Assembly: GCA_019285755.1 (NCBI GenBank)
Contig: CP079103.1
Location: 5,365,001 to 5,429,000 of the forward strand
Direction: 5' to 3'
Origin: Chitinophaga sp. E66
Lineage (GTDB): Bacteria > Bacteroidota > Bacteroidia > Chitinophagales > Chitinophagaceae
Length of the DNA stretch: 64,000 nt
The position numbers and the translations under genes are program-made. This document shows positions 1-64,000 of this stretch, in pieces. Every line of letters starts with the position of its first letter. Position 1 is the first letter of the stretch. The notes under the pieces are model-generated. The model ran no database searches, was not told the DNA's origin, and worked only from the letters and a program-made list of their open reading frames with translations.

Positions 1-1962
1 TCGGCAGGGTGGAAGACCAGTCGTTACGTGCAGTAGCGCCAAAGAACAGCATGCTCTTGTAAGACATGTTCAGGTCTGCGTACAAACCAACGAGGCGGCG
101 ACGGGAGAACGTGTTCACGGCGTTAACCGGACCGTTGCTGTTGCCGAAGTTATACCATTCCGGAACGATCAGGCCGCCGGAGGGGTTGGTGGAAACATCA
201 GATACGTCGAACTGACGTTGACGCACGTTGTTACCGATCATCAGGCTTCCTTTGAAATCGCTGCTGAACTGGTGTTCTGCGGTAACCATGAAGTCATGAA
301 CGATCTCAGCGAGGTTGTACATTTCTTCCTGGTATTTACCCGCACCCACCTGGGTATTCGCTGCCGCACTGTATTCGCCGGACGTGACGTCGGCAGGGGC
401 GTAGCTGAACTTGGGATATTTGTACTTACGACGGTCAGCGTAAACGTCTACACCGAGGCGTTCAACAATGTTCAGCCAGGATACCGGTTTCCAGCCGATC
501 TGGAAGTTACCGGTGATACGGTCAACATAGTTTTCGTTGCGATAGTTCGCCAGCTGCCAGTAAGGGTTTACCGTGTAAGCGCCATAGTAACCATACAGGG
601 GTTGCCTCCGGCATCGAAGATGTTGCCGAAGCTGTTGTACGGATTGCTCAGGTCTTTCAGGGATGTCAGCGGAATATCGCGGGGCATCTGGATTACGGAG
701 TTCCATACGGAACCGTCGCCCTGACCGCCCTGAACCATGTTGGACTTGATCTTGGCATAGTTGAAGTTTACGGAGGTGGTCAGGTTATGCGCCAGTTCTG
801 CAGAACCGTTGAAGCGCACGTTGTACCTGTTGTAGGAGTCCGAGTGACCGGGCATAACACCATCCGAATTCAGGGCATTCAGCGACAGGAAGTAAGTGGT
901 TTTGTCGCCTGCGCCTGAGAGGGAAAGGTTGTTGTTGGTAGCCTTGCCCAGGTCGAAGAAGTCCTTCACATTGTCAGGGATCGCGCTGTAAGCCTTTTGT
1001 TGGCGAACACCATTGATCTCCTGGCCCCAACCTTGCATCTGGCCGTTAAAGGGAGCACCCCAGCTCCAGTTTTCTTTAGGGTCGTTATGGTAACCGCCGG
1101 GATAACCGGGGTCAGCATAACCCTGACCGAATTCGTTCTGGTAATCAGGGATCTTCAGCACGTTTGAGAACGTGTTGGCAGTGTTGAAGGTCACATTTGT
1201 TTTCTGACCTTTTTACCGGATTTGGTGGTGATGATCAACGCGCCGTTAGATGCTCTTGAACCGTAAAGCGCGGCAGCGGCAGGGCCTTTCAGAACGTCGA
1301 TAGACTCGATGTCGTCGGGAGAGATGTCGTTACCACGGTTACCGAAGTCAACGGATGAACGGCTGTCGCCACCACCCATCAGACCGCTGTTGTCGATAGG
1401 AACACCGTCTACTACGAGCAGCGCCTGGTTGTTACCGGAAATGGAAGAACCACCGCGAAGTACGATACGGGTGGAGCTACCGGGAGCGGAAGCCGTACCG
1501 GAAATGTTCAGGCCGGGCACTTTACCGGTCAGACCGTTGAGTGCGCTCACGCTCTGACCTTTGGTCAGCTCGTCTGCCTTAACCGTAGGTGCCGCATAAC
1601 CGAGAGAACGCTTCTCTCTGCGGATTGCCTGGGCGGTTACCACTGTTTCTGTAAGATTCGTAACGTCGGTAGTAAGAACCACGTTAACTGTGGAGCCGGA
1701 AATCCGGGCCTCCTGATCGCGCATGCCGATAAACTTAACGACCAGCACGTCTACACCATCGGGAACGTTGAGCGAGTATTCGCCCGTTGCGTTGGTCACT
1801 GTTCCCACGTTTGTACCTTTGGCGATTACAGTAGCACCAATGATCGCTGTACCGTCATCTGCCGCTGTCACCTTTCCTTTAATGGTTCGGCTCTGCGCCA
1901 AGACCTGACCTGATACACATATCAGGATCAGGAAAAGTGGTTAGACCTTTCCTCATAAGCAT
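1..1962 (-). CDS. SusC/RagA family TonB-linked outer membrane receptor (5' part; gene continues past the window start)
   Basis: Outer-membrane TonB-dependent transporter of the SusC/RagA family, which imports glycans or peptides with a SusD-like lipoprotein partner. The partner is not in this window. Start ATG 1962 gives MLMRKG and a signal peptide ending VLAQS. Next come a carboxypeptidase-like regulatory domain (TIKGKVTAADDGTAIIGATV) and the plug domain with the family signatures LLVVDGVPIDNSG and GPAAAALYGSRASNGALI. Barrel sequence follows and runs off at base 1 (ARNDWSSTLP near 20-50). Three frameshifts break it: about 1940 in the signal peptide, about 1208 (GGG read as GG, where KKGQKTNVTF would continue) and about 600 (a C lost before LYGYYGAYTVNP). 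The reconstructed protein is normal for the family, so I infer a functional gene. The substrate cannot be told. Confidence 0.93.
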
Positions 1963-1992
1963 AATTTAGTTGTTTAACAGAATTTTAACAGA

Positions 1993-2026
1993 CAAATATA
2001 AATTACTTAACTCTTTTTTAACGCAA
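1993..2026 (-). promoter_or_regulatory. Bacteroidota-type promoter of the SusC gene
   Basis: On the minus strand TATATTTG (1993-2000) matches the Bacteroidota -7 box TAnnTTTG. TTG at 2024-2026 lies 23 bases upstream of it, inside the 17-23 spacing reported for Flavobacterium-type promoters. The -7 box is about 31 bases before the ATG at 1962. Predicted from sequence only. Confidence 0.5.
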
Positions 2027-2210
2027 TTGATTTGTAAATTTTTGGAGGGGACATACATTTTTTTTTGGTGAATACTTTTTTTTCCTTGATAAGTTGAAAG
2101 AGTACAATAAGTAAAAAGTTTATGAAGATGCCGCCTGCAATCGTTTGTACCGGTGGGCTGGACTGGTACAAAAAGAAAAAGCAGGCGACAAGATTATCAC
2201 CCGCTTATCA

Positions 2211-2465
2211 TCAACCAAAATCTAAATCGAGATCTTTAGAATGGTTTTGATGCCCCTCATTGCTGGGGAGCACAATATTTTTATTCGCTGAAACGCTGTA
2301 CGGTAACGGCTTATATGAAGTACCCCGACCCGATTTTGTTGCCGCCAATACGTCCGTATAGCCAGACGACAGGCGTTGTTCGAATTTCTTTTTCATAAGC
2401 GACAGACTTTGGTAATGTAAAATTACTGGATTTCCGTAATTCAAACCCTCTGTCACTAAAAACAA
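2211..2465 (-). CDS. Small hypothetical ORF in the SusC-transposase gap
   Basis: An 84-residue open frame, unrecognised, with no membrane segment, signal or motif. A shorter start at MKKKFEQ is possible. It is the only minus-strand open frame in the otherwise AT-rich gap 1963-2472, whose remaining sequence shows only the SusC promoter. It may be a chance frame or a relic next to the insertion sequence. Confidence 0.22.
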   Translation of the reverse strand: MFLVTEGLNYGNPVILHYQSLSLMKKKFEQRLSSGYTDVLAATKSGRGTSYKPLPYSVSANKNIVLPSNEGHQNHSKDLDLDFG

Positions 2466-2472
2466 ATTCGGA

Positions 2473-3171
2473 TCAGGATAAGTTTAATGGATACGTCTTG
2501 AGAAGATTAAGCAACACTGCATATAATTCCTCATGTCTATTGTTGTAGCGAAACTCGCATTCTTTCAGGTGTAAATAGGCCGTATTCCGGTTCAAACCCT
2601 TGAATTTGGCCAGCCGGTGCTTCGTAAGCCCCAGAACCCATCCACATCATCCAGCGCGGTCTTGTTCACTTCCGCCTCATGATGCCCATGGCCCAGGTGA
2701 TACAAACGATATTGACTCAGGTCCACCACCGTTGAACCGCCGGATCCGCTCCGCGCTCCCAACCGTCTCCAGCACAGACCGCCCGCGGGCTATCGCCTGG
2801 ATCATGGAACGGCTCACATCGGGAAGGATTTCCGTAAATACCTTGTTGTCGCTCTTATAAATTCCGAATATCACCGGTTTCACAACACGGTCAACATCCG
2901 TCTTAACGGCAACGGCTACGTCTTGCGGCTGATGGAGAGAAAGATTACGGAGACCATAGGAAGCGGCCGAACCCGTTTTCTCAGGCTGTATAGATTCGCA
3001 ATACTTCACGATCTGCAACCTGATCTTTTTGAGATAACTGTTGATCGTTACCCGGCTCACGCCACTGATGTTGGCGATCTGTGTAGCGGTGAGGTCTTCC
3101 GAGAACAGCTTTAGTATCTCCTTAAATTTACGCTCAGACAAATGAGCGCCCTTTAGGAACTTATTTTTCAT
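2473..3171 (-). CDS. IS1595-family (ISXO2-like) transposase, frameshifted
   Basis: DDE-type transposase of the IS1595 group. The N-terminus MKNKFLKGAHLSERKFKEIL is followed by a helix-turn-helix (TATQIANISGVSRVTINSYL, about residues 28-48), as in ISXO2-like enzymes. The usual C-terminal block appears only after frame changes: TVVDLSQYRLYHLGHGHHEA, then FWGLTKHRLAKFKGLNRNTA, then LHLKECEFRYNNRHEELY, ending at TGA 2473. Frameshifts lie near 2750 and near 2625, the second being a GGGG that should be GGGGG. The corrected length of about 230 residues fits this family. No zinc-ribbon is seen at the N-terminus. Terminal inverted repeats and a target duplication could not be identified, so the ends of the element are unknown. 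Since the breaks resemble those in the housekeeping genes, the transposase may be intact in the cell. Confidence 0.8.
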
Positions 3172-3177
3172 GGTACT

Positions 3178-3209
3178 AAGAGGTTATAAAATGGCATTAT
3201 AAACCTCTT
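3178..3209. repeat. Inverted repeat just upstream of the transposase start
   Basis: AAGAGGTTATAA and TTATAAACCTCTT face each other around a 7-base centre. One arm has an extra T; otherwise they are complementary. The repeat sits 6 bases upstream of the transposase ATG, so it could be an operator, a translational hairpin or part of an IS end. Confidence 0.5.
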
Positions 3210-3300
3210 ACTTTTTCTCCGCTATATATAATGCTTTATTATAAACGGCGAAATGCCCGGGATGAACGCCCCTACTAGATTATTTGACCCGGAACCAATG

Positions 3301-3328
3301 AAAACCCGTGGCAAGCGGCCACGGGTTT
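3301..3328 (-). terminator. Terminator downstream of the RND/MMPL exporter
   Basis: AAACCCGTGG and CCACGGGTTT form a 10-bp stem. The minus strand ends in a short T tract (GGGTTTTC). It lies about 90 bases past the exporter stop. Confidence 0.6.
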
Positions 3329-3415
3329 AATTTTAATGCCTTAAAATTATCAAAATGTTATCTAGTGCGTCAAATCACAGTTCTGGTTGAACGGTCTTAA
3401 AACAGGATGAACGCA

Positions 3416-5818
3416 TCAGTCTTTTTGCTCATCCAGCCCGATTTCCTTCATCTCAAGGTCCGCCTCCTCATCTAACGCCTTCCACAATTCTTTCTTTTTC
3501 GCCTTCTTCTGCAAGGCTTTTTCCATCCACAACAACATTGCCGGCAAGATCGTCAGGTTCGTGATCATCGCCATCACCAGCGTCAGGCTCGTTAACCAAC
3601 CCAACGCCTTCGTGCCCTGGAACTCCGAAAAGCTGAAGATCATAAATCCTGCAAACAGGATCAGGGAGGTGTATATAATACTAAGGCCCGTATCGTTGAT
3701 CGTGTGCCTAACGGTGGCGGATATATCGTAGTTGTTCAACGGCAGTTCCTGCTTGAAGTTCACCAGGAAACGGATCGTCACGTCAATGGCTATACCCAGC
3801 GCAATACTGAACACCAGCACGGTCGAAGGCTTGATGGCAATATCCAGCCAACCCATCACTCCCGCCGTCACCAGCAAAGGAATGATGTTCGGCACCAGTG
3901 ATATGATCAGCATCCTCCAGCTACGGAAAAGGTAGAGCATGCAGAAAATGATCAGCACGAATGCCAGCAGGATGCTTTCCGCCAGGCCGTTGATAATAAA
4001 CCGGCTTCCTTCCAGGAAGATGATGCTGGTTCCGGTAAACGTCACATTATATTGTGCGGTATCGAAGATCTGATCTACCTGCGGGCGCAGGGAATCCAGC
4101 AGGCGCGGCAGCTCCGCCGACCCTACGTCTGCCATGTTCACGCTCATGCGCGCCACCTGGCGCGTGCTGTCCATAAAAGACGCCACGAGCTGCGAGAACA
4201 CCGACTTATCCCCCGCCCTTCATACGCAGGTACGGCGCCAGGAACCCGATGTCGAACTGGTTGGGCACGGCGTAGTTGAGGCTGTCGCCGCCGTAATAGG
4301 CCTGCTTCGCGAACTTGATCCCCTCGGCTACCGACAACGGACGGGCAAACGCCGGCTGCTCGCCGATGATCTTGCCGAGCTGGTCGAGCTTTTCAAGTGT
4401 GCGCAGGTTCACCACGCCGTTCTTTTTCTTCGTATCTACCGCAATCTCCAACGGCATCACGCCTTTGAAGCGCTGCTCGAAGAACTTCAGGTCGGTGTAT
4501 AACTTATCTTCTTTAGGAATGTCGTCTACGATGAAACCCACCGGGCGAAGGCGCATCATACCAATTGCGGCCAGCACAACCATAATGACCGTAAAGGCGT
4601 ATACCCACGGCCGGTAGTTGAACACCAGGCGGTTGAGGAACTCCAGCACCCAGCGGCATACTTTATTGTCGAGATAGCTGGTATGCTTCGTTTTCGGTGG
4701 CGGCAGGTAGCTGAGCACCGAAGGCAGGAGATGATGAAGGAGATGAGGAAGATCAGCATGATGTTCACGCCGGCCACTACCCCGAATTGCTTCAGGATCG
4801 CGGAGTTCGTGAAATAGAACACGCCGAAGCCGATGGCCGCCGTGAGGTTGGTGAACAGGGTAACGATACCCATCTTCTGCACCATCCGCACGAGCGCTTT
4901 CATCTTATCCCCGTGAAGGGCATATTCCGTATGGTATTTGTTGAGGAAGTAAACGCAGTTGGGAATACCGATCACCACGATCAGCGGCGGGATCAATCCG
5001 GTCAGTAATGTGATCTTATAACCGCAGAGCACAATGGTCCCCACGCTCCAGATCACCCCGATTGCCACCACGATCATACTCATGAGCACGGCGCTGATGG
5101 AACGGAAGAACAGCAGCAGGATAAGCGCCGTGAGCACAAAAGAGATGTACAGGAACATCTTCAGCTCATCGGCCACTTTCGTTGCCATGATGGTCCGTAT
5201 CATGGGCAGGCCGCTCATCTTTACGTCGATCTGGTGCTTCTCCCCGAACTCCTCCGCGATCTTTTGGATGGCCTGCACCACTTCGATCCGCTTTTTGGAG
5301 TTGAGGATTTCCTTATTGATGTGCACCGCCATCAGGTAGGCGTTGGCGTTGGCGCTATAAAGCAGCCCTTTATAGAATGGCAGTGAATTGAAAACGTTCT
5401 TCAGGCTGTCCAGCTCCGTCTGGGTTTGCGGCATGGGCTTGAACAACTGGATAGCCGTCAGCTTTTGCGTCAGGGTGTCTTTGACGAGGTTGACGGCAAC
5501 GGGAATACTAAGGGTATTCTCTACCGCAGGCACCTTGCGCAGCGCGTCGTTCATGGCCACGTAGTCGCGGAAGAACTCCAGCTGGAAGAGTTTGTCGGTT
5601 TCGATGCCGATCACCATCATGTTCCCGTCTTCCCCGAACTTCTGTTTAAAGTCCTGGTATACCAGCCATTTTGGGTTATCTCTCGGGATGGCGCCGGTGA
5701 ACTCATAGGAGAGCTCAACTTTGCTCGCGAAATAAGCCATGATGCCCGTTCCCAGAAACAACAAAGCCAGAAGCCACAGTCGGAATTTCAAAACAAAAGC
5801 TGCAAGGCGCTGCCACAT
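3416..5818 (-). CDS. RND superfamily / MMPL-type exporter
   Basis: Inner-membrane exporter of the RND/MMPL superfamily, about 800 residues in two homologous halves. The first half starts MWQRLAAFVLKFRLWLLALL, has a large periplasmic loop, then a transmembrane cluster (SFVLTALILLLFFRSISAVL; LIPPLIVVIGIPNCVYFLNK). The second half repeats this: TM helix FNYRPWVYAFTVIMVVLAAI, loop, and a final cluster ending in TLVMAMITNLTILPAML. The C-terminal tail is charged and cytoplasmic (KKAKKKELWKALDEEADLEM). Two frameshifts, near 4725 and 4203, split it into three frames. It stands alone, divergent from porZ. Hydrophobic, lipid-like substrates are typical of the family, but nothing here fixes the cargo. 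Confidence 0.88.
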
Positions 5819-5910
5819 AGATTGATTCTAATTTTGTTTAAAGGCCATAAAGGTAACTATTCATGTCGATTAATGCATAAGAGATAATTCATAATTGTTA
5901 CTTTTGAAAC

Positions 5911-8088
5911 ATGTTCCGCCACTGGTTATTATGCATTTTTATACTCATTTCCAACGGATTAAGATCGCAAAACATTCCGATCGGCCAATGGCGTGAGCAT
6001 TTCCCCGCGCATAGCGGCATGGCGGTGACGGCCAGCGGGGATGCGATCTTTTGCGCTACCGCCCAGGGGCTCTTTTCCATCTCCACGGATGAACATGCCA
6101 TTACGCGCTACGGCAAATCCACCGGATTGCACGACACCGGTATTTCCGCCATGGCCTGGCACGAAGGGCTCCGCACCCTTGTGCTGGCGTACCGCAACGG
6201 CAATATCGACCTGCTTACCGATGGCGGCATCATCAACCTGCCCGATGTCCTCCAGCGCCCCGGCCCGCCCGATAAAGCCGCCAGATCCATCGTTATCACG
6301 GGCGATATGGCGCTCCTGCCCCTGCCCTTCGGCATCATCGCCATTAACCTGCGCCGCCGCGAGATCGCCGACACCTGGACGCCGGGCCACCCCGTTCTTT
6401 CCGCCGCTATCCTGCAAAATGATATTTTCGCCGCCACACCACAGGGCGTCTTCCGCGCCCCACTTTCCGCTCCCAACCTGGCGGACCCCGGCTACTGGAA
6501 ACCCCTGCCGCCTTTACCGGCACAGACCCTCGCCGCCACAACAACCCTGGTAGCCCGGGTGAACGACACCCTATTCCGCTTTACCGGCGCCGCCTGGGAA
6601 AAGTGGATATACGACCGTGGGCACATCACCTTTCTCCAATCGTCAGGTAACGCCCTCTTCATCGGCCTCCCCGGGAAAGTGCTTCGCCTCACCGATAGCG
6701 AAACGACGTTCACCGACAACCTGCTTCCCGAACCATCTGGCGCCATAGAAACCGCATCCGGCCTATGGATCGCTGACAAAGGAAACGGCCTGATCCTGCA
6801 TCGCAACGGCGCCTACTCCCGCCTCACACCCGACGCGCCTTCCGGCCCCGCCTCCGGCGCCCTGCTTACGCATAACGGCGCACTCTACGCCGGTTCGGGG
6901 CGGTAAACGAAAACTGGCAACCTTCCGGCGCCAACCTTCCCTTATCCGTTTTCCGGGAAGGCGAATGGTCACAGGCCGGTGCTTCCATACCCGATATCAT
7001 CGCCCTCGCCGCCGGCAACGGCAGCATATACGCCGGCTCCTTCGGCAATGGGATCACAACCTTCCGCAACGGCGCCCCGCCCCAACAGGAAAGCCCCTGG
7101 GCCGGGAGCGTTTCGCAGGACTGGCAGCCGACCACCAGGGGAACCTCTGGGCCTCCGCCTTCGGTTACCCGCAACAACAGTTGCTGGTCAAAAACCCATC
7201 AGGCAGCTGGACGGCTTTCAATGTCCCCTATTACCTCCCTTCCAACGCCCTCTCGCAAATTCTTATAGACGACGCAGACCAGAAATGGATCGCCTCCCCG
7301 CTCGGCGGCGGGGTCATTATCATGAACCATGGCGCCAATGCGACCGACCCGCGAGACGACCGCTGGAAACAACTCCTCTCCGGAACCGGCCGCGGCAACC
7401 TGCCCTCCCCGACCGTCTATTCCCTCGCCAAGGACCGCGACGGCTGGATTTGGATCGGTACGGCCAGGGTATCGCCGTCATGCAGTGCGCCCCGGATATC
7501 TTTTCGGCCAACACCTGCGAAGCCTGGCTCCCCATCGTGCAGACAGATGCATTCGCGGGGTATCTATTTCAAAATGAACAGGTATTAACCCTGGCGGTAG
7601 ACGGCGCCAACCGCAAATGGGCCGGCACCCGCAACGGCGCCTGGCTTATCAGCCCGGACGGGAGCCGCATCCTTCAACACCTCCATACGGGCAACAGCCC
7701 GCTTCCGGATAACGTGGTGCACCGCATCGCCATCGACCCCGTCACCGGAGAAGTCTTTTTCGGCACCGGCGGCGGACTGGTATCCTGGCGCGGCGAAGCC
7801 ACAGAAGGCAGCGACACGCAAACCGACAGTGTGCTGGTCTTCCCCAACCCCGTTCCTTCCGGGTACAACGGCGCCATCGCCATCCGCGGCCTGGTGCGGG
7901 ATGCGTATGTAAAAATCACCGACGTTACAGGAAAACTGGTTTTCCAAACCCGCGCACAGGGCGGCCAGGCAGTGTGGAATGGCCGCGATTATACAGGGTT
8001 CAGGCCGCAAAGTGGGATCTATCTCGTGTTGGCCAGTGACGCAACGGGTAAGGAAAAAATCGTGACGAAGCTGGTATTTATCCGCTGA
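5911..8088 (+). CDS. porZ: PorZ-like type IX secretion protein (beta-propellers, C-terminal sorting domain)
   Basis: Surface protein of the type IX secretion system. PorZ belongs to the attachment complex that handles cargo after removal of its sorting signal and presents A-LPS in Porphyromonas. A short signal peptide precedes the characteristic start IPIGQWREHFPAHSGMAV, followed by two-component-regulator-type propeller repeats (GLFSIS, GNLWASAFGYPQQQ, GWIWIGT, NRKWAGTRNGAWLIS). The type A sorting domain is at the end (VLVFPNPVPSGYNGAI to GIYLVLASDATGKEKIVTKL). Frameshifts lie near 6900, near 7095 and at 7463, where a G is missing in GTGQGIAV. The corrected length of about 725 residues suits PorZ. 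recO follows 17 bases later. The gldKLMN genes of the same secretion system are 16 kb away. Confidence 0.85.
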
Positions 8089-8105
8089 TAACCGATTTTT
8101 GCGGC

Positions 8106-8839
8106 ATGTTGCACAAAACACCGGGCATCGTGCTCCGCACCGTTAAATATGGGGACACCAGCGTTATCCTGAGCATCTTCACGGAGCTATTCGGGATCCA
8201 GTCCTACATCGTGAACGGCGTGCGCTCCTCCCGTCCGAAAGCGGCGAAAGGCAACATCCTCCAGCCCGGTAATATCCTCGATCTTGTCGTCTATCATCAC
8301 GAACAAAAGAACATCCAGCGGATCTCGGAATTCAAGCCGGGGCATATTTATACCACGATGCACGTCAATATCGTGAAGAATACGGTGGCGTTGTATCTCA
8401 TCGAGCTGCTGCAGAAATCGCTCAAACAGCCGGAACCCGATCCCGAATTATACCACTTCACGGAAAAAGTATTCCGCGCCCTCGATACGGAAAACACCGC
8501 CGTAGCCGCCAATCTTCCGCTCTTTTTCACCCTGCGTTTTGCCGCGCACCTCGGTTTCCATTTCGCGGGCCATTATTCGGAATATACCCCTACCTCGACC
8601 TGGCGGAAGGCACCTATGTAGACTTGCCGCCGCACCATACCAATTACCTGGACGAGACCAACAGCCAGCTGACCGACAAGCTGCAAAGCATCCAGCACAT
8701 CCCAGACCTGGAGCATGTGCTGATGAATAAAGAACGCCGGCGCAACCTGCTGTACGCGTACCTGGATTTCTATAAGCTGCACCTCCCCGATTTCAAGGAA
8801 CTGCACAGCCCGCCCATCCTGCACGAGATACTCGGTTAG
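8106..8839 (+). CDS. recO: DNA repair protein RecO
   Basis: RecO acts with RecF and RecR to load RecA onto SSB-coated single-stranded DNA. The N-terminal OB-fold begins MLHKTPGIVLRTVKYGDTSV and continues with IFTELFGIQSYIVNGVRS, typical of Bacteroidota RecO. The helical C-terminal domain ends in LLYAYLDFYKLHLPDFKEL. The cysteine zinc motif found in some RecO proteins is absent, as is common in this phylum. One frameshift near 8592 separates SEYTP from YLDLAEGTYVD. The stop (8837-8839) overlaps the convergent lpxH stop (8836-8838). Confidence 0.92.
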
Positions 8840-9610
8840 ACCGGGGTACCCGTTTTATAATATTTCAGTTCGGTAGAATTGCCGTCGAACACGGCGTAAG
8901 AGTGGTAATTCAGCCAGTCGCCCAGGTTGATGTAATGGGAATTGTCCGCCAGTTTGAGATCCAGCGGGAGGTGGCGATGGCCGTAGATGAAGTAATCGAA
9001 ATGATTTTTCTGTAAGATCTCGCGGGAGTAGATCGCGAGCCATTCCTCGTTTTCGCCGAGGAAGGTTTCCAGTTTTTCACCGGTGGCGGCGCGGCTTTTG
9101 CGGCTCCAGAAGTTCGCCATGGAAATGCCCCAGTTCGGCGGGATCATGGAAAACAGGAAGCGGCAAACAGGATTGCGGAATATCTTCTTCAGGAACTTAT
9201 ACCCATGATCACCGGGGCCCAGACCGTCGCCGTGCCCGATATAAAACTTCTTCCCCGATCACGTATTCCCGCGGTTCAAAATACACCGGGATATCCAGCT
9301 CCTGTTCGAAGTAGCCGTCCATCCACATGTCATGGTTGCCGATGAAAACGGTGATGCCGATCCCTTTGTCGCGTATGTCCGCGAGCTTGCCGAGGAGGCG
9401 GGTATAGCCTTTGGGGACTACATGCTTGTATTCGAACCAAAAATCGAAAATGTCGCCCACGAGGAAGATATGCTGTGCGTCTTTGGCGGCTTCGTCGAGC
9501 CACTGCACGATGAGTTTTTCGCGCTGGCGGCTGCGGGCCATATCAGGCGCGCCGAGGTGAAAGTCGGAAGCGAAATATACACGTTTGCCGGGCGGCAGAT
9601 GAATGTTCAT
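8836..9610 (-). CDS. lpxH: UDP-2,3-diacylglucosamine hydrolase (LpxH-type)
   Basis: Calcineurin-like phosphoesterase that cleaves UDP-2,3-diacylglucosamine to lipid X in lipid A synthesis, at the inner face of the cytoplasmic membrane. All metal-binding motifs are visible: SDFHLG, GDIFDFWFEYKH, IGNHDMWM, IGHGDGLGPGDHGYK and YGHRHLP. Start ATG 9610 (MNIHLPPGKRVYFASDFHLG) is preferred, because an upstream in-frame ATG at 9658 would place a perfect 15-bp hairpin inside the coding region. One frameshift near 9245 separates REYVIGE from KFYIGHGDG. Length about 258 residues, normal for LpxH. Confidence 0.9.
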
Positions 9611-9624
9611 GGTTCGGTATGAAA

Positions 9625-9664
9625 TGTAAAATGCAAAAGTGATGAATTCCTTTTGCATTTTACA
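9625..9664. terminator. Perfect 15-bp hairpin between the LUD gene and lpxH
   Basis: TGTAAAATGCAAAAG (9625-9639) and CTTTTGCATTTTACA (9650-9664) are exact reverse complements around a 10-base loop. The hairpin is centred 35 bases before the lpxH ATG and 30-69 bases past the LUD stop. It could end the rsfS-ftsH-LUD transcript or fold in the lpxH leader. No clear T run follows. Confidence 0.45.
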
Positions 9665-9693
9665 AGTATCGTAATCTATTATGTTCGAATTAG

Positions 9694-10326
9694 TTACTCA
9701 TCGAGCAGGAAAACATACACTTCCTTGGGGCCGTGCACGCCTACTACGAGGGTCTTTTCGATATCCGCCGTACGGCTGGGGCCTGTGGCGAAGGAGATCA
9801 TGGAAGGGAGGTTTCCTGGTATTTCTCTTTCAGCCGCTGTATGCCGTCTTTCACATCAAACACGAGCTGGTGCGTGAACGCCACCACGAGGTGAACGGGC
9901 GCGAACACTGGCAGCGCGCGGCCGGAGGGCTGTGCGGCGCTCATGACGATGGAGCCTGTGCGGGCCACGAGGAGCTCGCAATCGGTAATGGCTGCATCCA
10001 TCTGCGTCATATCGCCTACGTTGAGGTAAGCGGGATTGAACGGTTGGAGGATCTGCTCGAGCGACGGCGTTTTACAATGCACGTGCGCCCATTCCTTATG
10101 CTCTACGAGCGACTGGAGATTTTCTGCCAGTTCCTCGCGCGAGGAGCAGAAGATGAATTTGCCCTGCAGTTTCGAAAACTCTTCCGCGAATTTCAGTTCC
10201 AGTCCTTCATGTGCCGTTTCGAATACGGAGTTGTTGCCTTCCGCATGGGGAACGGGAGCTGAACGGGCTGGCTGAGCGCGTTACGAACCCTTTGAGGATG
10301 TTTTCCTTGGCCGGAGATACTTTCAT
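9694..10326 (-). CDS. LUD domain protein (LutC/YkgG-like)
   Basis: LUD-fold protein related to LutC, a subunit of the lactate utilisation complex, though stand-alone copies beside ftsH in Bacteroidota have no proven role. The reconstructed protein starts MKVSPAKENILKRVRNALSQ and carries the conserved core NVGDMTQMDAAITDCELLVA, then TGSIVMSAAQPSGRALPVFA, ending SMISFATGPSRTADIEKTLV. Two frameshifts, near 10285 and 9815, break it. It starts 6 bases after the ftsH stop, so it is the third gene of the rsfS-ftsH-LUD operon. LutA and LutB partners are absent, which argues against a simple lactate-oxidation role. Confidence 0.8.
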
Positions 10327-10332
10327 AGTGCC

Positions 10333-12371
<2,039 letters not shown>

Positions 12372-12448
12372 GATCGTTCGCTCCTTTACGAATGAGAGTT
12401 GTCGTTTTATATAAATAATTAATACAAAACCCGGGGTTTTGTTCATTG

Positions 12449-12851
12449 TCAGCCGATGTGCTCCATGCGTTCCGCATCGCTCCACATCTCTTCCAGGCCA
12501 TAGAATTTACGGGTCTCGGGAATGAAAACATGCACCACCACGTTCACATAATCCACCAGGATCCACTGCTGGGCGGTGAACCCTTCGTGCTTATATGGGG
12601 TTTCGTCCGTGTTGTTCTTCACTTCCTCCTCCACAAAATCCGCTATAGCCTTAACTTGGTTACTGGAATTGGCCTCACAAATGATGAAGAAATCAGCTAC
12701 CGCTTCAGGGATCTTACGAAGATCAAGGGAAACAATGTTCTCACCTTTTTTTCTCCTGTATGGCCTTTATGATGGAAGTAAAAATCTTGCTGTTCCTGTT
12801 AACGCGTGTTACCGCCTTTTTCCTGCTGTTCAGTACGGTTAAGGGTGCCAA
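12449..12851 (-). CDS. rsfS: Ribosome silencing factor RsfS (Iojap family)
   Basis: RsfS binds ribosomal protein uL14 and blocks subunit joining when nutrients run out. The family core is visible: IVSLDLRKIPEAVADFFIIC, NSSNQVKAIADFVEEEVK and WILVDYVNVVVHVFIPETR, ending WSDAERMEHIG. The preferred start is TTG 12851 (MAPLTVLNSRKKAV), because no in-frame ATG precedes the conserved part. One frameshift near 12745: a run of seven A where six restore QEKKGENIVSL. This is the clearest insertion-type error in the window. It heads the rsfS-ftsH-LUD operon, divergent from birA. Confidence 0.88.
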
Positions 12852-13006
12852 TAAGTGCTGTTTTTGTTAAAAATAGTCTTTAATCTTCAAAATTACTAAA
12901 CCGGGGTCAAAATATAACCCCAGCTTATATGCTGGAAGACGGATGAACCGGTAAAATATTGTTAAAATGATGCTAATTTGCTCACTTTACAGTTAAATCA
13001 GGATTC

Positions 13007-13746
13007 GTGATAGGCTTTCCGTTTCATGTGCTCAGCACCGTAGACAGTACCAATAACTATGCCATGGCAAGGGTCGCAGAAGGCCCCGTGGCAGCCGGAT
13101 ACACATGGTTCGCCATGGAGCAGACCGCAGGGAAAGGACAGCGCGGCAAACAGTGGGTCTCCGCTCCCGGAGAAAACATCATGCAGACCGTTGTCCTGCA
13201 ACCCGCACTGGGGCTACATCAACAGTTCATGCTCAGCGTAGCCGTCGCACTCGGCGCGTTCGACTTCTTCCGCAAATACGCCGGAGACGAAACCCGCATC
13301 AAATGGAGCAACGACATTTACTGGCGTGACAGAAAGGCAGGTGGTATACTTATCGAGAATGTACTCCGCGGAAGCGTCTGGCAATATGCCATAGCCGGGA
13401 TGGGCATCAATATCAACACCCCTCACTTCCCCGATCATCTCCAGAACCCCGTCAGCCTCCGCCAGATCACCGGCCGCGAATGGGACACCATTGCACTGGC
13501 GCAGGAACTCTGCCAGCACCTCGAACAGCGGTACAGCCATCTCAGCGTAGACACCTATCCCGCCATGCTCGCCGAATATAAAGAACATCTCTACCGCCTC
13601 CACGAGCCTTCGCTTTACCGCATCAACGGAGAAATATTCCAGGGCGTGATCCGCGACGTATTGCCCGACGGACGGCTCTGCCTCGAAAAGAATAAAGAAA
13701 TACTGGAACTGGGATTCGGGAAGTGGAATTCATCTTCGCCCGGTAA
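13007..13746 (+). CDS. birA: Biotin--[acetyl-CoA-carboxylase] ligase (BirA without DNA-binding domain)
   Basis: Attaches biotin to the carrier protein of acetyl-CoA carboxylase through biotinyl-AMP. GTG start at 13007. The catalytic domain shows STVDSTNNYAM, the biotinyl-AMP loop GKGQRGKQW, IKWSNDIYW and KAGGILIENVL, with a small C-terminal SH3-like domain. There is no N-terminal helix-turn-helix, so this is a class I ligase that does not act as a repressor. The raw frame ends at 13765, but its last residues look wrong. Adding one base near 13720 gives a natural ending FREVEFIFAR and a stop at 13744-13746, just before the terminator. Confidence 0.92.
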
Positions 13747-13752
13747 AACTGG

Positions 13753-13778
13753 AAAAAGCCAGTGAAAACTGGCTTTTT
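13753..13778 (+). terminator. Terminator of birA
   Basis: AAAAAGCCAGT and AACTGGCTTTTT form an 11-bp stem with a 4-base loop and a T run, 7 bases past the corrected birA stop. Confidence 0.8.
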
Positions 13779-14053
13779 GGAGAAGTGGAATTTGTAAAGA
13801 CAAACGCTGTATCTTCTCCAAAAATGCCAGCCATAGGAACGCGCCTATGATTTTGGTCGATAAATGGAGGAATACAAGATGGAACTTCTTTCCGGCTTAT
13901 CCAAATTAAATTTTGCAACAATTGCTGCATTTCGTTGCAAACGCCCGCCATTGCCACATGCAACAAATATTGGATATTTGCAAAGAACGGTTTGATGATT
14001 GCAATTTCCCCTAACTTCATCACCGTAGCTTTGTTCCACTAAAAACCCTCATC

Positions 14054-15036
14054 ATGCAATACAGAACTCTCGGCAACACCGGCGAAAAAGTGTCCGCTAT
14101 CGGACTTGGATGCATGGGCATGGCCTTCGCCTACGGCCAGCGCGACGACGCAGAATCCCGCGCCACCCTCGAACTCGCACTCGACCTCGGCGTCAATTTC
14201 TGGGACACGGCAGACATGTACGGCCAGGGCCTCTCACGAGCGCCAGCTATCCGAAGTGCTCGCCACCCGCCGCAAAGACGTATTCCTCGCTACCAAATTC
14301 GGCTTCCGCTACCGCGACGATAACTCCACCTACTTCGACGGCTCTCCCGCCTACCTCAAACAAGCCTGCGAAACTTCGTTGAGAAGGCTCGGCGTAGATG
14401 TGATCGATCTTTACTACGCCCACCGGGTAGACGATAAAGTGCCCATCGAAGAAACCGTAGGCGCCATGGCCGAACTCGTGAAGGAAGGCAAGGTGCGGTA
14501 CCTGGGCCTGTCAGAAGCCTCCGCCGCGTCGCTCCGAAAAGCGTCGGCCGTGCATCCCATCGCGGCGCTGCAAAGCGAATACTCCCTCTTCGTGCGCGAC
14601 ATCGAAGCGGAGATCATCCCCGCCTGCCGCGAGCTCGGCATCGGCATCGTGCCTTACAGCCCCTGGGCCGCGGGGCGCTTACTTCCGACCTGCGCAACGT
14701 CGAAGACCTCGACCCTACCGACTTCCGCCGCAACCTCCCCGCTTCCAGCAGGAGGCTTTCGAAAAGAACCTCCGGATCGTGAGCGCACTGGAAGACATCG
14801 CCTCCGAACGCCATATCACGCTGCCGCAACTGGCCCTGGCCTGGCTACTGGCTAAAGGGGACGACATCACGCCCATCCCCGGCACCAAGCGCCGCAAATA
14901 CCTCCAGGAGAATGCCGCCGCAGCCGATATCCAGCTCAAACCCGAAGACATAGCCCGCATTGAGGCCACCCTCGCCGGCTACCAGATCTCCGGCGAACGC
15001 TACTCCGAAGGCGCCCTGAAACTGGTGAACCGTTAA
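14054..15036 (+). CDS. Aldo/keto reductase
   Basis: NADPH-dependent oxidoreductase of the aldo/keto reductase superfamily, YakC-like branch. The start [20 protein letters not shown] is typical. The catalytic tetrad is visible: Asp and Tyr in [11 protein letters not shown], Lys in [10 protein letters not shown], His in YYAHRVD. The cofactor region is seen in VPYSPWAAG and [14 protein letters not shown]. Frameshifts near 14232, 14690 and 14750 divide it. The corrected length of about 328 residues matches the family. It stands alone with its own terminator. The physiological substrate cannot be inferred. Confidence 0.9.
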
Positions 15037-15054
15037 ACAAAGGCATTTCCCATC

Positions 15055-15090
15055 AAAAGGGCCGTATTCCATGCGTATACGGCCCTTTTT
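15055..15090 (+). terminator. Terminator of the aldo/keto reductase gene
   Basis: AAGGGCCGTAT and ATACGGCCCTT form an 11-bp stem followed by TTT, 20 bases past the reductase stop. Confidence 0.75.
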
Positions 15091-15108
15091 ATACCTGCAA
15101 CAAGGCCT

Positions 15109-15218
15109 GATCCTCCGTCAATCCTCCGTCCATCCTCCGTCCAACTACCGTCAAACCCTTGCCACACCTGGACACCGACGGAGGATGGACGGAGGATGGA
15201 CGGAGGATCGTTGACAGA
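15109..15218. repeat. 11-bp phased repeat array A (inverted arms)
   Basis: Ten consecutive 11-base units in unbroken register. Left: GATCCTCCGTC, AATCCTCCGTC, CATCCTCCGTC and the weaker CAACTACCGTC. Core: AAACCCTTGCC and ACACCTGGACA. Right: CCGACGGAGGA, TGGACGGAGGA twice, then the unrelated TCGTTGACAGA. The right unit is the reverse complement of the left, so the whole can fold as a long hairpin with the core in the loop. It lies between the convergent aldo/keto reductase and SUI1-like genes, outside both and beyond the reductase terminator. The period is not a multiple of three, and no coding frame runs through it. Confidence 0.9.
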
Positions 15219-15315
15219 TCCCTAAAACCGTTACATGTGAATATTGTAGCAGTGCAGGGAACTATCCTCCAATAGATGCATCTTCAAATCTATTGATAAT
15301 CAACATCGTTATTCT

Positions 15316-15414
15316 CATCCTTCGGTGATCCTTCAGCGAACCTTCGTCAAACCCTTGCCATTGCTGAACACCGCCGAAGGATGGCCGAAGGTTCGCCGAA
15401 GGATCGCTGGGCAA
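15316..15414. repeat. 11-bp phased repeat array B (sister of array A)
   Basis: Nine 11-base units in register: CATCCTTCGGT, GATCCTTCAGC, GAACCTTCGTC; core AAACCCTTGCC, ATTGCTGAACA; CCGCCGAAGGA, TGGCCGAAGGT, TCGCCGAAGGA, then TCGCTGGGCAA. The core matches array A, including the first core unit exactly and ACACCG at the same distance. GATCCTTCAGCGAACCTTCG can pair with the right arm with a single mismatch over 20 bp. The core is exactly 196 bases from that of array A. Confidence 0.9.
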
Positions 15415-15453
15415 AGACTGAGGGTTAAACGTTTCCCTTTGATAGTATTTTAA

Positions 15454-15488
15454 CAAAAGAGGCCGCCTTCCGGGGAAGACAGCCTCTT
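15454..15488 (-). terminator. Terminator of the SUI1-like gene
   Basis: Imperfect hairpin with arms AAAGAGGC and GCCTCTTT plus inner CTTCC/GGAAG pairing, 22 bases past the stop at 15510. On the minus strand it ends in CTCTTTTGTTAAAA. Confidence 0.55.
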
Positions 15489-15509
15489 TATCTGAAATTA
15501 CATTTTGGC

Positions 15510-15840
15510 CTATTTCACGTTATACCCCAGCCTTTCAGCCATTGGAGCACCTTATCGCGGTAATCGCCCTGTATGAGGATGAGCCGTCTTTCACGGAGCC
15601 GCCGGTACCGCACTTGGTTTTCAGTTCCTTACCCAGCTTTTCCAGGTCGGCATCCATACCCGTGAACCCTTCTACCACGGTCACCGTTTTACCGGCGCGC
15701 TGCTTCGTATCCAGCTTCACGCGAAGGCGTTGGTCTGCCGGCGGCAGCGTAGGCTCCTCCTGCCGGGGCTCCTCCTGGTATGAATAATTGGGATCAGTGG
15801 AGTAGACGATCCCGTTGGAGGCAGATTTCTTCTTGCTCAT
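15510..15840 (-). CDS. SUI1/eIF1 family translation factor (YciH-like)
   Basis: Small protein of the SUI1/eIF1 fold, the bacterial YciH group, thought to act on translation initiation fidelity. The N-terminal tail is polar and probably disordered (MSKKKSASNGIVYSTDPNYS). The SUI1 core follows: RVKLDTKQRAGKTVTVVEGF, LEKLGKELKTKCGTGGSVKD, LILIQGDYRDKVLQ and AERLGYNVK. Two indels near the end (about 15582 and 15545) hide the last segment. With them corrected the stop is TAG at 15510-15512 and the length is about 110 residues. It starts 11 bases past the lipid kinase stop, so the two are probably cotranscribed. Confidence 0.83.
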
Positions 15841-15851
15841 AACTTGCGTTT

Positions 15852-16737
15852 TTAGCGGCCATTGGGCACCACCATCTGGAGAGCGCCAGGCACAACGTTA
15901 AAATGAACGGTTTTTCCTTCGTCAGCGGCACCGCATCGCCATCCACCTGCAGGCAGGATAGGTCGGGGCTCGCGACGGTTATTTCTTTTCCTGTAAAATG
16001 CTGCATATACCTGCTCTCACCCACCGTACCGCGCAATGAGCTGACGCTCAGCGGCAGGAGATCCCAGAAGCGGAGGGGGCGTACCATGCACACGTCCAGC
16101 TCCCCGTCGAACAGGCTGGCCTGCGGAGCCAGTTTGAAGTCGTACCCGAACTGGTTGCCATTGGCTACCGTCATGAGGAACGCGGGCACTTCGGTTTCCT
16201 TTCCATCAGTACGGATCTTGTAGACGGCGGGTTTGTAGGAAGTAAAACCGCCTACCACCAGCCGGGCATAATTGATCAGGCCACGTTTCTTACTATGGCG
16301 GAAGCGGTCGGCAATCACTGCGTCGAAACCTACGCCGGCGTTGCTGAGGAAGAGGTGCTCATTCGCATAGCCCGCGTCCATGGGCTTTTTGAGGCCTTCG
16401 GCCACGATGGCTAGCGCCTTTTCCGCGTCCAGCGGGATGTTGAGCGCACGGGCCAGGCCATTGCCGCTGCCCAGGGCACGATGGCCAGGGCGGTACGGGC
16501 GCCCAGCAGCCCCTGCGCGATTTCATTGATGGAGCCGTCGCCTCCAACCGCCACCACGGTATCTACGCCGCGGTTCACGGCTTCGCGGGCCAGGTCTGTG
16601 CCATGGCCCAGGTATTGGAGATAAGTAGTTTCAACCTGGAAACGGTCTGCCGGGAGCTGGCGCGCAATAGCGGCGCCCAACGATTTCTCGCGGTCGGTAC
16701 CGGCTTTCCGGTTGATGATGATGAGAATTTTCCGCAA
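15852..16737 (-). CDS. Diacylglycerol kinase-family lipid kinase
   Basis: Cytoplasmic lipid kinase of the DAGK catalytic family (YegS/DgkB type), which phosphorylates diacylglycerol or a related lipid with ATP. Starts MRKILIIINRKAGTDREKSL. The glycine-rich nucleotide loop is VVAVGGDGSINEIAQGL, followed after a frameshift near 16480 by CGSGNGLARALNIPLDAEKA. The C-terminal beta-rich domain has FLSNAGVGFDAVIADRF and FDGELDVCMVRPL and the end CLQVDGDAVP. A second frameshift near 15900 hides the natural ending GALQMVVPNGR. About 295 residues when corrected. It lies between nadC and the SUI1-like gene on the same strand. The exact lipid is not predictable. Confidence 0.87.
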
Positions 16738-16753
16738 TGGTAAAAGGATTGAC

Positions 16754-17607
16754 TTAGGGATGTATAACGGCTTTGAGGCTCAGGTCGAGGCTTACGGCAT
16801 GGTGGATGATAGCGCCGACGGACACGAAGTCCACGCCCGTCTTCGCATAGGCTTCCACGTTTTCGATCGTGATGCCGCCGGATGCTTCGGTTTCATATTT
16901 TCTGCCGATCAGTTCCAGTGCGGGAACGATCTGTTCCGGGGTGAAGTTGTCCAGCATGATGCGATGCACCTGTCCTACCGCCAGCACTTCCTTCACGTCT
17001 TCGATATTGCGCGTTTCCACTTCGATCTGCAGGTCGAGGTTATTCGCCTTGAGATAGGCCACTACGCGCTCAACGGCGGGGTGATGCCGCCGGAGAAGTC
17101 GATGTGGTTATCTTTCAGCATGATCATATCGTACAGTCCGATCCGGTGGTTGACGCCGCCCCCGATGCGCACGGCTTCTTTCTCGAGCATGCGGAAGTTG
17201 GGGGTGGTTTTGCGGGTGTCGAGCACGCGGGTATGATAGCCTTTGAGGCGGTCGGTGTATTTGCGGGTGAGGGTGGCGATGCCGCTCATGCGCTGTATAC
17301 AGTTGAGCACGAGCCGCTCTGCGCTGAGGAGGGTACGTACGCGGGCGGAGACCTCAAACGCCACTTCTCCGGACTGCATGGTATCGCCATCTTTCTTGAA
17401 GGGAATGAAACGGGTGGTTTCATCGAGCTGGCGGAAAACTGCTTCCGCTACTTCCATTCCGGCGAGCACGCCGTCTTCCTTTATTTTGAGCCTTGCGGTG
17501 CCCGTGGCTCCGGCGGGGATGGAGGCGAGGGTAGAATGGTCGCCCGAGCCGATATCTTCCGCTAAAGCGGCTGTAATGAATTGTTCCAATGCTTCTTTCT
17601 GTAACAT
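16754..17607 (-). CDS. nadC: Nicotinate-nucleotide diphosphorylase (carboxylating), quinolinate phosphoribosyltransferase
   Basis: Converts quinolinate and PRPP to nicotinate mononucleotide, the last step of de novo NAD precursor synthesis. Start ATG 17607 (MLQKEALEQFITAALAEDIG); an upstream in-frame ATG would extend into the terminator region. Conserved blocks include ERLVLNCIQRMSGIATLT, the phosphate-binding DTRKTTPNFRMLEKEAVRIG, GGVNHRIGLYDMIMLKDNHI, IEVETRNIEDV, MLDNFTP and EASGGITIENV. One frameshift near 17065 joins FSGGITP to AVERVVAYLKANN. About 285 residues. nadB, for an earlier step, is at 51-52.6 kb. nadA was not seen. Confidence 0.94.
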
Positions 17608-17641
17608 AACGCAATCGGGAATGAGAGGGCAAGTTACAAAC

Positions 17642-17674
17642 AAAAAGGCCATCCGCCTATTGCGGATGGCCTTT
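17642..17674 (-). terminator. Terminator between the DUF4783 gene and nadC
   Basis: AAAAGGCCATCCGC and GCGGATGGCCTTT form a strong stem with a 5-base loop. The minus strand continues with a T run. It separates the DUF4783 transcript from nadC. Confidence 0.8.
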
Positions 17675-17700
17675 CAAGTACGGTAGTCTTATAGCTGCTG

Positions 17701-18094
17701 TTATTTATTTTCGAAACGCAGTTCGTTCAGGACGAAGGCGCTGCCTTTTTCTGGAGAAAAAATGAGGTGCGGAAGTTACCGCCGCTGGTGGTGAGGTTGC
17801 CCACACCGAACTGGGAGCCACCTTCGGGGCCGCCTTTATGGAGGAGCTCAAAGGTTTTGACGGTGTTTTTCCCGAAGAAGTCTTTAAGGATGATTTCCGC
17901 CTGTGCCTTGCTATAGGAACTGGATTTGCCAGCCATATTGATCTCTACGGTGTTGTCCAGGAGTTTGCTCAGGTTACCGGAGTCTCCTTTCTTGAGAGCG
18001 CCGACCACATCGTCGAAAGGACCGGCAAACAGCGTGAAAGCTGTCAGCATCCCTCCGGCCAGGAGCACCCCAACACCATGATTAACTTTTTCAT
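17701..18094 (-). CDS. Secreted DUF4783 domain protein
   Basis: Small exported protein of unknown function with the DUF4783 domain found across Bacteroidota. Start ATG 18094 gives MKKLIMVLG and, after a frameshift in a G run near 18073, the hydrophobic signal VLLAGGMLTAFTLFAG. The mature part shows FDDVVGALKKGDSGNLSKLL, TVEINMAGKSSSYSKAQAEI and LKDFFGKNTVKTFELLHKG. A second indel near 17745 hides the natural ending GSAFVLNELRFENK. It lies upstream of nadC on the same strand but is separated from it by a strong terminator. Confidence 0.8.
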
Positions 18095-18337
18095 TTATCC
18101 GTTGTTTTGATCGCAATACATTTATCAACCGTAGAAAGCGCCAAAACTATGCCAATTTGTTGGCTTTCAATAAATATACCATTATTGTGCTATGCTTGGC
18201 CGCCTTTTACATAATATTAATTTAATATACAAAAATCCCCTGAGATCTAGGCCCTCTTTAAAAATTTTACACCCCGCAAAAGATAGTATTATTAATTTCA
18301 CGGGCCGATTCATTCACAACGTACAACGGATTAAAGT

Positions 18338-19855
18338 ATGGAAAATAAAAGAGCGATCCTGATCATCATGGATGGCTGGGGCCAGGGCAGTGCCCGCCGC
18401 AGACGCCATCGCGCATGCAAACACTCCTTTCGTGGACAGCCTCTATGAGCAATATCCCCACAGCACCCTCGTCACCTGCGGAGAAGACGTAGGCCTCCCC
18501 GAAGGCCAGATGGGCAACTCCGAAGTGGGCCACCTCAATATCGGCGCCGGAAGGATCGTGTACCAGGAGCTCCAGCGCATCAACGTCGCCGTAAGAAGCG
18601 GCGAACTTGCCGGCAGCAAGGTGTTGCAAGCTTCCATGGACTACGCCCTCAACAACAATAAAGCCCTCCACCTCATCGGCCTGGTGAGCGACGGCGGCGT
18701 TCACTCGCATATAACCCACCTCAAAGCCCTCACCTCCATCGCTAAGGAACGCGGGCTCTCCAATGTGTTCGTTCACGCCTTCACCGATGGGCGCGACACC
18801 GATCCCAAAGGCGGCCTCGGCTACCTGACGGACCTCCAGGAGCACCTCACCGCCACCACAGGCCGCATCGCCTCGGTGACCGGCCGTTACTACGCCATGG
18901 ACCGCGACAAGCGCTGGGAACGCGTAAAACTCGCATACGACGCCCTCGTGAACGGCACCGGCACCCCTACGCAAGACGTGCTCACCGCCATTAAAGCATC
19001 CTATGCCGAAGGCGTGACCGACGAGTTCATCAAGCCCATCATCGTAACCGACGCCCAGCAACTGCCCATCGGCAACATCCAGCCGGGCGACGCGGTGATC
19101 TGCTTCAACTTCCGGACAGACCGCTGCCGGGAGATCACCGAAGTGCTCACCCAACAGGCATTCCCCGATTTCGGCATGCAGCCTCTGGCATTGCATTATA
19201 CCACCATGACCGAATATGACAAAGCATTTAAAGGCGTACATGTCATCTTCGAGAACGATAACCTGGCGATGACGCTCGGCGAAGTGCTGGAAAAGAACGG
19301 CAAAACGCAGATCCGTATCGCTGAAACAGAGAAGTACCCCACGTGAGCTTCTTTTTCTCCGGCGGCCGCGAAACGCCTTTCGAGGGAGAAAAGCGCCTGC
19401 TGGTGCCTTCCCTAAAGTAGCCACCTACGACCTGAAGCCCGAAATGAGCGCCCCGAACTGGCGGACGCCATCCTGCCCGAACTGGAGCAGCGGACGGCCG
19501 ACTTCGTAGTGCTGAACTTCGCCAATGCCGATATGGTTGGCCACACCGGCGTATGGCCCGCCGCCATCAAAGCCGTGGAAACCGTAGACGCCTGCGTGGC
19601 CAAAGTGGTATCCACCGCACTGCTGAACGATTACACCATTTTCCTCACGGCCGACCACGGCAACGCCGACTACATGATCAATGAAGACGGCACGCCCAAT
19701 ACGGCCCATACGCTCAACCTCGTCCCCTTTTCATCATCAGCCAGGACTTCAAAGGCACGGTGAAAAGCGGCAAGCTGGGCGACCTCGCCCCCACCATCCT
19801 TCACTTCATGGGCCTGCCAATCCCGAAGGAAATGACGGGCAACGTACTCGTTTGA
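18338..19855 (+). CDS. gpmI: 2,3-bisphosphoglycerate-independent phosphoglycerate mutase
   Basis: Glycolytic enzyme interconverting 3- and 2-phosphoglycerate using two Mn ions and a phosphoserine intermediate. It starts [15 protein letters not shown], where the Asp binds metal. The catalytic serine is in [20 protein letters not shown]. Further conserved blocks are [58 protein letters not shown] and [12 protein letters not shown]. Frameshifts near 18388, 19345, 19415, 19450 and 19735 break it. Corrected length about 505 residues, normal for GpmI. A strong terminator follows. Confidence 0.95.
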
Positions 19856-19875
19856 TCCTCACACCGGATATAAAG

Positions 19876-19906
19876 GGAAGGGGCTGCTCCGGCAGCCCTT
19901 TTTATT
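19876..19906 (+). terminator. Terminator of gpmI
   Basis: GGGCTGC and GCAGCCC form a stem with a TCCG loop, followed by TTTTTATTTT, 20 bases past the gpmI stop. Confidence 0.85.
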
Positions 19907-19952
19907 TTCCCCGGGTGTAACTTTTCCGGGATACCTGCCGTTTAACACCAGA

Positions 19953-20067
19953 TAAAGCCGGAAGGCTTTGCCAAATCAGATAATACTCATCTCACCATAA
20001 GAATTTTAGTGCTCTCGACAGATTTGCTCATGCATCAGATGCGCCGTATTCACGGTGCATTTTTTTA
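19953..20067 (+). other. Possible leader RNA or small RNA upstream of the lipoprotein gene
   Basis: AAAGCC-GGAA-GGCTTT (19953-19968) is followed by about 70 unstructured bases, then a terminator-like hairpin: ATGC(G)CCGT and ACGG(T)GCAT with seven T after it (20039-20067). It lies wholly between the gpmI terminator and the next ATG at 20104. It could be an attenuator or a separate small RNA. No known riboswitch is recognised. Confidence 0.35.
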
Positions 20068-20103
20068 TAGGCCGATTGCCGCGCCACCATTAAATTTGCG
20101 TGT

Positions 20104-20691
20104 ATGAGAATCGTATTGCGGATCGCAGGGCTATTTACGTTATGGATGACCGGTTGCCAGCTGCCCGAACGGCAGGGGCCGCCCGTTGTCAGTGAAAAGG
20201 ATCATAGTTACAGGGCGCTGGGGAACTACTGCTGGGACGAAATCGCGCGCATGCGCAAATCCCCTTCCAGATCACCAAAACCATCCGCCTCAACGGAGCA
20301 ACAGCCACTTCACCCGTAAAGACAGCGCGGGACTGGAAGCCCTCTTCCGCCCCTTATGGACGCAGATATCAGCCGCCCCTCTCTGGCAGACGCCTATACG
20401 GTAGATACCATTCCCAATCACTTCACGCGGGACACTACGTTCATCCACCGCAGCCGGGGCAAACAAACCTGGCCGGCGCAACTCATCGTGGAAATCGACA
20501 GCAGCAGCCGGATCAGGACCGTCCAGGTTTCCTCCCATACCGTCAACCCCGTATACGAATACCGGCAGGAGATCGTCTATGAGCGCGACCGTATGCTGAC
20601 CATCAGCTCCCTGCAAAAGATCATTTTCATGAAAGCGGAAAACATGGAGACCACCGTTTATTTCCGACCCTTAACAGCACAGCAGCCATGA
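20104..20691 (+). CDS. Hypothetical lipoprotein cotranscribed with uvrC
   Basis: Unrecognised protein. The N-terminus MRIVLRIAGLFTLWMTGCQL looks like a lipoprotein signal with the modified Cys near residue 18. The mature part reads SEKDHSYRALGNYCWDEIAR, then after frame changes (about 20262 and 20355) MDADISRPSLADAYTVDTIP, QLIVEIDSSSRIRTVQVSSH and YEYRQEIVYERDRMLTISSL. It is a beta-rich sequence of about 195 residues. Its TGA overlaps the uvrC ATG (ATGA at 20688-20691), so translation is probably coupled. The overlap does not imply a DNA-repair role. No function is proposed. Confidence 0.7.
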
Positions 20692-22464
20692 CATCAGCGG
20701 AGTTTTCCCAAATATCACATACCATCCCCACCCAGGCCGGCATCTACAAATACTTCGACGCCGGCGGGGAACTGCTGTACATCGGAAAAGCCAAAAGCCT
20801 CCGCAAACGCGTTTCTTCCTACTTCGCCAAACATCACGACAACTATAAAACCCGCAAGCTGGTGGATAACATCCACCACATCGAGTTCACCATCGTCGAC
20901 AATGAAAAGGACGCATTCCTCCTGGAAAACGCGCTTATCAAACAATTCAGGCCCAAGTACAACATCGACCTGAAAGACGATAAGACCTACCCTTTCATCA
21001 TCATCAAGCACGAACCCTTTTCCGCGTCTTCCTCACCCGCCGGGTGATCAAAGACGGCTCGGAATACCTCGGGCCTTTCACCTCGGTAGGCCGCGTCCGC
21101 GAACTGCTAGAAGTGATCCGCTATAACATCCCCTGCGTACCTGCAATCTCAACCTTTCTGAACAAAACATCCGGAAAGGCAAGTTCAAAGTGTGCCTGGA
21201 ATACCATCTCGGCAACTGCAAAGGCCCTTGCGAAGGGTTGCAGACGCTGGAAGACTACCGCGAAGGGCTACAGCAGGTAAAAGAGATCCTGCGGGGCAAC
21301 CTCTCGCCCGTACTGAACATGTTCAAGGCGAAAATGCAGGAGCATGCGATGAACATGGAATTCGAAAAAGCGGAAATTGAAAAGAAGAAGATCGCCAGTC
21401 TGCAGGATTACCAGGCACGCTCTACCATCGTCAGCAGCCGGGTAGGGAATGTGGACGTGTTCACGATACTGTCGGAAGGCAATTTCGCGTATGTCAATTA
21501 CCTGCGCGTACTGAACGGCACCATCGCCGATACCAAAACCGTAACGCTGGAAAAGAAGCTGGAAGAAACGGACGAAGAAGTCATGGAATATGCGATCGCT
21601 TACCTGCGGGAAGCATTCCAGAGCCTGGCGCGGGAGATCGTGCTGCCGTTCCATGTAGATTTCCCGGAAGAGAATGTGGAGGTCATCGTGCCCAAAGGCG
21701 GCGACAAAAAGAAACTGCTCGACCTTTCCGCCAAGAACGTAAATTACTTCCACGAAGAATTGCGCAAGAAAAAGATCCTGATGCTGGAAGGGAAGAGCGA
21801 TATGGAGCGGAAAGAGGTGCTGTACAAACTGCAGGCCGACCTGGAACTGCAGGAGCTGCCCGTACATATCGAGTGCTTCGATAACTCCAACTTCCAGGGA
21901 AGCTATCCCGTATCCGCATGCGTGGTGTTCAAGGACGGCGTTGCATCTAAGAAGGATTACCGTCATTTCAATATCAAAACCGTTGAAGGCATCAACGACT
22001 TCGCGTCTATGACCGAAGTTGTATACCGCCGCTACAAACGCCTGCTCGACGAAGAGCAACCCCTGCCCCAGCTCGTCATCATCGATGGCGGTAAAGGACA
22101 ACTGGGCGCCGCCATGGAGAGCATCCGCAAGCTGGATCTCATCGGCAGCATGACGGTGGTGGGCCTGGCGAAGAATGAAGAAGAAATCTTCTTCCCCGGC
22201 GATAAGGATTCCATCAAGCTCCCGTACGACAGCGAGAGCCTGAAACTGATCCGCCGCGTGCGCGACGAGGTGCACCGTTTCGGTATTACCTTCCACCGGC
22301 AAAAGCGCAGCAAAGGCACTTTCAAGAATGAGCTGGAAGGTATCAAGGGCATTGGCGAGAGCACGGCCACGCAGTTGTTGCAAAACCATCGTTCCGTGAA
22401 TAAAGTGAAGCAGCTGAGTAAGGAGGATCTGGTGAAGGAAGTGGGGCAGAAAAAGCGGCGCTGA
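20688..22464 (+). CDS. uvrC: Excinuclease ABC subunit UvrC
   Basis: Nuclease that cuts on both sides of a DNA lesion after UvrA/UvrB recognition. The N-terminal GIY-YIG domain has AGIYKYFDAGGELLYIGKAK and LLENALIKQFRPKYNI. The cysteine-containing block CLEYHLGNCKGPCEG is followed by the UvrB-binding motif region (MNMEFEKAEIEKKKIASLQ). The RNase H-like domain has HIECFDNSNFQGSYPV and QLVIIDGGKGQLGAA. The C-terminal helix-hairpin-helix pair is ELEGIKGIGESTATQLLQNH. Frameshifts near 21030 and in the C run at 21130-21133 (NIPLRTCNLNLSEQN restored by one C). About 593 residues, normal. A degraded copy of its 3' end lies 93 bases downstream. Confidence 0.95.
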
Positions 22465-22556
22465 TCTGGGAGCATTTCCATGGAACAGAGGGTACAACCA
22501 CTGATCCGTTAGCGCAATAAGAAACGCGCCGGGAATGTAAGCGTATAGCCGAAATT

Positions 22557-22612
22557 ACAGCCGCGCAGTTATTGCAGAACCATCATTCATTAAATTAAGT
22601 GAAGCAATTGAG
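22557..22612 (+). pseudogene. Degenerate remnant of a uvrC 3' end
   Basis: 56 bases align without gaps to uvrC 22363-22418, the region encoding TATQLLQNHRSVNKVKQLS, with 45 identities by eye. The frame is interrupted (TTAAATTAAG), so it cannot be translated. It is a relic of a second uvrC end, from tandem duplication or replacement by a related gene. Flanking sequence from 22613 to 22719 shows nothing recognisable. Confidence 0.7.
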
Positions 22613-22719
22613 GGCAGTCTTTCCTGACTCTCTCCGGTTATTGCAGTTGATCCGGCTCCTCAATAAAAAAATGGATGAGCAACTGATGACTAATTACACA
22701 ATGATTTAAATACTCCCCA

Positions 22720-22895
22720 GATAACTCTTAGATAACTGCTTGATAAAAGCTTGATAACTTCTTCACAATTCCTTAAAAGGGCCTTGTTCACCCCATGCTG
22801 AGTGCTTGCTGAGTGCTTGAAAAGTGCTTGTTTCCCCTTTGCTGAGTGCTTGAAGAGTGCTTAATGAGTGCTTGAAGAGTGCTTGTTCCCGTATT
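22720..22895. repeat. 11-bp phased repeat array C
   Basis: Sixteen 11-base units in one register. Left block: GATAACTCTTA, GATAACTGCTT, GATAAAAGCTT, GATAACTTCTT. Core: CACAATTCCTT, AAAAGGGCCTT, GTTCACCCCAT. Right block: GCTGAGTGCTT twice, GAAAAGTGCTT, an interrupting GTTTCCCCTTT, GCTGAGTGCTT, GAAGAGTGCTT, AATGAGTGCTT, GAAGAGTGCTT, then GTTCCCGTATT. CTT closes almost every unit. Unlike arrays A and B, the two blocks are not reverse complements. It lies in the 740-base gap between the convergent uvrC and DinB genes. Stop codons occur in all forward frames. Confidence 0.9.
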
Positions 22896-22942
22896 TAGTG
22901 GCACAATGGGATTCTTCTAAGGAAGCTGGTTATATAAAAGTG

Positions 22943-22970
22943 GAAGCCCGGTTTGAGAACCAGGCTTTTT
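22943..22970 (+). terminator. Terminator in the uvrC-DinB gap
   Basis: AAGCC(C)GGTT and AACC(A)GGCTT form a stem with one mismatch, followed by TTT on the plus strand. It is 480 bases past uvrC and just beyond repeat array C, so any transcript from uvrC would carry the array. Confidence 0.6.
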
Positions 22971-23205
22971 CCCCAAGTTAACCATTAAAAGACACAGATT
23001 TATTTTGATGACCGGCGTTTGCCGGGGAATCTTCGTTGTTGTTTCATCACATTAACTGTGATATCATGGATGCTTTTCCACATTACTAAAGTAACGCGTA
23101 AGCAGTTGTTTCGTTGTTAAGAATTTGTTATCAGCACGAAATTGCGCAACGCTGTAACCGGCAACGGCATTGAGTTTCAAGCGTTTTAAACAACTGTTGA
23201 ATTTG

Positions 23206-23831
23206 TTAGCGGGCAGGTATGGACAGGAACTGCAAAGTGACCGCAGCAGCATCGGCGCCACGTGCTTTTTCCACACTGCGGATAGCCTGCAGCATATGCC
23301 TTTGCGCGTGCGCGATAAGGAAACGGAAGGTGTCTCCTGCTTTCAGTGCAATCAGCTTTGAGAGGGTCGTTGGAATGCGGATGCCGCCGATATCTATCTG
23401 CTTGGCGGCCTGCAGTAGGGAGAGCATCCACTCCTGCTGCGCCTGGAACTCTTCGAGCGTCTGCACGGCATCGAGCTGGGGAGCGGGACGGTGGTTCCTG
23501 GGGATTGCATCTTCATTTTAAGGCCGCCGTCGGGTTTCGGCGCCATGGATTGGGTAAAGTAGTTGCCCAGCCAACCGCTTTTGAAGTGATCGGGCACTGT
23601 ACGGTTCTGAGCAAGGAATTTGCGGAAGGCTTCATCGATCGCGGGGAGGTAATAACGGCCGTAGCCATTAAGATGCTCCAGGCACTGGATGGCGGACCAG
23701 CTGCCGGGAGCGGGTTGCTGCAATAATATCGCATGGGGTTGGGTAGCCAGGTAGCGGTCTGCCGCCGCGAGGAGGTTATTTACGTCTTGCTGAAGATCGC
23801 CGAGCAGGGTGGCGGAATGAAAGGTAGGCAT
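23206..23831 (-). CDS. DinB family protein (putative metal-dependent hydrolase fold)
   Basis: Four-helix DinB/YfiT-like protein. Starts MPTFHSATLLGDLQQDVNNL (ATG 23831; ATG 23873 is an alternative). The conserved WSAIQCLEHLNGYGRYYLPA contains the first metal-ligand His. A later block is IALKAGDTFRFLIAHAQRHM with further His residues. One frameshift near 23480 joins SPGTTVP to APQLDAVQTLEEFQAQQEWM. About 205 residues. It follows the Crp/Fnr regulator on the same strand and may be its target. DinB proteins often act in thiol or stress metabolism, but no substrate can be named. Confidence 0.78.
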
Positions 23832-23902
23832 GTGCAGAGATTTGTTGATCCAGTGCAAAGGTACGCCGGCCATACAGACGAAATCTTTGTCTGCGCCAAG
23901 AT

Positions 23903-24473
23903 TTACAAACGAATTCCACCCAGCAGCTTGCTGAACGTCGCCGGGTCGATGCCGAGGTAAGATGCCAGGTATTTATGGGGAATGAGCTGCAGGACATGCG
24001 GGCTCCTCGCCAGCAGGCGCCTGAACTTCTGCTCCGCTCCCAGCGTCTGAATTTCTATCAGTCTTTCCATCACGCCCGCCATTGCCGCCATCGTTCCGAT
24101 ATGCACCCAACGCGCGATAGCAGGATGCTGCTGCATCAACCGCTGTATGTCGTTGTATGAAATGCGTAAAAAGGCGCTTTGAGTGAGGGTTTCAGGTAAT
24201 ACCGCGAAGGCTGCTGCAGGAAAAAGGAATCGATGATACCTGAAAAAGAACCGGGATAGGAGAACATCAGGGTTGCCTCTTTCTGTCCTTCCGCCAGCGC
24301 GAATGCACGTTGCAGTCCTTCGGTGACATAGTAGGTATACCGCTCCGTGTCTCCGGCTGCCGTGAGCACCGTTTTCCGCTTGCAGGCCATGGGATGGAAG
24401 CAGGAAGAGAGGTCTTCCAGGCTGATTCCGGAAGGGGTACCACGGCGTCTATAGCGGAGCGGAGTTGCTGCAT
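23903..24473 (-). CDS. Crp/Fnr family transcriptional regulator
   Basis: Cyclic-nucleotide-binding-fold regulator of the Bacteroidota Crp/Fnr type. Start ATG 24473 (MQQLRSAIDAVVPLPESAWK). The sensor domain shows KTVLTAAGDTERYTYYVTEG, LQRAFALAEGQKEATLMFSY and SFFLQQPSRYYLK. The C-terminal winged helix appears as ERLIEIQTLGAEQKFRRLLA and the recognition part IPHKYLASYLGIDPATFSKL. Frameshifts near 24420 and 24175. About 190 residues. No cysteine cluster for an Fe-S centre is seen, so it is not a classical Fnr oxygen sensor. The DinB gene follows about 70 bases downstream. Confidence 0.86.
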
Positions 24474-24485
24474 GGTTGCAAGATA

Positions 24486-24518
24486 TAAAAAAACCGCCCC
24501 CTGTCGGGAGCGGCTTTC
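24486..24518 (-). terminator. Terminator of the gldKLMN operon
   Basis: On the minus strand AGCCGCTCCCG pairs with CGGGGGCGG-type sequence, followed by seven T. It lies about 35 bases past the gldN stop. Confidence 0.75.
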
Positions 24519-24553
24519 TCATTATTGTTCGCAGGATTTGAACGTAAGGGAGA

Positions 24554-25585
24554 TTAGTATTCCCACAGGTCCTGTTCTTTGTTGAAGATCTTGTCTTTGA
24601 TGGCCTGGCCTTCGAGGAGGCGCATTACACCGTCTTTGATATAATTGCTGATCTCGCGGTTGAATGCGTTCTTTTCTTTCACTACGTAGCTGGAGAAGAA
24701 GCGCATTTCGAAGAGGTCTTCCCAGGTCATGGTAGACGCGTCGTTATTCTGGTTATATACGTCGTATTTGGCCAGAACGGGGCGCAGATCCGGGTAGTAG
24801 AGCCAGAACAGGGGATGGTGGCGCGCACGGTACCGTCGTCGTTCAGACGGGATACCATAGGGGCGATACCGAGGATGCGGACCTTCAGCGCGGAGGCTTC
24901 CTGGTCGAACACCCATACTTCCTTGATCTTGTATTGCTTGATCGTTTCGGGGTTGAACTCATCGCGGATCGTGACGTTCTTTTCCTCTCCCGTTACCGGG
25001 TCGATGCTACGAACGGTCCTTTCCTCGCCGGAGAGCTTGGTCATGATCTCGTCGTGGTTCATGAGGGTAGAGAAGCGGTCGTCGATCGGGCTGAAAGCTT
25101 CAACTTCCTTATTCTTAATCGCAGCCAGCAGGATATTGATCAGGAGCTGATTCACGCCTGTCTCATCTTCCACGTTGTATTGGAAGGGAGGTTCATCTTC
25201 TCGCGCACATCGATGATTTGCCAGATCTGTTTTTCCCAGAACTTGTCGTCTTCACGGATGTGGTCGTAGGCGATGGGCACGCGGTCGCGGATTGGGCTCT
25301 TTTCCGAAACGCCGTCGATGCGCAGCGATTTACGCGGCGTATCTACCGGAGTTCCCACACCGTCTTGCCGGAGCGATGCGGGCGCTGTTCCGGAGGGTCT
25401 CCTGCGGGAGCGGCGGGCACGTTTACCGGGTTGCCGGTGGCCGGGTTGGTCACGGGCGCCTGTTCCTGCGGGGGCGGAGTATCGTTGCCGCCTCTTCTCC
25501 TGCGCGACTGAGCGTCGGCGGTAGAAGCGATGAAAACGAGCAACATGGCGCTCAGGCTAATCCTTTTCAATATTACTGCTTGCAT
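24554..25585 (-). CDS. gldN: Gliding motility / type IX secretion protein GldN (PorN)
   Basis: Periplasmic partner of GldK in the outer-membrane ring of the type IX secretion system. Signal peptide MQAVILKRISLSAMLLVFIA, cleaved after ADAQ. A Pro-rich linker follows (DTPPPQEQAPVTNPATGNPV), then the GldN domain: DHIREDDKFWEKQIWQIIDV, REKMNLPFQYNVEDETGVNQ, YKIKEVWVFDQEASALKVRI, FWLYYPDLRPVLAKYDVYNQ and MTWEDLFEMRFFSSYVVKEK. Frameshifts near 25340, 25185 and 24805. Corrected length about 343 residues. It is the last gene of gldKLMN, 21 bases after gldM. Confidence 0.93.
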
Positions 25586-25606
25586 GGCCAGTAACGGTTT
25601 TAACGA

Positions 25607-27144
25607 TTAATTGATCTTGAAGTTTACGTTGGGCATGGAACGAACCCTGCCATCAGGGCCTTTCACCTTGATGTTGTCGAAATACACCTGGTCGCCGGGT
25701 TTAATGCCGCGGATAGCGCCCTGCAGCTCGGGGTTAGCCGGCCACATTTCGGACGTAGCGTCTCCTTCAGCATACGGGCGGTTGCGCGATTCGATACCCA
25801 TCCGGTAGCCTACAACAGCATAACGAACACCGTCGAACACGAAGTCTTCCAGGTCGGCGCGAAGGCCTTGCTGTACTTTAAACTCGGCAGCTTTCATGGT
25901 GGGGCCTTTTGTGAGGCCTACCTTGATAGACGGGTCAGGTACGTTCTTCACGCGGAATTCTTTGGTGGCGAGGGTTTTCACCTGGCCGTCCACTTCTGCG
26001 GAAACTGTTACCATCGCTTTACCGGTAGAGTTTACGGTTACAACGAATTCCCGGGACCTTTCTTGGTGATCTGACCGCCACAACCGCTGATCGTTGCATT
26101 TACCTTGTCGGACGGTACGCCCGCTGCGGTAATGGAGATCGGGTTCTGGAGGGCCACATACATCACGTTCATTTTATCTGCGGAGATGGAAGTGGCTGCT
26201 GCGCTCACTTTATAGGTTTCGGTGAAGGGTTTGGTGATCACTTCTCCGTTGGGCTTGGTCAGCTGAACGGTACCGGAAATGGTGTGTTCACCGATAGCGT
26301 TTACGGGCAGTTCGAATTCGCCTTTACCGTTAGATGCGGGCACGTTGGTGCCGTTGATCACGATGGTCGGGTTTACGGTGCTGCTGTATGCGCCCATTAC
26401 CACGGTAGCCTTAAGAGACTGGCCGGGCGTGAAGTTTTTAGAGTTGAGGGATACGAATGCATCCAGCTGATCGAAGACGAAGTCGTTTTCAGATACTTCT
26501 TTCATCAGCTTATCGATGATCATAGCCTCCGAGTTCTTGATATCGTTTTGGAACTTGCTGAGGAGCGTTACCACGGCAACCGCGGGAACTGAGTTGAAGT
26601 GATAGGTTGTCCAGTTCTTCTTCACCAAACCTTTCTGATCGGGCTCATCCACGCGCAGGGGCAGGTTGGCCTCGAACGCCTGACGGTCTTTCGGGTTGAT
26701 CAGGGAGAGGAGTTTAGAACGAAGATCCTGCAGTTGTTTTTGCAGTGCCGCGCCTTTCTTCTCGTTTTCCATGATGCGGGTAGGTGCTTCGGTTTCTCCT
26801 TTGTTGGAGATTTCACCGTGCTCGTCTTTCCCGCCACTGGCTTTAATGATCTCGTTTTTAAGAGTTTCGATATAGGTATAGGCGTCGGCAGACAGTTTCT
26901 TCACCTGATCGGCCTTATCTTTCAGGGGCCCCACTTTCGCTGCGTCGGTGGTCATCAGTTTGGTGAACTGCTTATAGGTCACATCGTTCTTGTTACCGAT
27001 CGATGCGTTTGAATTGATAATAGAGTTGTTGACGATATCGAATGCGTTCAGAATCTCGGCGGATACGTTCAACGCTAACATTGCAGTAAGTACCAGGTAC
27101 ATGAAGTTGATCATCTTCTGCCTGGGATCTTTTGGTAATGCCAT
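25607..27144 (-). CDS. gldM: Gliding motility / type IX secretion protein GldM (PorM)
   Basis: With GldL, GldM forms the inner-membrane rotary motor that powers type IX secretion and gliding. Begins MALPKDPRQKMINFMYLVLT, with the single transmembrane helix at about residues 13-30. Four periplasmic domains follow. Parts seen include VSENDFVFDQLDAFVSLNSK, FELPVNAIGEHTISGTVQLT, YVALQNPISITAAGVPSDKV, and near the end YRMGIESRNRPYAEGDATSE and PELQGAIRGIKPGDQVYFDN. One frameshift near 26055. About 512 residues, normal for GldM. Confidence 0.95.
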
Positions 27145-27200
27145 AGTAGTCTACAAGTTTTAGAATTGAATGTCTCTTGTTATTTCACTATTGCGTTACC

Positions 27201-27943
27201 TTATCTGCCTTGCATGGCGGTGAGCATATTGCCGTAAACGGTGTTCAGGTTGCTGAGGTTGCGGGCGAGCAGTGTGATTTGCTCCTGCGTTTTCTTGGCA
27301 TCGTCTACGCTGCCGCTCATAGCCTTGGAAGCGGTGAGCAGGTTGCTGTAGAAGCTGTTCATCGCTTTCAGGTGGTTATTGGTATCCTGCAGTTCCAGTT
27401 CGTAGATAGCATTGAGGAAGCCAGATTTTTGGTCATGGACTGTACCTGCTCGTGGAAGTTGCGGGTAGATTCGGAAGCGTTGTTGAAGGTAGATACCGCA
27501 GCTGCCGCGTTGGTATAAGCCTGGGTTACGGAACCGATAGCGTTGGCGGCTTCGCGGGTCTTGGCGGTGTAATCGCCGGTAGCGGCTACAACGTCGGAGA
27601 TGTCGCGCATTTTGTCAACGGTAGTGCCCAGTTTGCTGAAGTTGTCGCTCAGGCGGCTGAGGTTAGCCGGAGTGATGTCGGCTTCTTCCAGCATTTTATC
27701 CATTTTAGCAAGGGTGGGGCTGCCGGCTACCACTACGCCGCCTGCTGCGGGAGCAGGAGCGCTGCTATCGGGTACGAATGCATATACAAAGAAGATAAGG
27801 GCTTCTACGCTGAGACCGAGGATCAGTGCCACGTCTGCGCCAGGCCAGTGCTGGAGTTTAAAGAGAGCCCCGATGATCACCACGGAGGCGGCGATACATA
27901 CAAAGAAATTAAGCCATTTCGCTGTGTTAGGATTCATAGCCAT
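27201..27943 (-). CDS. gldL: Gliding motility / type IX secretion protein GldL (PorL)
   Basis: Inner-membrane stator-like subunit of the GldLM motor. Start MAMNPNTAKWLNFFVCIAAS. Two transmembrane helices follow: NFFVCIAASVVIIGALFKL and LILGLSVEALIFFVYAFVP, with the charged HWPGAD between. The first helix region includes the conserved KLQHWPG. A long cytoplasmic coiled region follows (MDKMLEEADITPANLSRLSD, ESTRNFHEQVQSM, DAKKTQEQITLLARNLSNLN), ending TVYGNMLTAMQGR. One frameshift near 27425. About 248 residues. It lies between gldK and gldM. Confidence 0.94.
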
Positions 27944-28059
27944 AGGTTAAAATTTAATTTTATGGGTGATTAAAAGGTAAAAAGCTCGATGCATGCTTGC
28001 TGTGCTCATAATGATAGATTTAAACGTGAGGTTTATCACCAGGATTCAGCTATTTATTC

Positions 28060-29354
28060 CTATTTCCTTTTGTTGAAATCGTTTTTAGACCTGCTCAGGA
28101 ACGCGATGGTGCAGCGGAAGCCGATGTAGGACTTCGCACTGTCCTGATACTCGTAAGCGCGCGTACCATTCTGAAGGAAGTGCCCGATATCCTTCCAGCT
28201 ACCTCCGCGGATCGTTTTACGCTTCATCTTGGGGGCGCATTGTCTGCAATGTCCATCCGGAGATAAGGGTTCATATCGGAGGTGAAGGAATAGGCATTCT
28301 GATAGTAGATGTCTTGCGTCCACTCGGCTACGTTACCGGCCATGTTGTACAGACCGTAATCGTTGGGCCAGTAGGCGTCGGCGCGAACGGTGTAGAACCC
28401 ACCGTCTTCCGGATAGTTGCCGCGTCCGGGTTTGAAGTTGGCGAGCAGACAGCCTTTCTTGTTGCGGATATAATAACCGCCCCAGGGTACGGCGCCTGTT
28501 CACGTCCGCCGCGGGCTGCATACTCCCACTGCGCTTCCGAAGGCAGCTGGAACTTATCTTCCGTGAAGAGCTTCTTGGAAGAACGGTAATCGTCCCAGAA
28601 TTTAGAGCGCCATTCGCAGAATGTATTGGCCTGGTGCCAGTTCACGCCGACAACCGGATAGTTATCGAACGCAGGGTGCCAGAAGTACATACGCGTCATT
28701 GGCTCGTTATAGGCGTACGAGAAGTCGCGGATCCAGCAAAGCGTGTCCGGGTAGATGGGCACATCCTTGCGGTCGATGAACTGCGAACGCGGCTTGTCTT
28801 TGTTTTCACGCAGCTTCGCCTTATCCCAGTTGAAACGCTCCTCGTGGTATTTCAGTTTACGAACGTCGATCTCCACGCGGCCGTATAACCGGTCTTCCCG
28901 GGAATACATCATCGCGTCGAGCTTTTCGTAAGTCGATTTGTCTTTCCAGTTGATCTTCTGTTTCCAGTCCACGTAATCCACCCCGTTGTCGTTCTTCACA
29001 TGCCCCATGAGCACGTGCGCCATGGAATCGATCACCCAGTTCACAAACTGACGGTACTCGTTGTTCGTAATCTCGGTGGCGTCCATGTAAAACCCGGAGA
29101 TCGAGATAGACTTATTCCTTGCAGTGAAGGAATAGTTCACGTCCTCGTCATTCGGCCCCATGTGAAAAGTCCCGGAAGGAACATAAACCATTCCATAAGG
29201 TACGGGGAGTGTACTTCGGTCTCGGACTAACGCCTATCAACTGACCCTGTGCGTTCTTGGCAGATTTGCCGCCTCCGCAACTGGCCAGCAGCACCGGCAG
29301 CAGCATGACCAACAGCCCACTACAATAATTAAGCTTCATAAGGGTGACTTTCAT
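28060..29354 (-). CDS. gldK: Gliding motility / type IX secretion lipoprotein GldK (PorK)
   Basis: Outer-membrane lipoprotein that forms the periplasmic ring of the type IX system with GldN. Start MKVTLMKLNYC (ATG 29354; ATG 29339 is an alternative) with lipobox LLASC. The formylglycine-generating-enzyme-like sulfatase-modifying domain is clear: MVYVPSGTFHMGPNDEDVNY, MDATEITNNEYRQFVNWVID, NYPVVGVNWHQANTFCEWRS, FQLPSEAQWEYAARGG, YNMAGNVAEWTQDIYYQNAY and IRGGSWKDIGHFLQNGTRAY. Frameshifts near 29190, 28485 and 28235. Corrected length about 430 residues. It heads the gldKLMN operon. Confidence 0.94.
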
Positions 29355-29745
29355 TAGAATACGTTTTTTCTTTAACCTGCCAGATGCTTCTGCCAAACGA
29401 CAAGACAACTACTACAGTCACGCTTTTCACCTGGTTGTATCACAGAAAGATAGCAAATGTATTATTTTTTTTTAATCCGTAGTATGTTTTTACCCAACTT
29501 TTTCAATCGCACATTTCAGGGCTACGCAATATAGTAAAACGAAGGTTTTAACATTTTATTATGTTCCAGCTCCCTTCCGCTGTTAATTTACTACGGCCGC
29601 TCCGGGATATCCTTCCCCGTAAAGCCTTGCCAGTCAAGTCCAATCATGCATTTACAATAAATATAATATTTATTTGGAAATACCGTATGCTGAATTTTCC
29701 TCTCAAACGCTAATTTATCAAAGGGAATGCAATTTACAACAATTC
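29355..29745. other. Intergenic leader region upstream of gldK
   Basis: 391 AT-rich bases between the gldK start and the stop of the DUF255 gene. Apart from the candidate -7 box and a short palindrome (ATAAATA-TAA-TATTTAT near 29657), nothing recognisable is present and no open frame is convincing. Confidence 0.5.
29454..29461 (-). promoter_or_regulatory. Candidate gldK promoter -7 box
   Basis: TACATTTG on the minus strand matches TAnnTTTG, 100 bases before the gldK ATG. No TTG lies at the usual 17-23 spacing, so support is partial. Confidence 0.35.
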
Positions 29746-31783
29746 TCATATTAAATTATTGATTTCCGATATATATTCCACCGGCCGCTCGCAGCGATAC
29801 TCCCGGCAAAGGTATATCAACGTCTTCCCTTCTACCTTCCTGCCCCGCAAAAGCGGCATGTCTTCCACATCCCCTCCGCTCCCAGCATCACTTTGTAAGG
29901 GATATACAACCCATTCAGTTCCTTCATCCGCTCCCGGTAGCCCGGTCCCGACACCGCCAGTTCGGGCTCCCCTGCACCAGGCGCATCACCATCGCCGCCC
30001 ATACCCCAAAAGAAGTGGGGTAACGCATCACGGTCTGACCCAGCCCCGCCGTCATTGCCAGCGCCCTTTCAGCCCAGCTCCTATCGTCATAAACAATGGA
30101 AAGATGCCAAAGGTTATGAGCCATCAGCGCGTTGCCGCTCGGCACCGCCCCGTCGTACACTTCCTTTTTCCGTACGATCACATCTCCCTGTCCGGATTCA
30201 GTGTAATAGAAATAACGTCCGGTTTCGTCGCTGAATTGTGCAATCACATAGTTTGTGAACGCTTTCGCTTCACGGAGCCACGACAGCTCACCCGTAACTT
30301 CCTGTAAAGCAATGAGGGCGCGGATAAGAGCGGCATAGTCATCAGGGAACGCCGGGTAGCGGGCGTCTCCATTCTTATACGTATGCCAGCAGGCAGCGGT
30401 TTCCCGGGGCGGCGCATTTTTTCCAGCAACAGGCGCATCGCCCGTTCCGCCATCCGGGCGTACTTTTCCTCGCCTAGTGCCCCGGAAGCCTTGCAAAGCG
30501 CATGTATCATAAGGGCGTTCCAACCCAATAGTATCTTATCATCCAGTCCGGGCCGCACACGCCTGGCGCGCGCCTCCATGAGCTTCGGCTTACTCCGGGC
30601 GATCAGCGCCTCCAGCTCAACCGGGGCCATATTCAGTTCTCCGGCCACAATTGCCAGCGGGCGCGGCGCCCATAAGATGTTCACGTCTTCCCAGTTCCCA
30701 TGCCTGCTCACATCGTAATATGCGCAGAAAGCGGGCCCGTCGGCCCCGAGGAGCGCCATGATCTCTTCTTCGCTCCATACGTAGAATTTCCCTTCCACCC
30801 CTTCTGAGTCTGCATCCAAAGCGGAATAAAAGCCCCCTCAGGAGAAGTCATCTCTCTCCAGGAAACCCAGCGTTTCCTGTACCGCCACTGCATAACGCGC
30901 TTCTCCCGTCAGCAGCCAGGCTTCGCAGAGTGCATCGGTCAACAGGGCGTTATCGTAGAGCATTTTCTCAAAGTGCGGGGCCAGCCATTTCTCGTCGGTC
31001 GAATAGCGGGCAAAGCCCCGCCCAGCTGGTCATTTATACCACCGTCGATCATCTTGTCGAGCGAAAGGAGCGCCTGCTCCAGCGCCGCTTCGTCTTTCTT
31101 CATGCGGTAATAGCGCAAAGGTAGGTAATAGAAAATGTGCCGGGAAATTTCGGCGCCCTTCCGAACCCGCCCCATTCCTTATCCGCCTGCCCGAGGATCG
31201 CCAGTGCCATGGCATCGCACTGGGCAGCCGTAAACAGCTCCTCCCTTGGCAGAAGGCTGTTCACCGCATCCACACCAAACTGGTTGCTGTTTTCCAGGTG
31301 CTGGGTGAGATTAGCGGCTTGCTGCTCGATGTCCGCACGCTTGGTTTTGAAGGCATCGGAAACAGCCAGTAGTACCTCCTTCCACGAGGGACGGTTGTAT
31401 ACCTGCTTTGGCGGAAAGTAAGTACCGCCATAAAAAGGCTGGCGGTCGGGAAGCAGGAACATATTGAGCGGCCAACCACCCTGGCCGCTCATGGCCTGGA
31501 GGGCGTCCATGTAGATGTGGTCGATATCGGGGCGCTCTTCGCGGTCGATTTTGATGTTGACGAAGTGTTCGTTCATCAGGGCGGCGGTAGCTTCGTCTTC
31601 AAAGCTTTCGCGTTCCATTACGTGGCACCAGTGGCAGGCGGCGTAACCGATGCTGACCAGGATGGGCTTGTCTTCGGTACGGGCTTTCTCGAAAGCCTCC
31701 TCGCCCCAGGGGTACCAGTCTACCGGGTTATGCGCATGTTGCAGCAGGTATGGACTGGTTTCATTCGCTAGTCTGTTTGCCAT
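29746..31783 (-). CDS. Thioredoxin domain protein of the DUF255 / YyaL family
   Basis: Cytoplasmic protein with an N-terminal thioredoxin-like DUF255 domain and a C-terminal six-hairpin glycosidase-like domain, related to YyaL and mammalian SSP411. Its biochemical role is not established. Starts [20 protein letters not shown], followed by [11 protein letters not shown], the redox motif [13 protein letters not shown] and [20 protein letters not shown]. The second domain includes [20 protein letters not shown] and [20 protein letters not shown]. It is broken by about six frameshifts (near 31130, 31010, 30840, 30400, 29970 and 29885). The corrected end is TGA 29746. About 680 residues. It starts 13 bases after hemD. 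The long open frame that appears to join it to hemD is an artefact of an indel in hemD. Confidence 0.88.
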
Positions 31784-31796
31784 AATGCCTTGGATT

Positions 31797-32639
31797 TTAA
31801 GCGAAAATAAAAAGGGGAGCATCTTTCGATGTTCCCCGTGATAATTTTTCGTAAAGGTCGATATTATTTTTAAGCCCCGCCAGGTATTGTTCGAGTGCGG
31901 CAACCATGGAGGCGCCTGCGGTGCGGGGGCTTTGATGTCAAGTTTGAGTCCAGCTTCTTCCACGGCTGCGGAAGTCGTAGGGCCGAAGGCGCCTATACGG
32001 GTGCCGTTTTGTTTGAATTTCGGAACGTTCTCGAAGAGGGATTTTACGCCGTAGGGACTAAAAAACACGATCATATCGTATTCCGTCTTAGACATTACCT
32101 CCGTCACGTCGTTGGAAACGGTCTTATACAACGTTGCCGTAGCATAGTCGCATTTGTTCGTCTTCAGCCATTCCTCGATGTCTTTTTTCTGGCTGTCTGC
32201 ACTGGGGAAGAGAAATTTCTCGTTTTCCCGGTGTTTGTTCATGACTTCCAGGAGGCTTTTGGTGGAACCATCTGCCCCATAAAACACTTTACGCTTGCGG
32301 TAAAGGATGAATTTCTGGAGATAAAGCGCAACCGCTTCAGTAATGCAAAAATATTTGCACTCCTGCGATACCTTGACTTTCAGTTCCTCGCAAATACGAA
32401 AGAAGTGATCTACTGCATTCCTGCTGGTGAAAATCACTGCGGAATGGTTGACAATATCAATCTTCTGTTTGCGGAACTCCTTACCAGGCACACCTTCCAC
32501 CCTGATGAACGGAAAGAAGTCCAACCGGACGTTGAATTTCTTAGCGAGGTCGAAATAAGGTGATTTCTCTGTTTCTGGCTTAGGTTGGGAAATTAGGATC
32601 GTCAGTTGTTTTCCTCTTTTTTGGCCCGCCTTTGATCAT
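31797..32639 (-). CDS. hemD: Uroporphyrinogen-III synthase
   Basis: Cyclises hydroxymethylbilane to uroporphyrinogen III in haem synthesis. Two-domain HemD fold: [57 protein letters not shown], then [38 protein letters not shown] and [18 protein letters not shown]. The N-terminus MIKGGPKKR is in another frame (indel near 32620). An indel near 31925 hides the true tail [20 protein letters not shown] and the stop at 31797. About 280 residues. It sits between the DUF4271 and DUF255 genes. The DUF4271-hemD pairing is common in Bacteroidota. Confidence 0.88.
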
Positions 32640-32675
32640 ACGAAATTTGCTCTTGTGTTAACAATAGGGGCACCC

Positions 32676-33638
32676 TCACGGGTTGCCAGTTAACCAAAGT
32701 AAAAGTACCTTTGTGATTATTAAAACCGGCACTACTTCGAATGCGCAAGGTAAAGAAAAAAATGCAATTTGCTGAAGGAGAGATATTGACGGACGAGCGA
32801 ATAGGACCTTACGTACCTATAGACAACCAGTAATACTATAAAGAATATCGATATATAGAGGCAAATACTGGCAATTTCAGGCGAGCAGAATGCCAACACC
32901 ACCAGGAAAGGCGCCAGCAGTATCCCCAACACCTTGTTGATGAGGTAAAGGATGAACACATAGGCATCCACCAGTTCCTCGCTCCCGAAAAGCCATCCGC
33001 AGAACCGCAACACCACGTATTTCACCAGGTATATGATCCCCACCAGCAGTACCAGCCCGGGTATGAGCATCCAGGCAATGGCATCTGTTGGGTAATCCAG
33101 GCGGTACATGAGGAGATACAGATACAGGCCCAGACTGATAACAAAAAGAGATTCAGCAGGAAGTTAGGGAACGGCGACTGCGACAGCTGATCCTTAAGCT
33201 GGCGCTGGCTCAAAGTAGGGTTAAAGAACGCCCGGAACATGTCATTGAAATACTTCAGGTAACTGCTCCGGATGATCCCCAGTAGCAGGATCACTCCCGC
33301 CACGAGATATACCAGCCAGTCCTGGCTGGCGTACTTCCGGGCCGGGTTCACATCCAGCACTACCGGCTTGCCTTTGCGGGTAAGGAATGCGTTGTTCTCC
33401 ATGAGCCGCTGCATAACGGTATCATAGGCATGTACTTTAGCGGCGGCGGCCAGCGCAGAGTCCGCAGCGGCGGCCTTCAGGAGTCCGCCAGATGTTGCGC
33501 CACGGTATGAGCGGAATCTGGCTTAACTTTGTGCCCGGCAGCCGGTGCGTGACGCACGGCAGCGGGTTTTCTTTTCACAGCACTGTCTGCCTGCGCCATG
33601 GTTTGCAGGGCGCCGGCAAGCAGCAGACATATGATCAT
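32676..33638 (-). CDS. DUF4271 multi-pass membrane protein
   Basis: Integral membrane protein of unknown function (DUF4271), usually found beside hemD. The reconstructed start MIICLLLAGALQTMAQADSA is a signal-like segment, followed by a low-complexity soluble region, then SQDWLVYLVAGVILLLGIIR and several more helices (IAWMLIPGLVLLVGIIYLVK, LAPFLVVLAFCSPEIA, ISIFFIVLLVVYRYVRSY). The natural end after an indel near 32735 is CAFEVVPVLIITKVLLLWLT. Other frameshifts lie near 33490 and 33150. About 320 residues. It is divergent from hemW across a 123-base gap. Confidence 0.82.
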
Positions 33639-33761
33639 CCAGGTTCGCAACGGTCAAAATTTTATAATGCAATTAACTTTTCCAGTTCCAAAAATATCGA
33701 CAAAACTGACATGTATTTTCGAGGTTTGCAAATTAATCCCCTAAATCTTTTCTAACCGCGC

Positions 33762-34886
33762 ATGGCCGGAATATATCTGCACATACCGTTTTGTAAAAAA
33801 GCTTGCCATTACTGCAACTTTCACTTTTCCACCTCGCTGCAACTGCGGGGAGATATGGTGGATTGCCTGGCGGCGGAAGCGGTCCTCCAGCGCGGTTACC
33901 TCCAGGGAGCGCCCATATCCACCATTTATTTCGGCGGCGGCACCCCAAGCCTCATTGGCCCGGGAGCCATCCGGCGCCTCATCGATACCATCCGCACGCA
34001 TTACAACGTGCTCCCAGATGCCGAAATCACCCTGGAAGCCAACCCGGACGATCTCAACCCCGACACGTTGCGCGCCTTTCGCGAAACGGGCGTCAACCGC
34101 CTCAGCATCGGCGTACAATCGTTTTTCGATGAAGACCTGAAATGGATGAACCGCGCCCACCAGGCGTCGCAGTCCGTAGATTGCCTCAAAGAAGCCCGCG
34201 CGCAGCGGGGTTCGATAACTTTTCAATCGACCTGATATACGGAGGGCCCACACTCACCGATGAGCGCTGGGAAGCTAATATCCGCCAGGCGATCGAACTG
34301 AACATCCCGCACCTCTCCTGCTACGCCCTCACCGTAGAGCCCGGCACTGCGCTGGATCATTTCATCCAGCACCATAAAATCCCTTCGATCGACCCCGACC
34401 GCGCTGCCAAACACTTCGGCATCCTCATGGAAGCACTGGAAAAAGCCGGATACGAACATTACGAGATCTCCAACTTTGCGCTCCCCGGTATGCGATCGCG
34501 CCATAACAGCAGTTACTGGCAGGGCAAGCATTACCTGGGCCTGGGACCTTCCGCCCACTCTTTCAACGGCGTATCGCGCCAGTGGAACGTAGCCAATAAT
34601 CCGCTGTATATCCAGTCGATAAAAAGGAAACGGTACCTTTCGAGATCGAGATGCTCAGTCCGAGCATGGCGCTCAACGAGCATATCATGATTTCTCTGCG
34701 AACGGCCGACGGATGTGCGCTGACGGTGGTCGAAGAACGTTTCGGAGCGGATAAAAGACCCAGCTCCTGGCCGCCAGCCGGGAGTTCATCCGCAAAGGCT
34801 GGATGGTGCAAAACGATGACCGCCTCACGCTCACGCGCGAAGGGAGATTCTTTGCCGACGGGATCGCCGCCGCGCTTTTTTTCTAA
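33762..34886 (+). CDS. hemW: Radical SAM haem chaperone HemW
   Basis: HemN-like radical SAM protein. HemW binds and delivers haem and is not a true coproporphyrinogen dehydrogenase. It starts MAGIYLHIPFCKKACHYCNF, giving the Cx3Cx2C iron-sulfur motif, followed by TIYFGGGTPSLI, EITLEANPDDLNPDTLRAFR and NRLSIGVQSFFDEDLKWMNR. The C-terminal half has YEISNFALPGMRSRHNSSYW and LGLGPSAHSF and a HemN-type C-terminal domain. Frameshifts near 34208, 34622 and 34765. About 375 residues. The stop at 34884-34886 is one base from the convergent gpsA stop. Confidence 0.92.
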
Positions 34887-34887
34887 A

Positions 34888-35901
34888 TCAGTCCTTTTTC
34901 CAGTTCCGGAAAGCCTCTTCAGGATGCAGCTGCTCCCAGAGGATAGCGAAGATTTTCTGTGCAATGGGCATATAAGCGCCGATGCGCCCGTTGATCTCTG
35001 CGATGCAACGGCTGGCATAATACCCTTCCGCGATCATGTTCAGTTCCAGCTGCACGGCTTTCACGCTGTAGCCCTTTCCGATCATGTTACCAAAGGTTCT
35101 GTTGCGGCTGTGCAATGAGTAGCAGGTCACGAGCAGATCGCCGAGGTAAGCGCTGGCATTGTAGTTATGCACCACCGCCTCGCGGCCGCTGCCGGCTTCG
35201 TATTGACCATACTTTTCAAGGAATTCCTGCATCTCGCGGAAACAGTTGGTGATGAACACGCTGAGGAAATTATCGCCATATTCCAGGCCATGCGCGATGC
35301 CGGCGCCCATAGCGTAGATGTTCTTCAATACTGCGGCGAACTGCACGCCATTCACGTCTGTATTGACGATGGTCTGCAGATAGCTGTTATTAAAGAGGGC
35401 TGCAATCGCCTCGGCCGCATCCATGTCGGTACCGGAGAATGTGAGGTACGACAATTTTTCGTTAGCCACTTCTTCTGCATGGCACGGCCCGGTGATAGTG
35501 AAGTATTTTTCAGCCGGCACATTGAAGCGCTCGGCGAGATAGTCGTTTATAAGTTGATTGGTGACGGGCACCAGTCCTTTGATGGCGGATACCACCTGCT
35601 TCCCTTCGAACGCATTCGCGGGCAGCTGCTCCAGTACCGCCGGCAGGAAGGCGGAAGGTACGGACAGTATTACCACATCACTGGCGGCCACCACATCCGC
35701 AGCGCGACTACTTAGCGAAAGCAAACTGGTGTCAAAGTAAACGGAGGTGAGATAATGTTTGTTATGATGGCGCAACTGCATGTGCTTGATGGTTTCTTCG
35801 TTGCGTATCCACCAATGAATATGGTTATTGTTGTCTGTCAGTATCTTGGCGAGGGCGGTAGACCAGCTACCGCTTCCGATGATTCCGATATGGTAAGCCA
35901 T
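34888..35901 (-). CDS. gpsA: NAD(P)H-dependent glycerol-3-phosphate dehydrogenase
   Basis: Makes sn-glycerol 3-phosphate from dihydroxyacetone phosphate for phospholipid synthesis. One of the few long genes here without a frameshift. Start ATG 35901 (MAYHIGIIGSGSWSTALAKI) places the Rossmann motif GSGSWSTALA at residues 9-18; the open frame extends 30 residues further upstream but with unlikely sequence. Conserved blocks: VILSVPSAFLPAVLEQL, SAIKGL, ITGPCHAEEVANEKLSYLTF, VLKNIYAMGAGIAHGLEYGD and ASAYLGDLLVTCYSLHSRNR. 337 residues. Confidence 0.96.
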   Translation of the reverse strand: MAYHIGIIGSGSWSTALAKILTDNNNHIHWWIRNEETIKHMQLRHHNKHYLTSVYFDTSLLSLSSRAADVVAASDVVILSVPSAFLPAVLEQLPANAFEGKQVVSAIKGLVPVTNQLINDYLAERFNVPAEKYFTITGPCHAEEVANEKLSYLTFSGTDMDAAEAIAALFNNSYLQTIVNTDVNGVQFAAVLKNIYAMGAGIAHGLEYGDNFLSVFITNCFREMQEFLEKYGQYEAGSGREAVVHNYNASAYLGDLLVTCYSLHSRNRTFGNMIGKGYSVKAVQLELNMIAEGYYASRCIAEINGRIGAYMPIAQKIFAILWEQLHPEEAFRNWKKD

Positions 35902-35991
35902 GCGCTTCTGTTCCTTTTGATTGGCCGCAATGTACGTTAATTTAAAGTTATCGCCCTTTGATGCCTTGTATTGCGATGTATGTGAATGCAA

Positions 35992-36017
35992 AGGGGCGAC
36001 TCGTGAAAGTCGCCCCT
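35992..36017 (-). terminator. Terminator of the efflux gene cluster
   Basis: AGGGGCGACT and AGTCGCCCCT form a perfect 10-bp stem with a 6-base loop, followed by a short T tract on the minus strand, about 20 bases past the adaptor stop at 36039. Confidence 0.8.
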
Positions 36018-36038
36018 GTATAATGTTTCAGCTATAAT

Positions 36039-37428
36039 CTACTTATTTGTCTCGAACAGCTCCGACCGCGGAACTACTTTCACTTTCTTTCCATTTTCCA
36101 GCGTGCGCGATACCGCCGTATACGGTCCGCTCACTACGCTTTCGTTCGGTTTTAGGCCGGAAGTGATCTGGATATTATTATCGTCCTGGATGCCGGTGGT
36201 TACCTTGCGCAGCTGAACGGTATTATCGGGTTGCAGTACGAACACTACTTCCTGGAAATCCTGCCGCTGGTTACCGCCTTCCTGGTTAGCGGCGTTGGCG
36301 GTGTTTGCTTTATTTTCCTGCGGCCCTTTTTAGGCTTTTCTTTCTTGGCCGTATCCGACATATCGCGGGTGGTAACGGCGTTGATGGGGATAGACAGCAC
36401 GTTCTTTTCCGTACGCGTCTGGATATCTACGTTGGCGCTCATACCCGGACGGAACGGGAAGCGGCGGGGGTTGGCGGGATCGAGGAGATCTTTATAGGAA
36501 TCAGCCAGGATACGGATCCTCACGACGTAGTTGGTCACCTGTTCCGCGGAAGACGTAGAGGTGCTGGAAGCGGTTGCGGCACCTTTGGAGGAACTGGCGA
36601 TCTGGGTTACCAGGCCTTTGAACTTCCGGTTGGTATAAGCGTCCACCTCAATCAGGGCGGAGTCGTTCACCTTCACTTTCGGAATATCGTTTTCTCCCAC
36701 ATCCACCTGCACTTCCATGGTAGACATATCGGCGATACGCAGCATTTCGGTACCCGACATCTGCCCGGTCCCTACCACGCGTTCGCCTTCTTCCACAGAA
36801 AGGAGGCTGATGGTGCCGCCAGTAGGCGCTACAATGGTGGTACGGCTCAGGTTCTTATTAGCTTCCGCCAGGTTGGCCTGGGCGCTGGCTACCGCATATT
36901 TATTGGCGTTAATACGCTGATTGGCGGCGTTGTAATCGGACAGGGCGGCTTTATACGTTGCATCGGCCGTTTCGAACTCCTGGCGGCTGATCACTTTGTC
37001 GTCGTACAATTGCTTGTTACGGTCATAAGTAGCTTTGGCCTGGTCGAGGCGGGCCTTGAAGGCGGCGAGCGCCGCGGTGGCGTTGGCAACTTCTGCCTGT
37101 GTCTGGGAAAGCGCCGCCACTTGCCGGTCGCGGTTGGAGGCGTAGATGTCTGCATATATGGTTGCCAACGTCTGTCCTTTCTTCACGGAGTCGCCTTCTT
37201 TCACGAGCAATTGGGTGATCTCCCCGGATACGTCCGAGCTGACTTTCACTTCTATTTCCGGATAGATCTTGCCGGAGGCGGAGACAACTTCAATGATATC
37301 TTTAGCAGAAGCCTTATCCACGGCTACTTTCAACCCATCATCCTTCCCCGATCCCCGTACGATGGCTACAATGACGATAAGGGCCACGAGAGCCCCTATC
37401 CACAAAAAAGTTTCTTTCTTTTCTTCAT
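36039..37428 (-). CDS. Efflux periplasmic adaptor (HlyD/MacA-like), TolC-linked
   Basis: Membrane fusion protein bridging an inner-membrane transporter and a TolC channel. The likely start is ATG 37428 (MKKRKKLF), joined to LWIGALVALIVIVAIVRGSG if the T run near 37405 has seven T, not six. The anchor helix is followed by half-lipoyl GKIYPEIEVKVSSDVSGEIT, a long alpha-hairpin (about residues 95-190), and TTIVAPTGGTISLLSVEEGE. The beta-barrel and membrane-proximal domains end RSELFETNK. The second frameshift is near 36330, around a Lys-rich linker. About 460 residues. It is last in the cluster, after TolC. Confidence 0.88.
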
Positions 37429-37458
37429 ATACGCTTTGTATTACTGTGTCTTGGAACA

Positions 37459-38912
37459 CTACAGCGTAATTTTCTGATCGCGATAGAATTCCAGTAGTTT
37501 AACCTTGAAAATATAATCAAACAAGGCGGACACGCGTTCGATCTGCGCCTTGAAGAGATTCGTTTGCGTGGTGACGTATTCCACCGTGTTCATCAGTCCG
37601 ACTTCAAACCGCTTGGTCGCGAAATCGAATGCCTTCTGAGACGCTCTTTCCGTCGTGATCGCCGCCTGGTACTTCTGGAAAGCGCCTACCGCGTCCGCAT
37701 GGGCGGTGTAAACATCCTGGCGAAGCTGCAAACGGTTAATGTCCATCGAGAGCTTCCGGTTTTCCAGTTCTATTTTGGCGCGTTCCACGTTTCCGCGCAG
37801 CTGCCAGCCGTTGAAGATGGGGAAGCTGAGGGTAACGCCGATGTTCTGTCCGAAGTTATCAGATAATTGCTGACCTACGCCATACTTTTTGGTTGGGCGG
37901 CCATCGTACTGATCGAAAGTAAACACGGTATCCAGCGGGTTAGACTTCGGAAACCCGATGCTGGAAACATAGGGAATCCAGTTTTCCGGCCCATATGGCA
38001 CCCGCGGCATATTACCTGCCAGGCGCGTATCTGCGCCGGCATTGGCGCGGAGGCGGGGATACATGGCGCCCTTCTGAGCGGCCAGCGATTTATCAGCTGC
38101 TTTTACCCTCATTTCGTCCGAGCGGTATTGCGGTTGAATGGAAAGCGCTGCGCTGAAGATCATTTCCGGTGAGTTCTCGGTCAGGTTGATGACCGGGATG
38201 GAATGTACATTTTCAGGCATCTGAGGCGTAAAGGGCACCTCAAACCCGAGGTTCAGCAGTGCTTTCAGCTGCAGCGTCCGCAAAATGGAAGCATTCTCCG
38301 CCGTCACCAGCGTGGAGCTGTCCCGCGCCAGCTGCGCTTCCAGGTCGGCCTGGTTGCTTTCGGGAACGGAGCCCGCCAGCACCAGCTTCTTCGTATTGTC
38401 CAGCTGCGTCTGGCTGAGGTCTACCTGGGCGCGGCTGATTTTCACCTGCTCGTTAGCCAGGAGTATCTGCAGGAACGCATTCGCTACGTTCACGCCCATA
38501 TCGTTCCGCGCCTTTTCCAACAGGAAATTCTGGGCATATACTTCGTATTTCGAGGAAGCGATCGTGTGCTGCTTGGAGAACCAGCCAAACAGGTCCGCCC
38601 CGGCCGACAGGCCAAGGCTGGCGTTGAAATTCGCCTGGTTACTGAACTGGTTGGTGGTGATATTGATGGACCGGCCGAAGATATACCCCGCGTTGGCGCT
38701 CCCCGACAGGGTGGGCCACATGGAAAGACGGTCTACTTTCAGCGTCAGTTCGGCGAGCCGCTTGTTCAGCACGCTTTGCTGAAGCGTGAGGTTATGCGTG
38801 AGCGCATATTGGTAACAACGCTCGTACGTCCACCCTCCTCTTGCGCCATGGCGGGCTGCACAGACAATAATATAGCCGCGAGCAGTGCGGTAAAAGCGGA
38901 CGAAAATTTCAT
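37459..38912 (-). CDS. TolC family outer membrane efflux channel
   Basis: Outer-membrane factor that forms the exit duct of tripartite pumps. Signal peptide MKFSSAFTALLAAILLSVQP, cleaved after AMAQ. The channel repeats follow: TYERCYQYALTHNLTLQQSV, ARNDMGVNVANAFLQILLAN, AQVDLSQTQLDNTKKLVLAG, and in the second half NIGVTLSFPIFNGWQLRGNV and YVTTQTNLFKAQIERVSALF. One frameshift near 38820. About 485 residues. It starts 148 bases after the ATPase stop, the largest gap in the cluster, and precedes an adaptor by 30 bases. It may serve both adaptors. Confidence 0.92.
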
Positions 38913-39060
38913 AGCCGGTCGAAAATATGTGAAATGTTGTGATACCATGCCGGTTTCCTGATTAATACGCATAAACTTCCCGCGTGCGGCAAGGGGCCAC
39001 ACGAATTTAAGGCAAAACATCATATGATGAGTTTTTAGCTTCCGGAAAAATATAGGAAGG

Positions 39061-39721
39061 CTATTGCAGTCTTCCATCCATGATTTGAATGACCCGGTTG
39101 CCAAAACCGGCGTTGACGTCAGAATGGGTTACCTGGACGATGGTGATACCGTCCTTTTTATTCAGCTCTGCAAACAGTTCCATGATCTGCCGCGCCTGGT
39201 CAGAATGAAGGTTTCCGTAGGCTCGTCTGCGAAAATCACAGCCGGCTCCGCCACTATGGCCCTGGCGATGCCCACCAGCTGCTGCTGCCCTCCGGAAAGC
39301 TGTGTGGGGAAAAGATCCTTCTTCGCCACCATGTTAAACCTGTCGAGTATATCCGCTACACGGCTCTTACGCTCGCCAGACGGCACATTCTTGTATAAAA
39401 GGGGCGTCTCGATATTTTCGTATACCGTCAGCTCGTCGATCAGATGGTACGCCTGGAACACGAATCCGATCGATCCCCGGTGCAGCTGCGTTCTTTTCTT
39501 GTCGTTCATCTTATGCACCGGCTCGTTCTGAAAAAGGTACTCCCCTTCTGAAGCGTCTTCCAGCATCCCCAGGATGTGCAGCAGGGTCGATTTGCCGGAA
39601 CCCGACGGGCCCATGATCGACACGAACTCCCCTGCCGTATCTCCAAATTCACGTCTTTCAATATCTCATGCTTCCCGAATCCTACCGGGTAATGCTTGGT
39701 TATGTTACGCAGTTGAATCAT
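39061..39721 (-). CDS. ABC transporter ATPase (MacB/LolD type), copy 1
   Basis: Cytoplasmic ATPase of a MacB-like exporter. Starts MIQLRNITKHYPVGFGKHEI. Walker A is MGPSGSGKSTLL, the Q-loop VFQAYHLIDELTVYENIETP, the signature LSGGQQQLVGIARAIVAEPA and Walker B VIFADEP. The H-loop region VTHSDVNAGFGNRVIQIMDG follows. Frameshifts near 39640 and 39220. About 220 residues. Residues LV after the signature QQQ replace the usual RV, the Arg being replaced by Leu. It lies 36 bases after a FtsX-type permease. Confidence 0.92.
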
Positions 39722-39757
39722 GATCTGAATATAAAAAAATTTAATGTAGGTAATATG

Positions 39758-42169
39758 CTATTCCGTCCGGAGCGATTTAACCGGGTTCATCAGCGCTGCC
39801 CGAACGCTCTGGAAGCTCACCGTCAACGCCGCTACCAGCATGGCCAGTCCTCCCGCCATTACGAACACGCTCCAGTGGATATCGATCCGGTAAGCGAATT
39901 CTTTCAGCCATTGGCGCATGAGGAAGTACGCCACCGGCGAAGCAATAAGGATCGCGATGCCCACCAGCACCAGGAAGTCGCGCGAGATGAGCGTTACCAC
40001 CCCGGCCGCGCTCGCCCCCAGCACCTTCCGTATCCCGATCTCGCGGGTCCGTTGCCCGATGATCAGCATGGCCATGGCAAAGAGCCCCATGCAGGAAATG
40101 ATGATCGTAAGCACCCGCCGCTGATGAAGATCGTCGTCAGCGTTTTCTCCGCTTCGTACTGCCGTTCTGTATTTTCGTTGACGAACGAACCGATGAACGG
40201 CGTTTCCGGCGCAATGCGCTTCCAGGCCGCCACCACCTTATCCCTCGATGCCATCAGCCCTCCCGGCGCAACACGTACGAATATGTACTGCGTCCGCTCT
40301 CCGGGGCTCATCAGGTGAATCAGCAACGGTTCTATTTCCTTATGTAGTGACTTAAAATGATAATCTTTACGATCCCCAACACCTGGTACTCCGTGGTGCT
40401 TTCGCTATCCAGCCGGAAACGGTATCCCACATGGCCTTTACCGGGCCCGAACTGCCGCGCCATCTGTTCATTGATGATGAAACCATTGGAATCCGAAGCC
40501 ATCCCTGCATTAAAATCGCGCCCTTCGATCAACTGGAGGCTCATGGTTTTGACAAAATCCGTAGAAACCCCTGCCAGTGCGCTTTCAGGTCTTTGCCGTC
40601 TTCGTCCCAGGTAATGATGGACGTACTGGCCCGGCCGTCCAGCCCGCTGCCGAAGTTGAAATTGGTGCCGGTAATGGATAGGATCCCCGGCTGTTCCTTC
40701 AGCTCTTCCCGAATGCGCAGCAATGCGGCATTACCGTTTTCTTTAGCGCCGATAGGTATGCTGATGACTTCTTCAGAATTGAAACCCAACGGCTTATCCC
40801 GCAGGTATGCCATCTGGCGCCAGGCGATCAACGTCCCGATTATGAGCAAACTGGAAAATACGAATTGCGTGACGATGAGCGAGTTGCGGAAGTAATTGTT
40901 GCGGCCGGTCGACATCTTTCCTTTCAGCACCTGCAAGGTTTTGGCGCGGGCCATCACGGCCGCAGGATACCCTCCTGCAAATGCCGTCACCACCAGCAGC
41001 GTTATCAGTATCCCGACAATGAACCTGGGCTGCAGCAGCAATCCGAAGCTCACGCCAGACCGGAACATCGAGTTATAGAAAGGCAACAGCAGGAACGCCA
41101 GCAAGCCGCCAATGATCATTGAGATCAGGAACAGCAGCAATGCTTCGCCCCAAAGTTGCAGGCTCAGCTGCCACTTGCCTGCGCCCAGCACTTTGCGCAT
41201 CCCAACTTCCCTTGCGCGGGTAAACGAACGCGCCAGGGTAAGGTTGACGAAGTTGATGCTGGCGATAAACAACAGGAACCCCGAGATAAAGAGCAACATC
41301 AGCACCAGGGGCTTCTTCGCGCCACCGAGGTTGGACTGCTGTGCAAAATGCACATCTTTCATCGGCACGAATCCCAACAGCTGGTAAGCGCCATACGGCC
41401 CCGCCTTTGCGCCGCCGCTCTTCTGGCGGTTGATATCTTCTTCATAATATTTGGCCAGCATGTCTTTGCTTGCGCGCCGAACCGATTCCGGATCGGTTCC
41501 GGGCTCCAATTCCACGAAGGTCTCAAGGCTGATGTTGAACCAGTTGCCATTGTTCGCCCCGTAGCTGGACTGATTCTCCAACCGAACGATCACTGCATAA
41601 AAAATGCTGGAGTTCTGCGGCGCGTCTTTCACTACGCCCGTTACCGTGAGCGGCTTCCACTGGTCGTCCACTTTCATTTCGACCTGCTTCCCGATGGGAT
41701 CGTTTTTCCCGAATAAGTTAGCCGCTGTCTTTTCAGAAAGGACGATATCTGTAAGCCCGAGCCTGGGTTCGCCTTTCACGATGGGAAAGGAAAACATGCT
41801 GAAGAAGGAAGGCTCGGTAAATGTAACGGTAGTGGTCTGTTGTTCGCTGCCAACACGGAATGCCGTAGTGTTGCTCACCAGGCGCACGGATTCCTTCACG
41901 CCAGGCAGCTCCGCCTTCACCGCCGGCCCCATCGGATGGGGCATGTTCGGCATAAAGGTAGGCTTGTCGGGCATCCATACGTCTTTATAAACGCTGTACA
42001 GCCTGCCGCCTTTTTCATGGAAGTTATCATACGAGAATTCCTTGTATACCGTCATGCACAGCAGCAGCGCGGTGCCGATGGCCACGGATAGCCCGATGAC
42101 GTTGACGAAGGTTACCTGTTTGGCTTTCCAGATGTTGCGGAAAGCGATCTTGATATAATTTCTCCACAT
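39758..42169 (-). CDS. FtsX-like ABC permease, copy 1
   Basis: MacB/FtsX-type permease of about 800 residues with two permease domains, the usual Bacteroidota double form. Start MWRNYIKIAFRNIWKAKQVT. The first helix is followed by the MacB periplasmic domain (FTEPSFFSMFSFPIVKGEPR, IVLSEKTAANLFGKNDPIGK) and the FtsX core ASINFVNLTLARSFTRAREV-GMRKVLGAG. The second half repeats the pattern (EQMARQFGPGKGHVGYRF; IGQRTREIGIRKVLGAS; SFQSVRAALMNPVKSLRTE). Frameshifts near 40550, 40335 and 40095. It lies 26 bases after permease copy 2. Such transporters export peptides, lipids or drugs; the cargo is unknown. Confidence 0.93.
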
Positions 42170-42195
42170 AATAATTCGTGGTTTGAAGGTTCAGT

Positions 42196-44560
42196 TTATT
42201 CTGCGCGCAGGGATTTGACAGGGTTCATCCGCGCCGTGCGAACGGATTGGTAGCTGACGGTCAGCATCGCCATTACGAGCGACAATACCGCCGTTCCCAG
42301 GAAAATCCACCAGCTGATCTCGATGTGGGCGGAGAACTTCTCCAGCCACCCTTGCATGAAGTACGCCGCCAGCGGCAGTGCGATGGCCACCGCCAGCAAC
42401 ACCAGCCGCAGGAAGTCTTTGCTGAGCAGCACGAGGATCTGCCCTACCGTGGCGCCCAGCACCTTCCGGATCCCGATCTCTTTGGTACGCTGCTGCGCCG
42501 TGAAGGCCGCCAGCCCGAAGAGTCCAAGACAGGCAATGAGGATCGCCAGCACCGTAAATACCGTTGCCAGCCTGCCGATCACGGCTTCGCTGCGGTACAT
42601 CCTTTCGAAATACACGTCCATGAACTTCGCTTCGAAGGGATATTGCGGATTGAATTGTTTGAATACGGCACCGAGACTGGCCAGCGCTTCGTCGACCTGC
42701 CCGGGTTTAATGCGGACGAGCACCTTCCCGCCATCCTCTTCAATAGGAAGGATAACCATCGGTGCGGATTTTCTGGCGAGGTGTGCGCTGGCGAAGTCTT
42801 TAGCTACACCGATGACGGGCGCCTGCCGGTCGTTTATGGTGATGATCCGGCCTATCCAGGGTTTCTCCAGGTGCATGAGCCGGGCCGCCGTTTCATTGAT
42901 CACCACAGCGTTCGAATCTGTAGCAAATGCATCCGAGAAGGTCCGGCCTTCGAGCATCTCGAGTTGCATGGTTTCGCCAAATCCCTTACCTACCTCCAGC
43001 TTATCAAACAACACCTTTTCCGTTGCTCCCTTCCCCGGCCAGGAAACGCCCTGGAAGCTGTTGCCGACATCAATGGGCAATTGGTTGGATATAGATGATG
43101 CCACTATGCCCGGCTTACCTTCCAGCGCACGGCGGAAGGCTTCCAGGTTATTGTTCAGCGCACCTTCTTTATTGAAGAAAACCACCTGGTCCTTGTTCAG
43201 CCCCAGGTTCCGGTTTTTGATATATTGAATTTGCAAATAGACGAGTATCGCAGACACGATGAGCACCGTGGAAATGATGAACTGGAATACCACGAGGCCT
43301 TTCCGCAGCCATATCGCCGAAGATTTCAACCGCAGCATTCCGCCTTTAAGCGTAGCGATGGGGTTAAGGGAAGACAGGTAAAAAGCGGGGTAACTGCCGG
43401 CCGCAAAGCCGGTGAAGATAGCCAGGCAAAGTATCCCCAGCACGTTATACCAGGTAAACATCGGAACTGCGATCTCGGCATTCACCATCTTTCAAAAGCC
43501 GGCATCAGTAGCCAGACCAATAGCACTGAAAGCACCGAAGAAATTAGTACAAGCGCAAATGATTCTCCCAGGAATTGCGACACCAGTGAAAACCGTCCGG
43601 CGCCTATAGCCTTACGGACGCCCACTTCCTTGCTACGGTGTACCGCCCTGGCGGTAGACAGGTTCATGAAATTAATGCAGGCGATCAGCAACACAAAAGC
43701 CGCAACGATGATAAACAACCTTACATATTCCATTCGTCCCGGCAATACTTTCCCGTCCCTGAACTCGCCTTGCAGGTAAACATCGGAATAGGGATAAAGG
43801 AATAATTCAGTCGTAGAGCCCTGAGAATTACGTTTAACTATGTCTTTTGCGATGGCATTTACTTTCGACAGATCGGCATTCTTGTCCAGTAAAGCATAAG
43901 TTCGAGGCGCATTGGCATCCCAGCTATTGAGCCGGGGATGCTCTGTTTTTAGTGCCTGCATCGGCAGCAGGAACGCAAATCTAAGGGAACTGTTAAGCGG
44001 TGCGGCCTTTACCACCCCGGTTACCGTATAATCATTAGTGTGTTCCAAACGGATCGTTTTCCCTAATGCTTTTTCATCCCCGAAAAGCGCTTCGGCCGTT
44101 TTATCTGTGAGCACGATGTTGCCCGGCTGCATCAGCGCTCCTGCGGCGCTGCCTTCCAAAAAAGGGAATGAAAATACGTCGAAGAAGTCGTTGTCCGTGT
44201 AATGCCCCTGGAACTTGAGGTTCTTCTCTCCCACAGACAACAGCTTATCAGCGTTCCAGCTTACAGACGCCACTTTGCGGATACCCGGCACCTCCGTACG
44301 GAGCTTGTCCGCCAGGGGGCCTGGTGTGGCCGTGGTGGTGAGCATTTCGTTGTTGGAGTAATACTGGTGCTCGTACACCTGGTGGATGCGGGGAGCCTTT
44401 CGTGATAGCGATTAAAACTATATTCATTCGCAACCCACAACAGGATGAACATGCAGGCCGTCATGCCCACTGTAAGCCCGGTGACGTTGATGACGCCGAA
44501 AACTTTGTTGTTCCAAAGGTTCCGCCAGGCGATCTTAAACTGATTTCTGAGCATGTTCAT
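42196..44560 (-). CDS. FtsX-like ABC permease, copy 2
   Basis: Second double-domain MacB/FtsX-type permease, similar in plan to its neighbour but clearly divergent in sequence. Start MNMLRNQFKIAWRNLWNNKV. The periplasmic part has FFDVFSFPFLEGSAAGALMQ and NIVLTDKTAEALFGDEKALG. The FtsX cores read INFMNLSTARAVHRSKEV-GVRKAIGAG and QQRTKEIGIRKVLGATVGQI, and the C-terminus is SVRTARMNPVKSLRAE. Frameshifts near 44395 and 43485. About 788 residues. The two permeases probably work with the two ATPases encoded on either side. Confidence 0.93.
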
Positions 44561-44583
44561 GACGAGTAAAGGGGTTGAGATGG

Positions 44584-44808
44584 TTAATTGTTCGTTGGCA
44601 AATCTGTGCCGGATTTACGGCGGCGGTATTGGTTCAACAGGCAAAGCCCGCCGAACAATACAATTAAAATGGGCCATAACATGGATGGCATCAGCAACAT
44701 TGCCCGGAACCCCTCGTCGGAGCCGCTACCGCAGGAGAAGGCCGTTGCGGCCTGTCCCAGCGGCGGAAGCTGAAGGATATTTTCCGGGCAATGTGGTATC
44801 ATGGTCAA
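44584..44808 (-). CDS. Possible small membrane protein inside the efflux cluster
   Basis: 74-residue frame with one clear hydrophobic segment (MLLMPSMLWPILIVLFGGLC) followed by a positively charged tail LNQYRRRKSGTDLPTNN. It lies between the ATPase and permease genes, where the 293-base gap is otherwise unexplained. The N-terminal half before the helix has low credibility, so a start at the internal ATG (MLLMPS) is possible. No family is recognised. Confidence 0.35.
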   Translation of the reverse strand: MTMIPHCPENILQLPPLGQAATAFSCGSGSDEGFRAMLLMPSMLWPILIVLFGGLCLLNQYRRRKSGTDLPTNN

Positions 44809-44853
44809 TCCGTTTTATATCGTTATGCCTTGTGCGGCAATGCGGTTTATGTA

Positions 44854-45542
44854 TTACACGTGAAATTGTTCCTTGATATTCTCGGTCACTACTTTACCGT
44901 CGAACAGGTTGACGATACGGTGAGCGAAACCCGCGTCGTACGGCGAGTGCGTTACCATGATAAGCGTGGTGCCGGCATCGTTGAGCTCCTGGAGGAGTTT
45001 CATCACCTCTTCGCCGTTGGTGGAATCCAGGTTACCCGTGGGCTCATCCGCAAGGATCAGCTTGGGCTTGGCTACTACCGCGCGGGCAATGGCCACGCGC
45101 TGTTGCTGACCGCCGGAAAGCTGTTGCGGAAAGTGATTGCGGCGGTGCATGATGTTCATACGCTCCAGCACTTCTTCCACCCTCGCCTTTCTCTCGCTGG
45201 CCGGAACTTTAAGGTACAGCAGCGGCAATTCCACGTTCTCGAAAACAGTCAGCTCGTCGATCAGGTTAAAGCTTTGGAATACGAACCCGATGGCCCCCTT
45301 CCGAAGCTGCGCGCGCTGGCGCTCGCTCATCCGCGCTACTTCCTGCCCCAGAAATGATATTCCCCGTGAGAAGGATTGTCGAGCAGCCCGATGATGTTGA
45401 GCAGCGTGGATTTACCGCAGCCCGACGGGCCCATGATCGCTACGAACTCTCCGTCCTGGATTTCCATATTGATGCCGTTAAGCGCCGTCGTTTCCACTTC
45501 TTCGGTGGTGAATAGTTTTTGCAGGTTGACTGTTCTGATCAT
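44854..45542 (-). CDS. ABC transporter ATPase (MacB/LolD type), copy 2
   Basis: Starts [20 protein letters not shown]. Walker [15 protein letters not shown]-loop [20 protein letters not shown], signature [20 protein letters not shown], Walker [13 protein letters not shown] and H-loop [20 protein letters not shown]. One frameshift near 45345. About 230 residues. It starts 39 bases after the adaptor stop and lies two genes from permease copy 2, so these probably form one MacAB-like unit. Confidence 0.94.
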
Positions 45543-45581
45543 TGTTGCGGATTGAAGATTGAGATAATGGTTTTGGGTGGA

Positions 45582-46824
45582 TTAAAATTCCAGGACTTCC
45601 TTATTTCCGAAGTTTTCATACGAGGAGGTGATGACCTGGTCGCCGGGACGAAGCCCGTCCAGCACCTCGAAGTATACCGGTTTTTGCGGCCAAGGGAGAT
45701 CTTGCGTTTGGCGGCACGCTTGCCGCCGCTTTCCACAACATACACCCAATTGCCGCCGGTGTCTGAGAAGAACCCGCCCGCAGGCAAAAGTAAGGCTTCG
45801 GAAGATTTTCCAAGCTCAAGGCGGATAGGAGAGGATTGCCCGCGTCGGATGCCATCCGGTGCGGCGTTCACGAAGTTCATGTCCACTTCGAAACGCCCGT
45901 TTTTAACTTCGGGATATACTTTGGAGATCACCATTTCATTGGCTTTCCCGTTGAAATCAAAATTAGCTTTCAGTCCAGCGAAAATGCGGGAGATGTAATG
46001 TTCGTCCACTTCGGCGCGCATCTTGAATCCGTCCATATCATCTATCTGACCGATATTCTGCCCCGCCAGGATGCTGGTGCCCACTTCCACATTGATGGAC
46101 GACAGCTGCCCGTCTACAGGGGCGCGCACCACCAGGTTGGCCAGGTTATCCTTCATGAGGGAAAGGTTGCGCTGCGTCCGGGAGATGGTCCTTCCAGCTG
46201 CTCGATCTGCGTACGGGCGTTCTCCAGCTGGTAGTCCTGCGACTTCACCTCGATCTCCCGCTGGCGGGCCAGGCGTTCGTATTCACGTTTGGTACGCAGG
46301 TATTCCTGCTCGGCTACCACTTTATCTTTAAAGAGCTTATGGTTCCTTTCGAAGAGGTCTTTGGCCTGGTCTACCTGGTAATCGAGATCGCTGAGTGTCT
46401 TTTCCAGGGCAAAGCGGTCTTGTTTGAGGCGGAGCCGCGTATTCTGCAGCTCGTTGATGAGCCGGTACATTTCCGTTTCCCGGTTCACGAAGTCCATCAT
46501 CAGCCGCTGGTTCTCCAAACGGAGAATGGAATCGCCCGCTTTTACCATGCTGCCGCCTTCGATGAATTTCCGGGCAACATACCCGCCTTCGATGGCATCC
46601 AGGCGGATGGTCTTGAGGGGATGCACCACGGCCGTAACGGAGATGTACTCGTCGAACGTGCCTTTGGTGACCTGGGAAATGGTGATTTTTTCTTTCTCCA
46701 CGTTGAGCTTGCTGCGCTTATCCGCGAAAATAAAGCTCCAGAGCAGGAGCACCACCAGCCCGCCGCCTCCGTAAAGGAAGAGGCGCTGTTTGGTCCAATA
46801 TTTCTTTTTGATCTGTCTGTCCAT
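45582..46824 (-). CDS. Efflux periplasmic adaptor (HlyD-like), first gene of the cluster
   Basis: Membrane fusion protein. Start ATG 46824 (MDRQIKKKYWTKQRLFLYGG) with anchor helix GGGGLVVLLLWSFIFA. Lipoyl part: LKTIRLDAIEGGYVARKFIE and SMVKAGDSILRLENQ. A long coiled coil covers about residues 110-205. The second lipoyl half and barrel read ANLVVRAPVDGQLSSINVEV, GKSSEALLLPAGGFFSDTGG and YVVESGGKRAAKRKISLG. Frameshifts near 46190 and 45690; the true end is KEVLEF. About 412 residues. It is preceded by the sigma-54 promoter and enhancer candidates and divergent from the NtrC-type regulator. Confidence 0.9.
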
Positions 46825-46849
46825 GACGTTAATTGCTGGACAGGGAAAG

Positions 46850-46864
46850 TCAATCCATGTGCCA
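46850..46864 (-). promoter_or_regulatory. Candidate sigma-54 (-24/-12) promoter of the efflux cluster
   Basis: On the minus strand TGGCAC (46859-46864), five bases, then TTGA (46850-46853). The -24 element and the spacing match the consensus TGGCACGnnnnTTGC exactly; the -12 element differs in its last base. Transcription would start about 14 bases before the ATG at 46824. A sigma-54 activator is encoded divergently at 47138. Confidence 0.5.
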
Positions 46865-46937
46865 AGCCATGCCAAACCCCAAACCCGCCATGGCGGCGGA
46901 CGCAACTACTTCTCCCCTTCGGAGCGCTGTTCCAAAG

Positions 46938-46964
46938 CGGACAGGAAGTGTCCGTTTCCGGACA
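46938..46964. promoter_or_regulatory. Candidate enhancer site for the NtrC-type regulator
   Basis: CGGACA-N5-TGTCCG (46938-46954) is a perfect 17-bp dyad with the 6-5-6 layout of NtrC-type sites. A third half-site CGGACA (46959-46964) follows four bases later. It lies about 75 bases upstream of the -24 element, a usual distance for an enhancer. The rest of the 313-base divergent gap (46825-47137) shows nothing else. Confidence 0.5.
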
Positions 46965-47137
46965 GGCGGGCGCCCCCGCCCCGCTTTCAAAATATCCCCA
47001 GCCGATCCCGAATGTTTCCTTATTATTGCCACCGCAGGGCAGTTCCGGCGAAATTGAAGCCCCTCCGCCACCAGGCGCGCCGCTTCCCGGAATACGTTTT
47101 GCTATCTTCTACCGAAAACGCATTAATCCTATAATTC

Positions 47138-48483
47138 ATGAGCATCCAGCAAGGTAAAATTCTGATCGTGGACGACGACGTGGACGTACTCCGCGCCGCC
47201 AGGCTTCTCCTGAAAAGACACTTCGCACAGGTCGACTTCGAAAAGAATCCGCAAAAGATCCCCTACCTCGTTACCAATTTCGAGTACGACGTCATCCTGC
47301 TGGACATGAACTTCACCCGCGACCTTTCCAGCGGAAAAGAAGGCTTCGAATGGCTGGACAAGATACTCGATATCAACCCCAAAGCCACCGTAGTCCTCTT
47401 CACCGCATATGGCGACGTAGAAATGGCCGTGCGCGCCATCAAAGCCGGCGCGGCCGACTTCGTCCTCAAACCCTGGGAAAACGATAAACTGCTGGCTACC
47501 ATGCAGGCAGCCGTGGCCACCAACCAGGCTAAACAGGAAAAGAAAGCCGGTGGCGCCACCCTGCATACCGGCAATGTGCTCATCGGCGACAGCCCCGCCA
47601 TGCAGGAAGTCCTCGAAACCGTGAGCCGCGTGGCCGGAACAGATGCCAACATCCTCATCCTCGGCGAAAACGGAACGGGTAAAGACCTGCTGGCCCGGCA
47701 CATCCACGCCCTCAGCATGCGGAAAGAAAAGACCTTCGTCCCCGTAGACCTCGGCGCCCTCAGCGAAACCCTCTTCGAAAGCGAACTGTTCGGGCATGTC
47801 AAAGGCGCATTTACCGATGCCAGAGACGACCGCGCCGGACGATTCGAAGAAGCCGCCGGAGGTACCATTTTCCTCGATGAGATCGGCAACGTGTCTATCC
47901 CCTTCCAGGCAAAACTGCTGACCGTGCTGCAAAACCGCCAGGTGACGCGCGTTGGCTCCAATAAACAACTCCCCATCGATGTACGGTTAATTACCGCCAC
48001 CAATAAGAACATCTCGCAGCTCGCAGCCTCCGGGCAATTCCGGCAGGATCTGCTGTATCGCATCAATACAATTGAGGTTCATCTTCCGCCCCTGCGCGAC
48101 AGGAAAGAGGACATCGTTCCCTGGCTGAATACTTTCTCGGCATCTACCGTAAAAAGTATAACCGCCCGGTTGCGTTCTTACATGAAACGCTCATCACCCA
48201 GCTGGAAAACTACGATTGGCCGGGCAACATCCGCGAACTGCAACATGCGGTCGAAAGGGCGGTGATCCTTTGCCAGGGCAAAACGCTTATGCCCAAAGAC
48301 GTTTTCGTGAAATCCAACGCCTCGGCAGAAAAGCTGGATACCGGCTTCAACCTGGAGGATATGGAAAGGAATATGATAGCCCAGGCGCTGAAACAATGCA
48401 ACGGCAATATCACCGATGCAGCGCGGGAGCTGGGCCTGAGCCGTGCCGCACTGTACCGCCGCATGGAAAAATACAACCTCTGA
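47138..48483 (+). CDS. Sigma-54-dependent response regulator (NtrC family)
   Basis: Two-component activator with receiver, AAA+ and Fis-type DNA-binding domains. Start MSIQQGKILIVDDDVDVLRA. The phospho-acceptor Asp lies in YDVILLDMNF (about residue 54). The AAA domain has Walker A GENGTGKDLLARHI, the sigma-54 contact loop written GAFTDA in place of GAFTGA, GGTIFLDEIGN and YRINTIEVHLPPLRDR. The C-terminal helix-turn-helix is NITDAARELGLSRAALYRRM. One frameshift near 48130. About 448 residues. It precedes its kinase by one base and diverges from the efflux cluster, its likely target. Confidence 0.94.
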
Positions 48484-48484
48484 C

Positions 48485-49813
48485 ATGAATCGCTTCAGCG
48501 TCAACATACTGCTTCGCCTCATCCTGTTCATCGCCACCGTGGCGGCAGGCTTCGTGCTATGGCAGCTGGGTTACCCCTGCTCATATGGCTCGTGGCGCCG
48601 TTTCTCGTGGCCCAGGTGGTATCGTTATACCATTACCTCAACCGCGTAAACCGGAAGCTTACCCTTTCCTGGAAGCCATCAGGTACGAGGACTTCTCCAT
48701 CCGCTTCAGTGCGGATAACAAACTGGGCAAGAGCTTCGCGGCGCTGAACCACCAGTTCAACGAAGTACTGGAAGCTTTCCGGCAAACCCGCGCGGAACGG
48801 GAAGCGAACCTCAAATACATCGATACCATTATTCAGCATATCAGCATCGGCATCTTTTCGTTCGACGCCGACGGGAAGATAGAACTGATCAACCCCGCGG
48901 CTTTCCGGCTGCTGGGTATTTACCGCCTGCGGTATATCGACGAGTTGAAGAACGTGCACCCCGACCTGGCGCAGTTGCTCCTGCAACTCCCCGCCGGACA
49001 AAAAACCCTCTACGCCACGCAAAACGGCCAGCAGCTTTCAATCCATGCGGCGAGCGTACGCCTGCAGGGCCGGCTTGTGAAACTGATTTCGTTACAGAAC
49101 ATCCATGCGGAGCTGCAACAAAAAGAGCTGGAAGCCTGGCAAAACCTCACCAAGATCCTCCGCCACGAGATCATGAATTCCGTGACGCCCATTGTAAGCC
49201 TCATCGGCACCATGCGCGACATCGTGCAATACGACCTCGCAGTAACCGATGAGCAGAACGACGCTGTGGAAGACCTCCGTGAAGCGCTGGAAACCATCGA
49301 AAGCCGCAGCAAAGGAATCATGGCTTTCGTGAACGCATACCGCGATTACACGACCCTGCCCAAACCGCAGTTCACCACCCTCAATCTCAAACAACTCCTT
49401 AACTCCGTCAGCAACCTCCTGCTGGCAGATATGAAGACCGCTGGCATACGCTACCGCTGGCATGTGTCGCCCGATAACATTGAAATCCATGCAGACGAGA
49501 CCCAGTTGCAGATGGTGCTCATCAACCTCATCAAAAACGCCATGGACGCGCTGGAACATACCGATGAACCGGTGATTAACGTCAAAGGATCTTTCAACGG
49601 GCAACAGGTGATCATAGAAATTACGGACAACGGACCGGGCATTGATCCGGATGCGCAGGAGAAGATCTTCATTCCGTTCTTCACGACCAAGAAGAAGGGT
49701 TCGGGATCGGGCTGAGCCTCAGCCAGCAGATCATACAGATGCATGGCGGGCAACTGAAACTGAGCAGCATCCCGGAAAAAGGTACCACTTTTTATGTATT
49801 GCTCACAAGTTAA
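48485..49813 (+). CDS. Sensor histidine kinase, partner of the NtrC-type regulator
   Basis: Membrane histidine kinase. Start MNRFSVNILLRLILFIATVA gives two closely spaced transmembrane helices (residues 7-29 and about 33-52) with almost no periplasmic loop. A HAMP-like region and PAS-like domain follow (QHISIGIFSFDADGKIELIN). The H-box is LTKILRHEIMNSVTPIVSLI, the N-box LINLIKNAMDALEH, then DNGPGIDPDAQEKIFIPFFT and GLSLSQQIIQMHGG. Frameshifts near 48568, 48668 and 49700. About 442 residues. The lack of an outer sensing domain suggests detection within the membrane or cytoplasm. Confidence 0.92.
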
Positions 49814-49845
49814 AAAGGGTGTAAGTTGAGGGACAATTCCACCTC

Positions 49846-50507
49846 ATGAAACCTGCCTATTGGGTCGTTATTTATTTCCTCGCGCTGCTGGCCGATATCG
49901 GGATGATCGTTTTCAACGTTCCGGATGCCCGCTTTATCACCAAGCCGCTCCTGATGATTATCCTGGGGTGTATGGCTGGTCGCTGGCGGGAAAGCTGCAA
50001 TTTTCCTCCCGCAACTTCATTTTCGCGGCTATTATTTTTCCTGGTCGGGGATGTGTTCCTCCTGTTCCCGCAATACTTTCTGCCGGGTCTGGTGAGCTTT
50101 CTCATAGCACATTTGATGTACATCGGTTTCTTCGCCGGTTCCAGGCCGCGGCCTAAAGCCGGGGTCGTGGAAATACTGGCGATGCTTATGGCCCTGGGGT
50201 ATGCGGCCATCGTGCTGTCTGTCTTATATCCGAAAGCGGGGAAATGAAGATCCCGGTAATTGTATACACGGGCGTCATCACATCTATGCTCATGCTCGCT
50301 ATACGGGCTTTCGGATTCGGGGCGCCGTGGTATGGGAGGCGTTGTATTCTGGGAGCGTTCTTTTTCGTAATGTCGGATACGATACTGGCATTTGAATTGT
50401 TCTATGCCGATTTCCCATATAGCGGAGTGCTCGTTATGCTGACTTACGGGATCGCGCAGTGGCTGATCGTATCGGGAAGTTTATACTACCTGCGCAACCG
50501 GATCTGA
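49846..50507 (+). CDS. YhhN family membrane protein (lysoplasmalogenase-like)
   Basis: Multi-pass membrane protein of the YhhN/TMEM86 family, whose animal members hydrolyse lysoplasmalogens. Start MKPAYWVVIYFLALLADIGM. Corrected sequence: PLLMIILGVYGWSLAGKLQF, LVGDVFLLFPQYFLPGLVSF, then MKIPVIVYTGVITSMLMLAI, FVMSDTILAFELFYADFPYS and LTYGIAQWLIVSGSLYYLRN. The paired acidic motifs GDxFLLFP and SDTILAFE are the family signature. Frameshifts near 49972, 50038 and 50235. About 220 residues, eight helices. Bacterial substrates are unknown. Confidence 0.85.
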
Positions 50508-50721
50508 CCCCATTGGCCGGAAAACATTTTATTCCTGCAGCAACTTTTTGTGTATTTCGGCTGAAATTACTTTCGTATCTTCGATTTGCAGCAATCCACC
50601 CGGATTAGCAGCTATCCGGAATGGCCGTAAATAATTCTTTATCAGCACAATAGACATCCCTCACGCTAAGGAAAGGCATCCGGTTTGCCTGTAATATGTT
50701 TACCATTTTCTATACATTTGC

Positions 50722-50831
50722 TGCAGATCAAGTCCACATCAAGTCCACATCATCTCCACCTCAGGTCCACTGTTTCTGTATAGATACTATATACATGCAG
50801 TATAGATACAGTATGGATACAGTATAGATAT
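50722..50831. repeat. 11-bp phased repeat array D
   Basis: Ten 11-base units in register: GCAGATCAAGT, CCACATCAAGT, CCACATCATCT, CCACCTCAGGT; then CCACTGTTTCT; then GTATAGATACT, ATATACATGCA, GTATAGATACA, GTATGGATACA, GTATAGATATA. The left block and right block have different repeat sequences but hold one phase. It lies in the 461-base gap between YhhN and nadB, ending 137 bases before the nadB ATG. Other parts of that gap (50508-50721 and 50832-50968) show nothing recognisable. Confidence 0.9.
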
Positions 50832-50968
50832 AGCGTTGTAACTCCATTCTACCCGCCATCCGCCCGCATCGCCCCGGTAACATCTTTCCGCAGACAGGCT
50901 ACCCCGCTACACGTTACGTATTGGCATCATTTACAAGGGCCAAGTAATCCGATTATTGACTAATTTTG

Positions 50969-52571
50969 ATGCCTATGCATCAAACAGATTTTCTGGTAGT
51001 AGGGTCCGGTATCGCCGGCCTTACGTATGCGCTGAAAGTGGCCGGCCAGTTTCCGGACAAAAAGGTAACCATCATTACCAAGACACGGGAAGACGAAACG
51101 AACACCAAATACGCCCAGGAGGCGTAGCCGTTGTGAACGACCTGGAAAACGACAGCTTCGAGAAACATATTGAAGACACGCTGATCGCCGGAGACGGGCT
51201 GTGCAATGAGAAGATCGTGGAAATCGTTGTGAAGGAAGGCCCCGACCGTGTGAACGAGCTCATCACCTGGGGCGCCCAGTTCGACAAATCTCCGGATGGC
51301 GACCTCGCCCTCGGCAAAGAAGGCGGCCACTCCGAGTTCCGGGTTATCCACCATAAAGACGTCACCGGCCGCGAAATAGAACGCGCTTTGCTGGAAGCCG
51401 TTCGCCGGGCGCCTAATATTGAAATCATCACCCACTGCTTTGTACTGGACCTCCTCACCCAGCACCACCTCGGATACCTCGTCACCAAATCCCTCTCGAC
51501 ATCGAATGCTACGGCATTTACGTCCTCAATCTCAAAACCAATAAGATAGAGAAGATCCTGTCGCGCCTCACGCTGCTGGCAACAGGCGGCAACGGACAGG
51601 TATACCGCACCACCACCAACCCCGCCATCGCTACGGGCGACGGCGTAGCCATGGTCTACCGCGCCAAGGGAAGGATCGAGAATATGGAGTTCATCCAGTT
51701 CCACCCCACGGCATTGTACGAACTGGGCGTCAGCGGGCAGTCGTTCCTGATCACCGAAGCCGTTCGCGGTGATGGCGGGATACTGAGAAACGCTGCGGAG
51801 AAGACTTCATGCATAAGTACGATCAACGGCTCTCCCTCGCCCCGCGCGATATCGTGGCCCGCGCCATAGACAGTGAGATGAAGATCACCGGTACCGAGCA
51901 CGTATATCTCGACTGCCGGCATATGGACTGGAGAAATTCATCCACCACTTCCCCAACATTTACGAAAAATGCCGCTCCATCGGCATCGATATATCCAAAG
52001 ATATGATCCCCGTTGCCCCGGCGGCCCATTACAGCTGCGGCGGCATTAAGACGGACGAGCATGGCCGCACCTCCATACGGAACCTGTATGCAGCCGGGGA
52101 GTGCGCCAGTACAGGGCTTCATGGCGCCAACCGCCTGGCCTCCAACTCCCTGCTGGAAGCCATGGTGTTCGCACACCGCTGCTACCTGGATGCCATCACC
52201 GCCATTGAACGCACCGCTATCCGGGCAGACGTTCCGGACTGGAATACCCTGGGCACCAACGCCCCAAGGAAATGATCCTCATCACCCAAAGCCTCAAGGA
52301 ATTGAAGCAGATCATGAGCGATTACGTGGGCATCGTCCGGACCAACGTACGTCTGGAAAGAGCCATGCGCCGCCTCGACATGCTGCACCTGGAAACGGAA
52401 GCCCTTTACCGGGAGACGGCCGTATCGCCCCAGCTCTGCGAGCTGCGCAACCTCATCACCGCGGGTTACCTCATCGTGAAAGGCGCCGCCTTCCGCAAAG
52501 AGAGCCGTGGATTGCATTACAATACCGATTACCCGGCAAAAAGCGAACTGGTTCAGAATATCATACTGTAG
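50969..52571 (+). CDS. nadB: L-aspartate oxidase
   Basis: FAD enzyme that oxidises aspartate to iminoaspartate, the first step of NAD synthesis. Start [20 protein letters not shown] with the dinucleotide motif GSGIAGL. Conserved blocks: [102 protein letters not shown] and [19 protein letters not shown] with [20 protein letters not shown]. Frameshifts at 51118 (a G missing in AQGG), about 51500, 51800, 51930 and 52265. About 533 residues. The acyltransferase gene follows 18 bases later. Confidence 0.94.
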
Positions 52572-52589
52572 AGAAAAGCGCGCGAGGAT

Positions 52590-53469
52590 ATGTATTATAT
52601 TTTACTGGCATTCTGTTATAGCGTTTCCATCCTGCCCCTCTGGGTGCTGTACCGCATCAGCGACCTGCTGTACGTGCTGGTCTACCACCTGCTGGGGTAC
52701 CGCCGCAAGGTGGTGCTGGCCAATCTCCGCCAGGCTTTCCCGAAAAGCCGGAGAAGGAGGTCCGCAAAATGGCGCGGCAATACTACCGCAACCTGACAGA
52801 TATGATGGTGGAAACGATCAAGCTGCTCACCATGAGCAAAGCATCCTTGCAAAAACGCTTCATCTGCGACCTCTCGCCCCTGCATAAACTTTATGCAGAA
52901 GGCCGCAGCTGCCAGCTGCACCTGGGTCACAACTTCAACTGGGAATGGGCCAACCTCTTCTGCATGCAGGGCGTGGATTATCCCTTCCTCGTCGTATTCA
53001 TGCCTATTACCAGCAAACCAGTGAACCGCATGTTCCGGCACTTCCGGGAGAAGTTCGGCACAACCCTCATCCCGGCTAACGATATGCGCAACGGCATGGC
53101 TCCCTGGATGGGCAAACAATACCTCCTGGCACTGGTGGCCGACCAGAACCCCGGCAACCCGCGCCGATGTTACTGGTACCCCTTCCTCAACAAAATGACG
53201 GCTTTCTATAAAGGCCCTGAAATGAGCGCCCGCCGGAATGATATCCCCGTGGTTTTTGTGGACATCCGCAAGATCAAACGCGGGTATTATAAAGCCAGCC
53301 TGGAAATAGCCTTCGAACATCCCGCCCAAACGAAAGAGGGGAGATCACGGAAGCCTTCGTCAGATACCTCGAAAAGAATATCCGCGAACAACCCGAAGTA
53401 TGGGTCTGGAGCCATCGCCGCTGGAAGCACGAATGGCAACCGGAATATGCCCAGGGCCATGAAGAATAA
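52590..53469 (+). CDS. Lysophospholipid / lauroyl acyltransferase family protein (LpxL/HtrB-like)
   Basis: Inner-membrane acyltransferase of the LpxL/HtrB family, which adds secondary acyl chains to lipid A. Begins MYYILLAFCYSVSILPLWVL with an N-terminal anchor helix, then YHLLGYRRKVVLANLRQAFP. The catalytic H-X4-E motif is in LGHNFNWEWANLF. Further blocks are LIPANDMRNGMAP, LLALVADQNPGNPRRCYWYP and YKGPEMSARRNDIPVVFVDI, ending QPEVWVWSHRRWKHEWQPEY. Frameshifts near 52745 and 53338. About 293 residues. Bacteroidota have one such gene of this type, but its acceptor here is inferred only. Confidence 0.87.
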
Positions 53470-53486
53470 GACATTATGGAATTAAA

Positions 53487-53514
53487 AAGGGCGTCTCCGG
53501 CCGGAGACGCCCTT
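53487..53514. terminator. Bidirectional terminator between the acyltransferase and LysM genes
   Basis: AAGGGCGTCTCCGG and CCGGAGACGCCCTT form a perfect 28-base palindrome with A-rich and T-containing flanks, placed between two convergent genes. Confidence 0.8.
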
Positions 53515-53532
53515 GCTTCTATTGTCGCAGCT

Positions 53533-53906
53533 TCACGCTGAGGGGATCTTTAACTTCCACCCCGGTTGGATCATGTCAGGATCCTTGATCTTATCCTTGT
53601 TCGCTTCGAATATCTTTTGCCAGGTGAGCCGGGATATTTCTTCGCGATCTTACTCAGGTTGTCGCCCGACTGCACTTCATACTCCTGCTCCGCGCCTTCG
53701 GCGAGGGAGATATTAAGCACGAGATCGCCCGCCCGCATTTCGGGATCGAGCTTTTCATATATACCCCAGAGCTGATCTTTAACAGCCCCGGAAGGAGCGG
53801 TACCCGTTACGTACAGCACGCCGTTTTGCTCGGCCACCTGCAGGCCGGACACGCCGCCGCCATTGGCAGCCTGTATCAGTTCCGCATATTTTTCCTGTAA
53901 TGCCAT
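53533..53906 (-). CDS. BON-LysM protein (Kbp/YgaU-like)
   Basis: Small protein with a BON domain (MALQEKYAELIQAANGGGVS, VAEQNGVLYVTGTAPSGAVK) and a C-terminal LysM domain (YEVQSGDNLSKIAKKYPG, then WQKIFEANKDKIKDPDMIQP and GWKLKIP after a frameshift near 53632). The domain order and about 124 residues match Kbp/YgaU, a cytoplasmic potassium-binding protein of E. coli. There is no signal peptide, which agrees with a cytoplasmic place. Potassium binding is a family inference. Confidence 0.82.
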
Positions 53907-53956
53907 AGTGCAAGATTTTTGAGTGAGTAATGGATGATCAGCCGGTTATTGAAGGG

Positions 53957-54435
53957 TCAGTTTGTTATGGATCTTTTAGGCTTGGCTTCCGCAGCAGCCT
54001 GCATCACCGTTTTGAGATCGGCCTTTTGATGGTGCCTGTCAGGGTTACCTCCCCGTTGGCGATGGTGGCCGTTACGCCGGAAATACTATGCGCATTCAGC
54101 GCGGAATCCACGCTCGTCTTCAACTGATCGTCCGGGCTGATAACTACCGGCGGGGGCGGCGGAGCGGGAGGTGTGATCATTACATTGTTGGTGACCGATT
54201 TGATCCCCTTCACTTCCTTGGCAGAAGCTTCTGCGGCAGATTTGGTAGCATCGTCCATGACCTCACCGCTCAGGGTGGCAACACCGCCCTTAACTTCCGC
54301 GATCACGCCGGGAGTAGTAGCGGCCAGCTTGTCATTGACTTCCTTCTGAAGTTTGGCATCGCTTGGCTTGCAAGCGTAAAGGAATACGCCCAGTCCGAGC
54401 AGGCAGGCGAGTAACCAGGAATTGCGTTTTTTCAT
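53957..54435 (-). CDS. BON domain lipoprotein
   Basis: Exported lipoprotein. MKKRNSWLLACLLGLGVFLY leads to lipobox LYAC at about residue 22. Two BON domains (NDKLAATTPGVIAEVKGGVA, LNAHSISGVTATIANGEVTL) are joined by a Pro-rich linker PPAPPPPPVV. BON domains bind lipids or envelope parts in stress response. The 3' end is uncertain: an indel near 54030 gives KKADLKTVMQAAAEAKPK, ending at 53957 or, with a further shift, near 53946. It is the neighbour of the BON-LysM gene on the same strand, 50 bases upstream. Confidence 0.78.
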
Positions 54436-54613
54436 ACGATTAAAATTTAAAAAGAGAATGTGTTTTTAATTCAATCCTATAGGTAAAACGCCTTGCAAAA
54501 TGCCGTGCTGTAAAGTCGGCTGCTCCCTACTGCTGATATGCCTGGCTGCCGGCGGGGATAAACAGGGTATTTAGTACAACAACCCGGGTGCGGAGATGTT
54601 TAGAATGGGGAAA

Positions 54614-55883
54614 TTAAATTGATGGGCCATTACCCAGCAATTGATGCAGTCCCGCCCGGGTAAAAAGCAGGTTGCCCAGTTTCAGTTCCGACCACCCCGG
54701 CTTTAACCGATATGTTTGTACCGGTACGCCGTCTTCGATTTCCGCTTCCATCTGCATTGCATCGTATGGTACATTTTCCAGCGCGGGGCGGATTTCTACC
54801 AGGTGGGTGGAAATGATGAACATTCCGGACGAAAAACGCTGCAAACCGCGTACCGTTTGTACGAGCAGGGATACCGCCTCTTCGGTATTGGTGCCGCTAA
54901 ACAACTCATCGAACATGGCAAAGCAGCGCTGTCCGGCCACAGCGGCCTCGGCTACGCTTTTGAGATAAATGACTTCCTGCATGTAATGGCTCAGCCCGGT
55001 GGAAATATCGTCGGTGACATTCAGAGCTGCCAGGAAGGAATCGAACATGGGCAATGCGCACCTGGACGCCGGCACACCCAGCCCCAGGTGCCCCAGCATC
55101 ACGCAGAGCCCGATGCTCTTCATCGCGGTAGACTTCCCGCCCATATTCGGACCGGTCAGCAAAACGATATTGGAGCCGCCAGTAAAGTCATTCCGCACGG
55201 CATTCTTCACCAACGGATGATAAAACCCTTCCAGCCGGAGAGGCCCTTCATGGAACTCCGGGAACGTCAGCCCTGGGCAATGACCCCTTTCGCCAGCGAC
55301 CAATACATCTCGAATTCATGCAAAGCCTCCCAAAAGGGATCGAGGTGCTTGCGCTGCTTCATGTCCTGCAATTCTTTCAGCAGCATGGAAGCATGAAAGT
55401 CGCCAAAGCGGTCTTTATGGACGGCCTCCACCCCTCTTTTTATTTTCAGGCGTGCCAACACCCGCTGGATCCGGTCTACCTTCTCCTGGAAAGCCTCCGG
55501 GAATTCAATGTCTTCCGGTAAAGGGAAGTAAAAAGCATCGAGCCGCTCGAAGAAGAACATCACCTGCACGCTTTTGCCGCGCACGAGTTTGCGGTTGGTG
55601 GATGGGAACATCCGCGCCCACGCGCCGGGGAACTCATAAGCGAAATAATCCGCTTGTGTGCTGAAAGTCAATACTTCTTCGCAATCATAGCGGGAATACG
55701 CAAAATGCTTCAGGTGGTTCCAGTGACGGATAAACGTCTTCAACACGGCCTGGCGGCCGAGGATCTGTTGGAGGGTTAGCCCGCCGCCGCGGAAGAAATC
55801 TTCCAGCATCAGGCGGGCAGGGCGGCTGTAAGTATGATCGAAGAGGGAAACGATTTCCCGGGGATTTGAAAGGATGAGGGCAT
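54614..55883 (-). CDS. Short MutS-family ATPase (no mismatch-recognition domain)
   Basis: MutS core and ATPase domains without the N-terminal mismatch-binding domain. The preferred start is ATG 55883 (MPSSFQIP), joined to REIVSLFDHTYSRPARLMLE by restoring a C in the run near 55862. The open frame continues further upstream through the hairpin at 55931, which makes that longer reading unlikely. The lever and clamp part follows (RQAVLKTFIRHWNHLKHFAY). After a frameshift near 55280 come LLTGPNMGGKSTAMKSIGLC (Walker A), NVTDDISTGLSHYMQEV and CFAMFDELFSGTNTEEAVSL (Walker B). About 425 residues. The role is unknown, and classical mismatch repair is unlikely. Confidence 0.78.
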
Positions 55884-55930
55884 ATGGGACGTTGTGCCTT
55901 GTTGACGCAAATCCCCTGCCAGATATGAAA

Positions 55931-55955
55931 AAGCCGGCGCTGGGGGCGCCGGCTT
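55931..55955 (-). terminator. Terminator of the MBL-rhodanese gene
   Basis: AAGCCGGCGC and GCGCCGGCTT form a perfect 10-bp stem with a 5-base loop, then TTTTTC on the minus strand, 20 bases past the stop. Confidence 0.8.
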
Positions 55956-55974
55956 CAATATGGGAATGCTGCAT

Positions 55975-57376
55975 TTAGTTCAGCACGTTCTTTTCCTGTT
56001 CGATGACGATACCTTTCTCATCCTTCATCTTCGCATAACCGCCGGTCACGTTGCGGAGGTTGTGGATGCCTTCGCGCTTCATGAGAGAACAGGCGATCAC
56101 ACTACGGTATCCGCCCTGGCAATGCACATACAGGTTCAGGTGCTCGTCGAGGTCGGCCATGGTACCGGGGTCGGTGAGCTCGCTCAGGGTGAGGTTCATG
56201 GCGTCTTTCACGTGGCCGTCTGCGAACTCAGCCGGTTTGCGGACGTCCACGATGAGGAGGTTTTCGTCGTGCGGGATGTCCATCGCCAGTTCATCAGGAT
56301 CTACGGAGATGATCATATCGATCTTCTCGCCTGCATCTTTCCAGGCATCGAATCCGCCTTCGAGGAAGCCTTCCACTTTATCGAAACCTACGCGCGCGAG
56401 GCGGACGATCGTTTCTTCTTCCTGGCCGGGGGCGGTCACGAGGATCATGGCTTTATCGAAGGGAAGCAAGCTGCCGGCCCATTCGGCGAAGCGGCCTTCC
56501 AGGCCTATGCTGATGGAACCGGGCACGAAGCCTTCGGTGAAGGTGGTGGCGTGGCGGGTATCGAGGATCACGGCGCCTTGGGCTACTTTTTCCTTAAATT
56601 CCGCTATGGACAAAGGTTTCAGGCTGCGCTCCATGACTTTGTTCATGGCATCATACCCTTCCTTGTTGATTTGTGCGTTGATGGGGAAATACTGCGGGGC
56701 GTGCTGAGCCCGTCGGTCACCTGGCTGATGAAAGCGGCTTTATCTTCTGCGAGCAGCGCGTAATTGTCGCGTTTTTGCTCTCCGATGGTGGAAGACGTGT
56801 TGGGACCGAGGTTCTTCCCGCAGGAAGATCCGGGGCCGTGGGCGGGATATACGATCACGCTGTCTGGCAGGGTCTTGATCTTCGTATTCAGGGAATCGAA
56901 CAGCATACCGGCCAGTTCTTCTTTGGTCATGTTGCCGCTGAAGAGGTCCGGGCGGCCTACGTCGCCTACGAAGAGGGTATCTCCGGTGAACACGGCATGG
57001 GGCTGGCCTGCTTCGTCGGTCAGGAGGTAGCAGGTGCTTTCCAGGGTGTGACCCGGGGTATGGAGGGCGCGGACGGTCAGTTTACCGATGCGGAATTCTT
57101 CCCGTCTTTGGCGATGTGAACCGGGAAACCTGTCTTCGTCTCGGGACCGTAGACGATGGGCGCGTGGGTGGCGGCGGCCAGGTCGAGGTGACCGGAAACG
57201 AAGTCTGCATGGAAATGGGTTTCGAAAATATACTTGATAGTGGCGTTCCGTTCGTGTGCCAGGGCGAGATAGGGCTCAATGTCGCGCAGGGGATCGATGA
57301 TGGCTGCTTCACCCTCGGATTCGATATAATACGCGGCTTCCGATAAGCATCCCGTATACAACTGCTTAATGTACAT
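55975..57376 (-). CDS. MBL-fold hydrolase with two rhodanese domains (persulfide dioxygenase-like)
   Basis: Fusion of an ETHE1-like metallo-beta-lactamase domain and two rhodanese domains, a family linked to persulfide oxidation. Starts MYIKQLYTGCLSEAAYYIES. Metal motif IFETHFHADFVSGH, then LHTPGHTLESTCYLL, VFTGDTLFVGDVGRPDLF and VYPAHGPGSSCGKNL. Rhodanese domain 1 is GAVILDTRHATTFTEGFVPG, with no active-site Cys in its loop (LVTAPGQEEET). Rhodanese domain 2 is LLIVDVRKPAEFADGHV with the catalytic loop VHCQGGYRS. Frameshifts near 57100, 57020 and 56690. About 470 residues. It lies next to an ArsR regulator. Confidence 0.91.
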
Positions 57377-57395
57377 AATGGTGGTTTGATTTGGG

Positions 57396-57403
57396 CAAAA
57401 ATA
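57396..57403 (-). promoter_or_regulatory. Candidate -7 box of the MBL-rhodanese gene
   Basis: TATTTTTG on the minus strand fits TAnnTTTG, 20 bases before the ATG at 57376 and just past the upstream terminator. No TTG lies at the expected spacing. Confidence 0.4.
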
Positions 57404-57413
57404 CGAAAAAACA

Positions 57414-57440
57414 GAAGACCGCCTGCTTGAGGCGGTCTTC
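57414..57440 (-). terminator. Terminator of the ArsR-family gene
   Basis: GAAGACCGCCT and AGGCGGTCTTC form an 11-bp stem with a 5-base loop, then TGTTTTTTC on the minus strand. Confidence 0.85.
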
Positions 57441-57495
57441 TAGTATCGTAGGTGTCCCAAAGAGGGCGCGGTTATGAAAAAGAAAGATGTTGGGC

Positions 57496-57855
57496 TTATC
57501 CCACCAGCTCTTCGACGAATTTTGCCACTTCGGCAATACGCTGCTTGTTGATGGTATAATGGATAAACTTGCCGTCTCTTTCGGTAATCACGATCCCGGC
57601 ACGGCGCAGGATGGCGAGATGCTGGGAGGCTACTGATTGTTCCAGGCGCAGTTTCACATAAATCTCCGTTACAGTCATGCGCTTATGGTCCTCCAGCAGC
57701 TTGATCATCTGCTGGCGGAGCTTGTGATTGATCGCTCTCAACACCATCGCGGCTTTCTTAACGGCAATGTAATCCAATTTGATCTGATCTTTTTCATTGT
57801 TACCTCTAGAAATAATAAGAGTATTAGAAGAGGTGGTTAATAATTGTTTTTCCAT
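57496..57855 (-). CDS. ArsR/SmtB family transcriptional repressor
   Basis: Intact 119-residue winged-helix regulator. MEKQLLTTSSNTLIISRGNN is a polar N-terminal extension. The DNA-binding domain is AINHKLRQQMIKLLEDHKRM, TVTEIYVKLRLEQSVASQHL (recognition helix), AILRRAGIVITERDGKFIHY and the wing. There is no cysteine anywhere in the protein, and no His/Asp cluster typical of the metal sites, so it is neither a thiol sensor like BigR/SqrR nor an ArsR-type arsenic sensor. It precedes the MBL-rhodanese gene but has its own terminator. Confidence 0.93.
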   Translation of the reverse strand: MEKQLLTTSSNTLIISRGNNEKDQIKLDYIAVKKAAMVLRAINHKLRQQMIKLLEDHKRMTVTEIYVKLRLEQSVASQHLAILRRAGIVITERDGKFIHYTINKQRIAEVAKFVEELVG

Positions 57856-58159
57856 CGCAAAATAGTTTTAAAAAATAATGAAATGACAGGGATCAACGGA
57901 CAGTAATTAACGAGACTATTAGACAATAATCGCGGATATTGATTATACAAAATTATAATATCTGTCACAATAAAAAAATTTCTATACCTTCTTTTTTAAT
58001 ATATAGCCCGGAATATCCCCTTTTTATCACAATTTGACGATTCCATGACACTTTCGGGCGCTATATGCCGTCCGTCGCTACCCTTTCAGATATAAACGGA
58101 GTTTCATACATAATATGATGCCGGGAAATCTTAAAAATCTGCTAAAAATTCAACGGATG
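57856..58159. other. AT-rich gap upstream of the ArsR gene
   Basis: 304 bases between the ArsR start and the tsaB stop. It holds the ArsR promoter/operator candidate (57926-57955). The remainder to 58159 shows no convincing open frame or hairpin. Confidence 0.5.
57926..57955 (-). promoter_or_regulatory. Candidate promoter and operator of the ArsR gene
   Basis: TAATTTTG on the minus strand (57948-57955) fits the TAnnTTTG box. The dyad ATAATC-N9-GATTAT (57926-57946) lies directly downstream, over the expected start site, where a repressor would block transcription. The dyad resembles AT-rich ArsR-family operators. No TTG lies at the normal -33 spacing. Confidence 0.45.
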
Positions 58160-58834
58160 TTACTTTTTACCGGGGTGGTAGAAGGCTTTAAGGTAGTGCG
58201 GGGCGAAATATGCCACATCTTGAAAGTCCTTATCCGCAAAGGCTTTGGCCGCAGTCCGATCATATGTTCGGCCGATATCTGGTATGATGGAAAAAGCGTA
58301 TTGGTTGGCTCCCCTAACAATTCACGCCATTTAGGGGCTCCGTCACCGAAGAAAATGACGGTTTTCTGTGCAATAAACAGTTCAAACGCTCCCGGCTCCA
58401 GGATCATCGCCTGGGGCGGAAGCAGGGCTCCCAGCGCCTGGTCGTATACGGCTGTAAACACTTCCATCCGGCGCGCATCGATCATTGGGGCATATAATAC
58501 GTCTCCACCCGGCCGCTGAGCCTGCATACCCGCCGCCATCATCTGCAGGGTAGACACTGCAATGAGGGGTTTCTTCCAGGTATAGCACAGTCCTTTGCGG
58601 TAGCGGTGCCCACGCGCAGGCCAGTATACGACCCCGGCCCGGCGCTGACGGCGATGGCGTCCAGCGTATCGGGGTTACATCATGGCGGCGCATGAGATCG
58701 CCGATGTATTGGGTAATCGTAGCGGCATGGTCGCGCTGGTCGGTATTACGGATCGTTTCCAATGCCTGCCCGTCGCGCGAGAGGCAAACGGAGCCGATGG
58801 ATGTTGCTGTGTCTAAATGAAGGATCTGTGCCAC
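58160..58834 (-). CDS. tsaB: tRNA t6A synthesis protein TsaB
   Basis: Scaffold partner of TsaD and TsaE in threonylcarbamoyl-adenosine formation on tRNA. GTG start 58834 reads (M)AQILHLDTATSIGSVCLSR. Then RDHAATITQYIGDLM, the family motif SAGPGSYTGLRVG restored by frame change, PLIAVSTLQMMAAGM, LYAPMIDARRMEVFTAVYDQ and FFGDGAPKWREL. The natural end after an indel near 58240 is AAKAFADKDFQDVAYFAPHY. Frameshifts near 58673, 58600 and 58240. About 225 residues. Third gene of the ridA - dehydrogenase-like - tsaB operon, 7 bases after the previous stop. Confidence 0.87.
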
Positions 58835-58841
58835 GGTAGGA

Positions 58842-59497
58842 TTAGTCCTGTTGTTGGATAAATGCGTTGTATTCCTTTTCGAGCGATGCGCTGGCGCGGT
58901 AGCGCTCGTTGCCGGTTTCGGCATGTACTGCCCGTAGTACTTCGTACACGTTACGGATACCGATGCGGCTGCACCATTCAAAGGGGCCGAAGGGATAATT
59001 GGTGCCCAGCTTCATGGAAACGTCGATGTCTTCCCGCGAAGCGGTCCCTTCTTCCGCCGTGAAATAGGCTTCGTTGATGATCATGGCCACGGTTCGGGGC
59101 GTCACCAGACCGGCCGATGCTTTAACGGACTCATATTCCCATCCCAGCTCCCGCATCAACACTTTGAGCGCTTCCGCATCTCCCTTTCCGATATACCTAC
59201 TTCCAGCCGCGGCATAGAGAAGAACCCGGACAACCAGTTCACCGCGAACATACGCGGATAATCTTCCCAGGCAGACGGCGGCGTTTTTACGAGGCAGCCC
59301 AGCACCGGAGTCTCCGGGCGAAGGGCATAGATCATGAAGTTCTCGGGCCGCTCGTCGAGCGAGAGGTCGATCACCAGATCCGCCCCGCCTTTCAGTGGCT
59401 GAAGTTCCGGTTCATAGAGAACGTTGTGCGTGCCCGTGCTCCGGGATTGCCGGAAGGCATCCCAGCGCTGGCGGTCGCCGGTTACGAGAATATCCAT
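58842..59497 (-). CDS. 3-hydroxyacyl-CoA dehydrogenase-like protein with degenerate NAD domain
   Basis: The C-terminal half is a clear 3-hydroxyacyl-CoA dehydrogenase domain (GLVTPRTVAMIINEAYFTAE, DIDVSMKLGTNYPFGPFEWC, NVYEVLRAVHAETGNERYRA). The N-terminal half is shorter than a full Rossmann domain and lacks the GxGxxG motif; it begins MDILVTGDRQRWDAFRQSRS and includes FAVNWLSGFFSMPRLEVG. One frameshift near 59190. About 218 residues against about 290 for the usual enzyme. It starts 4 bases after the ridA stop and may be a non-catalytic or altered-specificity relative. Confidence 0.8.
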
Positions 59498-59501
59498 CCT
59501 G

Positions 59502-59880
59502 TTACTTTACGGCGATCATGGAAATCTCCACATTGGCGCCTTTCGGCAATGCGGCTACCTGAACGGTTTCGCGGGCGGGGAAGTAACCGGTGAAATACTT
59601 ACCGTACACTTCATTGATTTGCCCGAAATCTCCCATGTTCATGATGAAGATGGTGCTCTTCACCACGTCGGAGAACTCCATGCCTGCCTCAGAAAGGATG
59701 TTGCGGAGGTTCTGCATCACGCGGTGCGTTTCGGCGATGATATCGTCCTGCTCCTTGGCCGCTTTCCGGGTTCAGTGCAATCTGGCCGGAGATGAACAGC
59801 ATATTGCCTGCCTGCACGGCCTGGTTGTAGGGACCGATAGGCGCCGGGGCGTTGGTGGAGTTGATGATTTGTTTTTCCAT
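59502..59880 (-). CDS. ridA: RidA family reactive intermediate deaminase
   Basis: Hydrolyses reactive 2-aminoacrylate and related enamines. MEKQIINSTNAPAPIGPYNQ and FISGQIALNPESG are family signatures, followed after a frameshift near 59765 by TIFIMNMGDFGQINEVYGKY. The active-site Arg region is PARETVQVAALPKGANVEIS. About 125 residues. It is the first gene of the ridA - dehydrogenase-like - tsaB operon. Confidence 0.92.
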
Positions 59881-59981
59881 ATGCCGCAAAAATAAGGTTT
59901 TGCCAGTGCAAAATGCTTATATTAGCTGAACGTATCAGCCGAGACTAGTCAACTACCCGAAGAAAATTTAGCTGCACAATT

Positions 59982-60738
59982 ATGTATGTCAAAACAAGGC
60001 ATGGCCTCTCTTTGAATGGCGCATGGCAAATGCAGATCGCACTTTTTGCGGGCTGGATCGTTCCATGTGCGGTTGTGTATATGGTTTCAGGCACTAATCT
60101 TCTCCAATTCCCCACCATGCTTTCCTGGCTTTATCTGCTGGGCGGCGTTAGTGTCATCCTTTGCGCGCTCATCCGCAAGCGCGATAATTTCCAGTTCATG
60201 CCCCGCCTCTTTATGACGGGAGAGCTTTTCCTGCTCTGCATTTCCATGGCCATCGCTTTAGTAATGGTGAAAGACGGAGCAGGCAGCCTGTTGCCGCTTC
60301 CGGTCTGGCCGGATATGAGCTTTACCTCCATCCGCATCGGGTCGCCCTTAGCCATCGTCTGCACCGTAGTGCTGATGGCCATGATGGAAGAGATACTTTT
60401 CCGTGGCATCATTATGGAAGCCCTGCTCCATCGCTATTCCAACGGCATTGCATTGATTCAAAGCGCACTGTTGTATATGCTCGCTCACCCGGACCCTGCG
60501 CAGATGCCCGGCGCCTTCCTGCTTGGGCTCGCCACTGGCACGGTGTACCTCCGCTTCCGCGATCTCTGTCCTTCCATGCTCGTTCATATTTCCTACAACG
60601 CCGCCGCCGCTCTTATGCTGAATGTGGGCAGCCAGCATTTCGCGCAGGATTCTCCCGTCATGTATTATGTGATGGTGACCGGATGCGTGGGCGCTCTCGT
60701 TGGTGGGTACTTCCTTCTGCAACGTATTCCCTGCCTAA
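59982..60738 (+). CDS. CPBP family intramembrane metalloprotease
   Basis: Multi-pass membrane protein of the CPBP/Abi (CAAX prenyl protease-like) family. Begins MYVKTRHGLSLNGAWQMQIA. Motif 1 EEILFRG (about residue 133), motif 2 around YMLAHPDPAQMPGAFLLGLA and motif 3 MLVHISYNAAAAL give the family's glutamate, histidine and asparagine ligands. About 250 residues. The raw frame runs to 60869 through a strong hairpin and into the opposite gene. An indel near 60733 would allow TAA at 60736-60738, just before the hairpin, which is preferred. The substrate is unknown. Confidence 0.83.
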
Positions 60739-60747
60739 ATCAACGAC

Positions 60748-60779
60748 AAAAGCGGCCCCCTTTCCGGGAAACCGCTTTT
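60748..60779. terminator. Bidirectional terminator between the protease and L,D-transpeptidase genes
   Basis: AAAAGCGG and CCGCTTTT plus inner CCC/GGG pairing form a stem with A and T flanks between convergent genes. Confidence 0.7.
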
Positions 60780-60804
60780 GCATACGGAACAATCCGCGTA
60801 ATAA

Positions 60805-62436
60805 TTATTTGCCGAACAGGAGCTTCGCCAGCTTCGCATCGTGCCCATACACGTCGTCGCGGAAGTTGAGGCGGCCGGCACTGTCTACCCACGCCGTGAA
60901 GTACCCGATGAACACGGGGATCTTCTCTTTCACCGTTACATATTTTTCCTTGTTGGCATTCATGGCGGCGTCGATCTTGGCGGTCGTCCAGCTGGAATCT
61001 TTCCGCAGGATCCATTCGGCCAGTTTCTTCGGCTCCGCCACACGAATGCACCCGTGCGAGAATGTCCGCCGGGATTCGTTGAACAGCCCCTTCGACGGCG
61101 TATCGTGCAGGTAAATGTTGTACTCATTCGGGAAGAGGAACTTCACTTTACCGAGCGAGTTGCTGGGACCGGGCTTCTGGCGAACCGATACATTATTCCC
61201 GCTACCCGACATTTCCATATTATGTCTCGCCAGGTAGGCGTTGCCGCTCTTGCGGATGCCCGGCAGCACTTCTTTCTTCAGGATGCCCGGGGAACGTTCC
61301 AGTATGGACTGAACACCACGTACTTCAGTTCCTTGCTGAAGATCACGGTGCTGTTACCCTGCGTACCCACCACTACGTTACAGCTCCAGGCCAGCTTGCC
61401 GTCTTCGTACGCATGCAGCCTGAACTCGGGATGTTCACGAGGAGGTAATCGGTATTTACTTCAACGGGCACCCAGCGGATGCGTTCCATGTTGAGGAGTA
61501 TCTGGTGCATGTAATGTTGCAGCGGACGGTTCAGCGCGGCTACGGTCTGATCCTTTATGACACCGTCTACCTTGTGCCCGTGGCGGGTCTGGTAATTTCG
61601 CAGGGCGCTGTCGAGCTGGGGCGTGAAGCGGGAGGATGTATCGCTGTCTTTGAAGTCTCCGTACATATGCAGTCTTTTCTTCACGAGGGCGATTACTTCG
61701 GAGGAGTCTCCTGATTTATAGGTCTTCTTCTTTTCCAGTCTGATAGAATCCAGAACAGGATTTTCTTTAGCGAGTTTAGCCAGTCGTTGCAGTTCATCGC
61801 GCAGCATTTTGTATTGCCGGTTCACCGGTTCGTTGGTGGCGATTGCGGTTTTGGGATATCTGATCACGGAGTCGAGGAGGCTTTCGACATTGATCTTTTT
61901 GCGTGGTATGAACCATTCCAGGTCTTTTGAGTTGGCGCTGGTCATGCCTCCCCATACCTTTTGCGCGTAGTCGAAGAACTGCCCGGTGAGGGTGATTTCG
62001 GTGAGGCGGAAAAGGGAGTCTTTGCGGTTGAATTCGCTGCCTTCGGCGGCGAGGGAATCGTAGAGCCGCATGGCGGGGATTTATCGAGCGAGGAGTCGCG
62101 GATGCCGGTGGCTTCGTCCTGGCGCATCATGTTCATGAATCCGCCGGCTTGTTCGGTGAGCCCGGCGCTATCGATCCAGGCGAAGTGGAAATCGCGTTTG
62201 CGGTAGAATTCCAGGATGGCTTCGCGGTAGGGTGTAAATTCCGCATGATGGTCCAGAAAAGAAACAACCTGGTTGCTGTCCATCGCTTCGGCGATATACT
62301 CTTCTTTGGTGTAGTGCGTGGTGTCGCGGTTGATGCCTTCGCCTTTGGGTCTCTTCTGTCCTTGTTGGCAGGCGGCTACGGCGAGGGTCAGGAGCAAAGC
62401 GGGCAGTAAGGTTTTTTCAGCATAGCGAAGTAGCAT
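60805..62436 (-). CDS. L,D-transpeptidase lipoprotein (YkuD family with peptidoglycan-binding domain)
   Basis: Envelope enzyme that makes 3-3 peptidoglycan crosslinks or attaches proteins. MLLRYAEKTLLPALLLTLAV leads to lipobox VAAC. The scaffold domain follows (EYIAEAMDSNQVVSFLDHHA, ILEFYRKRDFHFAWIDSAGL), then a peptidoglycan-binding helix block (NYQTRHGHKVDGVIKDQTVA). The catalytic YkuD domain includes VPVEVNTDYLLVNIPEFRL, FPNEYNIYLHDTPSKGLF and the active site FSHGCIRV. Frameshifts near 62075, 61430 and 61280. About 543 residues, typical for the Bacteroidota YcbB-like type. Its 3' end converges on the CPBP gene. Confidence 0.92.
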
Positions 62437-62502
62437 TTAGGAGGTATAACAATCTTCCGCCGGGTATGTTGCAAACCGGGGCCGGAATGCGGCGTGGCGG
62501 AA

Positions 62503-62532
62503 AAAGGGCGCATCCGGTTGGGAGCGCCCTTT
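62503..62532 (-). terminator. Terminator of the ribonuclease G/E gene
   Basis: AAAGGGCGC and GCGCCCTTT form a 9-bp stem with a 12-base loop, then TTCCGCC on the minus strand, just past the stop at 62540. Confidence 0.65.
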
Positions 62533-62539
62533 AAAAATA

Positions 62540-64000
62540 TCAGAATTTAATTTCCTCGTCGTTATTATCGAAGAAGTGGTATTCCGTGAGATGGTAATTG
62601 GTATCTGCGCGGAGTTTGATCCATTTCTTGTACGCGAAGTACCATTTCCATTGGCGGCTGCGGAGCCATCCTTTGGTGAGGTATGCGTAGAGGATGGGAT
62701 GCACGCGGATGGTGAGGCCCTTGTGCTGGTGGTTGAGGAGATACTGGAGGTTCTTCTCGATGTCTTCCACGATGAGCATGGAGGCGCCGATTTTGCCGGT
62801 GCCTTTGCAGGTGGGACAATCTTCCGCCACGGAGATGGTGATTTCCGGCTTTACGCGCTGGCGGGTGATTTGCATGAGGCCGAATTTGGAGATGGGCAGG
62901 ATGGTGTGTTTGGCCCTGTCCGTCGCCATGAATTTCTCCATGGCCTCATAAACGTTCTTTTTATTCTCCGGCAGTTTCATATCGATGAAATCGATGATGA
63001 TGATGCCGCCGAGGTCTCGGAGGCGCAGCTGCCGGGCGATTTCCGCTGCGGCTTCCAGGTTGGACGCCAGGGCGTTTTGTTCCTGGTTGTTGCTGGAGCT
63101 TTTGTAGCCCGAGTTCACGTCTATGACGTGGAGGGCTTCCGTGGCTTCGATGATGAGGTATACTCCGGAGTCGAGGTTGACGGTTTTGCCGAAGGAGGCT
63201 TTCACCTGCCGTGTAACGCCGAAGTGGTCGAAGATGGGGGCGCCGTTGTGATAGTAGGTCACGATGTCCTGCTTTTCGGGCGCTATCTTCTGGATATACG
63301 TTTTTGTGTCGGAGTAAATGTTTTTATCGTTGATGACGATCCGGTTGAAGGATTCGTTCAGCAGGTCGCGGAGGATGCTGGTGGTTTTGGTCTGTTCGCT
63401 CAGGATTTTCTGCGGTGCTTGTCCGCTGCGCAGGTTTTCCTGGATGGTGTGCCAAGTGTTCACCAGGGTGGTCAGGTCTTCGTGGAGTTCGGCGGTTTTT
63501 TTGCCTTCGGCCGCTGTGCGGACGATTACGCCGAAGTTGGGCGGTTTGATGGCTTCCACGATCTTCTGGAGCCTTTTTCTTTCTTCTGAGGAGTGGATCT
63601 TTTTGGAGACGGCCACGATATTATTGAAAGGCGTGATAACGATGAATCTGCCGGGGGGAGATTTCGCAGCTGAGGCGCGGGCCTTTCGAAGAAATGGGCT
63701 CTTTGAGGATTTGTACGAGGATGTTGGGTTTTCCGCCGAGGACTTCCGTGATTTTACCGGTTTTGATGATTTCGGGTTCGTTTTTGAATTTGCCGAATTC
63801 GAAGGTACCGGATTTATCGGAGATGGCCTGGTTGGTGAATTTCAGTATGGAACGGATATAGGGGCTGAGGTCGGTATAATGGAGGAAGGCGTCTTTTTCG
63901 AATCCGACGTCCACGAAGGCGGCGTTCAGTCCCGGGATCAGTTTTTTTACTTTGCCTAAATAAAGGTCCCCACCGCAAAATTAGGATTGCCGCTTTCGTG
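62540..64000 (-). CDS. rng: Ribonuclease G/E family protein (5' end beyond the window)
   Basis: Endoribonuclease of the RNase E/G family, which processes rRNA precursors and mRNA. The S1-like part enters at the window edge (DLYLGKVKKLIPGLNAAFVD, VGFEKDAFLHYTDLSP). It is followed by HRYHAFQ, frameshifted near 63620, and NIVAVSKKIHSSEERKRLQK. Catalytic-core blocks: PNFGVIVRTAAEGKKTAELH, ALHVIDVNSGYKSSSNNQEQ (metal-binding Asp), LRDLGGIIIIDFIDMKLPEN and TRQRVKPEI. The zinc-link CPTCKGTGKIG is present, and the protein ends FFDNNDEEIKF. The short tail with no long C-terminal scaffold favours RNase G over RNase E. Confidence 0.92.

Follow-up and report, generated by a model that had tools for sequence, protein, structure and literature searches.

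The 64,000-nucleotide stretch of DNA analysed here (the window) comes from the soil bacterium Chitinophaga sp. E66 and contains four arrays of 11-base units. Tandem Repeats Finder reported period-11 rows at 15110-15143, 15177-15208, 15372-15407, 22719-22763, 22799-22885, 50727-50770 and 50778-50830. A scan of the window over lags 4-30 found segments at only two of these lags, 11 (eight segments) and 22 (two), and five Markov-1 resamples of the window gave no segments at lags 9-13. These results confirmed the 11-base arrays claimed by the first-pass annotation of this DNA, whose description of a core between left and right units also held:

15110..15208 (+): array 1, F1 family; three left units (15110-15142), a 33-bp core and three right units (15176-15208)
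15317..15407 (+): array 2, a second F1 element, in the same intergenic gap as array 1 and with a core similar to that of array 1
22719..22785 (+): array 3, left arm and start of the core; GATAACTGCTT-type units, 3′ of uvrC
22796..22885 (+): array 3, right arm; seven GAGTGCTTGAA-type units, split in two runs
50722..50771 (+): array 4, left arm; ATCAAGTCCAC four times
50776..50833 (+): array 4, right arm; GTATAGATACA-type units

No predicted open reading frame overlapped any of the four arrays by more than 40 bases. The arrays had been called non-coding partly on the grounds that stops occur in them; the first part of that claim stands, but the second fails for 15110-15208, which is stop-free in five of six frames and is thus non-coding by position and period rather than by stops. 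As also claimed, the arrays lacked the CRISPR pattern of repeats with unique spacers, the units following one another head to tail at 11 bp. Rfam gave no match at gathering score in the window, and only sub-threshold matches, up to E 1, at five module loci. No Fam1, Fam2 or helix-turn-helix (HTH) gene of the kinds described below lies beside the window arrays, of which arrays 1 and 2 are palindromic and arrays 3 and 4 carry units of gene-linked families.

Eleven bases correspond to about one turn of the DNA helix. Lag 11 and its multiples were the only short period to stand out, both in the window and over 1.2 Mb of the chromosome it comes from, where we counted 41 lag-11 segments against at most eight at any lag except 22 and 33. 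With 32 array loci per 1.2 Mb, we extrapolate to roughly 170 intergenic sites per genome. The repeats of the window are members of a class of non-coding arrays that is found across the genome and keeps strictly to an 11-base step, in agreement with the earlier view of a class united by that step. We found arrays in other Chitinophaga species too, which disposes of the possibility that they are restricted to this assembly, and they matched no known named repeat family in the libraries tested. Density in most species was estimated from 80-kb samples, with no arrays in 80 kb each of genomes G001, G014 and G041; one was present in 280 kb of G094. The units fall into families that recur within this genome and across species, contrary to the proposal that the class is defined by period and layout and not by sequence.

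Proteins linked to the arrays, which the first-pass annotation had suggested looking for, turned out to exist as two related multi-copy families, Fam1 and Fam2. Their members are about 250 aa long with a basic N-terminal part and had no Pfam match over the cut-off; in a profile-based comparison, Fam1 matched one Fam2 protein with an E-value of 2e-4 but only 45% probability. Of 29 Fam1 genes, 14 had an array on their 3′ side, none had one on the 5′ side, and 15 lacked an array at the threshold used. For Fam2, the array was 5′ in 22 of the 25 loci scanned out of 30 fetched (five were left out), and absent at that threshold from three; L303 and L312 denote a single gene, which entered the count once. 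The background for the 5′ arrays, taken from random 1.2-kb windows, was 0-4.5% depending on the genome. Within stretches of genome G000 not chosen by gene, an array was present on the family's own side at 5/5 Fam2 and 5/7 Fam1 genes, and the lag-11 statistic reached z 15.8 in the sequence 3′ of 25 Fam1 genes and z 15.3 upstream of 23 Fam2 genes.

Particular units were also shared. Several species have the ATCAAGTCCAC unit of array 4 on the 3′ side of Fam1 genes, and the GAGTGCTTGAA-type unit of array 3 resembles arrays 5′ of Fam2 genes (L026, L340). Members of one subfamily share their unit across species; for example, AAGGGCAGACG or a close variant is common to G000, G044 and G063, and ACAGTACTG to C. 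rhizosphaerae and G041. Most arrays have no Fam gene nearby (0/13 for F1 loci), and Fam1 copy number corresponds only loosely to array density. No gene for the palindromic F1 family of arrays 1 and 2 was found, and this family is placed in the class by its period alone.

Near Fam2 we found a second gene, in most cases divergent, which encodes a small HTH protein of about 67 aa. By listed coordinates, all 16 HTH loci were within 2.9 kb of a Fam2 gene, and at eight of them an array began 11-102 bp beyond the HTH stop codon, as compared with 0.6% of random points; the other eight had no array at the threshold used. Because several HTH and Fam2 loci are mutual orthologues, these counts are not all independent. 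The Fam1 genomes G007 and G008 contained no HTH matches. The HTH protein scored below the curated cut-off of HTH_17 (E 0.0018, 18.9 of 27 bits) and below cut-off for excisionase models (ICEBs1 Xis, E 0.01; 'excise', E 0.028), and a RuvA model scored as well (E 0.0022). Outside the genus, nine of ten HTH/Fam2 loci had no array, so the pair does not need one; the single array near such a cassette, at L367, lies on the side where the HTH gene starts rather than beyond its stop codon. The cassette genes are under purifying selection, with dN/dS of 0.08, 0.08, 0.27 and 0.23 in four pairs matching over most of their flanks. Among the candidates scored, 4,853 proteins belonged to the gene family at E 1e-10; the 120 that were listed had no Pfam domain and were named only 'hypothetical' or 'uncharacterized'.

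Comparison of orthologous sites revealed exchange of whole arms. At the array-4 site, the congeners G044 and G063 have kept the ATCAAGTCCAC left arm and carry a different 11-base array as right arm, with an equal number of units in the two genomes and substitutions between them. A foreign 11-base arm of constant unit number points to a constraint on period and not to the slippage suggested by the first-pass annotation. The L316/L317 alignment had no gap within the array, and a single 11-base gap at the array edge in L319/L320 was the only unit-sized indel in these three comparisons. In C. rhizosphaerae the whole site of arrays 1 and 2 is replaced by another 11-bp array; the array-3 site is empty in both that species and C. 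cymbidii.

Arrays at fixed places beside a much-duplicated, uncharacterised gene family suggest a role as docking platforms, on which a protein would load once in every helix turn. Our tentative interpretation, to which we assign a probability of about 0.42, is that the arrays act in cis as platforms on which protein docks at every helical turn (11 bp), and that they are part of dispersed Chitinophaga gene cassettes. These cassettes encode the related Fam1 or Fam2 proteins, with the HTH gene added in the Fam2 type. The side of the array is fixed in gene-bearing copies, 3′ of Fam1 and 5′ of Fam2, and the four window arrays are solo copies without Fam1, Fam2 or HTH genes. A specific arm such as ATCAAGTCCAC may nucleate a small protein that binds DNA (in Fam2 cassettes the HTH protein is the likeliest candidate), and further subunits may then load head to tail, one per turn, with weak sequence demand. 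Such loading would conserve the period while leaving the second arm exchangeable. The platforms may serve either cassette spread or control. A broader version is somewhat unlikely in our estimation: an element class set by helical pitch and anatomy, whose anchor arm would nucleate a filament along any DNA with one unit per turn. This class would be linked to an uncharacterised gene family of very large size in Bacteroidota, comprising the HTH protein and a partner that has an Ig-like domain, and would have multiplied to well over a hundred solo platforms in certain Chitinophaga genomes.

The arrays might instead be terminal sequences of a non-autonomous MITE- or REP-like element moved in trans by another enzyme, the 11-bp units being iterated sites for that enzyme and the Fam genes passengers or remains of full elements. 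Dispersal is evident: within-genome pairs of Fam1 copies are 98.6, 97.3, 93.0, 91.8 and 87.0% identical over about 1.1-1.3 kb, their flanks have no match at the cut-off used, and in three pairs the match ends 7-69 bp beyond the array. Many arrays without a gene, and the grouping of F1 elements in twos or threes at 7/8 G000 loci, would also fit, as would the fact that, when a 208-kb stretch was aligned with C. rhizosphaerae, 14/14 of its lag-11 segments fell in gaps; only aligned blocks of more than 400 bases were kept, and the gaps may partly reflect intergenic divergence. However, 4-6-nt matches flanked four of ten Fam1-type copies and none flanked the other six, so that target-site duplication did not exceed the range for random placement, and the cassettes contained no transposase. 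Of nine PF01797 (Y1/RAYT) matches in G000, eight identical over 360 bases, only two had an array within 1.5 kb, and no dedicated RAYT flanked by arrays was found. The retention of orthologous gene-plus-array loci with low dN/dS fits a host function. We regard this alternative as unlikely.

Operators bound by an element-encoded or host regulator of neighbouring genes, with solo arrays as remnants or co-opted copies, are a quite unlikely alternative. It would account for the fixed place of the array 5′ of Fam2 and for related promoter-side repeats upstream of Fam1 (z 7.1 at lag 32 and 5.2 at lag 33, about three turns), and 11-bp direct repeats do serve as operators of CarH-type regulators. Against it, the Fam1 array is 3′ of its gene, and array loci lie between genes of all orientations (convergent 8/36, divergent 3/36).

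We also weighed whether a structured RNA or cruciform, in which arms of 11-bp units form long hairpins, could be the functional or mobile form. In array 1 the right units are the reverse complement of the left; the arms of array 2 are likewise mutually complementary but differ in sequence from those of array 1, and both are inverted-repeat elements. Array 1 folds as DNA with z -10.5. Across 22 F1 copies, 93.7% of arm cells were paired, both sides had changed in 10/21 pairs, and 59 cells had changes on both sides versus 20 (sd 4) in shuffles, a test inflated by the relatedness of the copies. Palindromic units are, however, absent from most array loci: only 12 of the 37 scanned folded with z below -4 (two of 39, over 400 bases, were left out), and arrays 3 and 4 were not among them, those at 22719 and 50704 giving z 0.2 to 1.2. 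Hairpins also leave the common period unexplained, and we consider this reading improbable. Neutral slippage or hairpin-primed copying into functionless 11-bp tandem repeats, already disfavoured, could account for the tandem form, the homogeneity within arms and the edge gap in L319/L320, but is highly improbable given a period of 11 and its multiples with no spread of periods, the unit number kept between G044 and G063, and units conserved across species and bound to one gene side.

We found no description of this array feature, a strong genomic signal with roughly 170 sites in this genome and a tie to a gene family of thousands of members. The tie offers that family a molecular role open to testing, the reading of 11-bp arrays. 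If the docking-platform interpretation with filament growth is correct, the arrays would be a natural system in which the period of DNA is kept while its sequence changes, useful for studying indirect readout and the nucleation of protein filaments on DNA.

Among known systems, REP/BIME/REPIN elements with their RAYTs similarly comprise many dispersed intergenic elements and a dedicated gene carrying the same repeats, and F1 shares their palindromy and grouping; the genes linked here are not Y1 transposases, the units iterate at 11 bp and many array families are not palindromic. The repeat period of the Porphyromonas gingivalis MITE is reportedly about 23 nt. In the part of PMC4596501 that concerns it, this element is likewise a Bacteroidota intergenic element with tandem repeats, in that case an internal minisatellite. 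Unlike MITEs, the gene-bearing copies described here have no target-site duplication beyond chance. CarH-type operators and parC of R1 are iteron-type sites at which a protein reads 11-bp direct repeats; they comprise one or few sites of one sequence, whereas here many unit families have only the period in common. The closest parallel to the proposed binding is offered by the winged-HTH filament proteins BldC, phage Xis and RdfS, small HTH_17-type proteins that, in the passages of PMC11963761 devoted to them, occupy extended stretches of DNA with one subunit per turn and weak sequence demand. Those proteins act at single promoters or att sites, whereas the Chitinophaga cassettes carry no integrase, their HTH protein falls below the HTH_17 cut-off, and the arrays, built of regular units, extend over an extrapolated 170 or so loci per genome.

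Repeat detection in the window, which spans 5365001–5429000 of its contig, bore out the positions that the first-pass annotation had given for arrays with an 11-bp period:

15110..15208, array 1
15317..15407, array 2
22719..22885, array 3, downstream of uvrC
50722..50833, array 4

Scanning the window for self-matching segments at fixed offsets (lags 4–30) returned eight segments at lag 11 and two at lag 22, with no other lag represented, and five Markov resamples of the window yielded none at lags 9–13. A sample of the 6.29-Mb chromosome (sixty 20-kb stretches, 1.2 Mb in all; lags 5–40) gave counts of 41, 28 and 19 segments at lags 11, 22 and 33, and no other lag exceeded 8; merging left 32 loci, or by extrapolation about 170 per genome. 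Together with the four window arrays, 29 of 36 loci had no overlap of more than 40 bases with predicted ORFs, the remaining seven overlapping predicted ORFs of 71–121 amino acids, and flanking genes were found in all orientations. Among congeners scanned over 80 kb each, lag-11 segments numbered three in G063 and G058, two in G008, G065 and G044, one in G007 and none in G001, G014 and G041. The 19 of 80 uvrC neighbourhoods classed as Chitinophaga held two lag segments in 404 kb, and the other 61 none in 1.08 Mb.

Several conserved genes of the window appear split or truncated, namely uvrC (21190–22464), a PAS/histidine kinase (48585–49715) and a YegS-like kinase in two ORFs (15794–16405 with 16411–16737). 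The assembly is one contig with a listed completeness of 65%, and together these features look like indel errors. The same genome carries nine PF01797 (Y1 transposase) loci (L094–L102), eight of them identical over 360 bases, suggesting that what is probably an IS200/IS605-type element has been active recently.

The sampled array loci fall into groups linked by BLAST, and array units are common to different species; an arm carrying ATCAAGTCCAC was present in seven of nine genomes searched. By eye, the order of odd units is kept across three separate copies of one family (L016, L021 and L055), and in some cases modules form chains around a gene-free interval of some 300 bp that includes terminator-like and promoter-like sequence. 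That interval, conserved in L103–L117 (for example, L105 1680–1960), has weaker 11-bp repeats of its own, a hairpin and T run resembling a terminator, a promoter-like stretch aimed at the next array and, in five loci, no Rfam match.

In arrays 1 and 2, inverted repeats flank a 33-bp core; the two arrays define a palindromic family, F1, found also in G003 and G006 (40 genomes searched). Across 22 copies, the 21 arm pairs were 93.7% paired (30–57% in slid controls), both sides had changed in 10 of the 21, and compensatory cells numbered 59 against 20 (s.d. 4) in shuffles. F1 occurs in rows of two or three elements at seven of eight loci in the source genome and as a single element at each of five loci in G003 and G006; none of these 13 loci contains a gene of the two families described below. 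Of 37 array loci scanned, just 12 fold well, so hairpin formation fails to explain the common period.

Two copies in the source genome, 97% identical across 1,199 bp, each comprise an open frame and an array. The frame encodes a 265-amino-acid protein, Fam1, with no match over cut-off in Pfam or NCBIfam; we found 263 homologues; of the 120 listed, those that carry a name are hypothetical proteins from Chitinophaga. Matches, of which a single gene may yield several, numbered 43 in the source genome, 25 in G063, 20 in G044, 13 in C. cymbidii, 8 each in G008 and G058, 6 in G003, 3 in G065, 2 in G007, 1 each in C. rhizosphaerae and G014, and 0 in G001 and G041. A lag-11 array accompanied 14 of 29 Fam1 genes, always 145–223 bp beyond the stop codon (source genome, 4/4; G063, 4/4; G044, 3/3; elsewhere, 3/18), and in copies from G007, G008 and C. 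cymbidii that lack a full array a ATCAAGTCCAC-like motif was seen by eye about 170–270 bp beyond the stop. Lag 11 stood out downstream of Fam1 (z = 15.8), with z = 7.1 at lag 32 and 5.2 at lag 33 upstream; in random stretches the highest lags were multiples of three only. TTCGAA-type dyads at a pitch of 32–33 bp (about three turns) lie about 100–250 bp 5′ of the Fam1 start codon (L286–L314), and in the pairs L306/L313 and L286/L305 the duplicated unit has the first dyad at its 5′ end. In the last columns of the Fam1 alignment (A1), a variable disordered tail is followed in most members by a conserved R-E or K-E.

A search for further proteins near arrays returned a second family, Fam2, of about 250 amino acids. 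Sequence comparison relates it to Fam1: the Fam1 genes of G058 are recovered by a Fam2 query, and profile comparison gave E = 2e-4 with a probability of 45%. An array lay upstream in 22 of 25 scanned Fam2 loci, at a distance from the matched segment of 183–592 bp in 21 loci and 1,048 bp in the other, compared with 0 to 4.5% of random 1.2-kb windows, depending on the genome; upstream of Fam2, lag 11 reached z = 15.3. In stretches of the source genome not picked by gene, each family had the array on its own side, in 5/5 Fam2 and 5/7 Fam1 genes. Fam2 is a large family: of 7,998 candidates scored, 4,853 proteins reached E 1e-10. It occurred in 12 of 148 genomes and 8 of 84 genera surveyed across the phylum. 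In one subfamily (L324, L329, L330, L334, L335 and L339) the stop-to-stop frame is open to 423–460 amino acids compared with the usual 250 or so.

Some Fam2 cassettes contain, between array and Fam2, a gene for a basic helix-turn-helix (HTH) protein of about 67 amino acids. Its 16 loci, in 7 of 10 genomes, all lie within 2.9 kb of a Fam2 gene by listed coordinates; in eight, including two orthologous pairs, an array starts 11–102 bp past the HTH stop codon, compared with 0.6% of random points. In three cassettes (L026, L340, L343 with L349, L354, L356) the HTH gene sits about 2.8 kb from Fam2 instead of adjoining it. Outside the genus, ten Fam2 loci were scanned: nine have the HTH gene, eight of them on the opposite strand, and one (L367) has an 11-bp array. 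The gene pair is therefore old and widespread, whereas large arrays seem to have been elaborated mainly in Chitinophaga.

Five within-genome Fam1 pairs share 98.6, 97.3, 93.0, 91.8 and 87.0% identity over 1,275, 1,199, 1,224, 1,214 and 1,086 bp, with no match between their flanks and no target-site duplication beyond chance at Fam1 copies. Between species, gene and array are in some pairs common along with the flanks, as in L316/L317 and L319/L320 (dN/dS of 0.076 and 0.081); two further flank-matching pairs gave 0.27 and 0.23, and dispersed pairs 0.09–0.21, with one pair excluded because its members are too alike for the ratio to be judged. Along 208 kb compared with C. rhizosphaerae, whose uvrC segment shows 94% protein identity to that of the window and so places the source genome in Chitinophaga, all 14 lag-11 segments fell inside seven alignment gaps. 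Array 3 is absent from its site in C. rhizosphaerae and C. cymbidii, the site of arrays 1 and 2 in C. rhizosphaerae holds a different, weaker 11-bp array (score 17), and the fetched array 4 locus had no lag-11 segment in C. rhizosphaerae, G006 or G065. At the array 4 site in G044 and G063, the left arm is kept and the right side is an unrelated 11-bp array. The first-pass annotation had proposed slippage as one possible source of the arrays; the right arms of G044 and G063, however, have equal unit numbers and differ by substitutions, and this arm exchange speaks for a constraint on the period and against slippage.

The 11-bp step is fixed across many sequences, palindromic or not, and the simplest cause they could have in common would be a protein bound to one helix face once per turn. 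In Fam2 cassettes the small HTH protein would be the best candidate because of its place and charge, and we infer that it may read the arrays. BldC, Xis and RdfS, winged-HTH proteins that form filaments with one subunit per DNA turn, offer a physical precedent that extends to weak sequence demand, as described in PMC11963761. The HTH protein scored below cut-off for the HTH_17 and excisionase models, and the Fam1-bearing genomes G007 and G008 yielded no HTH gene. Alternatively, the readers may be the Fam proteins, whose N-terminal parts are also basic: across 36 proteins, the first 65 residues have a mean net charge of 8.8.

In the libraries searched, the arrays and genes had no above-cut-off match to a named family of repeats, RNAs or proteins, and literature searches turned up no description of such a system. 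It resembles REP repeats and their RAYT transposases in form, pairing solo repeats with a dedicated gene, but differs in its genes, which are not the dedicated Y1 transposases that mark that family. If the model of a protein binding once per turn is right, the arrays would work much as the sites of winged-HTH filaments do.
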